DNA of 64,000 nucleotides from Bernardetiaceae bacterium (GTDB lineage Bacteria; Bacteroidota; Bacteroidia; Cytophagales; Bernardetiaceae). Below are positions 1-64,000 of the stretch, piece by piece (position 1 is the stretch's first letter; each line of letters opens with the position of its first letter). The position numbers and the translations under genes were made by a program. The stretch is taken from positions 1-64,000 of the forward strand of contig JAFIER010000039.1 of the NCBI GenBank assembly GCA_020832465.1, in the 5' to 3' direction. The notes beneath the pieces are model-generated. The model saw nothing but the letters and a program-made list of their open reading frames with translations. It was not told the DNA's origin and did not search any database.

Positions 1-23
1 TTTCTCTGAGAAATGTTATTTCT
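1..23. repeat. Right half of an AAATAACATTTCT-type palindrome cut by the window edge
   Basis: The bases read as the loop and right arm (AGAAATGTTATTTCT) of the hairpin core seen complete near 32101 and 7546. The left arm would lie outside the window. It sits just downstream of the glycosyltransferase stop codon at 45. Confidence 0.6.
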
Positions 24-44
24 AATTCCTAAACCTAATAATCT

Positions 45-1229
45 TTAATTTAGACCTCTAACCGATTTAAAAATTTCATACATACGCTGGCTATAGGCTT
101 CTACAGTAAAATTTTGCGCTACCCACTTTTGTGCTTTTTCACAAATAGGTGGTATAATTGTTGAATTTTCTATCAAAAATATCATTTGACGTGCGAGGTC
201 TTCGGAGCTGCCGTCATACACAAAACCTCTGCCGTCGGCGATAAGCTCGGCAGTCCCTGCGGTATTGCGTCCGATAAGGGGGCGCATTGCGGCCATGCTT
301 TCTACCGTAACTCGTCCCATGGCTTCGGCTTCGGAACACATAAGCGTCGCATCGCTTTGCAAATAAATCTTATCAAAAACCTTATCAATTTTTCCCCATA
401 ATTTGATTTGTTTCTCGAGTCCAAGTTGGCGAATCAGTTTTTCTATTGTTAGCACATTGCCATCACCTACAATCCAAAGCTGGGCATCGGGGTATTTTTG
501 GGTTACTGTAGCCATTGCCTTTATAGCAATATGCTGTCCTTTTTTTTCTTGAATCAATCCTACAATAGCAAAAATTTTGCTATTTTGAAAAGGCATTTTC
601 TTTTGAGATTTTTGTTTGAGGCTTTCAAATAATTCTTCGGTAGCAATCCCGTCATATACAACCTGAGTTTTTATCGCTGCATTTTTTGATGTATAATGAT
701 TGGCTATATATTGGCTCATAGCAGGGCAGATAGGCGTATTTGCCATTTTTTGATAATACTCTTCGTCATTTTTGAAGGGTAGCGTTAAATTATAATCTTC
801 TTTACACAGTTCACGCAAATGCCAAACATGAGCAATGTCCAAGGCTTTTGCTAAGTCGTACCCCAAATCCATAACCGCGCTATTCGTATAGATAATATCG
901 GGTGGATTTTTACTAAGCTTTTGGAATAAAAACTCAAAAGCCTGCTTATTTTTTTCTTTTTGATAATGTGCCTCTTTTTGATAATGATAATATTGAAACG
1001 GAACTTTAAGCATTAGCCTCGAGTACCAGCGATTTTGCATCGCCATATAAAACTCTGTAACGAGAAAAGGTACTCCCAATTCTTGTAGCTCTTTTTCAAA
1101 AATGGCATCAGAGTTGGGCAATATCACAGTTACTTCAAGATTTTGCCTTTGTAATTCGGCAATAGGCGAAAGCATCGAACGATTTGCACCATAGAGGTCT
1201 GTATAATGTGTAAAGAAGGCTATGCGCAT
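45..1229 (-). CDS. Glycosyltransferase family 4 (GT-B fold)
   Basis: A 394-residue GT-B glycosyltransferase, likely adding a sugar to a cell-surface polysaccharide or lipid-linked glycan in the cytoplasm. The N-terminus (MRIAFFTHYTDLYGANRS) has the Rossmann-like acceptor half of GT4 enzymes. The C-terminal half has the donor-site stretch IVGLIQEKKGQH, the WIVGDG strand and the EX7E-type motif EAMGRVTVE near residue 305. It is the last of three minus-strand genes; the stop of the gene upstream of it in transcription lies only 17 bases away, so one operon is likely. The sugar and acceptor cannot be told from sequence. Family call is firm, biological role inferred. Confidence 0.88.
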   Translation of the reverse strand: MRIAFFTHYTDLYGANRSMLSPIAELQRQNLEVTVILPNSDAIFEKELQELGVPFLVTEFYMAMQNRWYSRLMLKVPFQYYHYQKEAHYQKEKNKQAFEFLFQKLSKNPPDIIYTNSAVMDLGYDLAKALDIAHVWHLRELCKEDYNLTLPFKNDEEYYQKMANTPICPAMSQYIANHYTSKNAAIKTQVVYDGIATEELFESLKQKSQKKMPFQNSKIFAIVGLIQEKKGQHIAIKAMATVTQKYPDAQLWIVGDGNVLTIEKLIRQLGLEKQIKLWGKIDKVFDKIYLQSDATLMCSEAEAMGRVTVESMAAMRPLIGRNTAGTAELIADGRGFVYDGSSEDLARQMIFLIENSTIIPPICEKAQKWVAQNFTVEAYSQRMYEIFKSVRGLN

Positions 1230-1246
1230 TTTTTGAGTAGGTGTAT

Positions 1247-2200
1247 TTATTTAGAAAATATTTTTTTGATGCGTGTAATTATTTTTTTGACTTGTATTTT
1301 TAGAGGCTGTGGGATTCTACTTGTAATTTGATAACGCAATTTTAACTGCCAAGTGTCTAAAAAAAGATAAACTTCATAAAAAGTACGCAAATCTTTACTT
1401 CGGCTGACTATTATTTTCTTAGGGTGTTTAATTTCTGTTATTGTTCTAAAATGATTGATTTTGATAAAATTAGGTTTCTCCTCTGTATGCGTAGCTGCTT
1501 CCGAAAAACCAATGTTATAGGTTAGGCTTTTATTAGGCACAATAGCTACACCCTTATTTTTCCAAATGCTATATTTCCATCGGTATGCCCAAGAGTTTAT
1601 TTCACCTGTTTTTATATTTCTATGAGCATCAGTCCAAAATTTTTTTTCTATTTGATTTTTGAATATATGCTTACCCTCAAAAGTATCCGCACCTTGCATA
1701 TCAAAATCAAACTTTTGCCAAGCTCTGCGCCAAGTTGCCCATCCCCATATACGATTATAATGAGAAAAATAGTAGGTGTATTTGTCTTTAAAATCACGGT
1801 GATTAAATCCACTAATTTCCATTACTTCAGGGCTATTACGATACCTTATCAGCAATTCTTCACAATAACTAAAGAAACTTTCCCCTGCAATAACGTCATC
1901 TTCTAAAATAATGCCCTCTTCAACCTGTGAAAAAAACCAAGTAATGGCTTGGCTTACTGCTTGCTGACAGCCCAAATTTTCGGTCCTGAAAAGCGTTTTT
2001 ACTTCACAACTCCAAGTAATGCTATCCAAAACAGTAGCAATTGTTTTTTGACAAAGTTCAAGCTCTTTGCTTTTGTGTAACCGCGGACCGTCAGTAGCAA
2101 TATAAATCTGAGCAGGTTTAACTTTTGCGACATGTTGCACTACCTGTACACTTGTCTCAGGACGATTAAAGAGTAGTAATAAAATAGGGGTTTTAAACAT
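1247..2200 (-). CDS. Glycosyltransferase-like protein (GT-A fold)
   Basis: A 317-residue protein starting MFKTPILLLLFNRPETSVQV, the opening of the nucleotide-diphospho-sugar transferase group often named hemolytic protein HlpA-like. IATDGPR near residue 34 and the acidic EEGIILEDDVIAGESFF near residue 95 fit a GT-A fold with a metal-binding acidic patch. The central HYNRIWGWATWRRAW is typical of the same group. It lies 6 bases downstream of the FkbM gene and 17 bases upstream of the GT4 gene, so it is probably co-transcribed for glycan assembly. Substrate unknown. Confidence 0.8.
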   Translation of the reverse strand: MFKTPILLLLFNRPETSVQVVQHVAKVKPAQIYIATDGPRLHKSKELELCQKTIATVLDSITWSCEVKTLFRTENLGCQQAVSQAITWFFSQVEEGIILEDDVIAGESFFSYCEELLIRYRNSPEVMEISGFNHRDFKDKYTYYFSHYNRIWGWATWRRAWQKFDFDMQGADTFEGKHIFKNQIEKKFWTDAHRNIKTGEINSWAYRWKYSIWKNKGVAIVPNKSLTYNIGFSEAATHTEEKPNFIKINHFRTITEIKHPKKIIVSRSKDLRTFYEVYLFLDTWQLKLRYQITSRIPQPLKIQVKKIITRIKKIFSK

Positions 2201-2206
2201 GTTTTT

Positions 2207-3031
2207 TTATTTTGCAATAATAAAACAGCGCGAAAGGCTCGCTCGTTCTATAATTTGGGTCTCATATTTCAGAGGTAATAATATTCTTAATACATCGTGC
2301 ATAGCTTCTATATGATGCACTTCAATGAGTAATACAGGCTTGTGCTCCTGGAGTAGTTGATATGCTCCTCTTAGAACATCAGCTTCAGCGCCCTCTACAT
2401 CTAACTTAATCAAATCAGGAATAGGTACTGTTTGACTATCAATCAAATCGTCAGCTTTTACAACTTCGACTCGCTCTTCAATGAATGTAATATAAGCCTC
2501 GTCTTCTTGGGAGGGTAAAACACCTTTGATATGACTACCTGTACTTTTACTACCCTCTACATCATCGCTTATCATAAAAGAAACTAGTCCATTTGTTGCA
2601 CCTAATGCTTTATCAAAGAGCATAATATGTTGCATTTTATTACGCTTTTGATGCTTTTTAAAATGTTCAATGTTATGTGTATTAGGCTCAAAAGCAATTA
2701 CTTTTCCTTGGTCTCCTCCTACAATTTTGGCAAATACCAGACTGTTAAAACCAAAGTGAGCACCGACATCCCATATTGTTTTATTCTTCCAATTCGATAA
2801 AGGAGCAATAGCATCAAATAAAAACTCATCGTAAGTGCCTGATAGCATATCCTGCCACCCTTCAAACTTGTCTGGATTAACAAATAAGGTAATGCCTTTT
2901 GCTATACCTCTTTCAATTGTAAGCCATTCTGCAAATTCTTGTTCGTTTTTAGGAGGAGTAAAAAGTCTTCTTCTTACGCTTCTAAAGACTTGTTCAGGTG
3001 AACTTTTCCAAAGTTTTCCTAAGATGTTCAT
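2207..3031 (-). CDS. FkbM family SAM-dependent methyltransferase
   Basis: A 274-residue class I methyltransferase. IWDVGAHFGFNSLVF near residue 87 is the SAM-binding glycine loop, VIAFEPN is motif II, and LIKLDVEGAEADVLRGA near residue 208 is the FkbM hallmark. In polysaccharide loci such proteins are thought to O-methylate sugars of the glycan; here it heads a three-gene minus-strand set with two glycosyltransferases. No signal peptide. The start is the ATG at 3031; the sequence before it (3032-3250) is AT-rich and carries the promoter region shared with the divergent Uma2 gene. Confidence 0.88.
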   Translation of the reverse strand: MNILGKLWKSSPEQVFRSVRRRLFTPPKNEQEFAEWLTIERGIAKGITLFVNPDKFEGWQDMLSGTYDEFLFDAIAPLSNWKNKTIWDVGAHFGFNSLVFAKIVGGDQGKVIAFEPNTHNIEHFKKHQKRNKMQHIMLFDKALGATNGLVSFMISDDVEGSKSTGSHIKGVLPSQEDEAYITFIEERVEVVKADDLIDSQTVPIPDLIKLDVEGAEADVLRGAYQLLQEHKPVLLIEVHHIEAMHDVLRILLPLKYETQIIERASLSRCFIIAK

Positions 3032-3250
3032 AAATTATAATTTTGTGGCTACAAACTAACAATAATTCACAAAGCTAAAGTTTTCTTATCAAACTATCAA
3101 TGTTTTAACTGAAAAAATTATCTCAAACGACTCGAAAAAGTCTATGATAAAATTTTGAGTGAGTCACGGTGAGGCGTTATATCTAACAAAAACTGAAACT
3201 TTGCCAGCACAAAAAACTGTTATCTAAAAAATCAAAATTTTCAAAAACTT

Positions 3251-3820
3251 ATGCCTACCAAAACTTTATTATCTGCTACAGCCTATCTCGAGCGGGAGGC
3301 TCAAGCCGAGCACAAAAGTGAGTATTACGAAGGTGAAATTGTGAGTATGGCAGGGGCGAGCTTGGCGCATAATCGCATCATTTGGAATCTAAATCGTTTG
3401 CTTATTAGCTGTATAGATGCCGCAGGTTGTGAAATGTATTCCAGCGATGCGCTTCTCAAACTTGTGGATTGCGACCGCTATGTCTATCCCGATTTAATGA
3501 TTTTTTGCGACGAGCCAGCGCTCGATACCGAAAAGCAGCGAGGGCTCGATGTACTTCTGAATCCTACGGTTATTATCGAGGTCATGTCTCCCAGCACCGC
3601 CGAACGCGATAGGGGAGAGAAAATGAAATGCTACTTCCAGATTTCCTCTTTGCAGCAGTATTTGCTTTTGGATAGCGAAAAAGTGGAAGCCATTAGCTAT
3701 GATAAAAACCAAGCGGGTGAGTGGGTCGTACATTATGCCAATCTGTTGGAAGAAGCTGTCAAGGTTAAAGGCTGTGAGCTAAGCCTCGAAGAGTTGTATC
3801 TGAAAGTGAATTTTAGCTGA
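3251..3820 (+). CDS. Uma2 family restriction-endonuclease-fold protein (DUF820)
   Basis: A 189-residue PD-(D/E)XK-fold protein of the Uma2 family. Visible pieces in order: KSEYYEGEIVSMAGAS, HNRIIWNLNRLL, the catalytic-type YPDLMIFCD near residue 80, TVIIEVMSPST near residue 113 and EKMKCYFQISSLQQYLLLD. The D, E and K positions of the fold look intact. The family is greatly expanded in cyanobacteria and many Bacteroidota, and its function is unsettled (nuclease activity and mobile-element links have been proposed). It stands alone, followed by a strong hairpin and a MITE. Confidence 0.85.
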   Translation: MPTKTLLSATAYLEREAQAEHKSEYYEGEIVSMAGASLAHNRIIWNLNRLLISCIDAAGCEMYSSDALLKLVDCDRYVYPDLMIFCDEPALDTEKQRGLDVLLNPTVIIEVMSPSTAERDRGEKMKCYFQISSLQQYLLLDSEKVEAISYDKNQAGEWVVHYANLLEEAVKVKGCELSLEELYLKVNFS

Positions 3821-3833
3821 TGTTATAAAAAAA

Positions 3834-3880
3834 ATTAGCACTAACAAACAGTTCTGGCAGGGCTGTTAGTTAGTGCTAAA
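3834..3880 (+). terminator. Hairpin terminator after the Uma2 gene, CTAACAGTT type
   Basis: ATTAGCACTAAC pairs with GTTAGTGCTAAA around an inner ACAG/CTGT stem, 14 bases after the stop codon. There is no long T tract, but the arms are A/T ended and could work in both directions. The stem belongs to the same sequence class as the MITE cores nearby. Confidence 0.6.
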
Positions 3881-3890
3881 ATCTCCATAT

Positions 3891-4021
3891 AGAAATAACA
3901 TTTCTTTGAGGGTAGTGTATAACAAGTAATGCTTAGAACTAACAGTTCTTTGAGAACTGTTAGTTTTGAAAGACTTTGAGCATTACATCTTTAAGACTAC
4001 CTCTTTGAGAAATGTTATTTC
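3891..4021. repeat. AAATAACATTTCT palindrome split by an inserted 91-bp element
   Basis: The left arm AGAAATAACATTTCTTTGAG (3891-3910) and right arm AGAAATGTTATTTCT (up to 4021) are the two halves of a hairpin found intact elsewhere (32101-32131, 7546-7573). Between them sits family A copy 1, with the 8-base loop sequence TCTTTGAG duplicated on either side. Confidence 0.85.
3911..4001 (+). mobile_element. MITE family A, copy 1 (91 bp)
   Basis: A 91-bp non-coding element beginning GGTAGTGTATAACAAG and ending CTTTAAGACTACC. Its imperfect terminal inverted repeats match at 18 of 23 positions (6 perfect at the tip, then an AATGCT match inside). The centre is a CTAACAGTTCT/AGAACTGTTAG hairpin. 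It is flanked by TCTTTGAG at 3903-3910 and again at 4002-4009, a perfect 8-bp target duplication. It is identical base for base to the copies at 8456 (inverted) and 31928. There is no room for a transposase, so it must be mobilised in trans. Confidence 0.92.
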
Positions 4022-4233
4022 TAAGCTCTGACTTTATTAGCAATCTTTTACTGGGCAGGGGATTCGCCCTCCTCTTTTGATTTTTTTGTTTTTGTATTTA
4101 GGTTTTGAAGGACTGCAACTCGTTAGGTGAAAGCTCGGCAACAAAATAATCATTACCATACAAAAATAACGAGCGATTCTTTTGTTTATACTCATGGTAG
4201 TTTTTATTTGTAAAAAAATATAGAATACGCAGC

Positions 4234-4374
4234 CTATTTTTTGTCTCTTGCTTTGGTATGACTTTTATGTTTTGGTGTCCAAGGTTGCTTAGGTGCATAT
4301 ACGCAGCTACTAATGGTTACTGAAACAAAGAGCACAGCCAATAGGACAAGCAAATACTTTCGGATTTGTCGCAT
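4234..4374 (-). CDS. Small lipoprotein, 46 residues
   Basis: A tiny gene starting MRQIRKYLLVLLAVLFVS with a signal peptide ending in a lipobox (ISSC, Cys24). The mature part is only about 23 residues and contains APKQPWTP followed by a Lys/Arg-rich tail. It is a clear paralogue of the gene at 4511 (lipobox LASC, then APKQAWTP and a basic tail). The shared coding signature, rather than length, is the reason to call it real. It would be anchored in the periplasm or outer membrane by lipid. Function unknown. Confidence 0.7.
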   Translation of the reverse strand: MRQIRKYLLVLLAVLFVSVTISSCVYAPKQPWTPKHKSHTKARDKK

Positions 4375-4510
4375 AATTTTTTTGATTTTTAGATAAGCAA
4401 AAAAGATTTCAATTACAATCCACTATTGTGCATAGGCAAGTAAGTCTTTTATGCTGACTTATGTTTATGCTTTTGTGTAATCATAATCCTTCGATTCAAT
4501 TACAGAAATC

Positions 4511-4693
4511 TTACCAAACTTTACGGCTCATAACAGGTTTGTCATCTTTTGGCTTTGGATTTTTTTTACGTGCCATTTTACCTTTGCTGTTATTAGGAGT
4601 CCATGCTTGCTTAGGTGCATGTACGCATGAGGCGAGGCTTAGCAGCATGCCCGTAACGAATATAAGAAATAAGGCTCTGACTTTGACTTTCAT
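4511..4693 (-). CDS. Small lipoprotein, 60 residues
   Basis: Starts MKVKVRALFLIFVTGMLLSL, a signal peptide with lipobox LASC (Cys23). The mature peptide, about 38 residues, has APKQAWTP followed by a strongly basic stretch (KGKMARKKNPKPKDDK). It is paralogous to the 46-residue lipoprotein 136 bases further along the same strand, and the two may be a tandem duplication. It is divergent from adenine deaminase (ATG at 4829), with about 135 bases of shared promoter region. No known family recognised. Confidence 0.72.
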   Translation of the reverse strand: MKVKVRALFLIFVTGMLLSLASCVHAPKQAWTPNNSKGKMARKKNPKPKDDKPVMSRKVW

Positions 4694-4828
4694 ATCTTAA
4701 AATTATTGCTATATTTGTTTGAAAATAAAAAAAGGGAATAGATTGCTTTTAGATTTAGTTCTCGTAAAATCTTATTTTTCAAAAAAATAAGCCAAGATTT
4801 CACACAGAAATTAAAACCCAATCGCTTT

Positions 4829-6460
4829 ATGGTAATACGAACAAATGTAGTAAATATTGCAGAAAAGAGAATAATTCCTTCGGCTATTTTTATAGAGCAG
4901 GGAAAAATTGTCCGTATTGAAACTGCCGATGTAGAGGACTGCAAAGATTATGCCTTACCGGGCTTTATAGATGCACATGTTCACGTAGAGAGTTCGATGC
5001 TTGTACCTTTGGAGTTTGCAAAATTAGCCGTAAGGCACGGCACTGTAGCGACGGTCTCTGATCCGCACGAAATAGCCAATGTTTTGGGTAAATCAGGTGT
5101 TGATTATATGCTTTCTAATGCCGAGCAAGTACCGTTTCATTTTTTCTTTGGCGCTCCCTCTTGCGTACCTGCAACACCTTTTGAGACCTCTGGTGCAATC
5201 CTTCCCTTGGAAGATATAGAAGCTCTGCTCGATGATGATCGCATTCGCTATCTTTCAGAGATGATGAACTATCCGGCTGTTTTGAAACGTGAAGCCGAGG
5301 TTATGTCAAAAATCAAAGCAGCCTTGAGCCGTCGCAAAACTGTCGATGGACATGCGCCTGGTTTGCAGGGGGAAAAAGTACAAAAGTATGCCGATGCGGG
5401 TATTTATACCGACCACGAATGCTTTACCGAAGAGGAGGCTGTATCCAAACTTGCAGCAGGTATGAAAATTTTGATTAGAGAGGGTAGCGCTGCTAAAAAT
5501 TTTAAAGCACTCATACCGCTAATCAAACACTACGAAAACGAAATCATGTTTTGTTCTGATGATAAACACCCCGATGACCTGCTGCTTGGGCATATCAATA
5601 AGCTCGTCGCTAGAGGGGTAGCTGCGGGCTATGATTTATATAAACTGCTTAAAGCAGCCTGCCTTAATCCCATCAGACATTACGGACTCTCCGTAGGGCA
5701 ACTTCGAGAGGGCGATGATGCAGATTTTATTATTGTCGAAGACCTCCGAGATTTTGATGTTACTACAACTTATATACGCGGAGAGGCTGTATTCGCGAAC
5801 GCACAAGTGCACATGCCTTCGATAGATATTGCTATCAAAAATAAATTTGAGCTAAGACCCAAAAAATTAGAAGACTTTAGCCTCAAAGCAAAAACAGAAA
5901 ATATACAAGTTATAAAAGCCTTAGAAGGTGAGCTTATTACTGAATCTTTTACAACTACGGCTAAAATTTCGGAGGGTGGCGAAGCCATCAGCGATATATC
6001 TCGCGATTTGCTCAAAATCGCTGTTATCAATCGTTATGATAGTGATGCTGTGCCCGCTTTGGCTTTTATTCACGGTTTTGGGCTCAAGAAAGGTGCAATA
6101 GCCTCAACAGTAGCGCACGATTCGCATAATATCATTGCCATCGGTACGAATGATGAAGATTTGACAAGAGCCGTTAATTTGCTTATTGAAGCTAAGGGTG
6201 GGGTCGCTGCGGTGAGCGAAACTGAAGAAAAAATTTTACCTCTTCCCATTGCGGGTTTAATGTCTGACCAAAGTGGTGAATGGGTCGCTGCCCGTTACTG
6301 TGAGATAGATAAATTTGCCAAAACAGCATTAGGCGCAAGCCTACACGCACCTTTTATGACACTTTCTTTTATGGCACTGCTCGTTATTCCTTCGCTCAAA
6401 CTCAGCGATAAAGGACTTTTTGATGGCAGTAAGTTTGAGTTTACAGAGGTTTTTGTGTAG
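4829..6460 (+). CDS. ade: Adenine deaminase
   Basis: A 543-residue amidohydrolase that converts adenine to hypoxanthine and ammonia in purine salvage. The metal-binding HVHVESSM lies near residue 50, followed by VSDPHEIANV and the family-typical FFGAPSCVPATPFETSGA. The catalytic region has DGHAPG near residue 172, DHECF near 193 and SDDKHPDDLL near 247. The C-terminal domain has IASTVAHDSHNIIAIG, also diagnostic of Ade. Length is normal for the short form of the family. It is monocistronic, ending in a strong symmetrical hairpin at 6476. Confidence 0.95.
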   Translation: MVIRTNVVNIAEKRIIPSAIFIEQGKIVRIETADVEDCKDYALPGFIDAHVHVESSMLVPLEFAKLAVRHGTVATVSDPHEIANVLGKSGVDYMLSNAEQVPFHFFFGAPSCVPATPFETSGAILPLEDIEALLDDDRIRYLSEMMNYPAVLKREAEVMSKIKAALSRRKTVDGHAPGLQGEKVQKYADAGIYTDHECFTEEEAVSKLAAGMKILIREGSAAKNFKALIPLIKHYENEIMFCSDDKHPDDLLLGHINKLVARGVAAGYDLYKLLKAACLNPIRHYGLSVGQLREGDDADFIIVEDLRDFDVTTTYIRGEAVFANAQVHMPSIDIAIKNKFELRPKKLEDFSLKAKTENIQVIKALEGELITESFTTTAKISEGGEAISDISRDLLKIAVINRYDSDAVPALAFIHGFGLKKGAIASTVAHDSHNIIAIGTNDEDLTRAVNLLIEAKGGVAAVSETEEKILPLPIAGLMSDQSGEWVAARYCEIDKFAKTALGASLHAPFMTLSFMALLVIPSLKLSDKGLFDGSKFEFTEVFV

Positions 6461-6475
6461 GTATTGTCAGCAATA

Positions 6476-6516
6476 TTTTAGCACTAATAGTTCTGGCCGA
6501 ACTGTTAGTGCTAAAA
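6476..6516 (+). terminator. Bidirectional hairpin between ade and the J-protein gene
   Basis: TTTTAGCACTAA, then GTTC, a TGGCC loop, GAAC, and TTAGTGCTAAAA form a long near-perfect stem with T-rich and A-rich edges. It lies 15 bases past the ade stop and 26 bases before the stop of the convergent gene, so it can serve both. The stem is of the same GTTAGTGCT/AACAGTT class as the hairpin at 3834. Confidence 0.75.
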
Positions 6517-6542
6517 CTGAGTGGAAGTGAGTGTATCAATTT

Positions 6543-7442
6543 TTATTCTCTTTCACGGGCCAACTCTTCGAAGAGTTTTCTCTCTTTGTCAGATAGCTTT
6601 GTAGGGAGCTCTACTTCTATTTTAACGAATAAATCTCCCTGCAAATTAGGATTTTCATAATTAGGCATACCTTTATTAGGGATTTTAAAAATACGCCCGT
6701 TAGCAGTTTCAGACTTTATGGGAAAAGAGATTTTGCCTCCATCTATGGTTTCAACCTCTATTTTACCGCCCAATAGTGCTTTATATAGGGATACTTTTGC
6801 ATGTGTATGCAAATCATCACCTTCTCTTTTAAATTGATGGTGTGGGTCTATATGAATTTGCAAAAAAAGCTCATTATTATCGGTTTTGAGTTTTAGAATT
6901 TGACCTTCTTTGATGCCGGGCTTAATTTTAAGCCTAAGCCTTTTGTCATCAGCCTCTATAATACGACTTGTGCCTTTGTATGCTTCTGATAGCGAAATAT
7001 ATAACTCTCTGTCTGTTTTGGCACTGCTTTTATTTCCACTTACACGATTAGATACAGCTTCTCTTGCACCTCTTGTGATAGGATTATCCTTGACTTTATC
7101 AGCAATATTTTGAAAAATATCCGAAAAACGTTCGCCCAAAATATCCTTAAATTCAAAATCACGCGGGTTAAACCCACGTTTGCCCGCTTCGGGGTCGACA
7201 AAATCCCGTACTTTTTTCCAATTGTTATTGCTATCTATAAAGTCATATTTTTGTCTTTTTTTGGGGTCAGAGAGCACATCGTATGCTTCTGAAATATCCT
7301 TAAATCGTTTTTCAGCAATAAAATCATCAGGATTTCGGTCTGGGTGGTATTTTTTAGCGAGTTCGCGGTAAGCGCGTTTGATTTCTTCTGCTGAGGCTTT
7401 TTTCTTTACCCCCAATATTTTATAATAATCTTTGTATTGCAT
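6543..7442 (-). CDS. DnaJ-type co-chaperone (CbpA-like)
   Basis: A 299-residue J-domain protein that would stimulate DnaK ATP hydrolysis. The J domain covers residues 1-70 with the essential HPD at 33-35. There is no zinc-finger region, as in CbpA rather than DnaJ. The C-terminal substrate-binding part has [34 protein letters not shown] and the dimerisation end [13 protein letters not shown]. The start chosen is the ATG at 7442 ([12 protein letters not shown]). An in-frame ATG at 7517 would add 25 residues encoded by repeat family B and is rejected. Linker residues 90-150 are unusual in sequence. Confidence 0.9.
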
Positions 7443-7480
7443 ATTCTTATTAAAGTTCAAGTTTTTTGTCTCTGTTGATA

Positions 7481-7598
7481 TACCACTGTACATTTTTCCA
7501 TAGCGTGGGGTTTGCAAAGCCCATGCTATGGAAAAATGGGCTTAGCAATAACATTTCTTTGAGAAATGTTATTGCTGGCTAGCGAATGTCTAGTAGTA
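7481..7598. mobile_element. MITE-like repeat family B, copy 1
   Basis: Ends TACCACTGTACATT and AATGTCTAGTAGTA are imperfect inverted repeats. Inside are two hairpins: CCATAGCGTGGG...CCATGCTATGG, and GCAATAACATTTCTTTGAG...AAATGTTATTGC. The same architecture recurs at 18330, 32036, 56979 and 62311. No exact target duplication is seen here. It lies between the J-protein start and the acyltransferase stop. Confidence 0.75.
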
Positions 7599-7631
7599 GG
7601 GTCTATGTTAAACGTAAGTTTTAAGATTTTG

Positions 7632-8411
7632 TTACCTTTCTCTTGTCCAGTAGATATTTTCTTTGATAACTTTAGCTGGAATTCCTGCTATAATGCTTTG
7701 CGAAGGAAAAGTTCCGCTGGCAATACTTCCCGTAGCGACGATACTTCCTTCATTGATTTGCGTACCCTTTAATAGGGTAGCTTTTGCACCTATCCATACG
7801 TGGTCGCTGATGAGAATATTTTTAGCTTTATTGATACGCTCATGAGTTGTGCGGTCGTAAATGGCATGCGAATCGCCCGTGCGCAATGTAATTTCGTTTG
7901 AAAACATACAATCTAAACCTGTTTGAATCTGCGAACCCACTTCCGTAACGGCAAACTCAACGCCTTCTGTTGTGTTTTTATCGCCTATGCGTATGCAACC
8001 CTTATTGTCTTCTATCAACAGTAGGCTATTTTTGAGCCTTGAAAAACTGCCAATAAAGATTTGACAATCATTGGCTTTGATTTCTATCTCTACATTTTGT
8101 AAACCTACATCTTGGTCAATATGAATTTCGTTATTCGCACCTTTAATTTTCAGACTACCGCTCTTGATAAAGCTAATTTTACCCAAATAAATTTGATTTT
8201 GATTGCCTTGCACTTGGCACTTCCAACTTTGAATATTAAGCCCACCCTCTGATATAATTTTGTTGTTGATTCCTTGGCATACAATCGTACTATTTTGCAT
8301 CAAATCGCTATTGGCAAGATTGAAGGCATTATTTTGATGCAACTGCCATTGGTTGCTAAACCAAAATCTTTGTACCCATTTAGTACTTTTGATATAATGT
8401 TTGATTTGCAT
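7632..8411 (-). CDS. Left-handed beta-helix (hexapeptide) acyltransferase
   Basis: A 259-residue protein with the WbbJ/LacA-type acyltransferase end: HAIYDRTTHERIN, ILISDHVWIGAKATLLKGTQI and GSIVATGSIASGTFPSQSIIAGIPAKVI near residues 185-250 are hexapeptide turns. The preceding 160 residues are a long parallel-beta series (repeated N-x-I/V-x-I patterns). It probably acetylates a sugar in a surface glycan. The ATG at 8411 (MQIKHYIK) is chosen over a GTG 18 bases upstream. No related glycan genes adjoin it. Confidence 0.82.
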   Translation of the reverse strand: MQIKHYIKSTKWVQRFWFSNQWQLHQNNAFNLANSDLMQNSTIVCQGINNKIISEGGLNIQSWKCQVQGNQNQIYLGKISFIKSGSLKIKGANNEIHIDQDVGLQNVEIEIKANDCQIFIGSFSRLKNSLLLIEDNKGCIRIGDKNTTEGVEFAVTEVGSQIQTGLDCMFSNEITLRTGDSHAIYDRTTHERINKAKNILISDHVWIGAKATLLKGTQINEGSIVATGSIASGTFPSQSIIAGIPAKVIKENIYWTRER

Positions 8412-8455
8412 AAAATTTAAAATACGCACCTGAGAAAAAAATTAGATAAAAAATG

Positions 8456-8546
8456 GGTAGTCTTAAAGATGTAATGCTCAAAGTCTTTCAAAACTAACAG
8501 TTCTCAAAGAACTGTTAGTTCTAAGCATTACTTGTTATACACTACC
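8456..8546 (-). mobile_element. MITE family A, copy 2 (91 bp, inverted)
   Basis: The reverse complement is identical at all 91 positions to the copies at 3911 and 31928. It is flanked by AAAAAATG at 8448-8455 and 8547-8554, a perfect 8-bp target duplication different from those of the other copies. It lies 45 bases upstream of the acyltransferase start, so it may affect that promoter. Confidence 0.92.
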
Positions 8547-8580
8547 AAAAAATGCACCCATTTTTGTTTGTATAAGAATT

Positions 8581-8652
8581 AGAACTAACGGTTTGCGAAA
8601 ATCTGTTAGTTTTGAAGCTACCTAAGTCAATCGCCCCACTTGAGTTGCACCC
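8581..8652. repeat. Repeat family C, right-end fragment
   Basis: AGAACTAACGG...CTGTTAGTTTT hairpin core followed by GAAGCTACCTAAGTC and a degenerate right end, CCCACTTGAGTTGCACCC. This matches the right ends at 18050, 30532 and 25433. The expected left end is not recognisable. It ends 11 bases before the stop of the next gene. Confidence 0.65.
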
Positions 8653-8662
8653 TAATAAGTAC

Positions 8663-9607
8663 TTAACTCAAGGATTTGAGTAATCTTTGGGCAAAATAAC
8701 TATCATTTTCATTTTTATTTTTTTGCGTTTGATTGAGTCTTGCCACTTCCCGTATTCTTTTTTTAGGATCTTGCTCCTGCAAAGCAGTGATTAGCTCTCT
8801 ATAAAGCCTGTCGTTATCTATTTGTGTTAGAAACTCAAAATCGCCTGTTTTAATTCTATCTCTGCCCATTTCTTCACAAATTTCTAAATTTTCAGTAGGC
8901 AAATCTGCTTCTAAAGAAAGCCTATTATAGGCATCAAAAGCAATAATTCGGGCGAAATTCTCCGTAAGCCACAAATAAAAAGTCTGCTGATTATCAGTTA
9001 TAAGTTCATTAGGCAACTTGCGTATGACAGAAATCCCTAATAAGGCTAATGTAACGTGATTTTCGGCGTGCGTATAGAGATAGTTACGCAAAAAAGGATT
9101 TGTAGCCTCAGCATAACGTCCCGCCGGCATAACAAAGGGATTCCAGTAGGTATCAATAAAAATATGCGTAATATAGCTCTCTATGTAGTTGATAATATCA
9201 GGCTCAAGTGCCTTACTTAAGTGTGCCGGACGTACAAGTGTATCGCTTATTTCTAATTCTCTCGAGCTTGGTTCACCTGTATAAAGAAAGATTTCCCATA
9301 ATAACACACTCTCTTTGATACTGAAATAAATGACAAAAAAGTTTTCTTTTTTCCAAGGATTCAATGACAATATAGATTGGTTATTAGGGCTATAACAAAT
9401 AGCCATTAAATTAGGAGCTATGAAACGGTAGAGCGAAAGTTGCTTATAATCTGTTAGCCAGTTGGCTAAATCGTGTAAAAATACATCGAGCTCAAAATCG
9501 CTTGGTAAACCAAAACATTTAGCCTGCTTTTGCAGATAAGCCATCAAGTTTTCATATTTTTCCACTTCAGAATCGCTCAACTTCTTATTGGATATAATAT
9601 TCTTCAT
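8663..9607 (-). CDS. Hypothetical protein, 314 residues
   Basis: Not recognised. No signal peptide or membrane segment. The N-terminus is hydrophilic and charged, the middle (residues 60-200) mixed alpha/beta with many aromatics (NPWKKENFFVIYFSIKES), and the C-terminus basic and Asn/Lys-rich. FDAYNRLSLEADLPTENLE around residue 225 is a possible helical segment. Coding quality is good: one long frame, typical codon use and a plausible ATG start. It lies alone between an acyltransferase and dtd, with repeat family C right after its stop. Confidence 0.7.
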   Translation of the reverse strand: MKNIISNKKLSDSEVEKYENLMAYLQKQAKCFGLPSDFELDVFLHDLANWLTDYKQLSLYRFIAPNLMAICYSPNNQSILSLNPWKKENFFVIYFSIKESVLLWEIFLYTGEPSSRELEISDTLVRPAHLSKALEPDIINYIESYITHIFIDTYWNPFVMPAGRYAEATNPFLRNYLYTHAENHVTLALLGISVIRKLPNELITDNQQTFYLWLTENFARIIAFDAYNRLSLEADLPTENLEICEEMGRDRIKTGDFEFLTQIDNDRLYRELITALQEQDPKKRIREVARLNQTQKNKNENDSYFAQRLLKSLS

Positions 9608-9683
9608 AATAGCAAATTATCTGTATGTGGGGTAAGTAGTTGTAGAAAAAATAACTGGATTTCTGACCTCTTATTGTACATTT

Positions 9684-10145
9684 TTATCTTAGATATTTTT
9701 CGGTATCTATGATTATCGTAACAGGACCTTCGTTTTGTAGGCTTACTTGCATCATTGCACCAAATTCTCCCGTTTGTATAGGTTTTTCTATGATTTTATT
9801 AAGTGCAATTTTCATATTTTCATAGAGTTTTTGGGCATACTGGGGCTTTGCTGCTTGCATAAAAGAGGGTCTATTGCCTTTTTTTGTATTGGCATGAAGC
9901 GTAAACTGACTGACGAGCATAATTTCACCATTTATATCTTTGAGGCTTCTGTTCATTTTATTTTGCTCGTCTTCAAAAATTCTAAGATTTACAATTTTTG
10001 GGGCAAGCCAATCGATATCTTTTTGTGTATCAGTATGCGTAATGCCAAGCAAAACGAGTAGTCCATCTGCAATTTCAGATTGAATAGGTGGTGTAGCTTC
10101 TATAGAAACTTTTGCACGGCTTACTTTCTGAATAAGTGCTATCAT
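9684..10145 (-). CDS. dtd: D-aminoacyl-tRNA deacylase
   Basis: A 153-residue Dtd, which hydrolyses D-amino acids mischarged on tRNA (for example D-Tyr-tRNA). MIALIQKVSRAKVSIE opens the family. LVSQFTLHANTKKGNRPSF near residue 79 holds the catalytic SQFT with Thr, and GEFGAMMQVSLQNEGPVTIIID near 128 holds the second conserved Gly-Pro-type motif (here NEGPVT). Length is standard. It stands 76 bases from the next gene on the same strand. Confidence 0.95.
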   Translation of the reverse strand: MIALIQKVSRAKVSIEATPPIQSEIADGLLVLLGITHTDTQKDIDWLAPKIVNLRIFEDEQNKMNRSLKDINGEIMLVSQFTLHANTKKGNRPSFMQAAKPQYAQKLYENMKIALNKIIEKPIQTGEFGAMMQVSLQNEGPVTIIIDTEKYLR

Positions 10146-10187
10146 AATAAAACATTAAGACTAAATTATTTCAAGTTAGTAGCGATT

Positions 10188-10220
10188 AGAAATAACATTT
10201 TTGGTAGCAATGTCATTTCT
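10188..10220. repeat. Isolated AAATAACATTT-type palindrome
   Basis: AGAAATAACA and TGTCATTTCT form imperfect arms around a TTTTTGGTAGCAA loop. This is a solitary copy of the repeat-core hairpin between dtd and aroE, without recognisable family B or C ends. Confidence 0.5.
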
Positions 10221-10288
10221 AACCTCTAAGACTTCATATCAAAAGATTAATTGCTTTATGTAAATAAGCAAGGGTGTATATCTTGTTG

Positions 10289-11062
10289 CTATACTTGTTC
10301 GTTCCAAATCTGCCAAGAGCGTTCTGCTTGCAACTCGAGCATTTCACGTCCATTTTTGATTTGCGCCCCTTGATTTTCTCCTTTTGTGAGAAAAAGTGTT
10401 TTTTCGGGGTTATACACAAGATCGTATAAAAAGTGCATGGATTTGAGCCTATGATAAGGTATAGAAGGTGCAGCCTCTATCTGTGGATAAGTACCTAATG
10501 GCGTAGTATTGATAATCAAATTATAAGAGTTGATATCGAGGTACTGCAATTTGGCATAGGATAGGCACTTTTGCGAAAGAAACGTTTTAGGACTTCTCGA
10601 GACAACGTGAAAAGTAGCCTCATGTGCTTTCAATACAGCAGCAACGGCTCTTGCGGCGCCGCCTGTGCCTAAAAGCAAGGCGTGGTAGTTTTCTATGGGT
10701 TCATCAAGTGCATTTTTGAGCGATTGCTCAAAGCCCCAATAGTCTGAGTTGTGCCCTATGCTTCTGCCCTCTTTATCCCTAACTATGACATTGACTGCAC
10801 CAACTTTTTTAGCGGTTTCGGCAAGCTCATCGAGGTGAGGCATGATTTTTTCTTTATAGGGAATCGTAACATTTAAACCCTTAATATCAGGATTTTCGTC
10901 CCAAAAATTGCGAAAATTATCGAGGTTTTTCCATTCAAAAAGTTCATAGCTATGCGCTACTAAATTTTCTTTTTCAAACTTTTCGCTAAAGTATTGCTTA
11001 GAAAAGGAATGAGTAAGCGGGTAGCCTATCAAACCAAATCTTTGTTTAGAATTTGAAGTCAT
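10289..11062 (-). CDS. aroE: Shikimate dehydrogenase
   Basis: A 257-residue NADP-dependent enzyme reducing 3-dehydroshikimate in the aromatic amino acid pathway. FGLIGYPLTHSFSKQYF (SxS shikimate-binding) is at the N-terminus. GLNVTIPYKEKIMPHLDEL near residue 60 carries the catalytic Lys, NVIVRDKEGRSIGHNSDYWGF binds the substrate, and LLLGTGGAARAV near residue 130 is the nucleotide loop. Length is normal. It starts 6 bases after the stop of the CAP-domain gene and is probably co-transcribed with it. Confidence 0.95.
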   Translation of the reverse strand: MTSNSKQRFGLIGYPLTHSFSKQYFSEKFEKENLVAHSYELFEWKNLDNFRNFWDENPDIKGLNVTIPYKEKIMPHLDELAETAKKVGAVNVIVRDKEGRSIGHNSDYWGFEQSLKNALDEPIENYHALLLGTGGAARAVAAVLKAHEATFHVVSRSPKTFLSQKCLSYAKLQYLDINSYNLIINTTPLGTYPQIEAAPSIPYHRLKSMHFLYDLVYNPEKTLFLTKGENQGAQIKNGREMLELQAERSWQIWNEQV

Positions 11063-11068
11063 TTATTT

Positions 11069-12142
11069 TTATTCAGAAATCATTAAAAGTGACCAATATT
11101 TGCCTAAAGTGGCTGCTCCTACTTTTTTGATGCGAGGGTCTCGCATACGCATGCATTGTGGTGGTACTCGTTTCCAACCATTAAATGCCTCTTCTATGGT
11201 TTCAAACCTATAGGAGATATTTTCGTGTGCTATATTAGGCTTTAGCTTTCGCTTTTCTAATCTTTTAAAATGCCCTTTGCCATCTGTATCAGAAGTCATT
11301 GCATCTTTTTCTTTCAATACCATAACAAGCGATTTACTCGCCATGGCAACATCTTCAGACCATTCTATCGGTGGCGCAGGCGGAAAATAACGACCGCCAC
11401 AGTAACACTCCTCAGCCCTAAATTCGTTGAGCAACTCCACAAATTTACGTGCAAACTCTGCATCAGCACCTAACTCAGGGTCTATGTCCAATACATCTTC
11501 TGTAGGCGACTCTTCAACCTCGGCAATCTCACTATTTGGAATAATGCCCGCATTGCTGGCAGGCACACGATTTGTCTCTTCAAACTGCTCAATAATCTGA
11601 CGCATATCGCCTACCGTCCCTAAGTCATCGCTTTCAAATGTTTTAAGTCGGATATTAAAACAGTTAAAATGATTCTCGTCGCGCTCCTTACCCCTGCCTT
11701 CAATCAAATCAGCGTGCGTAACAATAGCGGGAAGTGTGGCAAAATGTACCTCACAAGTAAAAACATCTCCACGTGTTGAACTATAGGTCTCCGATGTATT
11801 GCTATTGAGTGTAGGCTTTAGCATATTCCCATTTTTACGAATATTTTTGATTTCTATCAAATCAAAAACCTGTGAAGGATTGTCTTTATTTTTTAAAAGC
11901 CAAGCAAACTCAGCACCAGGTCCATAAAAACTTGCCGTACCGCTCAAATATTCTGCTACAAAACGAAAGAAAAATATAGTACGCGAGTCAGTGTATTCAA
12001 TCTTATCTAAAATATAATTATCCTTCCATTTGCGATAATCCGGTCGGTAATCTGTATATTTAGGTGGATAAGCATCAACGCTTTGAACCAAAAAAAGTAA
12101 GCTCAAGCTCAATATCAAAAAGCAAAAATATTTATTTAGCAT
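11069..12142 (-). CDS. Secreted CAP/SCP-domain protein
   Basis: A 357-residue exported protein. [20 protein letters not shown] is a signal peptide cleaved around VDA. Residues 25-200 form an unrecognised beta-rich domain with Asp/Lys-rich turns. The C-terminal 125 residues look like a CAP (PF00188-type) domain: ELLNEFRAEECYCGGR, IEWSEDVAMASKSLVMVL, a central GKGHF histidine, ENISYRFETIEEAFNGWKR, and CMRMRDPRIKKVGAATLGKYW. CAP proteins are usually extracellular, with varied roles. It is the first gene of an apparent unit with aroE. Confidence 0.8.
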   Translation of the reverse strand: MLNKYFCFLILSLSLLFLVQSVDAYPPKYTDYRPDYRKWKDNYILDKIEYTDSRTIFFFRFVAEYLSGTASFYGPGAEFAWLLKNKDNPSQVFDLIEIKNIRKNGNMLKPTLNSNTSETYSSTRGDVFTCEVHFATLPAIVTHADLIEGRGKERDENHFNCFNIRLKTFESDDLGTVGDMRQIIEQFEETNRVPASNAGIIPNSEIAEVEESPTEDVLDIDPELGADAEFARKFVELLNEFRAEECYCGGRYFPPAPPIEWSEDVAMASKSLVMVLKEKDAMTSDTDGKGHFKRLEKRKLKPNIAHENISYRFETIEEAFNGWKRVPPQCMRMRDPRIKKVGAATLGKYWSLLMISE

Positions 12143-12634
12143 AGTTCTCTGTATGTTATTAGGTATTAGGATAAATAAGGATTATTCTTCGGATTGTAAT
12201 GCTTGCTTGCATCGAGTTTTATTTGTGCGCTATATGTAGCAGTTGCAAATATTTTACCATAGATAGCTTATGCAAGCCTAAAACGCATTTTATATTACAA
12301 CAAAAAATACACCGATAATCGTTTGATTGGATACCATATTTTTTGCATAAGTAGTTATAAGATACAAAAATAACAAAAAAGATTTAAATTCCAAATCTAT
12401 TTAAAGTTATTTACGACTGACCGTACTGCTGTCATAGAAATAGCTTGCTATAACAGCAAAAAAAGTCTAAAAAAGGGATTTTCAACCCTTTTTTGAATAA
12501 ATCCTAACTCCTATTTCTAAAATGCAGAATAGTCTGAAAATCTTTACTAAATTTGTCTAAAAATTAGGATAATGAATAGATTTCTGTATTTTTGGCACAA
12601 TGGTACAAGTAAGCTTTAAAACTCAAAAACGGTT
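12143..12634. other. Gene-free stretch with two hairpins
   Basis: No open frame worth calling. GCTGTCATAG/CTATAACAGC at 12428-12457 and AAAAAAGGG/CCCTTTTTT at 12469-12494 form hairpins about 150 bases upstream of the restriction gene. The second resembles a terminator in either direction. The remainder is AT-rich and must hold promoters for the divergent genes. Confidence 0.5.
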
Positions 12635-15600
12635 ATGGCATTATTTCAAAAAAGTATAATTCAACGATTCACAAAAAAACAAAGTACTGAAAAGCTCGAG
12701 GAGGCGTATGAGCGTTTTAAAGAAAATTTTATGACCGAAGAGCGGCAGCAGAATATCCTTAAAGCCAAAGAACAGCAATATCAAGAAGGCTTTTTGAAGG
12801 ATTTGTTTGTTGATGTATTAGGTTATACGCTTTTTCCACAAACGCCACACAACCTCATCACAGAGCTCAAGAACCCCAATGATGCGCGAAGAGTAGATGG
12901 CGCAGTCATACGTGAGGAGCAGGCATTAGCCGTGATTGAACTCAAAGATACACGCACGAAGGTACTCAAAATGGTCGAGCCGCAGGCTTTTGGCTACAAA
13001 TATCAGCACCCCAACTGCCGCTATGTCATCACCTCCAATTTTCAAGAACTTTGGTTTTATGTAGATAATGCCTACGAACATATCGAGTTTGATTTGTTTG
13101 ATATGAGCCTCGAACGCTTCGCACTTTTTTATACCATCTTGCATGCCGATAATCTGCTCGCCGATGTGCCTGTGGAAATGAAAAAAGAATCTATCGTGCG
13201 TGAAGAAGAGCTTACCCTCGAGTTTTATAATGATTATCAAGGGTTTAAGGATATGTTGTATCTCAACATTGCACAGTATAACCTGCAATACGATAAACTC
13301 ATGCTTTTTGAAAAAACGCAGAGAATCATCGACCGCATTATTTTCATGTGTTTTGCATCAGACAAAAACCTACTCCCACCCAACCTTATCCCGACCGTTA
13401 TCGAGGAGTGGAAAAGAAGGCTCGAAGAAGGCGAAATTACAACCCTTTACACAGCATTTAAACGCCATTTTAGACTTATCAATCGGGGCTTTAAAAGTCG
13501 CAAATACGATATTTATGGCTACAATGGCGGTCTTTTTGCCCAAGACGAAGTTTTAGAAAACCTCAAAATTAGCGATGAGGTATTGGAAAATAACTGCCTT
13601 TGGCTCACGAAATACGACTTTGATACTGAAATTGACATCAACGTACTCGGTCATATTTTTGAGCATAGTTTGAGCGATTTGGAGCAGAAAAAGCAGGAAT
13701 TGCTCGAAGATTTGGAAGCTATTAAAGCGGGAAACCAGCCCAAAAATGCTGGTAAACGCAAAGAAGACGGCATTTTTTATACGCCCATTTACGTTACCCA
13801 ATATATGGTCGATGAAACCGTCGGAAAGCTTTGCCAAGCACAAAAAGAGGCATTGCAAATCGAAATCAAAGACATTGACTGGGACGATGAAGACCAAAAA
13901 CAAACGCTACTCGAGCGCATACAAGCCTACGAAAAGTGGATTGCCAAACTCTACGTCCTCGACCCCGCTTGCGGTTCAGGGGCATTCTTAAACCAAGTCT
14001 TGAGCTTTTTTACTTACGAGTACGACTGGATTGATAGCATCAAAATGGGCATTGACCCCGAGACTTTTGGTAGAAAAGAATGGAAAACCAAAATCGAACT
14101 CGGCAATATTTTCGAAGCCCCACAGCCGCGCCTCGAAAAGCCTAAAGACGAAAAACCTACCGTACATAAAGTGTTGGAAAACAATGTTTTTGGCGTGGAT
14201 TTGAATATGGAAAGCGTCTCTATTACCAAACTTTCGCTTTGGCTCAAGACTGCCCAGATGCGCCAGAAACTCAATAATCTTTCCGATAACATCAAAATCG
14301 GCAACTCCCTCGTCGATGACACCGAGATAGAACCTCGTGCTTTTGATTGGAAGGCTGAGTTTCCTCAAGTTTTTACAAGCGAAAATTCAGGATTTTCCGT
14401 TGTGATTGGAAATCCGCCGTATGTGAGACAGGAGCGATTGGCAGAAAAGATGAAAGTTTACTTCAAAGACCGCTATCCTAATGTATATAGCGGTGTGGCG
14501 GATTTGTATGTGTATTTTTATGCGCGGGGCTTAGAACTCCTACTCGCAGATGGAATTTTGGGTTATATCACACCGAACAAATGGTTCAAAACAAAATACG
14601 GTTTCAAACTTCGCCAGTTGCTCAAGCCGTATGAAATTTTGCACGTCGTAGATTTTTTTGAGCTTCCTGTATTCGAAGATGCCGCTACCGAACCTCAAAT
14701 TATCACACTTTACAACCGTAAAAGTAATAAAGACTTTGAGTACTATCCCGTAACCAAAGAATTGATTGCTATCGAGGGCATCGAGAAGTTTGCTAAATAT
14801 TTGGAGGAGAAGTATATCATTGATAAATCCCTTTTGCAAGATAGCGAGTGGATTCTTACCGATAGGCAGCAACAACTTATTTTGCACAAAATACAGAGTG
14901 AAAAAACGCTGAGCAGCGATGTGCTCAAAATTGTATCTTTAAAAGAGTACACTAATGATAGCATACATTATGGAGTTAAGACAGGCTTAAATAAGGCTTT
15001 TATCATTGACCGCAAAACAAGAGAAGAGCTCATTCGCAAAGACGCGCGGAGTGCCGAACTTATCAAGCCCTATCTTCACGGTATAGACATCAAAAAATGG
15101 CATATCGAGAATGCTAAGGAGTATTTTCTTATTTTCACAAGGCGAGGTACAGATATAGAGCGTTATCCCGTTATAAAAAAATATCTCCTCCAATTTCGTG
15201 AAGATTTAGAACCCAAGGAAAACCGTTATCAAACGAATGGTCGCAAACCTGGTAGTTATAATTGGTTTGAGTTGCAGGATACAATCAGTTACTACGAAAG
15301 ATTCGAGCAGCCCAAACTTATGTATATACACACGGCTCTGAATCATTATTTTTACTACGATACAGAGGGCTATTATACGAATAATTCGGGTTATATTATT
15401 GCACAAGCAGATTGGTTTTTGTGTGCTTTTCTGAACTCTAAATTATTTGAGTTTTTTAAACGGTTAAAATTTGTAGCCTACGGCGACCCACACCGTAAAG
15501 GTCGTAATAAGTTAGATTACAACAAGATGATACAAGTGCCCGTGCCTGTATTGAAAGAAGGTAAAAAAGCTTATTTTGAAGAGAAAATCAAGGCATTGCA

Positions 15601-15925
15601 AACATGGTCATCGAGCTGGATAAAAGCTAAGAGTACATTTTTGAAAGTAGTATTGGCAGAATTTGATATAGAAAAACCAAGTCGCAAGCTCAAGAATTGG
15701 TATAAATTAGATTGGGCGAAGTTCCAAAAAGAGTTAGAAAAAAAACAGGTTCGTTTTCGTGTCAAACAAAAACTCGAGTGGGTAGAAGATTTTGAGAGCG
15801 AAAAGCAGAAATTACGAGACCTGGAGAAAGCAATTCATGAAACCGAGCAAGAAGTCGACTATGCTATCTACGCACTCTACCAACTCACCCCCGCAGAAAT
15901 TGCCATTGTAGAGGCGCAGGCTTAG
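12635..15925 (+). CDS. Type IIG (Eco57I-like) restriction-modification fusion protein
   Basis: A 1096-residue single-chain restriction enzyme and N6-adenine methyltransferase. A PD-(D/E)XK-type nuclease lies at the N-terminus: RRVDGAVI near residue 88, then LAVIELKDTR near 101, a D...ExK pattern. A helical linker follows. SAM motif I is LDPACGSGAFLNQVL near 442, and catalytic motif IV is VIGNPPYVRQ near 590. The last 350 residues would be the target-recognition domain, ending LTPAEIAIVEAQA. Size and domain order match Eco57I-type enzymes. It is followed 32 bases later by a stand-alone methyltransferase sharing near-identical DNA blocks. Confidence 0.88.
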   Translation: MALFQKSIIQRFTKKQSTEKLEEAYERFKENFMTEERQQNILKAKEQQYQEGFLKDLFVDVLGYTLFPQTPHNLITELKNPNDARRVDGAVIREEQALAVIELKDTRTKVLKMVEPQAFGYKYQHPNCRYVITSNFQELWFYVDNAYEHIEFDLFDMSLERFALFYTILHADNLLADVPVEMKKESIVREEELTLEFYNDYQGFKDMLYLNIAQYNLQYDKLMLFEKTQRIIDRIIFMCFASDKNLLPPNLIPTVIEEWKRRLEEGEITTLYTAFKRHFRLINRGFKSRKYDIYGYNGGLFAQDEVLENLKISDEVLENNCLWLTKYDFDTEIDINVLGHIFEHSLSDLEQKKQELLEDLEAIKAGNQPKNAGKRKEDGIFYTPIYVTQYMVDETVGKLCQAQKEALQIEIKDIDWDDEDQKQTLLERIQAYEKWIAKLYVLDPACGSGAFLNQVLSFFTYEYDWIDSIKMGIDPETFGRKEWKTKIELGNIFEAPQPRLEKPKDEKPTVHKVLENNVFGVDLNMESVSITKLSLWLKTAQMRQKLNNLSDNIKIGNSLVDDTEIEPRAFDWKAEFPQVFTSENSGFSVVIGNPPYVRQERLAEKMKVYFKDRYPNVYSGVADLYVYFYARGLELLLADGILGYITPNKWFKTKYGFKLRQLLKPYEILHVVDFFELPVFEDAATEPQIITLYNRKSNKDFEYYPVTKELIAIEGIEKFAKYLEEKYIIDKSLLQDSEWILTDRQQQLILHKIQSEKTLSSDVLKIVSLKEYTNDSIHYGVKTGLNKAFIIDRKTREELIRKDARSAELIKPYLHGIDIKKWHIENAKEYFLIFTRRGTDIERYPVIKKYLLQFREDLEPKENRYQTNGRKPGSYNWFELQDTISYYERFEQPKLMYIHTALNHYFYYDTEGYYTNNSGYIIAQADWFLCAFLNSKLFEFFKRLKFVAYGDPHRKGRNKLDYNKMIQVPVPVLKEGKKAYFEEKIKALQTWSSSWIKAKSTFLKVVLAEFDIEKPSRKLKNWYKLDWAKFQKELEKKQVRFRVKQKLEWVEDFESEKQKLRDLEKAIHETEQEVDYAIYALYQLTPAEIAIVEAQA

Positions 15926-15957
15926 GCAGTTTTTGAGGTAAAATAAAAAGATAGCTT

Positions 15958-17868
15958 ATGGAAATAAAAAAACAATATCCAAGTAGCTTAGAAGCAAGTA
16001 AGCGTAAAGAAGAGGGTGTGTTTTATAGTACCGAAGAGGTGGCGAGTTTTATGGCAAAGGTAACGATAGATTTATTGCTGGCGAACTCGTCAGAGCGATT
16101 TCGCACTTTGCAAAATATACGTATTTTAGATGCCTGCTGTGGCGACGGTGTATTTTTATTGGCTTGTTTTGATTATCTAAAAAAACTTTACAATACAAAT
16201 TATCCAACCTTTCAAAATGCAGCTCATTATATTGTTTTGCATAATCTTTTTGGTGTAGATTTAGATGCTGATGCGGTAGAATTGTGTAGAGAAAATTTAT
16301 ATAAAAAAAGCGGTTTGTTTTCCGATAACATCAAAATCGGTAACTCCCTTGTCGATGACCCCGAGATAGACCCTCGTGCTTTTGATTGGAAGGCTGAGTT
16401 TCCTCAAGTTTTTACAAGCGAAAATTCAGGTTTTTCCGTTGTGATTGGAAATCCGCCGTATGTGAGTGCCAATAATATGAATTTTGCTATGCGTCAGTAT
16501 TTTAACAAATCAGAGACTTACAAACTTTTACAAGGTAAGTGGGATTTGTTCATACCTTTTTTTGAGCGAGGTTTTAATATGCTGCTGCCTGAAGGAGTGC
16601 TCTCTTTTATTGTGCCTTATGGCATGCTCAATCAATCTTTTGCTACACCCCTACGGGAGTATATTCTAAAAAATCATTCGCTTCGTGCGATTACAGATTT
16701 GCATAAAGTCAAGGTTTTTACTGATGCCACCGTACCGACGTGTATCCCTGTGGTTTTCAAAAAACAGAATATGTTTCAAAATGTCGAGATTAAGCATCAC
16801 CGTAAAAATGAAAAAAACGAAGATGAGTTTTTTGTAAGTCATCAAATTGCGATAAAAAAATATTGGCAGACAGAAAACTTTATGTTTCGCACCGAAAAGC
16901 TCGATGATAGCTTCGATGTACTACAAAAAATTAAACATTGCGGTACACAGCTCGGCGAATTATTTTACGTCTCTACGGGCGCTGAAATTCACGGCAAGGA
17001 ACAGCGAATTGAAGGTAAATTGATTAGTGGACATAGCAAGTTTGATATACTAAAAACCGAAAGAGAAGAGGGGCATAAACCCTATATTGAAGGTTCGGCA
17101 ATCCCAAAATCGAGAATTACTGGACCTTACTGTTATCCTGAAATTGAGCATTATCTTGACTACGACAGCAATTTTTCACGCATGCGCTCACCCAAGTTTA
17201 AGGAGCTATTTGATAGTCCTAAAGTTATTGTACGCGGTAATTCGGGCTTAATAGGTCTTTTAGCTACTTATGATAATGAAGGTTTATATACTTCTCATGG
17301 TGCAATCTTAATCATATCAAAAGCGGATTTGCCTGTCAGACACAAACAATATAAGACGAAGGGACGTAAAGATTTGAAGTTTCTCTTGAGTCTTTTGAAT
17401 AGTCGTTTAATGCAGTTTTACTATAAAAACACTTATGGTGGATTTATAGTAGTTTATCCAAGCTACGTAAAAGCCCTCCCCATTCCACTTGATATATCAG
17501 CGGAGATTATCGAGGAACTTTCGTCGCGGGTAGAAATATTATTAGCCTCTCATAAAAGTTTGGCAGTATTGAATCGTCAATTTTTGCAGGTTTTGCGTTC
17601 GCAGTTTGGTTTGACAAAAGCTTCTCGCAAATTGGAGCACTGGTATGAATTAGAATGGGCTGATTTTACTAATGAGATGAAGAAGGCTAAAAGTCCTATT
17701 TCTGCAAAAAAAGAGTTTGAGTGGGTCAGTATTTTTGAAGAAAAGCGCACCGAAGCACAAAATTATTTGAAAAAAACAGCCTATTTAAAAGGTGAAATTG
17801 ACCAAATAGTTTATCAAATCTACCAACTCACCCCCGCAGAAATTGCCATTGTAGAGGCGCAGGCTTAG
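15958..17868 (+). CDS. Companion N6-adenine DNA methyltransferase (Eco57I-like)
   Basis: A 636-residue methyltransferase without nuclease domain. Motif I is ILDACCGDGVFLLAC near residue 55, a variant of the DPACGSGAF seen in its neighbour. Motif IV is VIGNPPYVSAN near 162. The C-terminal half is a recognition domain different from that of the upstream protein, apart from the last 16 residues. It probably protects host DNA at the same target, as in Eco57I, where a separate methylase accompanies the fusion enzyme. Residues 121-166 and the C-terminus are near-identical to the upstream gene at DNA level, suggesting gene conversion. Confidence 0.85.
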   Translation: MEIKKQYPSSLEASKRKEEGVFYSTEEVASFMAKVTIDLLLANSSERFRTLQNIRILDACCGDGVFLLACFDYLKKLYNTNYPTFQNAAHYIVLHNLFGVDLDADAVELCRENLYKKSGLFSDNIKIGNSLVDDPEIDPRAFDWKAEFPQVFTSENSGFSVVIGNPPYVSANNMNFAMRQYFNKSETYKLLQGKWDLFIPFFERGFNMLLPEGVLSFIVPYGMLNQSFATPLREYILKNHSLRAITDLHKVKVFTDATVPTCIPVVFKKQNMFQNVEIKHHRKNEKNEDEFFVSHQIAIKKYWQTENFMFRTEKLDDSFDVLQKIKHCGTQLGELFYVSTGAEIHGKEQRIEGKLISGHSKFDILKTEREEGHKPYIEGSAIPKSRITGPYCYPEIEHYLDYDSNFSRMRSPKFKELFDSPKVIVRGNSGLIGLLATYDNEGLYTSHGAILIISKADLPVRHKQYKTKGRKDLKFLLSLLNSRLMQFYYKNTYGGFIVVYPSYVKALPIPLDISAEIIEELSSRVEILLASHKSLAVLNRQFLQVLRSQFGLTKASRKLEHWYELEWADFTNEMKKAKSPISAKKEFEWVSIFEEKRTEAQNYLKKTAYLKGEIDQIVYQIYQLTPAEIAIVEAQA

Positions 17869-17951
17869 GCAGTTACAATTTGTTTTTCAAAGGTTACTTC
17901 TTTTCCATTATTGGTTATATCAAATAGATTTACTACATTTGCAATCGCAAG

Positions 17952-18050
17952 GGGTATAAGACGGCGTTGCTAAATGTGCCCAGAAATAACATTTCTCGAA
18001 ATGTTATTTCTGAAATTATCTAAGTCGTTTTACCAACTTGACGTACACCC
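17952..18050. mobile_element. MITE-like repeat family C, copy with AAATAACATTTCT core (99 bp)
   Basis: Left end GGGTATAAGACGGCGTTGCT and right end (reverse complement) GGGTGTACGTCAAGTTGGTA are inverted. The core is AGAAATAACATTTC/GAAATGTTATTTCT. Flanks ATCGCAAG and ATCGGAGG agree at 6 of 8 positions, a possibly decayed 8-bp target duplication. It lies about 80 bases after the methyltransferase stop. Confidence 0.75.
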
Positions 18051-18329
18051 ATCGGAGGTATAGCAGTTTAAATTTTAGTATAAGTGCTGTTAAATTAAGA
18101 TATTTTTTGATTGATTTTAGAAGTTTTTTATAACAAAACTCCTTTTTTTTAATTATCAAAATTTAGCGGTATTTCTGCTTAGTGGTGGTTTTGTATTTGA
18201 TACTAATCCAAGTTATACCTAAGTGCAACACTACGTATAGGTTTTACGTTTTGTGGATAGGATAAAGTAGTAGTGGTTATATAATTTTTTTATTTAGACT
18301 TATCATTAACCAATTTTTATGTACTTTAT

Positions 18330-18429
18330 CATACTACTATACATTTTTGTTTGCATAGCGTGGGGTTTGCAAACCCTACGCAATGCTCAAAGAAATGTTA
18401 TTTTTGGAGGGAAAATGTCTAGTAGTATG
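18330..18429. mobile_element. MITE-like repeat family B, copy 2 (about 100 bp)
   Basis: Ends CATACTACTATACATT and AATGTCTAGTAGTATG are inverted repeats around GCATAGCGTGGGGTTTGC and a partly deleted AAATGTTATTT core. ACTTTAT directly precedes the left end and recurs two bases after the right end, a candidate 7-bp duplication. It lies 67 bases upstream of the plsC-like start. The 280 bases between this and the family C copy show nothing recognisable. Confidence 0.72.
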
Positions 18430-18496
18430 GCACTTTATATCTAATTGCTAGCCGTTTATTTTTTTACCTTTACTATGTATTGATTAACCTTCAGTT

Positions 18497-19312
18497 ATGT
18501 CTATGTATTCAGAAAAAACGTATTATTATCAGCAGTCTAGTGCTACTAATAGTACCGTTGAATACGGTAGCCTTCCGCATTATTATTTGCAATCTATTGC
18601 ACAAGCCTTGTATGCACTTTGGACGCTTTTCAATTTTTTTTGGCTTATGGCACTTTGCCTGCCTTTTATTATTCTACCGATTATGATAAATGAAAAAAAA
18701 GGCGGTAGGATTGCTTTTTATTTTATGCGTTTTTGGGGTTTCATGCTCCTTGCGCTCAGTGGTATTCGTGTCAAAAGTTTTAATAAAAATTTAGTTGATC
18801 GCAATGAAGCACAGGTTTTTATTGCCAATCACAACTCCTATATGGATTCTCCAGCCCTTACTCTTGCTATTCCCGAGCAGTTTAGGGCATTAGGTAAACA
18901 AGAAATTCTGAAAATGCCTATGTTTGGTTTTATTTTTAAATATATAGGCGTTACTGTAGACCGCAGTAGCATGCGAAGTCGTATAGAAAGCATTATACGT
19001 ATCAAGCAAAAGCTCGATAAGAAGATCAATGTGCTTATATTTCCCGAAGGTACAATGAACCGCAGTGAGGCCCCCCTACTCCCCTTTCATGATGGTGCTT
19101 TTCTTCTCGCTATCAAAGCGGGTAAGCCTATCGTACCGACCGTAGTATTAGGTACAAGACGTATCCTTCCACGTGGTACTTGGCGTATGCAACCAGGACG
19201 CGTCGATATTATTTTTTCAGAACCTATCAAAACCGAGGGGCTAAAACCTTCAGATTTGCCCAAGCTCAAAGCAGAAGTAGAGGCGCGTATGAAGTCATTA
19301 CTTACTTATTAA
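18497..19312 (+). CDS. 1-acyl-sn-glycerol-3-phosphate acyltransferase (PlsC family)
   Basis: A 271-residue membrane acyltransferase making phosphatidic acid for phospholipid synthesis. A hydrophobic segment (FFWLMALCLPFIILPIMI, residues about 49-66) is followed by a second one (RFWGFMLLALSGI). The catalytic HX4D is NHNSYMD near residue 113, and the acyl-acceptor motif FPEGTMNRS is near 181. VPTVVLGTRRILP is the third family block. Length is typical. A hairpin with a long T tract ends the transcript at 19394. Confidence 0.9.
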   Translation: MSMYSEKTYYYQQSSATNSTVEYGSLPHYYLQSIAQALYALWTLFNFFWLMALCLPFIILPIMINEKKGGRIAFYFMRFWGFMLLALSGIRVKSFNKNLVDRNEAQVFIANHNSYMDSPALTLAIPEQFRALGKQEILKMPMFGFIFKYIGVTVDRSSMRSRIESIIRIKQKLDKKINVLIFPEGTMNRSEAPLLPFHDGAFLLAIKAGKPIVPTVVLGTRRILPRGTWRMQPGRVDIIFSEPIKTEGLKPSDLPKLKAEVEARMKSLLTY

Positions 19313-19393
19313 AGTGGCATTTATCAGACTGCTAAAAGAGCATATTAGACAGCAGTAAGCGCAAAAACTATATTGTATTTGAAAAAATAGCAA

Positions 19394-19443
19394 CGGACTA
19401 CCAAAAATAATAACACCATTTTCTTTGGTAGTTCGTTTTTTTT
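19394..19443 (+). terminator. Rho-independent terminator
   Basis: CGGACTACCAAA pairs with TTTGGTAGTTCG, followed directly by a run of T. It is 80 bases past the acyltransferase stop and 40 bases before rnc. Confidence 0.8.
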
Positions 19444-19482
19444 TGCTTTTTTTGTAATTATAATTTACACTCAACGCAAAAA

Positions 19483-20241
19483 ATGACTGCTCAACTTGTC
19501 TTTATATTACGTTATTGCTTGAGTTTTTTCAAAAGATATACTAAACCCGAAGATAAAGCACTTTTCATAGCCGTGCGCCAAATCTTAGGCGCCAGACCGC
19601 TAAACTTACAAGTGTACGAACTCGCAATGAGGCACGCCTCTATCGCTAAAAAAAACCAATTCGGATTTAGAGAATGCAATGAAAGACTCGAATACCTCGG
19701 CGATGCTGTATTAGGTACAGTAGTGGCTGATTTTTTGTTTAAAAAGTATCCTTATAAAAATGAAGGATTTCTTACAAGTGTGCGCTCACGCATTGTAAGC
19801 AGAGACTCGCTAAACGATCTTGCCAAACAAATTGGTTTAGAAGAAATATTAGCCTACGATAAAAATAGAAGAAACGGCCCCCTTGCTAAAGCCATGTATG
19901 GCGATGCTATGGAGGCTTTTATAGGTGCTGTATATTTAGATAGAGGGTATAACTTTTGCCAAAAATTTATTATCAAAAAACTTTTATTACGACACTTTGA
20001 TATCGATGAAGTCGTAGCCAATGACTCGAACTACAAAAGCAAACTCATTGAATGGGCACAAAAGTTTAACCACGATTTGGAGTTCAATATACAAAAACAA
20101 GAAGAAGGAAATAATAAATATGAATTTTGTGTGCAGTTGCGTATCAACGGAGATACTGTATCGAGTGGAAATGGACTTAGCAAAAAAAAGGCACAACAAG
20201 ATGCAGCGCGTAGAGCTTGTGAAACGCTAAATATTGAATAA
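19483..20241 (+). CDS. rnc: Ribonuclease III
   Basis: A 252-residue double-strand-specific RNase processing rRNA precursors and other structured RNAs. The signature NERLEYLGDAVLG is near residue 66, and the second acidic site GDAMEAFIGAVYLD near 138. The C-terminal 70 residues are a dsRNA-binding domain ending SKKKAQQDAARRACETL. In many Bacteroidota rnc follows acpP-fabF; here it follows a PlsC gene behind a terminator. The downstream cytochrome b5-like gene starts 5 bases after the stop, so the two are probably translated from one message. Confidence 0.95.
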   Translation: MTAQLVFILRYCLSFFKRYTKPEDKALFIAVRQILGARPLNLQVYELAMRHASIAKKNQFGFRECNERLEYLGDAVLGTVVADFLFKKYPYKNEGFLTSVRSRIVSRDSLNDLAKQIGLEEILAYDKNRRNGPLAKAMYGDAMEAFIGAVYLDRGYNFCQKFIIKKLLLRHFDIDEVVANDSNYKSKLIEWAQKFNHDLEFNIQKQEEGNNKYEFCVQLRINGDTVSSGNGLSKKKAQQDAARRACETLNIE

Positions 20242-20246
20242 AACTC

Positions 20247-20510
20247 ATGCCTATAGAACAAAATAAAACTCAAAACTCAAAACTACCAACCTATACAAAA
20301 AATCAACTTGCGCTGCGCAACGGACAAGACAGACCCGAAATTTGGTGCGCATGTGAAGGTATCATATACGATGTAACCCATTCAAGATTATGGAAAAATG
20401 GAAAGCACTATCAGCACTGGGCAGGGCAAGACCTCAGCAAAGAGCTCGCTGATGCACCGCATACAAAATCTGTTTTTGAAAAATTTGAAAAAGTAGGTAG
20501 GCTCATATAA
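20247..20510 (+). CDS. Cytochrome b5-like heme/steroid-binding domain protein
   Basis: An 87-residue single-domain protein. YTKNQLALRNGQDRPEIWCA is the usual opening of this domain. GIIYDVTHSRLWKNGKHYQHWAGQDLSKEL (residues about 44-73, quoted here as family blocks YDVTHS, GKHY and HWAGQDL) is the conserved core, with His residues available for heme. There is no signal or membrane anchor, so it should be cytosolic. It lies 5 bases from rnc and 2 bases from the stop of the convergent ribbon-helix-helix gene. Electron-transfer partner unknown. Confidence 0.82.
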   Translation: MPIEQNKTQNSKLPTYTKNQLALRNGQDRPEIWCACEGIIYDVTHSRLWKNGKHYQHWAGQDLSKELADAPHTKSVFEKFEKVGRLI

Positions 20511-20512
20511 TA

Positions 20513-20725
20513 TTACAACGCACTATCTTCTTGCTTATCTAATCCTTCATTATCATCAGGTTTCTTTTGCGAGGGCTTCGGTAGCCGCCCCGCTTCTTTG
20601 AGCGCCTGATGAACTATCCACTCTATCTGTCCGTTTGTACTGCGAAACTCATCGGCTGCCCACTTCTCAAGGGCTTGCATAAGCTCGGCATTGAGCCGCA
20701 AGGCAAAAGATTTTTTTTTTGGCAT
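20513..20725 (-). CDS. Ribbon-helix-helix (Arc-type) DNA-binding protein
   Basis: A 70-residue protein. KKKSFALRLNAELMQALEKW is the beta strand and helix A of an Arc/MetJ-type fold, and STNGQIEWIVHQALKEAG is helix B. The C-terminal 25 residues are hydrophilic. It is transcribed in the same direction as the SPFH gene, 100 bases downstream of it, and a perfect 16-bp inverted repeat lies between them. Pairing of an Arc-type protein with an SPFH protein recurs in bacteria; a regulatory link is inference. Confidence 0.85.
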   Translation of the reverse strand: MPKKKSFALRLNAELMQALEKWAADEFRSTNGQIEWIVHQALKEAGRLPKPSQKKPDDNEGLDKQEDSAL

Positions 20726-20771
20726 AACTTAGTTTTGTTTTAGTTTGATTTTATGAGTAACAACAAAGATT

Positions 20772-20804
20772 AACTTTGACAAAGTTTGAAACTTTGTCAA
20801 AGTT
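20772..20804. promoter_or_regulatory. Perfect 16-bp inverted repeat between SPFH and Arc-type genes
   Basis: AACTTTGACAAAGTTT, one base, then AAACTTTGTCAAAGTT. It lies 47 bases upstream of the ribbon-helix-helix start and 22 bases after the SPFH stop. It could be an operator for the adjacent DNA-binding protein or a terminator hairpin for the SPFH gene. Each arm itself contains an AACTTTG...CAAAGTT palindrome, which fits tandem RHH dimer binding. No T tract follows on the minus strand beyond a few bases. Confidence 0.6.
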
Positions 20805-20825
20805 GAAATAAAAACACCCGAAATG

Positions 20826-21671
20826 CTAATGATGCAATGTACCTGAATTCACTACTGGAGAAACCTCCTTATCCGAGCAGAGCACAACCATAAGATTGCT
20901 TACCATAGCGGCTTTGCGCTCCTCGTCAAGTTCTACAATATGCTTTCGCGAAAGCTGCTCAAGTGCCATTTCAACCATACCCACAGCCCCCTCTACAATT
21001 TTATGACGGGCAGCAATGATAGCCGTAGCCTGCTGGCGGCGAAGCATAGCACTGGCAATCTCCGTAGCATAAGCCAAATAGCCAATCCGTGCTTCAATCA
21101 CATGAATTCCAGCTAATTCCATGCGCTCACTTAGCTCGCGCTCAAGATGCTGATTCACCTCGGCTGTACCCGCACGAAGTGTAATCTCAGCATCGTCTTC
21201 AAAATTATCATAAGAGTAAGCACCTGCCAACTTGCGCACTGCAGCATCGCTCTGCACTTTTACAAATTCTCTATAATTATCAACCTCAAAGGCCGCTTTG
21301 TATGTATCGCGCACCTGCCAAACCAAAATTACACTAATCATAATCGGATTACCTTGTTTGTCATTTACTTTCAATCGCTCACTATCAAAGTTGTGCGCAC
21401 GCAAAGAGTAAGTCTTTTTAAGATAAAATGGGTTTGCCCAATAAAATCCATTCTCTTTGACAGTGCCCACATACTTGCCAAAAAGCGTAAGCACTTTAGA
21501 GTTGTTGGGGTTCACAATAAAAAAGCCCGCTACAATAACAATCAAAACGATAAGCGAAATAACCGTGAGCAAAGGCAAGTCAAAAGGAATGCCTAAAATT
21601 GCGATTGCAATAGCTACTACACAAGCACCAAGCATTGGATAAGCCGAACCCGGCTGATAATTTTTTTCCAT
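20826..21671 (-). CDS. SPFH/band 7 domain protein
   Basis: A 281-residue membrane-anchored SPFH protein. Two hydrophobic stretches (about residues 13-28 and 34-53) form the N-terminal anchor, followed by [20 protein letters not shown] at the start of the SPFH domain. The domain runs to about residue 210 ([43 protein letters not shown]). Such proteins oligomerise at membranes. The start MEKNYQPG at 21671 is preferred to the ATG six bases upstream. The Arc-type gene follows downstream. Confidence 0.87.
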
Positions 21672-22248
21672 GACCATTTTCAGTTTAAAATAAAAAATAA
21701 AAATTGATATTAAAACAATATCATAACAATACCAATATGAACGAGCCTCTCCGAAAAAGGTTGCAAAAAAAAAAGATTTTTTTTAGTCGACTGTACGTAA
21801 AAGCAAGCGGGTGTACGACAGCTTTGTTAAATTAACCCCAGAAACGACATTAATCATCAAGAACTAACAGTTTTTCAAAAACTGTTAGTTCTGAAACTAT
21901 TTAAGCCGATTTACCAACTTGGCGTACAGCCAAGCAAGCTCATGCTCAAATAAAATGACCAACAGTTATGTATAAAAAAATGCTGTAAACCTCACTTTTA
22001 TACGGTATTCAGAAAAAAACTAATTTTTTTTTGCTAATATTTTGAAGTTTAGAAACTTTTTATCTATGTTTGTGTTTATAGTATGCAAGCATAACAATAT
22101 TTATTTCAAAAGTTTGAAGTAAGAAGTTGAAATCGTAGGTAGTCTAAATGTGGCGATATTTTCGCTTTTTTTCATACCTAAATAGTATGCAAGCATCATA
22201 AAAAAAGAGTTAAAACACTTAATTTTCAAAATCAAAACATAAAACAAG
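21672..22248. other. Gene-free stretch holding a family C element
   Basis: No convincing gene. A family C element lies at 21809-21931. The remaining sequence is A/T-rich with runs of A and T and should contain the promoters of the divergent SPFH and acyl-CoA dehydrogenase genes. Confidence 0.5.
21809..21931. mobile_element. MITE-like repeat family C, complete copy with 8-bp target duplication (123 bp)
   Basis: Left end GGGTGTACGACAGCTTTG and right end (reverse complement) GGCTGTACGCCAAGTTGGTA. The core hairpin is AGAACTAACAGTTTTT/AAAAACTGTTAGTTCT, preceded by a relic AGAAACGACATT of the other core type. AAGCAAGC lies at 21801-21808 and again at 21932-21939, a perfect 8-bp direct duplication that fixes the element boundaries. 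Confidence 0.88.
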
Positions 22249-24054
22249 ATGGAAACTATTGAAAGAAACAGAGAAGCCCTCAAAGGAGGTGAGTTTTTGA
22301 TTCGCGAATCAGAAGCATCGGATATTTTCACCCCTGAGGAGTTTTCGGAGGAGCAGCGTATGATGGCTGACTCGAGCCGTACTTTTGTAGATCGCGAAGT
22401 TCACCCACACGCAGATCGTATGGACGCACTCGAAGAGGGCTTCATGGAGTCGCTTTTAGACAAAGCAGGCGAGCTTGGAATGCTCGGCGTATCCGTACCT
22501 GAAGAGTACGGTGGGTTAGGTATGAACTTCAACACTTCTATGCTTTTGGCAGATGTTATCGGTGCAGGCGGTTCGTTTTGTACAGCATTTGGCGCACAGA
22601 CAGGTATCGGCACTTTGCCTATTTTGTATTATGGCACAGAAGAGCAAAAGCAAAAATATTTGCCTAAACTCGCTACTGGCGAATACAAAGCTTCTTACTG
22701 CCTTACCGAACCAGATGCGGGTTCTGATGCTAACTCTGGCAAAACCAAAGCAGTGCTCTCTGCCGACGGAAAAACTTACCACATCACAGGACAAAAAATG
22801 TGGATAACGAATGCTGGTTTTGCAGATATTTTTATTGTTTTTGCTCGTATTGAAGACGATAAAAACCTTACTGCCTTCATCGTAGAGAAAGGTTTTGGCA
22901 ATATTACAATGAACGAAGAAGAGAAGAAAATGGGTATCAAAGGCTCTTCTACTCGTCAAGTATTCTTCAACGAAACGCCCGTACCAGTAGAAAATATGCT
23001 TGCAGGGCGTGGTGAAGGCTTTAAAATTGCCGTAAATATTCTCAATATCGGACGCTTAAAGCTTGGTGCTGGTGTGATTGGTGGCTGTAAGTATGTCATT
23101 TCACAAGCTGCACAATATGCTAACGAGCGCAAGCAGTTCGGACAGTCTATTGGTAATTTTGGTGCTATTAAGTACAAATTAGCCCAAATGTCTGCCCGTA
23201 CTTACGCTATTGAATCGGCTTGCTACCGTGCAGGCGAGGACGTAGATAATAAAGTAAAAGATTTGAAAGCTAAAGGCATGGAGGATGCCGAAGCAAAGCT
23301 CAAAGGTATTGAGCAGTTTGCTATCGAAGCTGCTATTTTGAAAGTTCACGGTTCTGAGGTATTAGACTATGTAGTGGACGAAGGCGTTCAGATTTATGGC
23401 GGTATGGGCTTCTCGGCTGATGCACCTATGGAACGCGCTTATAGAGATGCACGTATTTCACGTATTTATGAAGGTACGAACGAAATCAACCGCATGCTTT
23501 TAGTGGGTATGCTTTTGCGCCGTAGCATCAAAGGTGAACTTGATATTTTTGAGCACGCAAAAGCCGTTGGAGAAGAGCTTATGGGTGTGCCTTCTTTTGA
23601 AACTCCTGATGATTCTGAGTTCTTTGCCAAAGAAAAAGCAGTACTCAAGAATATGAAAAAAGCAGTATTGATGACGCTTGGTAAAGCTGCATTGACTTTC
23701 AAAGAAAATATCAATGACGAGCAAGAAATCTTAATGGCTATTGCCGATATGATTATCGAGACTTACGTAGCAGAATCTACCATTTTGCGCACCGAAAAAC
23801 TCGTAGGCGTGCGTGGTGAAGAGGCTTGCCGTGGACAAATTGAAATGAGCCGTCTCTACCTCAACTATGCTGTAGAAATTTTGGCTACAAAAGGACGTGA
23901 GGCTATATCGAGCTTTGCCACAAGCGACGAGATGCGTGTGATGCTCATGGGGCTTAAAAGATTTACAAAAATCGACCCTATCAATATGAGAGATACACGA
24001 CGTGAAATTGCTAATATTACATTAGCAAAAAGCGAATATGCTTTTGATATTTAA
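22249..24054 (+). CDS. Acyl-CoA dehydrogenase (very-long-chain-like, C-terminal extension)
   Basis: A 601-residue flavoprotein for the first step of fatty acid beta-oxidation. The N-terminal domain ends in GVSVPEEYGGLGM near residue 82. YCLTEPDAGSDANSG near 153 and MWITNAGFADIFIVFARI near 184 are FAD and substrate blocks. The C-terminal part has the catalytic-base region VQIYGGMGFSADAPMERAYRDARISRIYEGTNEI near residues 380-414 (blocks YGGMGF and YEGTNEI). The final 170 residues are an extra helical domain as in VLCAD-type enzymes. It is monocistronic, with a good terminator. Confidence 0.92.
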   Translation: METIERNREALKGGEFLIRESEASDIFTPEEFSEEQRMMADSSRTFVDREVHPHADRMDALEEGFMESLLDKAGELGMLGVSVPEEYGGLGMNFNTSMLLADVIGAGGSFCTAFGAQTGIGTLPILYYGTEEQKQKYLPKLATGEYKASYCLTEPDAGSDANSGKTKAVLSADGKTYHITGQKMWITNAGFADIFIVFARIEDDKNLTAFIVEKGFGNITMNEEEKKMGIKGSSTRQVFFNETPVPVENMLAGRGEGFKIAVNILNIGRLKLGAGVIGGCKYVISQAAQYANERKQFGQSIGNFGAIKYKLAQMSARTYAIESACYRAGEDVDNKVKDLKAKGMEDAEAKLKGIEQFAIEAAILKVHGSEVLDYVVDEGVQIYGGMGFSADAPMERAYRDARISRIYEGTNEINRMLLVGMLLRRSIKGELDIFEHAKAVGEELMGVPSFETPDDSEFFAKEKAVLKNMKKAVLMTLGKAALTFKENINDEQEILMAIADMIIETYVAESTILRTEKLVGVRGEEACRGQIEMSRLYLNYAVEILATKGREAISSFATSDEMRVMLMGLKRFTKIDPINMRDTRREIANITLAKSEYAFDI

Positions 24055-24090
24055 AATAAATTTTGGATGAAGAAAGCGACAAAATTTATC

Positions 24091-24127
24091 AAACTCCACT
24101 ATCTGGTTCAGGTAGTGGAGTTTTTTT
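24091..24127 (+). terminator. Rho-independent terminator
   Basis: AAACTCCACTA(TC) pairs with GGTAGTGGAGTTT around a TGGTTCA loop, followed by T residues, 37 bases after the acyl-CoA dehydrogenase stop. Confidence 0.85.
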
Positions 24128-24272
24128 ATGTGATGAAAAACCAGAAATAACACATCTTACAAAATAATCCTTGTCCTTAGTGTAATATTTATGGCAAAGC
24201 GTGTACATTTTTTTAAGTGATGGCTAAGTGGCATATTTTTGTTGATTATAGGAATAGTGCAATCCCTGAACT

Positions 24273-24305
24273 CCCCTCCTTTTTAAGGAGGGGCAGGGGT
24301 GGTTG
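24273..24305. repeat. REP-like GC-rich motif (CCCCTCCTT...AAGGAGGGGCAGGGG)
   Basis: CCCCTCCTT and AAGGAGGGG form a 9-bp stem with a 3-base loop, followed by CAGGGGTGGTTG. It is sharply GC-rich in an AT-rich setting. Motifs of this kind are dispersed in many Bacteroidota and cyanobacterial genomes and are sometimes linked to REP-associated transposases. Only one copy is in the window. Confidence 0.55.
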
Positions 24306-24520
24306 AAAGACTACATAATAGCATAATTACATTTGCATTAGCACAAAGATACAAAAAAACAAGAATAAAAGGGAAGGAACTTGATATTGATTTTGAACGT
24401 TTTATAAAAACAAAATTCTTTTTAAAAAGAGTAAAAAGTCTTTACAAATCTTTCAAAAAGTCTAAACTGTTTTTTTTCAAAAAAAATTTTAAACCCTCAA
24501 TTTAAATAAATTTGTAAAAA

Positions 24521-24688
24521 ATGAACAAATCTCAACTTGCCGAATTATACGGAGTCTCAACAGTAACGCTTAATAAATGGCTCAAAGAAAGAGGTTTATA
24601 TGTACGTCACGAAAGCAATATGACCCCTAAAAGATTAAACGAAATTTTTGAAAAGCTTGGTGTACCAATAAATCATAGCAAATTATAG
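24521..24688 (+). CDS. Small helix-turn-helix protein, 55 residues
   Basis: Starts MNKSQLAELYGVSTVTLNKW, a short helix-turn-helix (QLAELYGVS, turn, VTLNKWLKE). The second half MTPKRLNEIFEKLGVP resembles the tail of the small DUF4248-type HTH proteins common in Bacteroidota mobile and accessory regions. There is no other domain, so it is probably a DNA-binding regulator. It sits 44 bases upstream of the structured region at 24732 and could be part of the same accessory unit. A start with no clear ribosome-binding site is normal for this phylum. Confidence 0.75.
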   Translation: MNKSQLAELYGVSTVTLNKWLKERGLYVRHESNMTPKRLNEIFEKLGVPINHSKL

Positions 24689-24731
24689 CTGTTTTATTTG
24701 CTTTTTTATAGGTATTTATGTACATTTGCTT

Positions 24732-24836
24732 GTCTCCTTTTTGAAAATAAAGCTATCAAAAGAAATTTGAGTTGCAAGAGTAGCGGTGCGAGTCCGCTTT
24801 CTTTATTTTATGAAGGAGACACCACTTGTGACTCAA
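24732..24836 (+). ncRNA. Candidate structured RNA / 5' leader with pseudoknot potential
   Basis: GTCTCCTT and AAATAAAG (24732-24752) pair with CTTTATTT and AAGGAGAC (24801-24820) as two 8-bp stems joined by an internal loop. TTGAGTTGCAAG (24767-24778), inside the loop, pairs at 10 of 12 positions with CTTGTGACTCAA (24825-24836) outside it, an H-type pseudoknot layout. A separate hairpin, AGCGG-TGCGAGT-CCGCT (24782-24798), looks like a tRNA T arm, and ACCA follows the closing stem. It may be a regulatory leader of the next gene; no known RNA family is recognised. Confidence 0.5.
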
Positions 24837-24855
24837 TTATTTAAACTTTAATGTT

Positions 24856-25068
24856 ATGTCTCCTTCAAATTGTAATGATGATATTTTCGAAGATTACGGG
24901 CACATATATGATTCTTATAGCAAAGAGAGAATCGAAGAATTGTTTGATAATATCTTGTATTTCGTAGCAACAAGTAAGCAAAGTGATGCACCTGTTAATT
25001 TGCCTACTGTTTATGATTTTTTATTCTTATTAAAAAAGCATTTTAAGCATCGTATTAAGAAAGAGTAA
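24856..25068 (+). CDS. Hypothetical acidic protein, 70 residues
   Basis: Not recognised. Starts MSPSNCNDDIFEDYGHIYDS; the N-terminal half is acidic and the C-terminus basic (LKKHFKHRIKKE). Predicted mostly helical, soluble. The start region GTCTCCTTC (24858-24866), overlapping the ATG, is the exact complement of GAAGGAGAC at 24812-24820 in the leader, so translation could be controlled by RNA folding. A terminator follows 10 bases after the stop, which supports a real short transcript. Confidence 0.55.
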   Translation: MSPSNCNDDIFEDYGHIYDSYSKERIEELFDNILYFVATSKQSDAPVNLPTVYDFLFLLKKHFKHRIKKE

Positions 25069-25077
25069 AACTTTTAT

Positions 25078-25115
25078 AAAAGTCCGTATTATCATAGTAG
25101 ATATTACGGACTTTT
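25078..25115 (+). terminator. Rho-independent terminator
   Basis: AAAAGTCCGTA pairs with TACGGACTTTT around a 16-base loop that has its own weak pairing. It ends the 24856 gene and is symmetrical enough to act on both strands. Confidence 0.8.
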
Positions 25116-25144
25116 CTATGAAAAGTACAACAAATAGAAGCAGA

Positions 25145-25179
25145 AATTAGGGGGGTAAAAATTGAGTACCCCCCTAATT
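25145..25179. other. Perfect 13-bp GC-rich inverted repeat
   Basis: AATTAGGGGGGTA and TACCCCCCTAATT around a 9-base loop (AAAATTGAG). The run of six G and six C is unusual for this genome. No T tract follows, so ordinary termination is unlikely. The surrounding 25116-25364 holds no gene. Confidence 0.55.
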
Positions 25180-25368
25180 GCAGATGTAAGAAAAATCAAA
25201 AAAAAGAAAGCAGATTGGAACTAACTTCAGGCGGTAAAACGTTAAAAAAGAGTAGTGATGTAAATAACGTGTAAGAAATCGGCTGGGTTTTGATAAAAAA
25301 GGATTATTTTAAAGATGTATTCTTCTTTCTCCAAAGCTAAATCCCTGATAAACAGAAGGAAAGATACG

Positions 25369-25433
25369 ACATTTCTTAAAGAAATGTTATTTCTGAAACT
25401 ATCTAAGCCAATTTACTAACTTGGCGTACACCC
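25369..25433. repeat. Repeat family C, right-end copy with AAATAACATTTCT core
   Basis: A CGACATTTCTT/AAGAAATG hairpin, then TTATTTCTGAAACTATCTAAGCC and the conserved right end ACTAACTTGGCGTACACCC. The left end is missing. It ends 18 bases before the rarA stop. Confidence 0.65.
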
Positions 25434-25450
25434 GCATAAGATAAGCAATA

Positions 25451-26728
25451 TCAGTATTCATAAAACTCTGTCCATAGTTTTTGTAATCGTTTTCTGAACT
25501 CTGCTTCTCTGGGGTTATCTCCTGGTTCATACAATTTTGTACCGCTAAGCGACTCAGGCATAAAGTTTTGTAGCGCAAAATTATCTTCATAATTATGTGC
25601 ATAAGCGTAGTTTTTGCCATAGCCTTGGTTTTTCATAAGTTTTGTAGGTGCGTTGCGCAAATGTAGCGGTACTTCTGCATCACCTGTTTCTCTGACGAGT
25701 GCTTGGGCTTTGTTGATACCCACATAAGAAGCATTACTTTTGGGCGAGCAGGCTAAATATACTGCTGTTTGGGCAAGGGTAATCCGCGCTTCTGGGAATC
25801 CGATAAAATTTACTGCTTGAAAACAGCTTACTGCTAATGGAAGAGCCGTTGGATTGGCATTGCCAATATCTTCAGATGCTAAAATCAGCATTCGACGTGC
25901 AATAAACTTAGGCTCTTCGCCTGCTTCAATCATACGTGCCAACCAATAAAGTGCTGCATTGGGGTCGCTACCGCGCAAAGATTTGATAAATGCTGATATA
26001 ATGTCATAATGTTGCTCTCCTTTTTTATCATAACGCAAACTTTTTTGCTGGGCTATCTCTTGTACCAGTATATTCGTAATCTTTACGGGCGGCTCGCTTG
26101 CATACACGGCCATTTCTAAAAGATTCAGCATTTTGCGCGCATCGCCACCGCTGAGACGAAGCAAGGCATCGGTTTCTGCTATCACAACCTCTTTTTCTTG
26201 TAAATAGCTATCTTGGGCTACGGCTTTTACTAAAAGTTGCTCTAAGTCCGAAGTTGCTAAGGGTTTAAGTGTATAAACTTGGCAGCGTGAAAGCAATGCA
26301 GAGACTACTTCAAAAGAGGGATTTTCTGTCGTTGCGCCGATAAGCGTAATTACTCCTTCCTCTACAGCAGCAAGCAGTGCATCTTGCTGCCCTTTGTTAA
26401 AACGATGAATCTCATCGATAAAAAGTAGGCTACCGCTGCGAGCGCGAGCTTGCCGAATCAGTTCGCGCAACTCCTTTACACCCGAGCTGATGGCACTAAG
26501 CGTAAAAAAAGGACGCTCAAGTGTATTGCCAATAAGGCGTGCTAAAGTTGTTTTTCCCACACCAGGAGAGCCCCAAAGTATCATCGAACTTACTTTCCCC
26601 TGCGCTATCATACGTGAAATAACACCTTTTTCACCACAAAGATGCGACTGACCTATCATATCGCTAAGATTTTGTGGACGCATGCGTTCAGCAAGTGGAA
26701 TATGGTCTGGATTAGAAAATAATGACAT
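25451..26728 (-). CDS. rarA: Replication-associated recombination protein A (AAA ATPase)
   Basis: A 425-residue clamp-loader-like ATPase acting at stalled replication forks. MRPQNLSDMIGQSHL is the N-terminal family motif. Walker A is GSPGVGKTTLA near residue 53, Walker B LLFIDEIHRFNKGQQDALL near 99, and sensor 1 GATTENPSFEV near 130. The C-terminal domain has GSDPNAALYWLARMIEAGEEP and LASEDIGNANP, specific to RarA/MgsA. Length is usual. It is divergent from the DUF4175 gene. Confidence 0.95.
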   Translation of the reverse strand: MSLFSNPDHIPLAERMRPQNLSDMIGQSHLCGEKGVISRMIAQGKVSSMILWGSPGVGKTTLARLIGNTLERPFFTLSAISSGVKELRELIRQARARSGSLLFIDEIHRFNKGQQDALLAAVEEGVITLIGATTENPSFEVVSALLSRCQVYTLKPLATSDLEQLLVKAVAQDSYLQEKEVVIAETDALLRLSGGDARKMLNLLEMAVYASEPPVKITNILVQEIAQQKSLRYDKKGEQHYDIISAFIKSLRGSDPNAALYWLARMIEAGEEPKFIARRMLILASEDIGNANPTALPLAVSCFQAVNFIGFPEARITLAQTAVYLACSPKSNASYVGINKAQALVRETGDAEVPLHLRNAPTKLMKNQGYGKNYAYAHNYEDNFALQNFMPESLSGTKLYEPGDNPREAEFRKRLQKLWTEFYEY

Positions 26729-26914
26729 AAAAAGCAGGTTACAATTATTTTTTGTAAATTACGGATTCTCAAAATCAAAAGAACTAATTTTTTAGCAATT
26801 ATCAAACGAAAAAAGTTAGTTTGATGTTAGTTGTTCATATTCTTTCATATTCTTTGCTCGGACAAAGATTTGAAGTTTGAAAAAAATCCAAAACTAAACG
26901 TTTTATATAAATAT

Positions 26915-29900
26915 ATGCAGCCTCAAAAAGATTCTAATCCTGTGCTCGAGGAGTTGCGTGCTTATAAGCGCAAACACTATAAAAACCAAATCATAAAAGG
27001 TAGCCTTTTGGCAGTATCGACCTTTCTTACAGCTTTTGCCTTAGTCAATATGTTGGAATACTTCGGCAACTTTAACTCTGCTTTACGCGCCGTACTCTTC
27101 TATGGCTTTTTAAGTGTGAGTGCTTTTTCGCTTTTATATTGGGTGCTGCGCCCTGCTTACCATCTTCTTGATGAGAAAAAGCAAATTAGCAACAGCGAAG
27201 CTGCTAAGCGCATCGGGAGTTTTTTCCCCGAAGTGAGCGACCGCCTGCTCAATATTTTGCAATTACAAGAACTGGCGCAAAGTCATCAATCAGACTTGGT
27301 GCGTGCGGGTCTGAATCAAAAAACTTCTCAAATATCTCACGTGCGCTTTACCCAAGCGATTGATTATAAGAAAAACCGTAAATATTTGCGTTTTTTGATT
27401 TTCCCTCTTATCGGAATTGGTTTGTTGGCACTTATTATTCCAAATCTTTTTGTAGAGAGTACAACGAGACTGATTCGTTATAATGAATCTTTCGAACCTA
27501 CCATGCCTTTTTCTTTTGCCATACAAAATAGCGAAATGACGGCATTCAAAAACGAAGACTTTAACCTAAGGCTTAGCCTTGAGGGCGAAAGTATCCCTGC
27601 CGAGATTTTTCTCTTTACAGAAAATGGAAGACGCATCAAACTCCTCAAAAACGACGAAGGACTTTTTGCTTATGATTTCAAAAACGTACAGCGAGACTTT
27701 AAGTTTTCTTTTGAAGCAGCTGGTTTTCACTCTTCTGAAAAAAAGGTAAGCGTACTCGAGCGTCCTAATTTGAGTAATTTCAATATTTATCTCTCTTACC
27801 CTGCTTATACAGGCAAGAAAGATGAACGTTTGGAAAATACAGGTAATCTTACCGTACCCGCAGGTACAAAAGTGCTTTGGAATCTCAAAACAAGAGAAAC
27901 CGAAAGTATGCAAATTAGCCTGCAAGAACCCGAAACCATTATTATTGAGGCTAAAAATGCTGGAGACGGACTTTTTGAAGCCGAAAAAAGAGCCATGCAG
28001 TCCACGCCTTACGAAATAAAACTTACAAACAAATATAGCGATAACAAAGAAAAAATTGCATATTTTATGCAAGTTATCCCTGATGCACACCCTAAAGTTA
28101 CGCTCAGCCAAATGCAAGATTCCGTACTTTACGACTATGTGGTAGTCGGCGGAACAGCTTCTGATGACTATGGTATTTCAAAGTTACAACTCAAATACCG
28201 CATTTTTAAAGAGGGTAATAAAGATAAAAACCCGCAGTATAAAACCGTTGCACTTCCCCATAATAAAGCGGCTATTAATCAGCAGTACTTCCACCAACTC
28301 GATGTAAAAGAATTGAATTTACAGCCGGGTGATAAACTCGAATACTTTGTCGAAGTTTGGGATAACGACGGCGTAAACGGTAGTAAAAGTAGCCGTACGG
28401 GTATGTATGCTTTCGAAGTCCCCTCTAAAAAAGCACTAAGAGAAGAGGTAAAACAGAGCAGTGAAAATACAGAAAAGCAAATTGATAAAGCCCACGAAGA
28501 AGCGAAAGATTTGCAGTCTGAAATTCAAAAAATGCAAGATAAACTCAAAGGCAAAAAAGAACTCACTTGGGAGGACAAAAAGCAACTCGAAGAGCTACTC
28601 AAAAAACACGAAAAGCTCAAAAAAGAAATCGAGAATATGCAGTCTGAAAACAAAAACCTCAACAAAAAGCAAGAAAGATTTAGTGAGGAAGAAAAACGCA
28701 TTGCCGAAAAAGCAGAGCAGTTGCAAAAACTCATGGACGACCTGCTCGATGACGAGATGAAAGCACTTTACGAAAAACTCAACGAACTCCTCGACGAAAA
28801 TGCACCGCCAGAGGATATCCAAGAAATATTAGACAAATTACAAAAGAAAGAAGACAACCTCGAGAAAGAACTCGATCGTGCCCTCGAGATGTTTAAGCAA
28901 CTGCAATTTGATAAAAAACTCGAAGACCTCGCTAAACAACTCGAAGAACTTGCGCAAAAGCAAGAACAACTCGCCGAAGAAAACAAAGATGCAAAAGACG
29001 ATAAAAATAAGGCGAAAGACGACAAAAATGACAAAGGCAAAGACGAGGATAGCAAAGAGCAAGAGGCAAAGCAAGACGATAGCAATGCTAAAGAGGCAGA
29101 CCAAGAAAATCAAGAGTCGGACAGCAGCAAAGACCAAAAGCAGGATAACAAATCCGATGAAAACTCCACTGATAGCCAAGATGCAAAAGAAAAGCAAGAA
29201 GAGCTAAACAAAGAGTTTGAGGACATCAAAGAACAGCTCGAAGAGCTTGATAAAATGAACGAGGACATGAAAAAGCCGCGTGATATGGACGATATGAAAG
29301 AAAAGCAAGAAGACATCGAGCAAGATATGCAAGATGCCTCCGAGCAAATGGAGCAAAATCAGCCACAAAAAGCCTCTGAATCGCAGCAAAAAGCAGGAGA
29401 AAAAATGAAGCAAATGGCTATGCAAATGCAGCAAATGATGCAAAGTGCACAAATGGAACAAATGATGGAGGACTATAACACCCTGCGTCAAATCCTTGAA
29501 AATTTGCTCACACTCTCTTTCGACCAAGAGGACGTAATGCGTGGCTTTAGAGAAGTAAAGCAAAGAGACCCTCGTTTTATTGATTTGAGCCAAAAACAAC
29601 TCAAACTCGCCGACGATGCCAAAATCGTAGAGGATAGTTTGCGTGCACTCGCTTCAAGGGTATTCCAACTCGAGGCTTTTGTTATGCGCGAACTCACTGA
29701 TATGAACGACTACATGGGGCAAGCAACCTTTCAAATCAAAGAACGCCGACCTGATATCGCCGCCAGTAAGCAGCAGCGTGCCATGACCTCTATGAATAAC
29801 CTCGCCCTGATGCTCGATGACGTAATGGATCAAATGCAACAGCAAATGGGAATGGCTATGCCCGGACAGCAAATGTCCAATATGCCAAAAGGAAAACCTA

Positions 29901-30415
29901 ACCTCGGACAAATGCAGCAGTCCTTGAACGAACAAATTTCCGAACTCAAAAAATCAGGAAAATCAGGACGTAAAATGTCCGAAGATTTAGCTAAAATCGC
30001 TGCACAGCAAGAAATGATACGTAGAGCATTAGAAAAAGCAGGTAAAGATAAAGGCAACAAAGACGGCGGAAAAGAAGGCGACGGCGGTAGCTACGGAGAC
30101 CTCATCAAAGAAATGGAAAAAACCGAAGAAGACCTCGTCAATAAACGCCTTACACAAGAACTTATAGAACGCCAACAGCAAATTCTGACACGATTGCTCG
30201 AGTCTGAAAAAGCCGAACGCGAGCGCGAACTCGATAAAGAGCGTGAAGCCGAGCAAGTCAAAGACCAAAAAAGACGCAAAGCGCCAAGTGAGTTTTCAGA
30301 ATATTTTAAGCTCAAAGAACGACAAGTCGAACTGCTCAAAACTATTCCGCCTGCGCTAAGCCCATATTACAAGCAAAAAGTCAATGAGTACTTTGAAAAA
30401 CTCGACGAACTTTAA
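26915..30415 (+). CDS. DUF4175-type large membrane protein with coiled coil
   Basis: A 1166-residue protein. Two hydrophobic segments near residues 25-75 and one near 160 anchor the N-terminus. A beta-rich extracytoplasmic part follows (APTEIF-like repeats, YPAYTGKKDERL, DYVVVGGTASDDYGISKLQLKY). Residues about 515-960 are a long charged coiled coil and low-complexity region rich in K, E, D and Q. The C-terminus is again helical (LTQELIERQQQILTRLLES). This is the DUF4175 layout found in Bacteroidota, function unsettled. The start at 26915 (MQPQKDSNP) is chosen over an upstream ATG at 26831 because the extra residues do not look coding. Confidence 0.8.
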   Translation: MQPQKDSNPVLEELRAYKRKHYKNQIIKGSLLAVSTFLTAFALVNMLEYFGNFNSALRAVLFYGFLSVSAFSLLYWVLRPAYHLLDEKKQISNSEAAKRIGSFFPEVSDRLLNILQLQELAQSHQSDLVRAGLNQKTSQISHVRFTQAIDYKKNRKYLRFLIFPLIGIGLLALIIPNLFVESTTRLIRYNESFEPTMPFSFAIQNSEMTAFKNEDFNLRLSLEGESIPAEIFLFTENGRRIKLLKNDEGLFAYDFKNVQRDFKFSFEAAGFHSSEKKVSVLERPNLSNFNIYLSYPAYTGKKDERLENTGNLTVPAGTKVLWNLKTRETESMQISLQEPETIIIEAKNAGDGLFEAEKRAMQSTPYEIKLTNKYSDNKEKIAYFMQVIPDAHPKVTLSQMQDSVLYDYVVVGGTASDDYGISKLQLKYRIFKEGNKDKNPQYKTVALPHNKAAINQQYFHQLDVKELNLQPGDKLEYFVEVWDNDGVNGSKSSRTGMYAFEVPSKKALREEVKQSSENTEKQIDKAHEEAKDLQSEIQKMQDKLKGKKELTWEDKKQLEELLKKHEKLKKEIENMQSENKNLNKKQERFSEEEKRIAEKAEQLQKLMDDLLDDEMKALYEKLNELLDENAPPEDIQEILDKLQKKEDNLEKELDRALEMFKQLQFDKKLEDLAKQLEELAQKQEQLAEENKDAKDDKNKAKDDKNDKGKDEDSKEQEAKQDDSNAKEADQENQESDSSKDQKQDNKSDENSTDSQDAKEKQEELNKEFEDIKEQLEELDKMNEDMKKPRDMDDMKEKQEDIEQDMQDASEQMEQNQPQKASESQQKAGEKMKQMAMQMQQMMQSAQMEQMMEDYNTLRQILENLLTLSFDQEDVMRGFREVKQRDPRFIDLSQKQLKLADDAKIVEDSLRALASRVFQLEAFVMRELTDMNDYMGQATFQIKERRPDIAASKQQRAMTSMNNLALMLDDVMDQMQQQMGMAMPGQQMSNMPKGKPNLGQMQQSLNEQISELKKSGKSGRKMSEDLAKIAAQQEMIRRALEKAGKDKGNKDGGKEGDGGSYGDLIKEMEKTEEDLVNKRLTQELIERQQQILTRLLESEKAERERELDKEREAEQVKDQKRRKAPSEFSEYFKLKERQVELLKTIPPALSPYYKQKVNEYFEKLDEL

Positions 30416-30425
30416 AATTTATAGC

Positions 30426-30532
30426 TGTAGCCCGAAGCTCCAGCTTCGGAAAAGCATCAAGAACTAACAGTTTTCAAAAAACTGTTAGTTCCCGATGCTA
30501 TCTAAGTCGATTTGCCCACTTGACATACACCC
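30426..30532. repeat. Repeat family C right end joined to a GAAGCTC-type hairpin
   Basis: CTGTAGCCCGAAGCTCCAGC (30426 onward), GCATCAAGAACTAACAGTTTT/AAAACTGTTAGTTCCCGATGC-type core arms, then the right end CACTTGACATACACCC. The GCCCGAAGCTCC motif also occurs inside the element at 37660. The end abuts the helicase leader. A GTG at 30533 would give a spurious longer helicase start. Confidence 0.65.
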
Positions 30533-30568
30533 GTGGGGTTTACTTATCTATTCATTAAATCTATATTC

Positions 30569-31891
30569 ATGACCTTTTCAGATTTCAAACTCAATAAGCA
30601 ACTTCTCAACGCTATCGAAGAAGCGGGCTATACCACACCTACGCCCATTCAAAAAAAGGCAATTCCACTGGTCTTAGCGGGGCACGATATTATCGGAATT
30701 GCACAAACTGGTACGGGCAAAACCGCAGCTTTTGCATTGCCTATGCTTATGAAAATCAAATACGCACAAGGTACACAACCCCGTGGACTTATCCTTGCGC
30801 CTACACGTGAGTTGGTGATGCAAATCCAAGAAGAGGTTAAAAAGTTTTCTATTTATACAGATTTGAGAAGCGTAGCCCTTTATGGAGGTCCGAGTGTGCG
30901 CACCCAAGGCGAAGCCATAAGTGCAGGTATAGATATTGTCGTAGCTACACCGCAGAGATTTTGGGATATATACAAACAAGGCTATATCGATAGCCGTAAA
31001 ATCCAAATGATGGTGATGGACGAAGCAGATAGAATGATGGATATGGGATTCATGCCCCAAATTCGACGAATTTTAGAAATCGTACCCGCAAAAAAGCGAC
31101 AGAATATGTTATTCTCGGCAACCATGCCCGCTAAAGTACTCGCACTTGCTGATGAGTTTTTAAAATTCCCTGAAAGAATAGAAATTAGCCCGCAGGCAAC
31201 CGCCGCCACTACGGTCAAGCAAATGCGTTATGCCGTTCCGAATATCAAAAGCAAAATAAACCTCCTTGCTTATTTGCTCCAAGACAAAGAAAAATTTAGT
31301 AGGGTCATGGTTTTTGCCAAAACTAAAACTACGGCAAACAATATTTATAAGTTTTTGGTGCGTAAAGTGGATACTGATGTACGAGTCATTCATGCAAACA
31401 AAGACCAAAATGCACGTATCAATGCTATGAAGGATTTTAAAGCTGGGAATATTCGTATCTTGGTTACTACAGATATTGCCGCTCGTGGCATTGATATTAG
31501 TATGGTTACGCAAGTGATTAACTTCGATGTGCCACATCAGTCAGAGGATTATGTACACCGTATTGGGCGCACGGGGCGCGCCGAGCAACTTGGCGAAGCC
31601 ATTACATTTTTTAATATTGCTGAAGATCCTCTTATCAAAAGCATCGAACAGCTCATCAGAGAAGAGATTCCAGTGCTTCCTTATCCCGAAGAAGTGCCGC
31701 TCGAACCCACTCCTTTCGTCGAACAACAAGAAATGCTACGTGCTTTGGATATGCGTAAGCAAAGAGAAGACCCCGAGTACAAAGGTGCATTTCACGAAAA
31801 AAAGAAATACGTGCATAAAAGACCAAAACCCAAAGCTAAAATCAAAGGAGGAGGGCAAAGCAACAAAAATAGAAAACACAATCGTAAATAA
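30569..31891 (+). CDS. DEAD-box ATP-dependent RNA helicase
   Basis: A 440-residue RNA helicase of the RhlE/CsdA-like group, unwinding structured RNA during ribosome assembly or cold growth. Motif Q is TTPTPIQKKAIP, motif I AQTGTGKTAAF near residue 47, Ia PTRELVMQ, motif II MDEADRMMDMGF near 152, motif III SATMPAK, and motif VI HRIGRTGR near 331. The C-terminal tail is basic (KKKYVHKRPKPKAKIKGGG), probably for RNA contact. The start ATG at 30569 is chosen over a GTG inside the repeat end. Confidence 0.93.
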   Translation: MTFSDFKLNKQLLNAIEEAGYTTPTPIQKKAIPLVLAGHDIIGIAQTGTGKTAAFALPMLMKIKYAQGTQPRGLILAPTRELVMQIQEEVKKFSIYTDLRSVALYGGPSVRTQGEAISAGIDIVVATPQRFWDIYKQGYIDSRKIQMMVMDEADRMMDMGFMPQIRRILEIVPAKKRQNMLFSATMPAKVLALADEFLKFPERIEISPQATAATTVKQMRYAVPNIKSKINLLAYLLQDKEKFSRVMVFAKTKTTANNIYKFLVRKVDTDVRVIHANKDQNARINAMKDFKAGNIRILVTTDIAARGIDISMVTQVINFDVPHQSEDYVHRIGRTGRAEQLGEAITFFNIAEDPLIKSIEQLIREEIPVLPYPEEVPLEPTPFVEQQEMLRALDMRKQREDPEYKGAFHEKKKYVHKRPKPKAKIKGGGQSNKNRKHNRK

Positions 31892-31927
31892 GCACCATAC
31901 TAATAGAGATTATCCCCTTTATTTTTC

Positions 31928-32018
31928 GGTAGTGTATAACAAGTAATGCTTAGAACTAACAGTTCTTTGAGAACTGTTAGTTTTGAAAGACTTTGAGCAT
32001 TACATCTTTAAGACTACC
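31928..32018 (+). mobile_element. MITE family A, copy 3 (91 bp)
   Basis: Identical at all 91 positions to the copies at 3911 and 8456. It is flanked by TATTTTTC at 31920-31927 and 32019-32026, the third different perfect 8-bp duplication. It lies 36 bases after the helicase stop, immediately before a family B/C chimeric repeat. Confidence 0.92.
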
Positions 32019-32035
32019 TATTTTTCTACTCCATT

Positions 32036-32168
32036 CATACTACTGTACATTTTTCCATAGCGTGGGGTTTGCAAACCTCACGCTATGGAAAAATGGGCTT
32101 AGAAATAATATTTCTTTGAGAAATGTTATTTTATTGCTGGGCTACTTTAGGAAAGTTGTCGTACTCCC
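32036..32168. repeat. Chimeric repeat: family B left end, family C right end
   Basis: Left part CATACTACTGTACATTTTTC and the CATAGCGTGGGGTTTGC/GCAAACCTCACGCTATG hairpin are family B. The core AGAAATAATATTTC/GAAATGTTATTT is shared. The right part GGGCTACTTTAGGAAAGTTG TCGTACTCCC matches the family C end at 37799-37828, not the family B AGTAGTA end. Confidence 0.7.
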
Positions 32169-32201
32169 AATAGCATCATTGCTATGAGGCATCATTTATG
32201 T

Positions 32202-33122
32202 TTACAACTCGTATTCTTTTGCCCAGCTTTCACGCTCGGCTTCTGTCCAAAGACTTGGAAAAAATTTGCGTTGTTGAAACTTAGGGTGTAAATATTTTTT
32301 CCATTCCGAACCGCCTGTAGCCGCTATTACGCTGTCTTTGCTTTCTAAATAATGCCGAGCAGTACTTAGATGTGTCATGGGCCAAGCGATATTATAAAGA
32401 TAATCAAACTGGCGAAGCAGTGCTTTTAGCTCTTCTGAAAGTGGCATAGATAAAATTTTACGCTCGAAAGTCTTGCCTTTGACCTGCTCAGCAACTGCGA
32501 TAAAACTATCTAAATAACGGGCTTCAAATTGGCTCAAAGTGAGTGTTTTTTTGCCCGTTTGGCGGTTAAGCCCCGCATCTTTCCAATAAATATGCTCAAA
32601 ATACTCCTCCGTAGTAGGGGTTGTGCTTATGCGTGTTTTTCCCTTTTCATTGATGAGATTGGGTAGCTCCGTGCAATATAATTCTATATATCGAAATTGT
32701 GCACTTTGAAACCCACTTGCAGGTGTAAGCGTCATGCGAAATTTATTGTAGTCTTCATGGCTCATACCGACTTTCATAATATCAAAAGAGTTGATAAGCA
32801 TTTCAGTATAGCGATTGATACGCCGTGTTTTGTCTAAAATAAGTGAGTTTGTAGGTTCTTCTTCTGCGACAATTTGTTTTACTTCATGTAAGATGAGCTT
32901 GAGGTAAAGCTCCGTAATTTGATGATAAATAATAAAAATTTCTTCATCTTTGTAGTCCGTACGTGGCTTTTGTAGCGAGAGTAGTGTATCGATTTCTACA
33001 TAATCCCAATAGTTAATGGGCTTTGCCTCGAGGAGGCCTTTGAGGTAGTGCATAGGATTTTCACCCAAGTTTTCGTACTTGTTACAAATTGACTCGACGA
33101 GCGTTTTGAGTTCTTTGTTCAT
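32202..33122 (-). CDS. kynA: Tryptophan 2,3-dioxygenase
   Basis: A 306-residue heme dioxygenase opening the indole ring of tryptophan to N-formylkynurenine, the first step of the kynurenine pathway. INYWDYVEIDTLLSLQKPRT near residue 36, EEIFIIYHQITELYLKLILHE near 60 (quoted as blocks EEIFIIYHQITELY and LKLILHE, with the active-site His), and SGFQSAQFRYIE near 136 are family signatures. WPMTHLSTARHYLESKDSV near 243 carries the heme-ligand His region, followed by ATGGSEWKKYLHPKFQQRKF. No other kynurenine genes are nearby. Confidence 0.94.
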   Translation of the reverse strand: MNKELKTLVESICNKYENLGENPMHYLKGLLEAKPINYWDYVEIDTLLSLQKPRTDYKDEEIFIIYHQITELYLKLILHEVKQIVAEEEPTNSLILDKTRRINRYTEMLINSFDIMKVGMSHEDYNKFRMTLTPASGFQSAQFRYIELYCTELPNLINEKGKTRISTTPTTEEYFEHIYWKDAGLNRQTGKKTLTLSQFEARYLDSFIAVAEQVKGKTFERKILSMPLSEELKALLRQFDYLYNIAWPMTHLSTARHYLESKDSVIAATGGSEWKKYLHPKFQQRKFFPSLWTEAERESWAKEYEL

Positions 33123-33213
33123 AAAATTTTTTGTATTTTATTGTTGTATTGTGTTGTTATAAAAATAATTGTTACAAGCTTTGCGCAATAAATCTATCTA
33201 AAAAAATGAAGCC

Positions 33214-33939
33214 ATGACCCAACAAGACCGCAAGCATATTCGCGCTTTGCAGCAGAAAAAATATAGACAATCTGAACGGCTTTTTATTGTAGAGGGCGAA
33301 AAGCTACTCTTAGAGCTGAGTAAGTCTGATTTTAAAATAGAAAAACTTTATGCAACTTCGGACTTTGCCCAAAGTTACGCATCTAACTTTGATACAAATA
33401 TAGCTATTGTATCGGAAAAAGAGCTATTGCGAAGTGGCACTTTCAAAACAAATAAAGCGGGGCTTGCGATAGTGCGTATGCCTTTGCATCAAAAAATACA
33501 GCAAAAGGGCTACGCCCTTATTTTAGATTCGCTACGCGACCCTGGCAATTTAGGTACGATTATTCGGATTGCAGATTGGTATGCTATTACAGAGATCATC
33601 TGCTCGGAGGATTCAGTAGATGTATTTAATCCTAAGGTTGTAGCAGCTTCTATGGGTTCGGTATTTCGTGTACCTGTTTTTTACGAAGATATAACTACCT
33701 ACCTTCAAAATTATCCTTTTCCGATACTCGGAACTTTTCTCGACGGTAAATCCGTCTATGATTTTGATTTTCCTTCCGAAGCGGCTATTTTGATAGGTAG
33801 CGAATCGCATGGCATATCGCCTATACAAGCAGGGTCAGTGCATCACCGTCTGCATATTCCCGCTTTTGGCAAAGCCGAGTCATTAAATGCCGCAGTAGCT
33901 ACAGCTATTATTTGCGACAACTGGCGTAGAAGTAAATAA
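33214..33939 (+). CDS. TrmH/SpoU family RNA 2'-O-methyltransferase
   Basis: A 241-residue SPOUT methyltransferase, probably modifying 23S rRNA or tRNA. The N-terminal substrate domain has RALQQKKYRQSERLFIVEGE near residue 10, typical of RlmB/TsnR-like proteins. The knotted catalytic domain has LILDSLRDPGNLGTIIRIAD near 105 (motif 1, Arg), LIGSESHGIS near 191 (motif 2) and IPAFGKAESLNAAVATAII near 212 (motif 3). The target nucleotide cannot be assigned. Confidence 0.9.
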   Translation: MTQQDRKHIRALQQKKYRQSERLFIVEGEKLLLELSKSDFKIEKLYATSDFAQSYASNFDTNIAIVSEKELLRSGTFKTNKAGLAIVRMPLHQKIQQKGYALILDSLRDPGNLGTIIRIADWYAITEIICSEDSVDVFNPKVVAASMGSVFRVPVFYEDITTYLQNYPFPILGTFLDGKSVYDFDFPSEAAILIGSESHGISPIQAGSVHHRLHIPAFGKAESLNAAVATAIICDNWRRSK

Positions 33940-33971
33940 GAACTAACAGTTGCCATAGCACTGTTAGTTCT
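33939..33971. terminator. Perfect 12-bp AACTAACAGT hairpin after the methyltransferase gene
   Basis: AGAACTAACAGT, 9-base loop, ACTGTTAGTTCT. It starts on the stop codon's last base. The arm sequence equals the family A and C core hairpin. It can act as a terminator for either convergent gene although no long T tract follows. A TCTAGTAGTAG fragment like the family B end follows at 33993. Confidence 0.6.
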
Positions 33972-34017
33972 ACAATGATTTTAAAGCGAGTCTGTCTAGT
34001 AGTAGTTTTTCCCTCGT

Positions 34018-35019
34018 TTAAAAAATAGTAACTTGGGGTTTGTTATCCAAAATGCTTTCTATTTCTTGTTTTATGCCCTCGTCGAGTTTATGAAATACTT
34101 CTATTGCTTTCATATTTTCTTTGACTTGCTCTACTTTTGAAGCCCCTGTAATGGCAGTGCTTACATTAGGATTGCACAAGCACCAAGCAATAGCGAGCTG
34201 TGCCATGGTAGCGTCGAGGTCTTTGGCAATAGCAGTGAGTTTGCGAATTGTTTCTTGGTAAGTCATCGCTTTTTCTCCTACAAGGAGTGCTTTAAGCCAT
34301 TCCATACCAGGGGTTTTATCTGCAAGTTCGGCGCGGGAGTTTGCAAGTGAAGGATTATCCAAATACTTTCCAGTGAGCAAGCCTGAGGCGAGTGGCGACC
34401 AGATTGTAGTGCCGATTTGCTCGTCTTCGAAGAGTCTATCGTATTCTTTTTCCATTTTTTCTCGGTGCAACATGTGATACTGCGGCTGTTCCATTGTGGG
34501 CGGTATGAGGTGGTTGGCTTTTGCAAATCCAATAGCGGCTTGAATTTCTTGGGCTGACCACTCGGACGTACCCCAGTACAAAATTTTGCCTTGTTGCACA
34601 AGGTTGTGCATAGTCCATACGGTTTCCTCTATAGGCGTATGACGGTCGGGGCGGTGGCAGAAAAAGAAATCTAAATATTCGAGTTCGAATCGCTTAAGTG
34701 CGGCGTGGCAGGCTTCTACGACGTGCTTGCGCGATAATCCCCGCTGATTGGGTAGCTTGCCACCCCAAAATACTTTACTTGAGACAAGGTAAGTATCTCT
34801 TGACCAGCCTTCTTCTTTCAAAATTTTGCCCATAACACGCTCGGATTCACCTTGTGCATAGACCTCTGCATTATCAAAAAAATTAACACCCGCATCGTAA
34901 GCCTCACGCATACAATCACGCGCAATATTGGCTTCTATCTGATTGCCAAAAGTAAGCCAAGAGCCAAAAGAGAGTGCACTTACTTGCACGCCTGCTTTTC
35001 CTAAACGTCTATATTCCAT
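34018..35019 (-). CDS. Aldo/keto reductase (voltage-gated K+ channel beta-subunit-like)
   Basis: A 333-residue NADPH-dependent oxidoreductase of the AKR6/YghZ-like branch. MEYRRLGKAGVQVSALSFGS opens it. Catalytic residues lie in DAGVNFFDNAEVYAQGESE (Asp, Tyr near residue 54), SSKVFWGG (Lys near 81) and DFFFCHRPDRHTPIEET (His near 116). The C-terminal cofactor loop is NPNVSTAITGASKVEQVKEN. Such enzymes reduce aldehydes; the physiological substrate is unknown. Monocistronic. Confidence 0.92.
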   Translation of the reverse strand: MEYRRLGKAGVQVSALSFGSWLTFGNQIEANIARDCMREAYDAGVNFFDNAEVYAQGESERVMGKILKEEGWSRDTYLVSSKVFWGGKLPNQRGLSRKHVVEACHAALKRFELEYLDFFFCHRPDRHTPIEETVWTMHNLVQQGKILYWGTSEWSAQEIQAAIGFAKANHLIPPTMEQPQYHMLHREKMEKEYDRLFEDEQIGTTIWSPLASGLLTGKYLDNPSLANSRAELADKTPGMEWLKALLVGEKAMTYQETIRKLTAIAKDLDATMAQLAIAWCLCNPNVSTAITGASKVEQVKENMKAIEVFHKLDEGIKQEIESILDNKPQVTIF

Positions 35020-35148
35020 CGTATTTGTTTTTGTATGAATAAATTTGTTTTATACTTTGAGTTTTGCGCCACTTTGATAAAGTTTTAAACTTACGCAAAG
35101 TTAAGCAAGCCTATAAAGCTTTATTAAATAAAAAAAACTGCTTTTGGT

Positions 35149-35178
35149 TTTGATTTTCACAAAAAATGGTTATTTTTG
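35149..35178 (+). promoter_or_regulatory. Bacteroidota-type promoter upstream of the 35223 gene
   Basis: TTTG at 35149-35152, an 18-base spacer, and TATTTTTG at 35171-35178 match the -33/-7 consensus TTTG...TAnnTTTG. The first gene starts 45 bases downstream. Confidence 0.65.
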
Positions 35179-35222
35179 GAATTATACTATTTAATTCACG
35201 CTACCTAAATTGAGTAGAACTT

Positions 35223-35573
35223 ATGTCAGAAGAGAAAAGCAGCGGCTTACCCGCTTTTATTAAGCGCGTTCAAGATGGGGTTGTAAATCTTACCACTCTT
35301 GAAATAAAAACTATTGTTGGCGATTTTGATGTCAATGCTAAAGATGATATTACGCCACGTGCCAATACTGATTTTAAAGTTATGAGCAGCCGCATCAATT
35401 TGATTGCTGGCGATGTGACGGCTTATATCAGTAATGATATGCTCGAAGATAGCCACGAATGGGTGAGAAATTTCCATGCACACAAAGAAGAAAAAGGACA
35501 TGAAATTATCAATGCCAATATTCAAACCATTATATCGCTCATAGAGCTATACAAACGTAGCCAAAAAGAATAA
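35223..35573 (+). CDS. Hypothetical protein, 116 residues (GDVTxYxxN family, short)
   Basis: Not recognised. Soluble, no signal. NLTTLEIKTIVGDFDVNAKD is followed by a segment KVMSSRINLIAGDVTAYISN (residues about 53-72) and a helical C-terminus. The GDVTAYISN block and the spacing after it recur near the C-terminus of the next gene's product (GDVTSYVTN), so the two share a domain. It has its own promoter. Function unknown; it may form a hetero-oligomer with its neighbour (inference). Confidence 0.7.
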   Translation: MSEEKSSGLPAFIKRVQDGVVNLTTLEIKTIVGDFDVNAKDDITPRANTDFKVMSSRINLIAGDVTAYISNDMLEDSHEWVRNFHAHKEEKGHEIINANIQTIISLIELYKRSQKE

Positions 35574-35746
35574 GCATGCTAAGGCAGTAAGTAGGGCTTA
35601 ATTATATACTGAAAATAAGTAAGTTACAAACTGCCAAATGGCTCATAACTTTTGTTTTGTGTTATCAAAATATTTACTCAATCCAAGCTTTAGGCATAGA
35701 GGCGTTATATCTACATAAGGCTTTTGTGTAGGCTCATTTTCGACTT

Positions 35747-36538
35747 ATGGCACTTAATACCAAGAATTATTTAGGACGGCTTGCCGCAGACCTTCTTAGC
35801 ATTCAAATCAATGTGATTGTGAAAGAAGATTTAGTGTGTGCTGATGATGAGTCTATTCGGCATGCGCTTTATTCATTGGCTTCCGAGTATAGGCACAAAC
35901 TCGTATCTTATAGCATCACCTCTTTTCCTCCTGGTAGGATACAAGATAGGGAAGTTTTTCAGTTCTTTGAAAATGTATATGGTGGCAAAGAATCCTTTCA
36001 AGAAATTCAAGCATACGCCATACGCAAAACCGAAGAGATTGATAATACAATGGCTTATATCAAAAACCCTGATATACAAACCCGACTTCGTGAGCAACAA
36101 ATTATGTGTGAACGAATTAGGATGTATAGCAACTCCATTATCAGCATTTTTAAAGAGTTAGAAAAAGAAGCACAAAGCGAGGACGAACAGCAAATCCCAG
36201 ACCCCAAAACTTGGAATAACGAGTATCCTATATTAGAATTTAAACGACTGCCAGAACTTAAACTCGACCCCTCACAAATCGCATTACTACAAAAAGCACT
36301 CGAAATTGGCACACAGCAAGTCCTTTTGCAGAGCGTTATCAAAGTCAGTGGAGACGTAACCTCTTATGTAACTAATCGCTTTTTGGCATACCCCGAGCAC
36401 GTGCAAAAAACCCTGCTTAGCATTCAAAATGAATCTATAAGTACCTCTATACGTATGTGGCAGTATTTGTTTAATGCTATTGGCGGCTTGATTACCTCCG
36501 TAGCTGAAAAAGTAACCAAAGGTAGGGGAAAAAAATAG
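35747..36538 (+). CDS. Hypothetical protein, 263 residues (GDVTxYxxN family, long)
   Basis: Not recognised. The N-terminal 110 residues are mixed alpha/beta (QINVIVKEDLVCADDESIRH). A helical middle (IKNPDIQTRLREQQIMCERI) follows, then a Pro/Glu-rich linker (EKEAQSEDEQQIPDPKTW), and a C-terminal domain resembling the 116-residue neighbour (SVIKVSGDVTSYVTNRFLAY). The last residues are basic (KVTKGRGKK). No membrane segment. It lies 173 bases downstream of the neighbour on the same strand. Confidence 0.72.
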   Translation: MALNTKNYLGRLAADLLSIQINVIVKEDLVCADDESIRHALYSLASEYRHKLVSYSITSFPPGRIQDREVFQFFENVYGGKESFQEIQAYAIRKTEEIDNTMAYIKNPDIQTRLREQQIMCERIRMYSNSIISIFKELEKEAQSEDEQQIPDPKTWNNEYPILEFKRLPELKLDPSQIALLQKALEIGTQQVLLQSVIKVSGDVTSYVTNRFLAYPEHVQKTLLSIQNESISTSIRMWQYLFNAIGGLITSVAEKVTKGRGKK

Positions 36539-36607
36539 AACTCAAAGGGTGCAAGCTTTCACTAAGCTCAATATTTTATTGGCGTTTGCGCAAGCCCAAA
36601 AAAAGAT

Positions 36608-37081
36608 TTAAATCCGTCTATATTGCAGTGAAATTTCAGTAGAATCTTGTCCAAAATAACGCCATTCTACCAATATATCTGAAAGCTTTATGACTTCATA
36701 AGCCTGTTCTTGAAAAATACCATAAATATCTCTTCTCAAAATTAGGGTTCTTGTCGGTACATCATAAATCCAAAATCCCAAAACATCGGAGTTTACGCCA
36801 TAACCTTCGCAGACATAAAACTCTTGAAATTGCTCATTATTAGAAAAAGTGATCAAATTATTGCGTTCGCAGTCCTTGATTTGCTCCTCTCCATTGACCT
36901 GACGGCTTTGCATTTGCCAACTTGCCGTCTCTGCATTGCCAAGCATGGGGTTGGCAATCAAGGATACTTCTTCTTCATATTCTACAGAGCAGGAGCTAAG
37001 TCCAAAAGAGAGCGCAATAATCATCATAAAAGCGCATAGGTTTGCAATAATTTTACGGTGATTGTAATCCTTCTTGTTCAT
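36608..37081 (-). CDS. Lipoprotein of unknown function, 157 residues
   Basis: MNKKDYNHRKIIANLCAFMM opens a signal peptide with lipobox GLSSC (Cys31). The mature part is beta-rich with conserved-looking Cys pairs (IKDCERN, FYVCEGYG) that could form a disulfide, and strands such as FWIYDVPTRTLILRRDIYGI. The pattern (W near the start of the mature chain, short strands) suggests a lipocalin-like barrel, but this is only a guess. Followed on the same strand by nothing closer than 70 bases. Confidence 0.7.
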   Translation of the reverse strand: MNKKDYNHRKIIANLCAFMMIIALSFGLSSCSVEYEEEVSLIANPMLGNAETASWQMQSRQVNGEEQIKDCERNNLITFSNNEQFQEFYVCEGYGVNSDVLGFWIYDVPTRTLILRRDIYGIFQEQAYEVIKLSDILVEWRYFGQDSTEISLQYRRI

Positions 37082-37198
37082 TTTTTACGATAAGTTTTTT
37101 GTTGTGCTAAGCTAATATTTATCATAGCTATAACGAGCATGCCCTGCAAGAGGTTCAAAATTAGGTGCGTGCTAATTTGTATTTTAACTTCTACTTCA

Positions 37199-37621
37199 TT
37201 ACTCATCACGACCAAAAGTAGCATAGACTTTTTTATCTGTTCTGAGTACTGCCTCTTGCTGAAAAGTACGGCAGTAGGATTTTATAATGTATTGAATATC
37301 AGTATTTCTGTTTTCTTTAGGTGTGTATAAAAACATAACAATTTTGCTTTGCTCACGCATAGACTCTCCATTTTCGTACTGCCACTGCCCCTCGCCGGGG
37401 AGTATAGTAAATCCATGTGGAAACTTAGGTACAATCACAGAATCGGCAAAGGCTTTCCAATCAGATTCTGCTATGGGCTCACTGCCAATGGATAAGCCAA
37501 AATAAAGGTAAGTTTGTATGTAAGGCGTTCCCTTTGTAAATGAAGGCTGGCAGGCTGTAAAACTACTTAAAATAAGCAGCAGTAAGCTGGTGTAAAAACT
37601 AAAAAACAAGTAAGATTTCAT
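37199..37621 (-). CDS. Lipoprotein of unknown function, 140 residues
   Basis: Starts MKSYLFFSFYTSLLLLILSS with lipobox FTAC (Cys24). The mature part is about 117 residues, starting QPSFTKGTPYIQTYLYFGLS and containing GFTILPGEGQWQYENGES. No family recognised. The ATG at 37621 is chosen because an upstream GTG at 37672 would add residues coded by repeat family C (MTYTRNYLNSMPL). It lies 117 bases from the other lipoprotein gene on the same strand; they may be expressed together. Confidence 0.68.
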   Translation of the reverse strand: MKSYLFFSFYTSLLLLILSSFTACQPSFTKGTPYIQTYLYFGLSIGSEPIAESDWKAFADSVIVPKFPHGFTILPGEGQWQYENGESMREQSKIVMFLYTPKENRNTDIQYIIKSYCRTFQQEAVLRTDKKVYATFGRDE

Positions 37622-37659
37622 GGTCTCTGCTTTTAAAGGCATACTATTTAGATAATTTC

Positions 37660-37828
37660 GGGTGTACGTCAAATCGGCTTAGGTGGTTTCAGCCCTAAAA
37701 CAGTTTTCAAAAACTGTAGCCCGAAGCTCCCTCTTCGAAAATCTATAACGAATCTGGAGCTTCGTTACTACAGGCGCAGAAAAAGAAATGTCGTTTCTGG
37801 GCTATTTTAGCAAAGTTGCCGTACTCCC
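37660..37828. mobile_element. MITE-like repeat family C, long copy (169 bp)
   Basis: Left end GGGTGTACGTCAAATCGGCT and right end (reverse complement) GGGAGTACGGCAACTTTGCT. The interior holds AAAACAGTTTTCAAAAACTGT, a GCCCGAAGCTC/GGAGCTTCG-type hairpin and AAGAAATGTCGTTTCTGGGC. No target duplication is visible (flanks ATAATTTC and TTTTTGAT). Confidence 0.72.
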
Positions 37829-37901
37829 TTTTTGATGTACATGCCCTGATTTCTATATTGCGTTTTTGTTGCTACTAAGCGTATTGCTATATTTAGGCAA
37901 T

Positions 37902-39530
37902 TTACTTACGGTTTTTTTTGTTTTGAATAGCTGCATTCACAAAAGCCACAAAAATGGGGTGCGGGTTGATAACCGTACTTTTAAGCTCGGGGTGATATTG
38001 CGTACCGATAAAGAAGGGGTGCGCTTTGAGCTCCATGATTTCAACAAGTTTGGAATCAGGATTGATACCAGAAGCCGTAAATCCAGCCTCTTCAAATTGC
38101 ACTCTATAGGCTTCATTAAATTCGTAACGATGGCGGTGGCGTTCATGAATCAATGGTTTTTGATAAATTTGAGCAGCTAATGAGCCTTCTTTCAATGTGC
38201 ATGGATATGCACCGAGGCGCATCGTACCGCCCATATTGATGACCTCTTTTTGGGTTTTCATTAAATCTACTACGGGGTGAGGTGTAGCGGCTTGCATTTC
38301 TGAAGAGTGTGCACCTTCTAACTGTAATACATTTCTTGCAAACTCAATAACAGCGCATTGCATACCCAAACAAATACCAAAAAACGGAATTTCCTGCTCA
38401 CGTGCATAACGCACTGCTTTGATTTTGCCTTCAATACCCCTATCGCCAAATCCCGGTGCTACAAGTATGCCATGTGCATTGCCGAGTTTTTTGGCTAAAT
38501 TTGTTTCATCTATAATCGATTCAGAACTTACCCAGTGCAAATTCACTTCGCATTCGCTCATTGCTGCTGCATGTACGAAAGATTCTGAAATAGATTTATA
38601 GGCATCGGGTAATTCTATGTATTTGCCTACGATACAAATATCAACCTCTTCGGTAGGGTTCTTGAGTTTGCCTAAAAAATGTTTCCATTGATTTAGGTTT
38701 GGCTCTTTGTCATTTTCTATTTTGAGTTTTGAAAGCACAATATCATCGAGATGCTCACGGCGCATAAGCAACGGCACATCGTAAATAGAATCAGCATCTA
38801 TAGCCTCGATGACTGCCTCAAAATCTACATTGCAAAAAAGAGAAATTTTACGACGGATATCCTTGGGAAGCTCCCGCTCCGTGCGACATACTAAAACATC
38901 GGGCTGAATGCCCTCCTGCGCTAATTCTTTCACGGAGTGCTGCGTCGGCTTTGTCTTGAGCTCGCCTGCTTTGCTCAAATAAGGCACAAGCGTAAGGTGA
39001 ATGACAAGTGCATTCGAAATGCCAATTTCTTGGCGCGTCTGACGAACAGCTTCTATAAAAGGCAAAGACTCAATGTCGCCGACACAGCCACCTATTTCGG
39101 TAATCACAATATCATAATCGCCTTTCTCACCAAGCAAGAATATATTTCGCTTGATCTCGTCAGTGATATGAGGCACTACTTGTACGGTTTTGCCTAAGTA
39201 ATCACCGCGCCGTTCGCGGCTAATGACTTCGTGATAGATGCGCCCCGTAGTGACGTTATTGGCTTGAGAAGTAGGAATATTCAAAAATCTTTCGTAATGT
39301 CCTAAGTCTAAATCCGTTTCTGCACCGTCATCTGTTACATAACACTCGCCATGCTCGTAAGGATTGAGCGTACCAGGGTCAATGTTGATATAAGGGTCAA
39401 ATTTTTGAATCGTTACGGATAACCCCCTTGCCTGTAAAAGTTTGGCTAAAGAGGCTGCAATAATGCCTTTGCCCAATGAAGAGGTAACGCCTCCTGTAAC
39501 GAATATGTATTTAGTCTTTTGCTCTGCCAT
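37902..39530 (-). CDS. pyrG: CTP synthase
   Basis: A 542-residue enzyme making CTP from UTP, ATP and glutamine. The N-terminal amidoligase domain has [20 protein letters not shown] near residue 10, [20 protein letters not shown] near 45 and the regulatory [12 protein letters not shown] near 145. The C-terminal glutaminase domain has [24 protein letters not shown] near 379 (nucleophile Cys) and [10 protein letters not shown] near 515 (His, Glu). Length is normal. It is divergent from the M23 peptidase gene. Confidence 0.97.
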
Positions 39531-39700
39531 GAGATATGTAAGTAGGTAATAGAAAATTAGGCTCGAATATTAACGCTTGCAAAAATAGGTATTTCGTATC
39601 GAAAAACCCTAATTTTGAAGTAATAAAGCTCGGCAATATAAAACTTGCTTTTTTGCGCCAGCTTTACGTCCTTTGCATGCGTACATTTACAAAACAAAAA

Positions 39701-41611
39701 ATGAAAGCTAACCGAATTTTATGGCTTATTTATAGCCTTATTTGCAATGTAATAATAGGCTGCCTACCTATTTGGGCTATAGCTCAAAATAGTAACGAAC
39801 TCTATTACCTATTTCCCATAAAACCCGGAGAGGCAAATAGCCTCTCGGGCACAATGGGCGAGCTCCGAAATAATCACTTCCACGGAGGATTAGACATACG
39901 CACTGATTCGCGCACGGGGCTACCCGTATATGCCGCCGCCGAAGGCTATGTATCAAGGATAAAAGTACAAGCCGTAGGTTACGGGCACGCACTTTATATC
40001 AAACACCCCAACGGCACAACTACTGTGTATGCCCACCTCGATGCTTTTATTGAACCAATAGCCGAGTACGTCCGCAAAATTCAATACCAAAGAGAAAGCT
40101 TTGAAGTAGATTTATACCTCACGCCCAAGCAGTTTTATTTCCGAAAAGGAGAGCAAATTGCCTTCTCTGGTAATAGTGGATCATCGGGCGGCCCGCACCT
40201 GCATTTTGAAATTAGAGATGCCAGCGATGCACCTATCAATCCGATGATATATCCATTTGCAGAAATTAAAGACCGCATACCCCCTATCGCTGAGTTTTTG
40301 GCAGTAGCACCACTCACACCACAAGCCAGAGTAGAGGGTAAGCACGAGAGAGAAACTTACAACTTACGGCTCATAGAGGGGGTATATCAAAACACCCAAC
40401 CCATACATGCCATAGGTGAAATAGGTATTGCTGGATTAGTATATGATAGAATGGACGGCTCCTATTTTAAATACGGGATTCAGAAAACCGAAGTTTTTCT
40501 CAACGATACAATCATTTTGGAATGTGAGGTTGATCGTGTACCTTTCCATAAAGGGCGTATGCTCAACCTTTTTATAGATTACGATTATTACATTCGCAAA
40601 GGTAAGCGAATGCAGCAATTCTATATCGCAGAGGGCAATCAATTAGCCTTGTATAAAACCGCTATCAATAAAGGTAGAATACGTGTAGAAGCAGGAAAAA
40701 CCTATAACCTAAAAATTATCATTTATGACGCAAAAGGAAACAAAAGTATGATTCAAAGTCAAATCATAGGAAAAGATGCCCCGCCGCAAACAACTTATTA
40801 TCACAAAGGCAAAGATTCTTATAGCTGGAGCATTGTAGGGCATGCCCTCAAAATTGAGAGTTATAAGACCGAAAACGCATCGGGCGTTGCAAAATTTCAC
40901 ATCGAGTGGCGTACTCAGGAGGTAGCACCTGCTTATACCGAGGGGCAACGCACTGTTTTTATTTGGGATTTGCGCAAAGGACTCCCAGATTCAGTATATC
41001 TACCCAATAATGAAAAAATTGTGCTCCCTCTTTGTATCAGTGTACCTGCTCAAAAAGATTTTTCTTATTACGCAGATTGGTTCAATGTATATATACCGCG
41101 TAATGCACTATATGATGTATGGTATCTGACGGCTTTCCGCCAAAATGATTATTACTACATTGGGCATATCAGTACACCATTGCATACTTCTATCAATATC
41201 AAAATTAAAGATACAGATATTCCCGAAGCTAAGAAACCCAAAACACGTATCTATTCCGTAACCTCTTATGGGGGGCTTTTGTATGAGGGCGGAAAGTGGG
41301 AAAGTGATGGATTTAAATTTAGCACACGCACCTTAGGTGCTTTTAAATTTTTGACTGATGAAGAGCCTCCTATTGCGCGCTTTGTGCGCCGCTCGCCGAG
41401 TAGTGTGCAGTGCATTATTTATGATAAGCGTTCTGGTATTGATACCTATAGAGCTACACTCAATGGAAAGTTTTTGATGATGAAGTATGACCCCAAGAAA
41501 AAACTACTTATCGCCGAACCAGAAATCAAAGGTAGCCTAATGAAGGGTAAGCTCGAGCTCGAAGTTACGGACAAAGTGGGCAACAAGACTAAAATTCAAA
41601 CCGTAATTTGA
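39701..41611 (+). CDS. Secreted M23-family peptidase
   Basis: A 636-residue exported protein (from MKANRILWL). A hydrophobic signal (LIYSLICNVIIGCLPIWAIA) precedes the LytM domain: NNHFHGGLDIRTDSRTGLPV near residue 60 (Zn ligands H and D), VYAHLDAF near 110, and GSSGGPHLHFEIRD near 160 (HxH). Catalytic residues look complete. The rest, residues 200-636, is a beta-sandwich-rich region of unknown role, typical for Bacteroidota M23 proteins. It probably cleaves peptidoglycan crosslinks or binds wall. A TTG at 39653 would be in frame but the ATG at 39701 is preferred. Confidence 0.87.
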   Translation: MKANRILWLIYSLICNVIIGCLPIWAIAQNSNELYYLFPIKPGEANSLSGTMGELRNNHFHGGLDIRTDSRTGLPVYAAAEGYVSRIKVQAVGYGHALYIKHPNGTTTVYAHLDAFIEPIAEYVRKIQYQRESFEVDLYLTPKQFYFRKGEQIAFSGNSGSSGGPHLHFEIRDASDAPINPMIYPFAEIKDRIPPIAEFLAVAPLTPQARVEGKHERETYNLRLIEGVYQNTQPIHAIGEIGIAGLVYDRMDGSYFKYGIQKTEVFLNDTIILECEVDRVPFHKGRMLNLFIDYDYYIRKGKRMQQFYIAEGNQLALYKTAINKGRIRVEAGKTYNLKIIIYDAKGNKSMIQSQIIGKDAPPQTTYYHKGKDSYSWSIVGHALKIESYKTENASGVAKFHIEWRTQEVAPAYTEGQRTVFIWDLRKGLPDSVYLPNNEKIVLPLCISVPAQKDFSYYADWFNVYIPRNALYDVWYLTAFRQNDYYYIGHISTPLHTSINIKIKDTDIPEAKKPKTRIYSVTSYGGLLYEGGKWESDGFKFSTRTLGAFKFLTDEEPPIARFVRRSPSSVQCIIYDKRSGIDTYRATLNGKFLMMKYDPKKKLLIAEPEIKGSLMKGKLELEVTDKVGNKTKIQTVI

Positions 41612-41899
41612 GGTCGTTAGTCTGATGCAAGATGTACGCCCTTGAACTGCTGTATGGTTTTCAAAACCGAGCCCACAGACCCTTTCTCAAAATCGTAAGG
41701 CAATAGGTTTTGACTTCTTGATTCATACAAAAAATGCGTTTTTGCATTGAAAAAAACAAAGAATTACCTAATTTTATAAAATTGCTATGGGCAAGGTACT
41801 TTCTCTTTCCATTTTGAAGGCCTTAGAAAACGCCAGGCAATAACTTCTTAACAAATATATTGATAAACAAGCCTTAGTGCTTAAAAAGCAAAATTTTAT

Positions 41900-43147
41900 A
41901 TGAAAAATATCTGTATTCAGCATATTCAATCTTTACTTCTCTGTGGTGAAGATGATAACAAACCTTATAAATCAGGGGCTGCAATGAAGACTCTTGAGCG
42001 TATCGATGGGGCTTTCGTGCTTATTGAAGGTGGCAAAATTACAGATTTTGGTGCTATGGCAGAGTTTGATAAGCAACGCTTGGGGCAGGGCGAATGGGAG
42101 CTTATCGATGGGACGGGGCGCATCGTTTTTCCCACTTTTGTAGATTCGCATACCCATATTGTGTATGCTGGTAGCCGTGAAAGTGAATTTATAGACCGTC
42201 TTAATGGTCTCTCTTATGAGGAAATTGCACGGCGAGGTGGCGGGATTCTCAATTCTGCAAAGCGTTTGCAAAACACTTCTGAGGAGGCGCTTTTTGAGTC
42301 AGCGCAGGCAAGGCTTTTTGAAGTCATTGGTTTGGGCACGGGGGCTATTGAGATAAAAAGTGGTTACGGACTCACGCTCGAGGACGAGCTAAAAATGCTC
42401 CGAGTGATAAAAAAACTCAAAGAAATTTCTCCTATTCCTATAAAAGCTACTTTTTTGGGCGCACATGCTTTTCCCAAAAATTATAGCCGTGAGGAGTATC
42501 TTGAGTTGATATTAGAAAAAATGATTCCTCAGGTAGCTGCCGAGGGGCTTGCTGAATATTGTGATGTTTTTTGCGATAGAGGATTTTTTACTGTAAGCGA
42601 GACTCGCGCTATTTTAAAAAAGGGGCATGAGTATGGACTTATTCCTAAGATTCATGCCAATGAACTGGATTTTTCTGGCGGTGTGCAGATTGGCGTCGAG
42701 CAAAATGCCCTTAGTGTAGATCATCTTGAATGTGTCGGAAAGGAAGAGATTAAGCTCCTTGCAGAGAGCAAAACGATGCCAACTTTACTGCCTTCTACGG
42801 CATTTTTCTTAGGTATTGATTATGCGCCAGCTCGTAATATGATTGATGCGGGATTAGCCGTAGCATTAGCATCGGACTATAATCCTGGTAGTTCGCCCTC
42901 GGGCAATATGAGTTTTGTGCTTTCTTTGGCTTGTCTGAAAATGAAAATGACCCCCGAAGAGGCACTCAATGCTGCTACTATAAACTCTGCTTATGCTATG
43001 GGCATGACCCAAACGCACGGACGCATTCGCAAAGGAAAACCCGCTTCGCTTATTCTCACTAAGCCTATGCCTTCATTTGCTTTTCTGCCTTATAGTTTTG
43101 GTTCTGATTTAATCGAACGTGTACTTATTGAAGGGGCATGGTATTAA
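41900..43147 (+). CDS. hutI: Imidazolonepropionase
   Basis: A 415-residue amidohydrolase opening the imidazolone ring in histidine breakdown to give N-formimino-glutamate. VFPTFVDSHTHIVYAGSRESEF near residue 79 (blocks VDSHTH and YAGSRESEF), EIARRGGGI near 110, KSGYGLTLEDELKML near 154, FLGAHAFP near 187, KIHANELDFSGGVQ near 250 and LASDYNPGSSPSGNM near 328 are all HutI motifs. Length is normal. No other hut gene is nearby. It ends in a strong hairpin. Confidence 0.95.
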   Translation: MKNICIQHIQSLLLCGEDDNKPYKSGAAMKTLERIDGAFVLIEGGKITDFGAMAEFDKQRLGQGEWELIDGTGRIVFPTFVDSHTHIVYAGSRESEFIDRLNGLSYEEIARRGGGILNSAKRLQNTSEEALFESAQARLFEVIGLGTGAIEIKSGYGLTLEDELKMLRVIKKLKEISPIPIKATFLGAHAFPKNYSREEYLELILEKMIPQVAAEGLAEYCDVFCDRGFFTVSETRAILKKGHEYGLIPKIHANELDFSGGVQIGVEQNALSVDHLECVGKEEIKLLAESKTMPTLLPSTAFFLGIDYAPARNMIDAGLAVALASDYNPGSSPSGNMSFVLSLACLKMKMTPEEALNAATINSAYAMGMTQTHGRIRKGKPASLILTKPMPSFAFLPYSFGSDLIERVLIEGAWY

Positions 43148-43152
43148 ACAAA

Positions 43153-43187
43153 AAACTCTGACAAAGCAAGCAGCTTTGTCAGAGTTT
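43153..43187. terminator. Bidirectional terminator between hutI and the antiporter gene
   Basis: AAACTCTGACAAAGC, 5-base loop, GCTTTGTCAGAGTTT: a perfect 15-bp stem with A and T edges between two convergent genes (stops at 43147 and 43203). Confidence 0.85.
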
Positions 43188-43202
43188 AAAGATTTAATGG
43201 AT

Positions 43203-44969
43203 TTAGACCTCTTCTTCATCGGGTTCGCGCAAATGGTTTGCATACTGATAAATCTGAAATTTAGGAATATGATATTGTTCTAATGTTTGTGTAAAGACCT
43301 CAAGACTTGTCTCATATTCGTCGGCAATGGTTTCATCAGCACCATTGTCCATCATTTTGCGTATTTGCATAGCTCTCTTTACCCGAGCAATAATAAACAA
43401 ATCTTTATTGACACTTCTAAGACTTTTTACAACGTTGAAAGCAGCTTCTGTATTTTCTATAGTAACAACAGCAACTTTAGCCTGCTCGGCATTGATATGT
43501 AATAAAATCTCATCATTAGAAGCATCACCATATACAATAGGTTCTGATTTTCTGAGCTGGTCTTGTACGGTTTGTGGGTTCATTTCTACAATAACATAAG
43601 GAATTTCTGCAGCTTTTGCGCCCCTGATAAGGTTCATGCCCGTAAACCCATAGCCAACAACGATAATGTGGTCTTTCAATTCTTTTTCTGTACTTATAGG
43701 GTTGAAAGTCTTCATTTGTGAGCGTATTAGGCGGCGGCGCAATTGCTTTGGCATAGGAGCTTTCAGTAGGGTAAAACTCGTAATTGCACGTAAATAAGTA
43801 ATAATAAGTGGCGTAATGACCATAGTCAGTACTGAAACGGCAAGGAAATATTGATAAATTTCAATTGGCATTAATCCTTCATTCATACCCACCTTGGATA
43901 AAATAAAGGCAAACTCACCCACTTGACATATAGATAAACCGACCATCAAGGCGGTCTTCGGTGTAACACTAAGGGCGCGAGCAGCAATAATACCAATGAT
44001 ACATTTAATAATCATAGTTAAGACTGTTAGCCCCAAAATAGGCAGTAGGTTTGCCCAAAGAAAGCTCAAATCTAAGAGCATTCCTATAGACACAAAGAAA
44101 ATACTGGTAAAAACTTCTTTAAATGGTAAGATATAACCCGCAGCTTCGTGGCTGTATTCAGATTCAGAAATGACTAAGCCTGCTAAAAAAGCACCTAAGG
44201 CAAGCGATAAACCCGCTTCATTAGTGAGCCATGCTACGGCAAAGCACATAACAACTACAAAGGTTATGAAGAGTTCTTTGCTACGCGTTTTGGCAATCTC
44301 AAAAAGCAAACGAGGTACAATGTAACGTGCACTGACTACTAATAAAACTAATACAGCAGCTACTTTTGCAGCCAAAATAAGCAATTCAGTACCTAAATCA
44401 TCTGTACCGCCCATAAGCATAGGGGTAATAAGCATCATCGGCACAACAGCAATATCTTGAAAAATCATAATGGCTAAGATAACCTGCCCATAAATTGTAC
44501 CGATCTGCCCCGTTGTTTGTAATAGCTTCAAAACAATAGCCGTACTACTCAAACAAAAAACAAAGCCTATAAATACAGCAATAGGTAAATAATCGTATCC
44601 AAAAACGTAGGCTAAACCCAAAAAAGCAAGTATCGTAAGCCCCACTTGTAATGAACCACTTAGAAATACAGCTTTTTTGATACGCATCAAATTGCTTAAT
44701 GAAAATTCAAGACCGATGGAAAATAGTAGTAAAATAACGCCTACCTCTGCTAAAAGCTCAATTTGCTGGTCATTAGCTACAAGTTTTGCTCCATAAGGGC
44801 CTACAAGCATACCTGCGGCAAGAAAGCCTATAATTGTAGGGAGCTTTATTTTGGATAGTATTAAGATAACAATCATCGAGACACCCAAGATAATAACCAT
44901 ATCTTTGAGCGGACCTAAATCCATGAGTAAGTGCATAAACTTTAAATAGTTAGGATGGATAGATTCCAC
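43203..44969 (-). CDS. CPA2-family cation/proton antiporter with TrkA-N domain (KefB-like)
   Basis: A 588-residue inner-membrane transporter. About 12 membrane helices cover residues 20-415, with ILLLFSIGLEFSLSNLMRIK near 78, FCLSSTAIVLKLLQTTGQIG near 137 and GAFLAGLVISESEYSHEA near 258. After a basic linker, DHIIVVGYGFTGMNLIRGAK near 431 is a Rossmann GxGxxG of a TrkA-N (RCK) domain sensing nucleotide. It probably exchanges K+ or Na+ for H+. No regulatory KefF-like flavoprotein gene adjoins it. Confidence 0.92.
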   Translation of the reverse strand: MESIHPNYLKFMHLLMDLGPLKDMVIILGVSMIVILILSKIKLPTIIGFLAAGMLVGPYGAKLVANDQQIELLAEVGVILLLFSIGLEFSLSNLMRIKKAVFLSGSLQVGLTILAFLGLAYVFGYDYLPIAVFIGFVFCLSSTAIVLKLLQTTGQIGTIYGQVILAIMIFQDIAVVPMMLITPMLMGGTDDLGTELLILAAKVAAVLVLLVVSARYIVPRLLFEIAKTRSKELFITFVVVMCFAVAWLTNEAGLSLALGAFLAGLVISESEYSHEAAGYILPFKEVFTSIFFVSIGMLLDLSFLWANLLPILGLTVLTMIIKCIIGIIAARALSVTPKTALMVGLSICQVGEFAFILSKVGMNEGLMPIEIYQYFLAVSVLTMVITPLIITYLRAITSFTLLKAPMPKQLRRRLIRSQMKTFNPISTEKELKDHIIVVGYGFTGMNLIRGAKAAEIPYVIVEMNPQTVQDQLRKSEPIVYGDASNDEILLHINAEQAKVAVVTIENTEAAFNVVKSLRSVNKDLFIIARVKRAMQIRKMMDNGADETIADEYETSLEVFTQTLEQYHIPKFQIYQYANHLREPDEEEV

Positions 44970-45096
44970 AATTTTTAAGTAGCGATAAATTTAGCAAAAA
45001 AAATAGTAATAAGTAGCATAAAAGAGTGTTTTTATTTGAATGAATTTACTGTGTTGAAAAAAAAAAGCTAAAAAAAAGTTTTTTTTTGCGTATATG

Positions 45097-45127
45097 TTTG
45101 ATTTTTAAAAAAATATGATTACCTTTG
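45097..45127 (+). promoter_or_regulatory. Promoter of the rplP ribosomal protein operon
   Basis: TTTG at 45097-45100, a 19-base spacer, and TACCTTTG at 45120-45127: an exact Bacteroidota -33/-7 consensus. A transcript start around 45134 would give a leader of about 190 bases before rplP. Confidence 0.85.
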
Positions 45128-45133
45128 CATTCC

Positions 45134-45323
45134 CCTTTGGGATACTATATCCATAAAAAAGACATGGATAACAGTCCCGCTTAGAAAAGTCAAAACTTTT
45201 TTTTGTTTACAAAGGATTTTAGAATCTACGCAGAAATGCTTGGGCAGTTAATTTTATTGTCCTTTTATTTCGTATGCGTAAAGTGTCGCATGGCTCTTTT
45301 TACAGAGCATAAAACAGATTGTT
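45134..45323 (+). promoter_or_regulatory. Structured leader of the rplP operon
   Basis: GGGA and TATCCAT (45139-45154) pair with ATGGATA and TCCC (45164-45178), a stem with an internal loop right at the predicted 5' end. ATGGCTCT/AGAGCAT at 45290-45310 forms a second hairpin 13 bases before the start codon. It may be a ribosomal-protein autoregulatory site; no known leader class recognised. Confidence 0.5.
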
Positions 45324-45749
45324 ATGTTACAGCCAAAACGCACCAAGTTTAGAAAACGACATAAGGAAGTCAATCGCACACGTGGCATTGCACAACGTGG
45401 GCATCGTATTGCTTTCGGTGACTTTGCAATCAAGACAATGGAGCCCGGATGGATTACTTCACGTCAGATTGAAGCAGCTCGTATCGCCGTTACTCGTTCT
45501 ATGAAACGTCAAGGACAGGTCTGGATACGTATTTTTCCTGATAAACCTATTACGAAAAAGCCCGCAGAGGTTCGTATGGGTAAAGGTAAAGGTGCGCCAG
45601 AATATTGGGTAGCTCCCATTAAGCCCGGACGTATTCTTTTCGAAATAACAGGCGTAAACGAGGAGCAAGCACGCGAAGCATTACGCCTTGCCGCTCAGAA
45701 GTTGCCGGTTACTACCAAGTTTGTTGTAAGAGTTGATTATGTCGGTTAA
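45324..45749 (+). CDS. rplP: 50S ribosomal protein L16
   Basis: A 141-residue complete L16, which organises the A-site/peptidyl transferase region. [14 protein letters not shown] starts it, GPAL-type motif replaced by the normal [20 protein letters not shown], then [20 protein letters not shown], the conserved loop. It is the first gene of the block; rpsC, which normally precedes it, is absent upstream, where the antiporter gene runs the other way. Confidence 0.97.
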
Positions 45750-45782
45750 TGATTTACTAACCGCTAAATCTTTAAAATGATT

Positions 45783-45992
45783 ATGAAACCATCAGAAGTA
45801 AGAGCGCTTTCAGACGAAGAGTTGAAAGCACAGCTCCAAGAGCATACAAAACTCTTGAAACGTTTAGAATTTGCACACGCACTCACGCCCATCGAAAACC
45901 CTATGCGGATTCGCAGTATGCGCAGGCTTATTGCACGCATCAAAACCGAAATGGGCGCACGTAGCAAGGCAAATGCAAAGCAAAGTGCCTAA
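45783..45992 (+). CDS. rpmC: 50S ribosomal protein L29
   Basis: A 69-residue L29 near the peptide exit tunnel. MKPSEVRALSDEELKAQLQE and NPMRIRSMRRLIARIKTEMG are the two helices. The ATG at 45783 fits family starts; an ATG at 45777 would add two residues. It lies 33 bases after rplP. Confidence 0.95.
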   Translation: MKPSEVRALSDEELKAQLQEHTKLLKRLEFAHALTPIENPMRIRSMRRLIARIKTEMGARSKANAKQSA

Positions 45993-46018
45993 TTACATCT
46001 TTAAATTGACGGAGTCTC

Positions 46019-46285
46019 ATGGAAGAAACTAAGCCCAGAAATCAACGCAAAGAGCGTGTAGGCATCGTTACAAGTAACAAAATGCAAGCAACGATTGCCG
46101 TAGAAGTAGAGCGTCGTATCAAGCACCCCCTTTACGGGAAGTTCTTGAGACGTTCAAAAAAATTCTTAGCGCATGATCCCGAAAATTCTTGTAATATCGG
46201 AGACCGCGTAAGAATCATGGAAACCCGACCGCTCAGCAAGCGCAAGCGCTGGAGGCTCGTAGAAATTATCGAGCGAGCAAAGTAA
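46019..46285 (+). CDS. rpsQ: 30S ribosomal protein S17
   Basis: An 88-residue S17, an early 16S rRNA binder. [20 protein letters not shown] and [20 protein letters not shown] are the beta-barrel blocks, and [20 protein letters not shown] the C-terminal signature. It follows rpmC by 26 bases. Confidence 0.97.
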
Positions 46286-46336
46286 TTTTAGCTTGTTTTT
46301 GTATTTTATTTATTATTATTCAAGGCAAAAAGAGCG

Positions 46337-46705
46337 ATGATACAACAAGAATCCCGACTTAATGTAGCCGATAACAGCGGCGCTAAACAAGTCCTTTGCA
46401 TTCGTGTATTGGGCGGTACGGGCAAAAGATATGCAAGCGTAGGCGACAAAATCGTAGTAACGGTTAAGTCTGCTATGCCATCAGGCAATATCAAAAAAGG
46501 TACGGTCTCTAAAGCCGTCGTAGTTCGAACTAAAACTGCTATCAGAAGAAAAGACGGTTCTTATATCCGTTTTGAAGAAAATGCAGCAGTTTTGCTCAAC
46601 AACCAAGACGAGCCAAGAGGTACGCGTATCTTCGGACCCGTAGCGCGCGAATTGCGCGAGAAAAAATTTATGAAAATTGTTTCACTTGCACCCGAAGTGC
46701 TGTAA
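46337..46705 (+). CDS. rplN: 50S ribosomal protein L14
   Basis: A 122-residue L14 at the subunit interface. [40 protein letters not shown] and [20 protein letters not shown] are diagnostic. Standard length. The stop is directly followed by an ATG at 46706, but rplX more likely starts at 46730. Confidence 0.98.
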
Positions 46706-46729
46706 ATGCGCATTGAAGCGATAAGCATC

Positions 46730-47077
46730 ATGAAAGCGAAAAAAACAAGAAAACCTAACAAATTGCACGTCAAAAAAGGCGACCAAGTGCTAATTATTGC
46801 TGGAAACTATAAAGGCGATGTAGGCGAAATAAGTAAGGTCATCCCTGAAAAAAATCGTGCAATTGTAGCAGGAGTAAACATCGTGTACAAACACGTAAAA
46901 CCTACTGCTGAAAATCCTGAAGGAGGCGTACAGGAGAAAGAAGCCCCTATTCATATTAGTAACCTTATGGTTATAAACCCCGAGACTGGAAAACCTGCAA
47001 GAGTCAAAAGACAAAAAAATGCAGAAACTGGAAAGCTCGAGCGCGTATTTAAGGATACTAAAAGAATTGTAGAATAA
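46730..47077 (+). CDS. rplX: 50S ribosomal protein L24
   Basis: A 115-residue L24, an assembly-initiating KOW protein. [20 protein letters not shown] is the KOW motif, [20 protein letters not shown] and [20 protein letters not shown] the rest of the fold. The ATG at 46730 ([11 protein letters not shown]) is chosen; an ATG 24 bases upstream, abutting the rplN stop, is an alternative. Confidence 0.95.
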
Positions 47078-47131
47078 TTTCGTTCACACACACGCTTTTG
47101 CAAGTGCAGAAGCATAACGTTATACAATGTC

Positions 47132-47677
47132 ATGGCAAAACCCAGACTCAAAGAAAAGTATTATAACGAAATAATCCCGCAGCTGAAAGAGAAGCTCAAC
47201 TGCAGTAACGTCATGGAAGTCCCACGTCTTGTCAAAATTTGCATCAACCGTGGTGTAGGACAAGCCGTAAGTGATAAAAAACTCGTAGATGTCGCTGCTG
47301 ACGAACTCTCTATGATTGCCGGACAAAAAGCCGTGCCTACTTATGCCAAAAAATCAGTCTCTAACTTTAAGTTGAGAGAAGGCATGCCCATCGGTACTCG
47401 TGTTACCCTAAGAGGGGACCGTATGTATGAATTCTTAGACCGTCTTGCCACTGTTGCCATGCCGCGTGTACGCGACTTTCAAGGCATTAGTGATAAAGGT
47501 TTTGACGGGCGAGGCAACTATACACTCGGTATCAAGGAGCAAATTATATTCCCTGAAATATCTATTGACAAAGTCAAGCAAATTTCTGGTATGGATATTA
47601 CATTTGTTACTACTGCCGATACTGATGAAGCAGCACTCGCTTTGCTCAAGGCAATGGGATTACCATTTAAAAACTGA
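47132..47677 (+). CDS. rplE: 50S ribosomal protein L5
   Basis: A 181-residue L5, binding 5S r[23 protein letters not shown] near residue 27, [40 protein letters not shown] and [18 protein letters not shown] near 125 are conserved blocks. It starts 54 bases after rplX. Confidence 0.97.
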
Positions 47678-47695
47678 TATAAACCCATTTGAATT

Positions 47696-47983
47696 ATGGC
47701 TAAGAAATCCATTATTGCAAGAGAAGCAAAACGTGAAAAACTCGTAGCGCAGTATGCCGAAAAAAGAGCAGCACTCAAAAAACTCGCTAAAAACGGCGAT
47801 GTTGATGCACAAATTGCTCTTGACAAACTGCCCAAAAACTCTTCACCAGTAAGATTGCATAACCGATGCAGACTCTCTGGAAGACCAAAAGGATATATGA
47901 GACGTTTTGGTATCTCACGCGTAGCTTTCCGAAAGCTAGCCTCTGAGGGCAAGATCCCCGGAGTTACAAAATCAAGCTGGTAA
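47696..47983 (+). CDS. rpsN: 30S ribosomal protein S14 (zinc-independent type)
   Basis: A 95-residue S14 without the CxxC...CxxC zinc site (single Cys in [20 protein letters not shown]), that is the longer C-minus form. [14 protein letters not shown] starts it and [18 protein letters not shown] ends it. A perfect hairpin directly follows the stop codon. Confidence 0.97.
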
Positions 47984-48001
47984 CAAAAGCAAATGCTTTT
48001 G
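47984..48001 (+). terminator. Short hairpin directly after rpsN
   Basis: CAAAAGC, AAAT loop, GCTTTTG: perfect 7-bp stem beginning at the base after the rpsN stop. No T run follows, so it may attenuate or mark an mRNA end rather than terminate fully. Confidence 0.45.
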
Positions 48002-48014
48002 CGAAAACTTATAT

Positions 48015-48044
48015 TTTGTATGTCTAATAATTTATGTAACTTTG
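48015..48044 (+). promoter_or_regulatory. Internal promoter before rpsH
   Basis: TTTG at 48015-48018, an 18-base spacer and TAACTTTG at 48037-48044 match the phylum consensus, inside a 186-base gap between rpsN and rpsH. The resulting leader of about 120 bases contains TACGC/GCGTA (48061-48078). Confidence 0.65.
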
Positions 48045-48169
48045 CCTATGCTAAGGTTTATACGCCAAAAAAAGCGTAAAAATACCCAAGCTAACAACAG
48101 GTAAGGTGCAAAGTTTGAAAGACCTTTTTATTTTGGTGTTTTTATATATACTTAAATTTCTATAAGGGA

Positions 48170-48568
48170 ATGATCACCGATCCGATAGCAGATTATTTGA
48201 CCCGAATTAGAAACGCGCTGAAAGCCCGACACAGAATCGTGGAAATACCCGCTTCTAACTTGAAGAAAGAAATCACAAAAATCCTCTACGAAAAAGGTTA
48301 TATCCACGGATATAAATTTGACGATAAAGAGGTCAAGAGCCAAATTAAAATTGCGCTCAAATATAATCCGGCTACAAAAGCACCGGCTATTACGCAAATT
48401 GAGCGAATTAGCCGTCCTGGATTAAGACGATTCTGTAAAGCCGATGAGTTGCCGCGCGTACTCAACGGTCTCGGTATAGCCGTAATTTCTACTTCAAGAG
48501 GGGTTATGACCGACAAAGAAGCACGTACGCAAAATGTCGGTGGCGAAGTTTTATGCTTTGTTTACTAA
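48170..48568 (+). CDS. rpsH: 30S ribosomal protein S8
   Basis: A 132-residue S8, central-domain 16S rRNA binder and in enterobacteria the translational repressor of this operon. MITDPIADYLTRIRNALKAR and the C-terminal ISTSRGVMTDKEARTQNVGG are signatures. A separate promoter and a leader precede it here, so local regulation is plausible (inference). Confidence 0.97.
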   Translation: MITDPIADYLTRIRNALKARHRIVEIPASNLKKEITKILYEKGYIHGYKFDDKEVKSQIKIALKYNPATKAPAITQIERISRPGLRRFCKADELPRVLNGLGIAVISTSRGVMTDKEARTQNVGGEVLCFVY

Positions 48569-48628
48569 TTTGTGCGTGCCAACAACATTACACAATAATT
48601 TTGTGAGTTACTCAATACGCAGCCTCTT

Positions 48629-49186
48629 ATGTCACGAATAGGAAAACAACCGATAGAAATCCCTGCCGGTGTAACAATAACGGTAGATGACGCCAACCAT
48701 ACGATTAAGGTAAAAGGTGCAAAAGGCGAACTCGAGCAGCAATATCACGCTGACATGACTGTCAAGCAGGAAGATGGGCAGCTTATCGTCGAAAGACCTA
48801 CAGAGCAGAAACGCCATCGTGCTATGCACGGGCTATACCGCTCCCTTATACAAAATATGGTAACAGGCGTAACCGAAGGGTACAAAAAACAACTCGAACT
48901 CGTAGGTGTAGGTTATAAAGCCGTAGCCAACGGGCAAGTCTTAGACTTATCCCTCGGATACTCGCACAATATCTTGATGCAAGTACCGCCCGAAGTAACT
49001 GTAAGCGCAGAAACCCCTAAAGGTAAAGCACCTATTATTACTTTGGAAAGTGCTGACAAGCAACTTATTGGGCACGTAGCCGCTAAGCTCAGAGCATTGC
49101 GTAAAATCGAGCCTTACAAAGGCAAAGGTGTGCGCTTCCTCGGCGAGCAAGTCAGACGCAAAGCAGGTAAAAGTGCTAGTAAATAA
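48629..49186 (+). CDS. rplF: 50S ribosomal protein L6
   Basis: A 185-residue L6 near the GTPase centre. SRIGKQPIEIPAGVTITVDD, LIQNMVTGVTEGYKKQLELV and the C-terminal IEPYKGKGVRFLGEQVRRKA are diagnostic. It follows rpsH by 60 bases. Confidence 0.98.
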   Translation: MSRIGKQPIEIPAGVTITVDDANHTIKVKGAKGELEQQYHADMTVKQEDGQLIVERPTEQKRHRAMHGLYRSLIQNMVTGVTEGYKKQLELVGVGYKAVANGQVLDLSLGYSHNILMQVPPEVTVSAETPKGKAPIITLESADKQLIGHVAAKLRALRKIEPYKGKGVRFLGEQVRRKAGKSASK

Positions 49187-49267
49187 TTTTTTAAATACTT
49201 GGATAATTTCTGAAAATTGGCAGATTAGCATAGCCTAATATCAATTTTCAATACAAACCATAAAAAT

Positions 49268-49618
49268 ATGGCACTAAGTAAAAAAGACAGACGCTGGCGC
49301 ATCAGACGCCGCGTGCGCAGAAAAATACAAGGAACTGCTGAAAGACCTAGACTTTCTATTTTCCGTAGCAATAAAGCTATTTATGCGCAAATTATTGATG
49401 ATGTAAAAGGACATACGCTTGCAAGCGCATCTCTATGGCATCTCACTAAAGAGCAAACGCTCAATAAAGAACTCTCGACAAAGGTAGGCAAATTGCTCGC
49501 CGAACGCGCCACTGAAAAAGGCGTAAAATCCGTCGTTTTTGATCGTAGCGGATACCTTTATGCCGGTAATATCAAAGCCCTTGCAGAAGGTGCAAGAGAA
49601 GGCGGTCTCGAGTTTTAA
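49268..49618 (+). CDS. rplR: 50S ribosomal protein L18
   Basis: A 116-residue L18, 5S rRNA binder. [40 protein letters not shown] and [20 protein letters not shown] are conserved. It lies 81 bases after rplF. Confidence 0.97.
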
Positions 49619-49663
49619 ATTTTATATGATAATAAATATCGAAACTGACTTAACACTCGTATT

Positions 49664-50179
49664 ATGTCCGGAAAAATAAAATCGGTAAAAGCAAGCGAAT
49701 TAAACCTCGAAGAGAAAGTAGTTACTATCCGAAGAGTCGCTAAAGTTGTAAAAGGCGGTCGTAGATTCAGCTTCTCTGCACTTGTTGTAGTGGGAGACGG
49801 CGAAGGCGTAGTAGGATACGGACTCGGTAAAGCTAACGAGGTTACAAGCGCAATCAGTAAAGGTGCTGATGATGCCAAGAAAAATTTAATCAAAGTGCCT
49901 TTGATTAAAGATACAATCCCCCATCAAATCATAGGAAAATTTGGGGCTGCCAAAGTAATGCTCAAACCCGCATCGCCAGGTACTGGTGTTATTGCAGGGG
50001 GAGGCGCCAGAGCCGTTCTTGAAGCTGCTGGCGTAAAAAATGTACTTGCCAAATCGCAGGGATCTTCAAACGCTAATAACGTAGTAAGAGCTACTTTTGA
50101 TGCAATCAAAAGAATGCGAGATGCAAGGGTAATCGCACAAGAGCGTGGCGTAAAATTGAGCAATGTTTTTAATGGCTAA
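49664..50179 (+). CDS. rpsE: 30S ribosomal protein S5
   Basis: A 171-residue S5, a decoding-fidelity protein. [40 protein letters not shown] and [20 protein letters not shown] are the signature blocks. The usual order rplR-rpsE-rpmD is kept. Confidence 0.98.
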
Positions 50180-50203
50180 TTCAAAATCCGAAAGTGATTT
50201 ATT

Positions 50204-50383
50204 ATGCAAAAGGTGAAAATTACCCAAGTGCGAAGCACTATCAAAAGACCTAAAAATCAAGTACTTACTATTGAAGCACTCGGATTAGGCAAAATAAACA
50301 GAAGCGTAGAGCATCAGCTCACTCCTTCCATAGAAGGTATGATACGAAAAGTTTCACATTTAGTGAAGGTCGAAGAAATCTAA
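50204..50383 (+). CDS. rpmD: 50S ribosomal protein L30
   Basis: A 59-residue L30, easily missed for its size. MQKVKITQVRSTIKRPKNQV starts it, then TIEALGLGKINRSVEHQLTP and IRKVSHLVKVEEI. It sits 24 bases after rpsE and 54 bases before rplO, the expected place. Confidence 0.95.
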   Translation: MQKVKITQVRSTIKRPKNQVLTIEALGLGKINRSVEHQLTPSIEGMIRKVSHLVKVEEI

Positions 50384-50437
50384 TACGCTTTTTTATCGTT
50401 ATATCACAGACAAAGGTCTCAAACCTAAGGATATATT

Positions 50438-50884
50438 ATGAAACTTCATACGCTTAAACCCGCCCTCGGTTCGACAAAAAAACGAAAAAGAATCGGACGC
50501 GGTCAAGGTTCAGGAAAAGGCGGAACCTCTACAAGAGGGCATAAAGGTGCACAATCGCGCTCAGGATACTCAAAAAAGAAAGGTTTTGAGGGCGGGCAGA
50601 TGCCTTTACAGCGTCGTATTCCTAAGTTCGGATTTAAAAACCCGAATCGTGTGGCTTATAAGCCCATCAATTTAGATACTATTCAAGAGTTCGCAGCTGC
50701 TAAAGGCTTAAGCGAAATTGACTATGACGTATTACGTCAAAATGGACTCGTCGGTAAGAAAGACCTTGTGAAAGTATTGGGTAGAGGTAGTTGCGACTCA
50801 GCACTACAAATCAAAGCCCACGCATTCTCAGCGTCCGCGCGTGCTGCTATCGAAGCAGCGGGTGGCTCGGCAACTGTTCTTTAA
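50438..50884 (+). CDS. rplO: 50S ribosomal protein L15
   Basis: A 148-residue L15. KRIGRGQGSGKGGTSTRGHK near residue 17 and GFEGGQMPLQRRIPKFGFKN near 47 are the Gly-rich N-terminal tail that threads into the 50S core; KAHAFSASARAAIEAAGGSA ends it. A hairpin separates it from secY. Confidence 0.98.
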   Translation: MKLHTLKPALGSTKKRKRIGRGQGSGKGGTSTRGHKGAQSRSGYSKKKGFEGGQMPLQRRIPKFGFKNPNRVAYKPINLDTIQEFAAAKGLSEIDYDVLRQNGLVGKKDLVKVLGRGSCDSALQIKAHAFSASARAAIEAAGGSATVL

Positions 50885-50892
50885 AAATGCCA

Positions 50893-50918
50893 AAACGCAG
50901 CTCGTTTGTAGCTGCGTT
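50893..50918 (+). terminator. Hairpin between rplO and secY
   Basis: AAACGCAGCT, 6-7 base loop, AGCTGCGTTT followed by ATTGATTATTT. A 10-bp perfect stem within the operon; may be partial attenuation lowering secY relative to ribosomal genes, or mRNA processing. Confidence 0.5.
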
Positions 50919-50948
50919 TATTGATTATTTACTACTGAAGGAAGAGTG

Positions 50949-52298
50949 ATGAAAAAATACATCGAAAAGCTGAAAAATATTTTCGTTGCCAAAGAACTAA
51001 AAGACTTGAGACAGCGCATGCTACTCACCGTAGGGCTATTGGCAATTTTCAGGCTCGGCTCGTTTATTGTCTTGCCGGGGGTCGATCCTAATAAGCTCGA
51101 AACCGGACAAGGCGGCTTTCTAGACATGATTAACCTCCTGCTCGGTGGTGCGTTCAATCGCGCCTCCGTTTTTGCGCTGGGTATCATGCCATACATCTCC
51201 GCATCTATCGTGATTCAGCTACTTACAGTAGCACTGCCCTACTTTCAAAAATTACAGAAAGAAGGCGAATCTGGTAGAAAGCGTATCACCCAAATCACAA
51301 GAGTACTCACGATATTGATTACACTTGGGCAATCCGTAGCCTATATCAAAGGAACGATTCCTATTGATGCTATATCGCCCGAAGTGGGTTCATTCATGTT
51401 TACGTTCTCTTCTATGATTATTCTTACAGGAGGTACAATATTCTGTATGTGGCTTGGTGAGAAAATTACAGACAAAGGTGTTGGAAACGGTATTTCAATG
51501 CTCATTATGATAGGTATCATCGCTCGTTTTCCTGGTGCGCTTTGGGCAGAAGGGGCTTCACGTGGCTTTGATGGTGTGCTTCTCTTTACATTAGAGTTGC
51601 TTGCTTTATTCCTTGTCGTTATGGGGGTTGTGCTAATTACGCAAGCCGTGCGTCCTATCCCCGTGCAGAATGCCAAGCAAGTCGCTGGGCGTTCGCGCAA
51701 GCAGGTGGTAGGTGGCGGGCAGCGTTCGTATATACCGCTGCGTGTAAACGCCGCCGGAGTTATGCCTATCATTTTTGCACAGTCGTTGATGTTCGTCCCT
51801 CCATTGATTGCTACGGCTTTTCAAGGTGAAAATACATCGGGTGCAGACTATATCATGCAAGCATTCTCCGATTTTACCACCTGGGAGTATAACGTAGTTT
51901 TTGCTATTCTCATTATTGTATTTACGTTCTTTTATACCGCTATTACGATCAACCCGCAACAAATTGCAGAGGACATGAATCGTAATGGTACGTTTATCCC
52001 GACCGTAAAACCTGGTGAAGAAACCGCTGAATATATCGGTAAAATCATAGACCGAATTACACTACCTGGATCCTTATTTATCGCTGCTGTAGCAGTATTG
52101 CCTGCCATCGCCGCTTACTTTGGTGTAGGTATGCAATTCTCGCAATTTTATGGAGGTACATCGCTACTCATTATGGTAGGTGTTGTCCTCGATACCGTAC
52201 AGCAAATAGATAGCCACCTTTTGATGCAAAAATATGAAACGCTCATGGCTACCGATAAACGAAAAGGACGAAACAAACAAGCTATTATGGAACCTTAA
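50949..52298 (+). CDS. secY: Protein translocase subunit SecY
   Basis: A 449-residue channel protein of the Sec translocon with about ten membrane helices. LRQRMLLTVGLLAIFRLGSF starts TM1, LGIMPYISASIVIQLLTVAL is the plug and TM2 region, GISMLIMIGIIARFPGAL and RVNAAGVMPIIFAQSLMFVP follow, and GTSLLIMVGVVLDTVQQIDS is near the C-terminus. The ATG at 50949 is preferred to the GTG three bases earlier. A GAAGGAAGAG purine stretch lies just upstream. Confidence 0.97.
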   Translation: MKKYIEKLKNIFVAKELKDLRQRMLLTVGLLAIFRLGSFIVLPGVDPNKLETGQGGFLDMINLLLGGAFNRASVFALGIMPYISASIVIQLLTVALPYFQKLQKEGESGRKRITQITRVLTILITLGQSVAYIKGTIPIDAISPEVGSFMFTFSSMIILTGGTIFCMWLGEKITDKGVGNGISMLIMIGIIARFPGALWAEGASRGFDGVLLFTLELLALFLVVMGVVLITQAVRPIPVQNAKQVAGRSRKQVVGGGQRSYIPLRVNAAGVMPIIFAQSLMFVPPLIATAFQGENTSGADYIMQAFSDFTTWEYNVVFAILIIVFTFFYTAITINPQQIAEDMNRNGTFIPTVKPGEETAEYIGKIIDRITLPGSLFIAAVAVLPAIAAYFGVGMQFSQFYGGTSLLIMVGVVLDTVQQIDSHLLMQKYETLMATDKRKGRNKQAIMEP

Positions 52299-52397
52299 CA
52301 AGGAATTAAGAGCCAAGCTTATGCTATGGTTTGTTCATAATGGTAAAAATATACCTAAGGCTTTTCCATCTTGAATGAAATAGCCCTATTATAAGAT

Positions 52398-52450
52398 AAG
52401 CAAAGCATTGTAATTCCCGTTCTTGAGACGAAATTACCTCTGCTTTGCTT
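52398..52450 (+). terminator. Long hairpin terminator after secY
   Basis: AAGCAAAGCA pairs with TGCTTTGCTT, with an inner GTAATT/AATTAC stem, followed by GTTTTATTAT. It is 100 bases past the secY stop and 76 bases before map, so map is likely transcribed mainly on its own. Confidence 0.78.
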
Positions 52451-52525
52451 GTTTTATTATAAACTTTGATAGCCTAAATCAAACAGGCTAAAAGTACAAA
52501 CCCAAACTTATACGCTAAGGTAATA

Positions 52526-53335
52526 ATGAGAAAATCAGGAGACAAAATCTATCTTAAAACGCCTCATGATATCGAAATGATGCGGCATAGCGCAATTCTA
52601 CTTGGAAAAGCGCACGGTGAAGTAGCAAAATATGTTAAAGAGGGCGTTGCCACGAAAGTATTAGATAAAGTCGCTTATGAGTTTATTCACGACCATAAAG
52701 CAACCCCTTCGTTTTTAAACTACAACGGATTCCCCGCCACACTTTGCATGTCTATCAACGAAGTCGTAGTTCACGGCATACCAGGTAAGTATGAACTCAA
52801 AAGCGGTGATGTTGTATCTATAGATTGTGGTGTTTTTTTTAATGGTTATCATGCCGACTCTGCTTATACCTATCCTATTGGTGAGATTTCAGAAGAGGTA
52901 AAAGCACTGCTTACCGCTACCAAAGAATCTCTTTATGTAGGTATCAAAGAATTTAAAAAAGGCAATAGAACAGGCGATATTGGATTTGCTATCCAGCGTT
53001 ATGCCGAGCAAAGAGGCTATGGTGTGGTCAGAGAACTCGTAGGGCATGGTGTCGGCAAATTATTACATGAAAGCCCCGAAGTACCTAATTATGGCAGAAG
53101 ACGCAAAGGAGACAAACTTCGAAATGGTATGGTACTCGCTATTGAGCCTATGATTAACCTTGGCAAAGAAAATGTAGTCCAAGAACCTGATGGCTGGACT
53201 ATCCGCACGGAGGACAAAAAACCTTCAGCGCATTACGAACATACAGTAGCTTTAATCGATAATAAAGTCGAGATACTCACTACCTTTAAATACATTGAAG
53301 AGTCGCTTAAAGCGAATCAGTTATTAGTAATTTAA
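52526..53335 (+). CDS. map: Methionine aminopeptidase, type I
   Basis: A 269-residue metalloprotease removing the N-terminal Met. IYLKTPHDIEMMRHSAILLG near the start, NEVVVHGIPGKYELKSGDVV near residue 73, DCGVFFNGYHADSAYTYPIG (metal Asp residues), VGHGVGKLLHESPEVPNYG near 172 (metal and catalytic His) and AIEPMINLG near 203 (Glu) are intact. infA, rpmJ and rpsM, usually next, are not present; the following gene is convergent and overlaps the last 4 bases. Confidence 0.96.
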   Translation: MRKSGDKIYLKTPHDIEMMRHSAILLGKAHGEVAKYVKEGVATKVLDKVAYEFIHDHKATPSFLNYNGFPATLCMSINEVVVHGIPGKYELKSGDVVSIDCGVFFNGYHADSAYTYPIGEISEEVKALLTATKESLYVGIKEFKKGNRTGDIGFAIQRYAEQRGYGVVRELVGHGVGKLLHESPEVPNYGRRRKGDKLRNGMVLAIEPMINLGKENVVQEPDGWTIRTEDKKPSAHYEHTVALIDNKVEILTTFKYIEESLKANQLLVI

Positions 53336-54066
53336 AGGCTAAGCGCGAGCGCATTGTGTTTGCGTATGTATAGTTTTTTATCCTGCCATCGTACTTTGTA
53401 CCAAATATCTGTTTGCCCTAAGAGTTCGAGCCTATGCCCTGCTTTATGCAGTTGTGTTTCTACTTGGGAGGCGGCAGAGGGGGCGTGCATTAAGGTGGCT
53501 GGTGCTTCGTGTAATATGATATAATCCTTAGGCGTACTGCGCCAGTTGTAGAAAAAACCAAAAAGTAAGAGAAAAGCCGTAAAGGCAATAACTTTGCGCA
53601 CGCTCAATCTGCGTTTAAAAAACATAACAAAGAGCCATATCAAAGCTAAACTAAAGGGCACTGCCCATAAGTAATGATGATAGCGGCGCAAAAGCGTATC
53701 AAAGTAAGCGGCATCTGTATAAGCATAGCCTTCTATTTTTTGAGCCTTAGCTATTTTTTCTATCTTTTCTAAGACTTTTACATCTGGACTTGTTTTATAA
53801 TACAGGCTCAAATAATACAGGGCCTGAGGGTAGTTGGTAGATGCTTCTTTAATGTAAGCCAAATGTAAAAACATCTTAGGACTATACATACGAGCGTTGA
53901 GATATATCTCTTCGTAGAGCCTGCCTGCTTCTATATAAAGCTCTTGATTAAAAAGTGAATCTGCTCTGTGCATGAGCAACTCATAATCAGTATTTTCTGA
54001 TTTCGCAGGTAACGAAAATAGAAAAAATATCAAAAAAATAAAGATTTTTGTCAGTTTTGCTTGCAT
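53332..54066 (-). CDS. BatE-like TPR/SH3 membrane protein
   Basis: A 244-residue protein. A signal or anchor (IFIFLIFFLFSLPAKS) is followed by TPR-like helices (LMHRADSLFNQELYIEAGRL, LHLAYIKEASTNYPQALYYL), two membrane helices near residues 135-180, and an SH3-type domain at the C-terminus (LELLGQTDIWYKVRWQDKKL). This arrangement matches BatE of the Bacteroidota aerotolerance clusters, but no BatA-D genes adjoin it. The start MQAKLTK at 54066 is preferred over an upstream ATG at 54099 that overlaps the tRNA promoter. Confidence 0.78.
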   Translation of the reverse strand: MQAKLTKIFIFLIFFLFSLPAKSENTDYELLMHRADSLFNQELYIEAGRLYEEIYLNARMYSPKMFLHLAYIKEASTNYPQALYYLSLYYKTSPDVKVLEKIEKIAKAQKIEGYAYTDAAYFDTLLRRYHHYLWAVPFSLALIWLFVMFFKRRLSVRKVIAFTAFLLLFGFFYNWRSTPKDYIILHEAPATLMHAPSAASQVETQLHKAGHRLELLGQTDIWYKVRWQDKKLYIRKHNALALSL

Positions 54067-54083
54067 AATAAAAAAATGTGTTG

Positions 54084-54091
54084 TACCTTTG
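54084..54091 (+). promoter_or_regulatory. -7 box of the tRNA promoter
   Basis: TACCTTTG, 54 bases before tRNA-Lys, matches TAnnTTTG. A TTTG at about 54056-54059 lies 24 bases upstream, somewhat far for the -33 box. Confidence 0.55.
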
Positions 54092-54144
54092 CATTGCAAT
54101 TAAGGGAAAGAATCCTTAAAAAGCAAATAAATAACAAAGATTAT

Positions 54145-54217
54145 GATTCCGTAGCTCAGTTGGTAGAGCATCTCCCTTTTAAGGAGAGGGCCCTGGGTTC
54201 GAGTCCCAGCGGGATCA
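54145..54217 (+). tRNA. tRNA-Lys (anticodon TTT)
   Basis: Acceptor GATTCCG pairs with CGGGATC (one G-T), D arm GCTCAGTTGGTAGAGC, anticodon loop CTTTTAA in a TCTCC/GGAGA stem, and T arm CTGGGTTCGAGTCCCAG. 73 bases; CCA is not encoded. Confidence 0.96.
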
Positions 54218-54236
54218 CAAAACTACTATTCTAACA

Positions 54237-54320
54237 GCTCACATGGTGGAATTGGTAGACACGCCATCTTGAGGGGGTGGTGGGCGCAAGCCCGTGAGCG
54301 TTCGACTCGCTCTGTGAGCA
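54237..54320 (+). tRNA. tRNA-Leu (anticodon GAG)
   Basis: Acceptor GCTCACA pairs with TGTGAGC; the anticodon loop TTGAGGG sits in a CCATC/GGTGG stem, the long variable arm TGGGCGCAAGCCC identifies a class II tRNA, and T arm is GAGCGTTCGACTCGCTC. 84 bases, no CCA encoded. It lies 19 bases after tRNA-Lys and shares its transcript. Confidence 0.95.
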
Positions 54321-54323
54321 CTC

Positions 54324-54362
54324 AAAGGCATAACAAGAAAATTTCTTGTTGTGCCTTTTTTT
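54324..54362 (+). terminator. Rho-independent terminator of the tRNA pair
   Basis: AAAGGCATAACAAGAAA pairs with TTTCTTGTTGTGCCTTT, followed by T residues, right after tRNA-Leu. Confidence 0.9.
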
Positions 54363-54432
54363 ATGCCGCTTAAAAAAGTAGCAAAAAACTGTTTTTAGTG
54401 AACATTAAAAGCGGTCTTTCCGTTGTTTGGAT

Positions 54433-54873
54433 ATGAAGCAAGTATTTAAAAATCCATTCGGGCTTTTCTACGATTTAGAAGCAGAAGATATTAGTCATTG
54501 CCTACTCGCTTATTGGAAAGGATTTTACGAGTTAAATAACCCAAAAGCAATAGAGGCTTTAAATTTTTGCCTTGATTACGTAGAGCAACATCAAATCAAA
54601 GTATTGATATCTGATCATGCAGAGGTAGAAGTGCTACCACAGGCTATGTTAGATTATTTGGATAATACGTGGTATCCGCGGATTATTGGTGGCGGTTTGA
54701 AAGTAGAAATTTATGTCGATTCGCAAGATTTTACGGGTAGCTTGTCTATTGAAGAAATGTTCTTAAAAGTAAACGAAAAAGCAAGCGAACTCGTAACTAT
54801 TAAAGTACAAGATGTTGAAGAAGCATTGAAGCAAGCGCAACACTTTGTAAGGGTTTTACAAGAAATAGAGTAG
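54433..54873 (+). CDS. STAS/SpoIIAA-like protein, first of a tandem pair (146 residues)
   Basis: Begins MKQVFKNPFGLFYDLEAEDI. The pattern KVLISDHAEVEVLPQAMLDY then NTWYPRIIGGGLKVEIYVDS then GSLSIEEMFLKV matches a family of small Bacteroidota alpha/beta proteins with a STAS/SpoIIAA-like fold (strand-helix, W/N-x-x-x-P, strand, SIE). No enzymatic residues evident. It is about half identical in pattern to the next gene (HC.L.Y.KGFYE.N.P, WYP, SIEE/AVEE). The ATG at 54433 is preferred to a TTG six bases earlier. Confidence 0.72.
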   Translation: MKQVFKNPFGLFYDLEAEDISHCLLAYWKGFYELNNPKAIEALNFCLDYVEQHQIKVLISDHAEVEVLPQAMLDYLDNTWYPRIIGGGLKVEIYVDSQDFTGSLSIEEMFLKVNEKASELVTIKVQDVEEALKQAQHFVRVLQEIE

Positions 54874-54886
54874 TAAGTTGAATGAT

Positions 54887-55321
54887 ATGGAAAAAATCTT
54901 TGACAACAAAAATGCGATTCTTTATAATCTGAGTAGTAAAGTTCCGCATTGTATGCTTGGATACTATAAGGGATTTTACGAGGCTAACGATCCTGAGGTT
55001 ATGCGAGTCCTTGAGTTTTGTCTTACTTATGTACCAGAGCATAATATTCAAATTTTGATTTCCGACCATAGCAAACTCGAGTCTGCTTCGGAAGATATTT
55101 ATGAGTATTCAACCCAGATTTGGTATCCGCATCTTATCAAACACGGCTTACTTGCCGAGATTTATATTGATGCTGAAGATTTTATGGGGCGGCTTGCTGT
55201 AGAAGAGCTTTTCGAACAGATTAAGCAAAGCAAGCAAGAAGACTTCATTACGATCAAAGTAGAAACTTTAGAAGAGGCTAAAAAGCAGGCAAAGCAACTT
55301 TTAGAAGCTGTAAATCGTTAA
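54887..55321 (+). CDS. STAS/SpoIIAA-like protein, second of a tandem pair (144 residues)
   Basis: Begins MEKIFDNKNAILYNLSSKVP. Paralogous along its whole length to the gene that ends 13 bases earlier: PHCMLGYYKGFYEANDPEVM, IQILISDHSKLESASEDIYE, TQIWYPHLIKHGLLAEIYID. Tandem duplication is the simplest origin. The two products may form a heterodimer (inference). Its stop at 55321 is one base from the stop of the convergent RqcH gene. Confidence 0.72.
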   Translation: MEKIFDNKNAILYNLSSKVPHCMLGYYKGFYEANDPEVMRVLEFCLTYVPEHNIQILISDHSKLESASEDIYEYSTQIWYPHLIKHGLLAEIYIDAEDFMGRLAVEELFEQIKQSKQEDFITIKVETLEEAKKQAKQLLEAVNR

Positions 55322-55322
55322 A

Positions 55323-56870
55323 TCAAGCGTCCCAAGGTTTAGGTTCTACCATCAAAACATCTTCTCTATCTACGATTACTTCTCCTGGTAAGCCGCCTTT
55401 GCGTTTTCTTACATTTTTTTTGGGTGTGCAAATAACGGGGCATAAAGAATCTGTTTTGAGTTTGGAGTAATAAGCAGCTAAAGCCGCAGCTTTTTCTATC
55501 AAGGCAGGTGGAAAATCCTTGCCCGCACGATATTTAATCACGACGTGAGAGCCGGGTACACCTCTGGCGTGAAGCCATAAGTCTTCCTTATAAGCATATT
55601 TTTGTGTGAGCAAATCATTATTAACTGCATTTTTTCCTACCCAAATTTGAAAATCTTGATACTCAAAAACTCGAAAAGGTAAGCCTTCTTGACTTTGCTG
55701 TGATGCGACTGCTGAGAGTTGATACTGTTTGGCATATTTGCGAAGCTCGCGCACCGATTCAATGTCTTGAATTTTATGAATATGCGAGTTTAGTTTGCTG
55801 ACCTCTCGTTCTTTTTTTGCGATATTCTCTTCTAATTTTCGAATTTCTTTTTTCTGATTTTTGGCCTTTCGGTAATAATTTTCGGCATTTTTTTGGGGTG
55901 AAATATTGCTTTTAAGTTTGATTTTGATGTTTTGGTTTTTATAAAAATCAAAAAGTTCGACCTCTTTTTTGTATTTATCAATCAGGTGCAAGTTTGCCAT
56001 AATAATATGGCCAATCTCCTCGTGGCGACTTTCGTGTATGAGTTCTTCGAGTTTTTCGCTATTTTTATTGATATAATTTTGTGCTTGATTTACCTTTTTC
56101 TCAAGACTTTTAAGCAGCGCCTGTCGTTCTTTTTGAATGGCATAACAGCTAATAAAATGGCGATAAAAGAAGTTTGCAGCTTCTATTGGGTCTTGTGTCT
56201 GGCAGAGTGTGCCCTCTTCTTTCCAAAGACGCAAGGCGGGCAGGCCGTCTTTGTCTTCTGTAATATAAAAAGTTGGTTTTGCTATCGTCTTGAGCATATT
56301 TTGGATTTTATGCCAGCTCTCTTCTGCAGGCTCTTCTTGACTTATAGCAAGTTGGGCTTTGAGTATTTTTCCGAAGGTAGGAAAAGTTTTATTTAAACCA
56401 TTGCTTTTAAAATATTCAAAAGTTTGCTCGATGGGGCGGTCAAAATTCAGGTTTTCCTCCCAGTCATTATCTAATTTTTTTTGAAAAATATCAGAGACCT
56501 CATTGCCCTCAAAAAGTAAAATATTGGAAGCACGCCCATACATTTTAAATACAAAAGTAAAACCTTCTTCTAAGCGAATAGCAAAGGCGCGTTCGTTCTG
56601 AAAAACTTTTACTTGCTCGACGAGTAAATCTTGAGCTTGCGTAAAAAGGTCTATGCTATTACGCTTTTTACGTGCAAAATTTTCAGGAAAAGAAAGACAG
56701 GCAGCTTCTGGGCGGAGTGAAGCCTTTATCCAAAATTCACGGTCAGGATTAGAGAAACCCATGATAAGTTCGTCCTTATCTTGGCTAAAGCAAGCGCTTA
56801 ATGCAAGCCCCTTCAAATGGCGATGAAGTGTTGCTGCTAAAGGGGCTAAAAAGTAATAGTTGTTGTGCAT
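55323..56870 (-). CDS. RqcH/NFACT family ribosome quality control protein
   Basis: A 515-residue NFACT protein, which in bacteria adds alanine tails to nascent chains on stalled 50S subunits. NFACT-N lies at residues 1-200 (FVFKMYGRASNILLFEGNEV), a coiled coil at about 230-370 (LLKSLEKKVNQAQNYINKNS; NYYRKAKNQKKEIRKLEENI), and NFACT-R at the C-terminus with VFEYQDFQIWVGKNAVNNDL, the hallmark DLWLHARGVPGSHVVIK near residue 435, and KNVRKRKGGLPGEV. Length is slightly short for the family but complete. Confidence 0.9.
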   Translation of the reverse strand: MHNNYYFLAPLAATLHRHLKGLALSACFSQDKDELIMGFSNPDREFWIKASLRPEAACLSFPENFARKKRNSIDLFTQAQDLLVEQVKVFQNERAFAIRLEEGFTFVFKMYGRASNILLFEGNEVSDIFQKKLDNDWEENLNFDRPIEQTFEYFKSNGLNKTFPTFGKILKAQLAISQEEPAEESWHKIQNMLKTIAKPTFYITEDKDGLPALRLWKEEGTLCQTQDPIEAANFFYRHFISCYAIQKERQALLKSLEKKVNQAQNYINKNSEKLEELIHESRHEEIGHIIMANLHLIDKYKKEVELFDFYKNQNIKIKLKSNISPQKNAENYYRKAKNQKKEIRKLEENIAKKEREVSKLNSHIHKIQDIESVRELRKYAKQYQLSAVASQQSQEGLPFRVFEYQDFQIWVGKNAVNNDLLTQKYAYKEDLWLHARGVPGSHVVIKYRAGKDFPPALIEKAAALAAYYSKLKTDSLCPVICTPKKNVRKRKGGLPGEVIVDREDVLMVEPKPWDA

Positions 56871-56978
56871 AAAGCTATGAGTTAAAACCTATAAGTTTTG
56901 AAAATCAGGCTACAAATAATAAGCCTTGCGGGCAGTATTGTGTATAGCTTGTGATAGGATTGATTATTTATTTTCCAG

Positions 56979-57105
56979 ACCACTATAATACATTTTTCCA
57001 TAGCGTAGTGGGGTTTGCAGACCCTACCACGCTATGGAAAAATGAGCTTAGTAATAACATTTCTCAAAAAAATGTTATTACTGGTTGTTAAATGTTTAGT
57101 CGTAT
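56979..57105. mobile_element. MITE-like repeat family B, copy 4
   Basis: Ends ACCACTATAATACATT and AATGTTTAGTCGTATG surround CCATAGCGTAGTGGGGTTTG with its mirror AGACCCTACCACGCTATGG, and the AATAACATTTC/AAATGTTATT core. ATTTATTTT occurs just before the left end and directly after the right end (9 bases), possibly a target duplication in AT-rich DNA. Confidence 0.68.
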
Positions 57106-57113
57106 GATTTATT

Positions 57114-57806
57114 TTAGGCTTTTCTTTCATACTCACGCATCAGTAGTTGCAATTCGTTAATTAGTCTATCTACATCTTGCCTGCTTGTGCCGTTGTAATA
57201 CCCTCTAATTTTCCCTTCTTTATCTATCAATATAAAACGGTCGGAGTGGTCTAAGGAGGCGTAGCTTCCGCCATCTTCAATGGCTATAAAATAGCTACAT
57301 TTGGCAAGCTGATGAATTTGCTCTTTTTCGCCTGTAAAAAACATCCAATGCTTTGTATTTGCTTTATAAAGGGCTGCATATTTGCGCAATTTATAGGGTG
57401 TATCGTGCTCGGGGTCGATGCTAAAAGAAGCAATTCTAACATCTTCACGCTCTCCGAATGCTTCCTGCACACGTACTAATTCTGAGGACATTTGTGGACA
57501 AATATTTTGCGTACAGCGAGTCAAAATAAAATTTGCTACATAGATTTTACCTCGCATATCAGCTTCTTTCACTTGCTGGCTATCTTGATTGATAAGTTCA
57601 AAATGACGTACATGATGCACACTATCCTTAAAATTAGGCTCACAATCATTAGCTTCAATAAAGCCTGGGTCAAATTCTGGATTGCGTAAATCGTAATAAA
57701 TATCTAGTGTTGTGTATTCGTTTTCACCAGAATATACCAATATAATAAAAAATATGGGTACAATAAATATTGCACCTAAGATTAGCCATTTTTTCTTGTT
57801 TTGCAT
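57114..57806 (-). CDS. SCO1/SenC family protein
   Basis: A 230-residue membrane-anchored thioredoxin-fold protein, expected to deliver copper to cytochrome c oxidase. One N-terminal membrane helix (KWLILGAIFIVPIFFIILVY) precedes an extracytoplasmic domain. FILTRCTQNICPQMSSEL near residue 95 is the copper site, but the two Cys are separated by four residues rather than the usual three. SIDPEHDTPYKLRKYA and the late His in SLDHSDRFILIDKEGKIRGY are as expected. No oxidase genes are in the window. Confidence 0.86.
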   Translation of the reverse strand: MQNKKKWLILGAIFIVPIFFIILVYSGENEYTTLDIYYDLRNPEFDPGFIEANDCEPNFKDSVHHVRHFELINQDSQQVKEADMRGKIYVANFILTRCTQNICPQMSSELVRVQEAFGEREDVRIASFSIDPEHDTPYKLRKYAALYKANTKHWMFFTGEKEQIHQLAKCSYFIAIEDGGSYASLDHSDRFILIDKEGKIRGYYNGTSRQDVDRLINELQLLMREYERKA

Positions 57807-57921
57807 AATGTTATCAATAATTCTGAGGTTTTGAAATATAACTACAAAGATAAAAAAAAATCATAGCTTTTTGTTTTCTCAAAAAAAGCTAAACTTGAGG
57901 TTGCCCACCATGCTGTAAATA

Positions 57922-57968
57922 AAACAAACCTAAAAAATAGGCACTATTCCTATCTTTTAGGTTTGCTT
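57922..57968 (-). terminator. Terminator-like hairpin downstream of phhA
   Basis: On the minus strand GCAAACCTAAAA..ATAGG pairs with CCTAT..TTTTAGGTTTGT followed by TTTATTT. It lies about 170 bases after the phenylalanine hydroxylase stop and 116 bases upstream of the SCO1 start. Confidence 0.7.
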
Positions 57969-58137
57969 TCTCAAGGGGGCGCATTTTGAAACTACACTAC
58001 AGTTGGTGTTTGATGTAGGTGTCAAACAGGGCGAGCGTAGTTTTTGGGATATATAAGCTTATACTACCGAATCCATATAAAATGCCGCCTTCTTAGGTTA
58101 TTTTTTCATACGTTATAGCATAGATTTCACTAATTGC

Positions 58138-58890
58138 TTAGGCTGTAACAAGCATATTTTCGAGTGTAGCTTCAATTTCTGCAACGGACTCAAAAAGCTG
58201 TCTGTAGGAATCAATGACAAAATATTTTTCTTGAAAACGGTCTTTGATATAAGGTGTATGCATAATTTCTTTAACATCATAAGGTACGCGCTGTGGAATA
58301 TCGCTTTCAACACTATAGACGGACTCACCAGGTGAAGATAAAATTCCTGCACCATATATACGTAAGCCATCTGCGTCATTGATAAGTCCGAACTCAACGG
58401 TGTACCAATATAATCGTGAGACAAACTCAATGGCATCGTCGTTTCCGATATGTTTTAAGGTCATACCGCTTAAAGCTTTTAAAAAGGCACAAAAATCGTG
58501 GTTCGTAAGAATAGGTACGTGTCCGAATACATCGTGAAACATATCAGGCTCTTCGAGGTAATCGAGCTGTTCCATTTTGCGCAACCAAGTAGTAGCGGGG
58601 AATTGCTTATTTTCTAAAAATTCAAAAAATGGCTTGTTATCAATTAGCCCTGGTACAACGGTGAGGCTCCAGCCTGTAGCTGCTTTGAGCTGTTCGTTTA
58701 CCTCTTCAAATCTTGGAATTTCGTTGGGCTTAAATCCTACTTTTTTTATGCCATCAAAATAGGCTTGTGCAGCTCGCCCTGGCAGTACTTTTTGCTGACG
58801 CTCGTAGAGCATCTGCCATATTAATTGGTCTTGTTCGGTATATGCCTCATAATTTTGCATGAGTGCATCTTTGGCAGCGGTGTAATCCAT
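58138..58890 (-). CDS. phhA: Phenylalanine 4-hydroxylase (biopterin-dependent)
   Basis: A 250-residue iron enzyme turning phenylalanine into tyrosine with a tetrahydropterin. GWSLTVVPGLIDNKPFFEFL near residue 73 and the hallmark PDMFHDVFGHVPILTNHDF near 115 (two Fe-binding His) are followed by YWYTVEFGLI near 161 (Fe-binding Glu) and YGAGILSSPGESVYSV near 177. The regulatory domain of the animal enzyme is absent, as usual for bacteria. No pterin carbinolamine dehydratase gene is adjacent. Confidence 0.95.
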   Translation of the reverse strand: MDYTAAKDALMQNYEAYTEQDQLIWQMLYERQQKVLPGRAAQAYFDGIKKVGFKPNEIPRFEEVNEQLKAATGWSLTVVPGLIDNKPFFEFLENKQFPATTWLRKMEQLDYLEEPDMFHDVFGHVPILTNHDFCAFLKALSGMTLKHIGNDDAIEFVSRLYWYTVEFGLINDADGLRIYGAGILSSPGESVYSVESDIPQRVPYDVKEIMHTPYIKDRFQEKYFVIDSYRQLFESVAEIEATLENMLVTA

Positions 58891-58985
58891 AATTTGTGTA
58901 ATTTTGTGTGTGTAAAATAATTGTGTTGTGTTTGTGTTGTTATTGCATATAAAGGACTATTGCTTTGCATGGCTAAATGCGTAGG

Positions 58986-60248
58986 CTAATCTTTTTTGTC
59001 CGAGTTTTCATCGTTATTAGGCGCGGCTTCAATTTCTTGAATAATTTTCTGAATAACTTCTTGCTCAAAACCTGTAATTTCTTGTATTAAATCCAAGTTT
59101 TTTGAAGTACTGCTATATAAAAACTCAATGAAGCGTCTTTGCTCTTCTTCTCTGCGTTTTTGCTCCTCTTCTCTGCGTTTTTGCTCTTTTTCTCGGAGCT
59201 TTTGCTCTTCTTCTCGGAGTCTTTGCTCTTCTTCTCGGCGTAGTTTTTCTTGAAATGTAGTTGCCTCTTTTTCCGCTAAACGCTTTTTTTCCAGTGCTAT
59301 TTGTTCTTTCAATTGCTTCAGGATTAGTCCTGTCTCTATGTTTTCGTGCAGTATTTTTTCTTTTTCAGATTCTATTTTGGCAACTTGATTTTTGAGTCTC
59401 TCGATTTGATTTTCGTAGGTTTGAAAATCGTTGAATAACATGTTTTCTTGTTCCATTTTTTCTTTGATTTGGGTGTCTTGAAATGCAGTAATTAAACGAT
59501 TGACTATTGGACGTAAAGTTTCGGCGTAGTCTAATTCGTTTAAACTAAGAAGAAAAAATTTTTCTTCTTTATCTCTAATACGCCTATCAAAAAGGCTCAA
59601 AAGCATATCTAACTCGTCACGCCATAGGGATTTATCTCGAATAGCAGGCAGGTTAAATATGTAAATTTTTGTAGTAAGGCTATCAACAAAAGGCTCTTTA
59701 AGGGTTAAATAAGTGCCGCTGTGCATATCTTTACAAGTTGTATCGATCTGTAAAGCGAGCGTATTTTCTAAAGTTTCGAGCCCGTCTCCTAAAAAGTAAA
59801 TACCAATAATGGGTAGCCCTACTTTGTATTCTATACCATTTTTTCGTTCTTTGATTACATAAGCCTGCTCATCTTGAAACTGCCTACCTATATAATTCCT
59901 AAATGTCATGATTTCATCAGGACGATGTGCTTTTTGTATTTCTATTACAACGATTTGCATGCCCTCTTCAGTTCGTATCTCAGCCGAAAAATCAAGACGC
60001 GCTATGGTTAAAGAAGTACGTTGTGAGATACTTGCTGAACCTGATAGTTTAGAATTCTCTGTATTTTTTTGAATTTTTTTAGAGTACTCTTTTGTACGAG
60101 GTTTGAGCGATATAACCTCTGTGCCTAAAATGATAGAAATAATCTGTTTGGCTATTTCTAAGTCGTCCATTAAATATTTAAAAACAACATCATATATTGC
60201 ACTTGCAGCTTTTACGCCTTCTCTTCCTGCTTGATGATGATTTTGCAT
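58986..60248 (-). CDS. Rpn/PD-(D/E)XK nuclease family transposase-like protein
   Basis: A 420-residue protein. VKAASAIYDVVFKYLMDDLE opens the family (PD-(D/E)XK transposase, TIGR01784-like). Catalytic-type residues lie in IARLDFSAEIRTEEGMQIVV and VIEIQKA near residues 85-108 (D...ExQ). KIYIFNLPAIRDKSLWRDEL follows. Residues about 280-385 are coiled coil with near-exact 7-residue repeats (KRREEEQ, RLREEEQ, KLREKEQ). Rpn relatives promote RecA-independent recombination in enterobacteria. No inverted repeats flank it, so it is not an intact IS. Confidence 0.85.
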   Translation of the reverse strand: MQNHHQAGREGVKAASAIYDVVFKYLMDDLEIAKQIISIILGTEVISLKPRTKEYSKKIQKNTENSKLSGSASISQRTSLTIARLDFSAEIRTEEGMQIVVIEIQKAHRPDEIMTFRNYIGRQFQDEQAYVIKERKNGIEYKVGLPIIGIYFLGDGLETLENTLALQIDTTCKDMHSGTYLTLKEPFVDSLTTKIYIFNLPAIRDKSLWRDELDMLLSLFDRRIRDKEEKFFLLSLNELDYAETLRPIVNRLITAFQDTQIKEKMEQENMLFNDFQTYENQIERLKNQVAKIESEKEKILHENIETGLILKQLKEQIALEKKRLAEKEATTFQEKLRREEEQRLREEEQKLREKEQKRREEEQKRREEEQRRFIEFLYSSTSKNLDLIQEITGFEQEVIQKIIQEIEAAPNNDENSDKKD

Positions 60249-60560
60249 AAAATCTAAAAACTTAATTGGCTAAAATTTCTTGCATAGCTATTGATAAAAG
60301 CAATATACAAAAATTCAAAGAAACATAATACAAACTATGCTTAGTTTTGCAAAAAAAATGAGCCTTACATTTTTTTACAACTGAAAATACCAGCCTATAT
60401 AGATAAAATCTTGAAAAACAGAATAATTATACTGAAAAGGTAGGATATTGATATGATTATGGTAGAATTTTGCAATAAATATATTTTTTTATTTTGTAAG
60501 TTTGTATCATATCAAAACAGATATTTTATTCACACATTATAAACACACATCTTAATTATC
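60249..60560. promoter_or_regulatory. Intergenic promoter region before aldehyde dehydrogenase
   Basis: No gene. TAAGTTTG at 60497-60504 matches the -7 box, with TTTG at 60469-60472 (24-base spacer, longer than ideal). The rest is AT-rich and shows no repeat-family element. Confidence 0.45.
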
Positions 60561-62084
60561 ATGGAACAAACCGCAGAAGCCACAACAGTATTGGCAAGAC
60601 CTGAATTTAAAGAAAAGTATGACAATTTTATCGGTGGTAAATTTGTCCCACCTGCTAATGGTCAATATTTCGATGCGATTTCACCGCTCGATGGCAAACC
60701 ATTTACAAAAGTAGCTCGCTCTACGAAAGAAGACATCGAGATGGCACTTGACTCTGCACACGAAGCTGCCAAAACTTGGAATCATACTTCCGCTACCGAA
60801 CGCTCAAACCTATTGCTCAAAATTGCAGATGTCATTGAGCAAAACCTTGAATACCTTGCAAGAGTAGAAACCGTAGATAATGGCAAAGCTGTAAGAGAAA
60901 CACTGGCTGCTGACCTTCCCCTTTGCGTCGATCATTTTCGTTATTTTGCTGGTGTAATTCGCGCTGAAGAAGGTAGTATTGCCGAATTAGATGCTAATAC
61001 TGTTTCTATCAATGTTAAAGAACCCATTGGCGTAGTAGGGCAAATTATTCCTTGGAACTTTCCCCTTCTCATGGCGACTTGGAAAATCGCACCCGCACTC
61101 GCTGCTGGTAATTGCACTATCGTAAAGCCCGCAGAGCAAACTCCTGCAAGTATTATGGTACTCATGGAGCTTATTCAAGATATTTTGCCACCAGGCGTAC
61201 TGAATGTTGTCAATGGTTTTGGTGTAGAAGCGGGTAAGCCGCTCGCAAGCTCAAGCCGTATTGGTAAGATTGCCTTTACAGGCGAAACTACTACAGGGCG
61301 ACTCATTATGCAATATGCTTCAGAAAACCTTATACCTGCTACAATGGAACTCGGTGGTAAATCACCTAATATCTTCTTCCCCTCAGTCATGGACGCTGAT
61401 GATGAGTTCTTGGATAAATGTATCGAGGGCGCAGTAATGTTTGCCTTAAATCAGGGAGAGGTCTGTACTTGTCCTTCTCGGATTTTGGTACACGAAAGCA
61501 TTTATGATAAGTTTATGGATCGTGTAATTGCACGTACTAAGGCTATTAAAATGGGTAATCCGCTTGATAAAACCGTTATGATGGGTGCGCAGGCCTCTAA
61601 TGACCAACGCGAAAAAATTCTCTCTTATTTTGATATTGGCAAACAAGAAGGTGCAGAAATTCTTACTGGTGGCAAAGCCTTCAATCAAAATAGTGGTCTT
61701 GAGGGCGGATACTACATCGAGCCTACAATTTTCAAAGGACATAATAAAATGCGTGTATTCCAAGAAGAAATATTCGGACCCGTTACCTCGGTTACGACTT
61801 TCAAAACTACGGAAGAAGCCATCGAAATTGCTAATGATACGCTCTACGGACTTGGCGCAGGCGTTTGGACAAGAGACGGACACGAACTCTACACCGTACC
61901 GCGCGCTATCAAAGCTGGGCGTGTTTGGGTAAATTGCTACCACAACTACCCCGCACACGCACCTTTTGGTGGATACAAAAAATCTGGTTTTGGGCGTGAG
62001 AATCATTTGATGATGCTCAACCATTACCGTCAGAACAAAAACATGCTTATCTCTTACGATAAGAACAAACTCGGTTTCTTTTAA
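60561..62084 (+). CDS. NAD(P)-dependent aldehyde dehydrogenase
   Basis: A 507-residue ALDH oxidising aldehydes to acids, close to the bacterial AldA/ExaC-type (acetaldehyde) group. [20 protein letters not shown] near residue 162 and [15 protein letters not shown] near 235 are the cofactor blocks. Catalytic Glu is in [13 protein letters not shown] near 260 and Cys in [14 protein letters not shown] near 303. [20 protein letters not shown] and [12 protein letters not shown] complete the fold. Monocistronic, with a hairpin terminator. Confidence 0.93.
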
Positions 62085-62106
62085 GCCGATAGCCTAGATT
62101 AGAAAG

Positions 62107-62147
62107 TAAAACTGACAGTTTTTGCAAAACTGTTAGTTTTATTTTTT
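62107..62147 (+). terminator. Terminator after aldehyde dehydrogenase, AACTGTTAG type
   Basis: AAAACTGACAGTTTT, TGC loop, AAAACTGTTAGTTTT, then ATTTTTT, 23 bases past the stop. The stem matches the MITE core sequence class. Confidence 0.82.
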
Positions 62148-62258
62148 GAGATATTAAGCTATTTCTTAGAAGCATAGATTTTCCAGTTTTTATTGTAAAT
62201 CTATCATACTTAAGATTTTTGCTTGCCCAACTTTATTCATTGTAACGATGATTATACT

Positions 62259-62297
62259 GAAACCTACAAGAATTTTTCTTGTGGGTTTTTATTTTGC
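62259..62297 (+). terminator. Second terminator-like hairpin
   Basis: AAACCTACAAGAA and TTCTTGTGGGTTT around TTT, followed by TTATTTT. The 110 bases before it contain no recognisable gene, so it is either a backup terminator or the end of an unrecognised short RNA. Confidence 0.65.
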
Positions 62298-62310
62298 TCA
62301 TAAGATGATG

Positions 62311-62424
62311 AATATTTTCTATAGCATCGTGAGGTTTGCAAATCCTACGCTATGGAAAAAAGGGCTTAGAAATAACATCTCTCAAAGAAATGTTATTTCT
62401 ATCTAGCGAATGTATAGTAGTATG
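62311..62424. repeat. MITE-like repeat family B, decayed copy
   Basis: CTATAGCATCGTGAGGTTTG with CAAATCCTACGCTATGG, GGGCTTAGAAATAACATCTC with AAGAAATGTTATTTCT, and right end CTAGCGAATGTATAGTAGTA. The left end is degenerate. Confidence 0.62.
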
Positions 62425-62443
62425 ATTTAAGACTTATAAATTC

Positions 62444-64000
62444 CTAATGGGTATTTACAGCTTCTATAAGTGCTTCAAACTGCTTATTATCAGCTTGATA
62501 AGTTGCATCTTGAATAGCATTTTTCCATAAATCAATATTCGTACTTTGGCTATCTATTTGGGAAAGAAGTGTGAGAATGCTTGTAATTTCATAAATTTTG
62601 ACGGCTTTAAATGCGGGTAGATAGGTCTTTAGCACGGCTTTATCTTGCTTAGATAGCTGTAATTTATTTTGTTTGTTGTTTTGTTTAGGCATGCTAACGA
62701 TGCCTTCTTTTGTACCAGCATAAGGCAACTTAAACCAAAACTTAGCTCCTTTATTTTCTTCCGAAACTACGCCAATACTGCCATTTTGAGCTTCAATAGC
62801 CATTTTACAAAAAGCTAATCCTAAGCCTGTGGAGCGAATATACCCGTAGTTTTTTGCATTAACCTGTGCATAACGCTCAAAAATATGTAGTTGTTGCGCT
62901 TTGCTAATGCCTATGCCTTCATCTTCTATCGAGATGAGAAGCTTGTTTCCATCAATTTTGTAATCTATGATTATTTATCCATTATTCGGACTGTACTTTA
63001 TGGCGTTGTGTAAAATATTAGTTATGATGCGCTGCGTGAGTTCGCTATCTGCTGTGAGCAAAATATCGGGTTTGAGATAAGAATGAATTTGAATATTTTT
63101 GGCTTGGGCAGCAAGCTCTACCTCTAATATGGCTTCTGTGGCTATGTCGTAGGGTGCAATTTGTTGAATTTGTAATGGAATTTCAGCTTTATCATATTTA
63201 TACACATCGAGCATATTATTGATTAAATTTAGAATGCGGAGTCCGGCGTGTCTGATTTGCATTCTGTCTTGTTGTTCTATTTTATTTTTATCGGTTTGAT
63301 ATATAATAGTATTGAGCGGATTTTTGATGTCGTGTGCAATCATATTGCTCATATTGTCTTTAAAAATATCGAGTTCTTGAAGTTTTTCGTTTGCAACTTT
63401 GAGCTCCTCGGCTTGTTGTGAAATTTCTTCATTAGCATAAACTACCTTTTGATGTTGCTGTGCTAATTCAGTATTTAGTTTTTGTTTTTGCCTATTGTTA
63501 TAGACAAGATATACTACAAAAAGTACGAGCAGTATAGTAATGATAGTGCCTAAAACCTGTAAATTTTTTTGTAGTTTTATTGTTTCTTGTTGGAGTGCAA
63601 TTTCTTGTTCTTTTTGTTCCATCATATACTTACCTTGCGCTTTCTGAACTTTAGTATCAGCATCAGATATATTTTGTGCATCGGCACGTGCTATGTAGTT
63701 TTGATAATAATGATAAGCCTTTTTGTAGTGCCCTTGTTTTCCGTAAAGCTCTGCGCTATATTTGGCATAATATTTATAAAAAAGAGGTTCTCTTAATGGC
63801 GAAATGGTATCTAAGAGTGCATTTAAACTGTCATAATAGCATTGGGCTTGCGTGAGGCTATCTATGCTCGTATAGCAGTTCATTGCATGTAGATATAAAA
63901 AATGCAATTCTTTTTCTTCTTTACTTGCTTTTACAAACTCTATAGCTTGTTTGTAGTGTGCTATAGCTTGTGCGTACTCATTTTGTTTTTCATACATTTG
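62444..64000 (-). pseudogene. TPR sensor histidine kinase interrupted by an in-frame stop (5' end outside window)
   Basis: Read from the right edge: TPR-like helices (YAQAIAHYKQAIEFVKAS), one membrane helix (VLGTIITILLVLFVVYLVYN), a coiled coil, then the H box MIAHDIKNPLNTIIYQ and N box NILHNAIKYSPNNG. A TAA at 62975-62977 directly follows. The same frame continues without shift through IDGNKLLISIEDEGIGISKA (G1), IRSTGLGLAFCKMAIEAQNG (G2) to 62444. The stop thus separates the N box from the nucleotide-closing G boxes. The ATG at 63997 is probably internal because TPR sequence seems to continue upstream. Confidence 0.82.

Follow-up and report, generated by a model that had tools for sequence, protein, structure and literature searches.

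The 91-bp repeats in the window

The window, a stretch of 64,000 nucleotides, belongs to contig C256 of a 4.6 Mb draft genome in 289 contigs. It contains three copies of a short repeat, one of them inverted, each bordered by its own 8-bp direct repeat. The features of these copies are listed below by position.

3903–3910: target duplication TCTTTGAG, left side of copy 1
3911–4001, forward strand: copy 1 of the 91-bp MITE, equal to the genome consensus; its insertion point is inside a host palindrome
3911–3933, forward strand: IS1-type left end GGTAGTGTATAACAAGTAATGCT, 23–24 bases identical to the IS1-family left end in relatives; also present in copies 2 and 3
3936–3966, strand not assigned: core palindrome (hairpin), common to a dispersed genome-wide family
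3979–4001, reverse strand: IS1-type right end GGTAGTCTTAAAGATGTAATGCT, 22 of 23 bases shared with the right end at L164, a locus of a Microscillaceae MAG, which abuts the InsB 3' end there; also present in copies 2 and 3
4002–4009: target duplication TCTTTGAG, right side of copy 1
8448–8455: target duplication AAAAAATG, left side of copy 2
8456–8546, reverse strand: copy 2 of the 91-bp MITE, inverted, equal to the genome consensus
8547–8554: target duplication AAAAAATG, right side of copy 2
31920–31927: target duplication TATTTTTC, left side of copy 3
31928–32018, forward strand: copy 3 of the 91-bp MITE, equal to the genome consensus
32019–32026: target duplication TATTTTTC, right side of copy 3

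What the original prediction had described here was confirmed when the sequence was read again. The three copies agree at all 91 bases, their inverted end repeats have 18 of 23 positions in common, and a script check found that the flanking 8-mers TCTTTGAG, AAAAAATG and TATTTTTC differ from one another while each is an exact direct repeat. The whole 91-bp strand is predicted to fold into a long hairpin (z = −5.7 relative to shuffled sequences), and the hairpin previously noted in the middle, AACTAACAGTTCT-TTG-AGAACTGTTAGTT, is the strongest portion of this fold. However, this hairpin is not diagnostic of the MITE, as at least 15 related palindromes occur in the window alone.

Genome-wide copies and target sites

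A pattern scan of the whole draft genome, the search proposed with the original prediction, located 95 copies of the 91-mer with at most three substitutions. The majority are exact (76), while 14 have one substitution, three have two and two have three. The same scan of the draft with the reversed pattern as a control returned no copies, and the 95 copies are therefore not due to chance. Five copies are on contig C256. Among the variants, the members of a small subgroup are all altered at positions 74 and 76, and other copies differ in length, measuring about 73, 95 or 114 bp.

Flanks were retrieved for nearly all copies, and 91 distinct copies were analyzed. A perfect 8-bp target duplication is found in 74 of these 91, and the 8-bp target repeats of the distinct copies define the consensus NAAWWTTN. 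When flanks were re-paired at random, only about 1 in 90 matched perfectly, mostly self-pairs. The duplicated 8-mers are 76% A+T, compared to 61% for the window. Joined flanks are open over at least 180 codons at 10 of 68 sites, versus 75% of random window positions; thus, the insertions are mostly intergenic.

Empty sites were sought by joining the flanks, less one duplication, and comparing the result with retrieved DNA of the same genome. At least six copies, including the window copy at 3911, are nested in other repeats whose uninterrupted counterparts elsewhere in the genome carry the 8-mer once. The target of copy 1 is the host palindrome AGAAATAACATTTCTTTGAGAAATGTTATTTCT, which is 95% identical over 42 bases to its empty counterpart at 62361–62402. 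Further clear cases are L014 (94% over 79 bases), L028, L065, L086 and L089. For window copies 2 and 3, no uninterrupted counterpart was found in the retrieved DNA.

The element is short and without coding capacity, has terminal inverted repeats, generates target duplications of constant length, and occurs in many dispersed copies with related empty sites, the features looked for in a MITE. The recent movement proposed earlier is supported by the proportion of identical copies, the perfect duplications, and the empty sites within the genome. Judged from these sequence features, the 91-bp repeats appear to be genuine mobile mini-elements that represent a recent burst of an IS1-family MITE.

The distribution in relatives points in the same direction. 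Copies of the 91-bp element are absent from the 10 genomes of the same family that were searched, where nothing beyond short matches was detected, most of them to the palindrome in G003. Relatives carrying the same copies at the same places, which would have spoken against recent movement, were thus not encountered, and no sign emerged that the flanking 8-mers were pre-existing repeats. Among 391 genomes of the order, short IS1-ended elements number 87 in this genome and occur singly in G004, a genome of the same family (110 bp, with a perfect 8-bp duplication), and in G122 (100 bp, with no perfect duplication). These two single elements resemble the MITE in their IS1-type ends and very short, gene-free interior, but differ in copy number, in interior sequence, and in having no palindromic core. 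Short elements with IS1 ends have arisen on more than one occasion, but in the sampled genomes amplification of one is confined to this lineage.

Origin of the ends and the transposase partner

An IS1-like origin had been offered only as a guess, and the ends bear it out. A scan for the left tip, using a 22-base query against a collection of named genomes from which the own genome may have been left out, identified three places, which are spread over two MAGs and lie outside the own genus, and a search of relatives added one more genome, G023. At L131, L132 (Microscillaceae MAG) and L103/L165 (G023), all in Cytophagales, the tip is identical over 23–24 bases, and behind it, starting about 70–85 bp from the tip, lies a gene that encodes an InsA-like zinc-ribbon protein. 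An InsB-like gene follows at L132 and L103. The proteins encoded behind the left tip match PF03400 (2e-20 and 9e-20), as well as PF03811, and score above the cut-off of the NCBIfam model NF033558 (IS1). At L164, located in the same Microscillaceae MAG, a right end that shares 22 of 23 bases with the MITE right end runs straight into the 3' end of that same InsB gene. Both ends of IS1 type are found together in elements of 1022 bp (G087), 1044 bp (G141) and 961 bp (G124), and the 1044-bp element is flanked by the perfect 8-bp duplication AAAATTTC.

The two ends of the MITE are unequal and match the IS1 left and right ends, respectively, and so correspond to the opposite ends of a single type of IS1 element. 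With its ends like those of elements that encode IS1 transposases, the 91-bp repeat is very probably a non-autonomous IS1-family MITE mobilized by a transposase in trans. The MITE also shares with the IS1 family (InsA/InsB, PF03400, NF033558) the GGT start, imperfect terminal repeats of about 23 bp, and AT-rich 8-bp duplications. In contrast to an autonomous IS1, it has no InsA or InsB gene within it and is 91 bp long rather than the approximately 0.96–1.04 kb seen in relatives; no sequence common to the MITE and these elements was found beyond the ends, and the interior is unrelated. The IS1595 family was also considered and rejected, as no match to DDE_Tnp_IS1595 (PF12762) was found in the own draft genome.

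We infer that IS1-type left and right transposase-binding ends were joined, with no gene between them, around a palindromic core that would have been captured from a pre-existing host repeat. A transposase of the InsA-InsB type, acting in trans, would recognize both ends and cut or copy the element, which would insert at AT-rich, mostly intergenic sites with duplication of 8 bp. Recent multiplication, confined to this lineage, produced the approximately 95 copies, and the transposase gene would later have been lost or be hidden in an assembly gap.

The search for an insertion sequence with matching ends succeeded in other Cytophagales families, but not in the own draft genome, and the IS1-type partner is thus represented solely outside the own family. 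In the own draft, a PF03400 search gave no real match (a single weak one, below the cut-off, is in an unrelated gene region), a protein search for InsB found none, and the pattern of an IS1 end with a non-MITE continuation recovered only a deleted MITE. Thus, the absence of an IS1 transposase extends beyond the window to the whole draft, and a partner acting in trans is what we infer. An autonomous partner in the same genome is usual for MITEs, although not strictly required, and orphan MITEs are possible.

The partner could have been lost, transient, or left unassembled, and we place loss or transience somewhat above an assembly gap. A lost or transient partner (e.g. on a plasmid, or a short-lived IS1) that left an orphan MITE population is slightly favored, as the assembly is 99.3% complete and contains no IS1. 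IS1 is also sporadic in relatives: the query has matches in 49 of 148 genomes, in some of them solely to its non-IS1 tail. However, a draft cannot show the absence of a repeat, and 76 identical copies imply recent activity. An autonomous IS1 that is still resident and missing from the draft as a collapsed repeat is plausible but less likely. The genome is fragmented into 289 contigs, and contigs C27, C36, C94 and C132 stop 24–26 bases into an element end. Contigs C27 (left end, L043) and C36 (right end, L054) both break off 24 bases in and share the flanking 8-mer TAAAATTT, as would the two sides of one insertion with its middle missing, which could be of any length; this makes them a candidate site for a hidden IS1. 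However, some 30 pairings of this kind were possible, and the MITE itself also breaks contigs elsewhere (C117, C131, C230 and C219), so that the missing middle may be no more than a MITE; nor was an IS1 fragment found anywhere in the draft. We did not accept the contigs stopping at 24–26 bases as proof of a hidden insertion sequence, since others stop at 53, 78, 84 and 88 bases.

Explanations that dispense with the IS1 ends are much weaker. The core palindrome is found at about 830 sites of this genome, those in MITE copies among them, and is far more common than the MITE; spread driven by this core through REP/RAYT-like hairpin mobility could be envisaged. REP/BIME and ERIC repeats likewise comprise many short intergenic palindromes; unlike them, the 91-bp element has transposon ends and makes target duplications. 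To our knowledge, REP/RAYT transposition does not make 8-bp duplications. The fixed IS1-type ends and 8-bp duplications of the MITE copies contradict a core-driven spread, which survives only for solo palindromes and is very improbable for the MITE. Moreover, the genome has three genes for Y1 (RAYT-type) transposases, and no such palindrome is present at any of their loci; assignment to the REP/RAYT class, where palindromes are found beside a Y1 gene, was rejected. An assembly artefact, or ancient repeats held identical by gene conversion, is hardly credible. A contig-end copy on C2 does repeat the left flank of another copy, and some contig ends are chimeric. However, the 74 perfect duplications are at different sites and some empty sites are nested, target duplications are not created by gene conversion, and the relatives are without the sequence.

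The preferred IS1-family element can be compared with MITEAba12; like MITEs generally, both are short and lack genes, are bounded by two terminal repeats, duplicate their targets at AT-rich sites and occur in many near-identical copies. MITEAba12 has a co-resident parent, ISAba12, with 9-bp duplications and 16-bp ends (PMC6382973), whereas the IS1-type parent of the 91-bp MITE was not found in its genome. According to the same paper, type II MITEs originate when end sequences converge at random (PMC6382973). What is new here would be an IS1-family MITE of an already known kind, amplified in this lineage. A limited literature search found no paper describing an IS1-derived MITE in Bacteroidota. 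The MITE provides a clean example of a recent burst in that phylum (Cytophagales), with both ends assignable to the IS1 family through relatives, and the apparent absence of the transposase offers a sharp test of whether MITEs can outlive their partner.

The core palindrome and other repeats

Outside the MITE, the core palindrome takes two matched forms, AATAACATTT (67 of 97) and ACTAACAGTT (19 of 97). In family relatives it is found eight times in G003, from a second genus, and no more than once per genome in the nine others. The palindromes in the window are all intergenic, and 14 of 15 adjoin at least one gene 3' end. A classical terminator was rejected, as no T-run follows the palindrome in the collected copies, and an Rfam search of the window returned only a tRNA. 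Some palindromes are solo, outside any repeat type.

Two further repeats were observed in the window. The first represents a second MITE-like family, which is older, measures about 100 or 122 bp and has ends CATACTACTRTACATT; it holds many of the palindromes and also carries another palindrome, CCATAGCGTGGGGTTTGCAAACCCCACGCTATGG. Flanks read by eye have 9-bp direct repeats at L070, L082, L084, L090 and L097, all outside the window. The other, a third repeat, consists of the palindrome followed by GAAACTATCTAAGCCGATTTACCAACTTGGCGTACACCC and terminates in ...GCGTACACCC.

6481–6511, 7545–7575, 21861–21891, 30461–30491, 33940–33970, 57051–57081, 62109–62139, 62369–62399 and others: dispersed 31–33-bp palindromes (GAAATAACATTTC.. 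and GAACTAACAGTTC..)
7479–7600, 18330–18429, ~32037–32167, 56982–57106 and 62304–62442: second family, window copies
L097 10636–10737 and L084 430–551: second family, copies outside the window
8588–8652, 17986–18050, 21867–21931, 25369–25433 and 30468–30532: third repeat, window copies

A palindrome common to several repeat types is the odd part of this system and one that merits further study. One tentative idea, which we regard as rather unlikely, is that a single host palindrome was adopted as a functional cargo and forms the core of two or more MITE families whose ends are unrelated (IS1-type ends in the family with 8-bp duplications, CATACTACT ends in the family with 9-bp duplications), and perhaps of the third repeat. 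Such a cargo might be a hairpin that ends transcription or binds a protein and thereby renders intergenic insertions harmless, which would explain why the MITEs amplified so far.

The window also contains direct repeats that are almost identical and are separated by about 2 kb, at 14280–14427 and 16319–16466, and at 15876–15931 and 17819–17874. They are located in the neighboring genes 12635–15925 and 15958–17868, which suggests recent duplication or conversion.

Follow-up and report, generated by a model that had tools for sequence, protein, structure and literature searches.

A candidate two-state translational leader ahead of a small gene in a Bacteroidota helix-turn-helix cassette

Here, we describe three helices encoded ahead of, and reaching into, a gene for a 70-aa protein in a 64-kb stretch of Bacteroidota DNA (the window). 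One strand can pair either with a segment far upstream (helix H1) or across the start codon (H3), and a further helix (H2) crosses both; this joint arrangement is non-random and strand-specific. We tentatively read 24731-24867 as a cis-acting two-state translational switch in the mRNA leader of the 70-aa gene, a reading to which we give somewhat less than an even chance. Judging from its sequence, the leader appears to be a real orphan candidate.

Results

Helices and genes of the cassette

The leader lies between two small genes of a cassette with the following features.

24521-24688, forward strand: gene for a 55-aa helix-turn-helix (HTH) protein, first in the cassette; an open reading frame with weak HTH matches in Pfam and PHROGs
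24697-24728, forward strand: Bacteroidota-type promoter-like site TTTG-N20-TACATTTG, an exact match to TTTG/TAnnTTTG
24731-24740, forward strand: 5′ arm of H1, TGTCTCCTTT, a 10-bp helix with 24812-24821
24744-24752, forward strand: 5′ arm of the inner closing stem, AAAATAAAG, a 9-bp helix with 24801-24809
24767-24778, forward strand: 5′ arm of H2, the candidate pseudoknot helix, TTGAGTTGCAAG, 12 contiguous pairs with 24825-24836
24782-24798, forward strand: terminator-like hairpin AGCGG-TGCGAGT-CCGCT, then TTCTTTATTTT, from a terminator scan
24801-24809, forward strand: 3′ arm of the inner closing stem, CTTTATTTT, within the U-rich tail of the hairpin
24810-24851, forward strand: possible 13-codon upstream ORF, MKETPLVTQLFKL, read from the sequence alone
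24811-24821, forward strand: common arm, either the 3′ arm of H1 (24812-24821) or the 5′ arm of H3 (24811-24821)
24825-24836, forward strand: 3′ arm of H2, CTTGTGACTCAA, pairing with 24767-24778
24856-25068, forward strand: gene for the 70-aa protein, no family assigned, homologous to the 136-aa ORF of a paralogous cassette
24857-24867, forward strand: 3′ arm of H3, TGTCTCCTTCA, an 11-bp helix across the start codon
25078-25118, forward strand: terminator-like hairpin AAAAGTCCGTA...TACGGACTTTT after the 70-aa gene, -20.6 kcal/mol for 25070-25125
25121-25395, no strand assigned: conserved right flank with the vestigial 3′ end of an ORF like that of the paralogous cassette, 95% identical to L029 842-1116

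The last pair of H1 is T-G. H2 contains two central G-U pairs, both of its non-Watson-Crick pairs being G-U on the coding strand, and crosses H1 as well as H3. H3 spans the ATG of the 70-aa gene (24856-24858) and is mutually exclusive with H1, the strand 24812-24821 being common to the two. Stacking energies are -18.7 for H1 and -18.3 for H2. An earlier note on this DNA had built a pseudoknot-capable leader from the segments GTCTCCTT (24732-24739), GAAGGAGAC (24812-24820) and GTCTCCTTC (24858-24866). These segments are indeed present where it placed them, in helices 1-3 bp longer than it claimed, and both the crossing second helix and the mutually exclusive helix across the start codon are confirmed as complementarities. 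The note took the upstream segment for an identical 9-base copy of that at the start codon; it reads GTCTCCTTT, with 8 bases matching, although the exclusive complementarity is real. Likewise, both parts of the closing stem exist, the inner one continuing H1, but the full stem is unlikely to form together with H2: by a geometric estimate, once the inner stem is made, only 14 nt (24753-24766) would remain to bridge it, H1 and H2.

The same note likened the hairpin at 24782-24798 to a tRNA T-arm. Its loop keeps four of the five T-loop identities (T54, C56, R57 and A58) and lacks T55, but ARAGORN reports nothing at the leader, no tRNA model matches at E<=10, and the hairpin scores as terminator-like instead, so that likeness to tRNA or tmRNA was rejected. 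Elsewhere in the window, ARAGORN calls a tRNA-Leu (gag) at 54237-54321 that falls below the gathering score of the Rfam tRNA model; of this pair of neighbours, the tRNA-Lys is the only one called by both programs.

The HTH gene matches Pfam HTH_3 below the cut-off (E 0.0011) and has a weak match in PHROGs. The 70-aa protein could not be assigned to any Pfam, PHROGs or NCBIfam family; its AlphaFold model is all-helical and of low confidence (pLDDT 67.7), and a fold search with that model gave no match below E 1. The open frame is kept in both copies of the cassette, which speaks for the 70-aa ORF being a genuine gene.

Chance expectation

Dinucleotide shuffles of 24728-24870 (500 and 4000) served as the null for the helix arrangements. 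The best single helix was matched in 1 of 500 shuffles, whereas neither the best crossing pair nor the best arm-sharing pair was matched in any of the 500. For the three helices together, the weakest measures -18.3 kcal/mol and none of 4000 shuffles attained even -12, statistics that are post hoc and concern one locus, the arrangement having been noticed prior to testing. When 6386 tiles from the two strands of the window are ranked, the three-helix arrangement comes first, even though its best-scoring tile, 24721-24863, truncates H3 and scores -14.4. The crossing pair by itself only just leads the window (-18.3 against -17.9 for the next tile) and the ordinary nested folding energy of the leader is unremarkable (z -1.69); thus, what is unusual is the three helices taken jointly.

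Promoter-like site and predicted folding

The promoter-like site fits the published Bacteroidota sigma consensus (PMC7366714). It would start a transcript at about 24733, at or inside the 5′ arm of H1, TACATTTG ending 3 nt short of that helix; since 22 sites of the TTTG/TAnnTTTG type occur on both strands of the window, the site is suggestive only. Its counterpart in the paralogous cassette reads TAAATTTA, and a second promoter-like site, TTG-N22-TACATTTG, lies at 24303-24335, about 185 nt ahead of the HTH gene, and is conserved in that cassette. The possible upstream ORF, whose start context is weak, overlies the 3′ arms of both H1 and H2, ending 4 nt ahead of the ATG of the 70-aa gene.

In minimum-free-energy folds of a transcript growing from 24733, H1 appears at end 24821 (-25.0), H2 at 24840 (-25.7) and H3 at 24870 (-30.9). 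Over 24733-24930, the nested ensemble gives H3 a probability of 0.995, and the final nested fold covers the AUG. The folding programs used exclude pseudoknots; the energy of the pseudoknot is a hand sum. Forming a pseudoknot costs roughly 10 kcal/mol. With this cost set against the stacking of H1 and H2 plus the -6.3 of the hairpin, the pseudoknot state comes out near the H3 fold, and the leader may therefore be bistable.

A paralogous cassette with a different core

A second copy of the cassette, about 1.1 kb long, is present in the same genome on contig C83 (window 24291-25395 against L029 1-1116). The left flank (24291-24727), which includes the HTH gene, is 97% identical between the copies, and the HTH protein itself agrees at 95% identity, with its helices unchanged, whereas the core (24728-25120) is unrelated at the DNA level. 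Nevertheless, the 136-aa protein of C83 is homologous to the 70-aa protein (E 7.7e-7, 32% over 57 aa), and the DNA of its last codons persists in the window as non-coding sequence past the terminator hairpin. Different genes adjoin the two copies: the window copy lies beside what we take to be an acyl-CoA dehydrogenase-like gene and a RarA-like ATPase gene, the C83 copy beside a presumably porin-like gene; by this comparison, the two appear to be separate loci with an exchanged core. The pattern suggests that a variable gene has been swapped between fixed flanks, and there is no transposase. Interspersed palindromic repeats with many genomic copies, CTCCCCTCCTTTTTAAGGAGGGGCAGGGGTGGTTG (24273-24308) and ACATTTCTNNNAGAAATGTTATTTCT (25370-25403), border the cassette, and contig C83 breaks at the first of them.

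The gene-proximal leaders can be aligned only loosely, and the block 24731-24821 (about 90 nt) is then missing from C83. Since the paralog lacks this hairpin block, the leader is specific to the window copy; in the sole leader comparison at hand, the entire block is absent, as opposed to its arms having drifted. The earlier note saw here a compact regulated unit, with an HTH gene upstream and a terminator downstream. Both of these are in place, as is the promoter-like site, but in C83 the HTH gene and a small-gene homologue persist without the block, which weakens the case that the whole unit depends on the leader RNA.

Search for relatives

Against Rfam (4227 models, including those of tRNA, tmRNA, riboswitches and ribozymes, at the gathering threshold), the window yields only a tRNA at 54145-54217, and at E<=10 nothing plausible appears over 24050-25450. 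The leader belongs to no described Rfam family, in line with the earlier note, which had called it unlike known classes and proposed this check. The note also proposed seeding a genome search with the leader: a single-sequence covariance model, comprising the nested part with H2 omitted, recovered the query only from 391 genomes of the order and 365 of the class, with no leader homologue, the three best other matches being two terminators and a coding-like stretch.

A DNA search of the genomes found no other copy of the leader, and the cassette core gave only short, chance-level matches in phages and plasmids. Genome contigs yielded no relative of the 70-aa or the HTH protein, and viral contigs none of these two or of the 136-aa protein; in phages and plasmids, the 136-aa protein gave nothing below E 0.2 and the HTH protein nothing clear. 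A profile search with the two small proteins across the order and phylum returned no credible relative. Distant HTH proteins, at about 50% identity or less, do occur in the order, and the regions downstream of them are unrelated in the cases inspected. Behind a related 63-aa HTH gene of a same-family genome, a non-coding stretch (L039 1690-1840) has AGAGTTTATGAA/TTCATAAACTCT as its closing stem, a ATAGCCGTA/TACGGCTAT stem inside and a run of T; it may be a further structured RNA that follows a small HTH gene.

Two element types were rejected. A MITE or interspersed hairpin repeat does not fit, because the pattern TGTCTCCTT-N55-85-AAGGAGACA occurs once in the genome and there is no other DNA copy; nor does a type III toxin-antitoxin system, which would combine tandem RNA repeats with a downstream ToxN/CptN/TenpN endoribonuclease, since the sequence reads as a single RNA without tandem repeats and searches of Pfam, NCBIfam and PADLOC revealed no toxin.

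Discussion

A possible switch and its alternatives

The predicted folding offers mutually exclusive helices, one of them over the start site, as expected of a translational switch. We infer a transcript and a direction of switching as follows. The promoter at 24697-24728 would start an RNA at about 24733, in which the 5′ arm would pair with 24812-24821 (H1) as the RNA emerges and 24767-24778 would afterwards pair with 24825-24836 (H2). Held by both upstream segments as a pseudoknot, 24812-24836 would leave the AUG free (on); were the hold absent or undone, 24811-24821 would pair with 24857-24867 (H3) and bury the AUG (off). Candidate triggers are a ligand, a protein such as that of the HTH or the 70-aa gene, or ribosomes translating the possible 13-codon ORF, which overlies both 3′ arms. 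In favour of the switch, we count the rarity of the joint arrangement, the promoter-like site, the predicted order of folds and the position of the block between paralogous flanks, with the strands that H2 and H3 pair it to found beyond its limits, in the gene and the leader segment next to it; against it, we count the absence of a leader homologue, the modest nested z-score, the weak start context of the upstream ORF and the fact that C83 does without the block.

The alternative that survives best, although we consider it unlikely, is a neutral inverted-repeat insertion or quasi-palindrome, whereby the 91-bp block 24731-24821 would be a small hairpin element with no regulatory role, and the H2 and H3 matches accidents or template-switch copies. 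A 22-bp imperfect terminal inverted repeat (18/22 pairs) bounds exactly the block missing from C83, where the paralog retains its gene, and other interspersed palindromic repeats exist in the genome. However, the terminal-repeat pattern is unique in the genome, and thus not that of a multi-copy element, and H2 and H3 tie the block to outside sequence by 11-12 bp each, which is rare by chance.

Transcription attenuation seems to us rather improbable. The hairpin at 24782-24798 and its U-rich tail would act as an intrinsic terminator stopping most transcripts near 24806, with an antiterminator formed by pairing of the tail (24801-24809) or by H2 taking 24776-24778 from the extended stem. The hairpin passes the terminator scan (-6.3 kcal/mol, or -9.8 with the flanking pairs of 24776-24803), its U tract is paired by the inner closing stem, and long 5′ UTRs that carry short ORFs and resemble attenuation leaders have been reported in Bacteroides (PMC7366714). 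Yet the core stem has only 5 pairs, the U tract is interrupted, a shuffled region yields 0.5 such sites in the same scan, and H3 over the start codon is left unexplained.

More doubtful still is a DNA operator, in which repeated TGTCTCCTT(CA) sites, two direct and one inverted, would bind the HTH protein or another regulator. One 9-11 bp word does occur three times within 137 bp adjoining the HTH gene, but the C83 HTH protein, 95% identical and with the same helices, faces an intergenic region without the word, and H2 is unexplained, its two G-U positions being mismatches in DNA. Finally, we give very little credence to a small RNA of about 75-105 nt, trans-acting or an RNA antitoxin-like partner, made from the promoter in place of a leader: the predicted RNA closes the stem with its 5′ end and has a terminator-like hairpin inside, but tandem repeats of the type III antitoxin kind are lacking, the 70-aa protein has no toxin family match, and H3 requires the gene itself.

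Returning to the translational switch, a broader claim, which we rate as improbable, is that it represents an undescribed Bacteroidota leader class, in which two separated upstream segments would sequester the AUG-pairing strand as a pseudoknot, start-codon control would operate without a Shine-Dalgarno sequence, and the leader would travel with the exchangeable core of a small HTH cassette.

Comparison with known systems

Shine-Dalgarno sequences are largely absent in Bacteroidota (PMC7366714), so that little is known of how leaders in this phylum switch translation. A short leader able to mask the start codon itself would lend itself to testing such control. Also of interest is the apparent swap of a gene core between flanks that are nearly identical, in a cassette with no transposase.

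Translational riboswitches and autoregulatory mRNA pseudoknots, such as preQ1-II, SAM-II and the S15 and S4 operator pseudoknots, resemble the present case in that a pseudoknot in the 5′ leader competes with, or lies near, the translation start. Here, however, the AUG itself, not a Shine-Dalgarno sequence, would be blocked, and the leader has one known copy, no Rfam match and no known ligand or conserved aptamer. The IncI repY/repZ pseudoknot provides an analogy from leader-peptide control, although here there is no antisense RNA or replication gene and the upstream ORF is putative. As in leader-peptide control with reinitiation (PMC4833913), a short ORF overlies the pairing arms, with its stop 4 nt before the ATG. 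With intrinsic-terminator attenuators, the locus shares an in-leader hairpin with a U-rich tail and a competing pairing; unlike in those systems, the hairpin is weak, and the strongest alternative helix lies beyond it, at the start codon.
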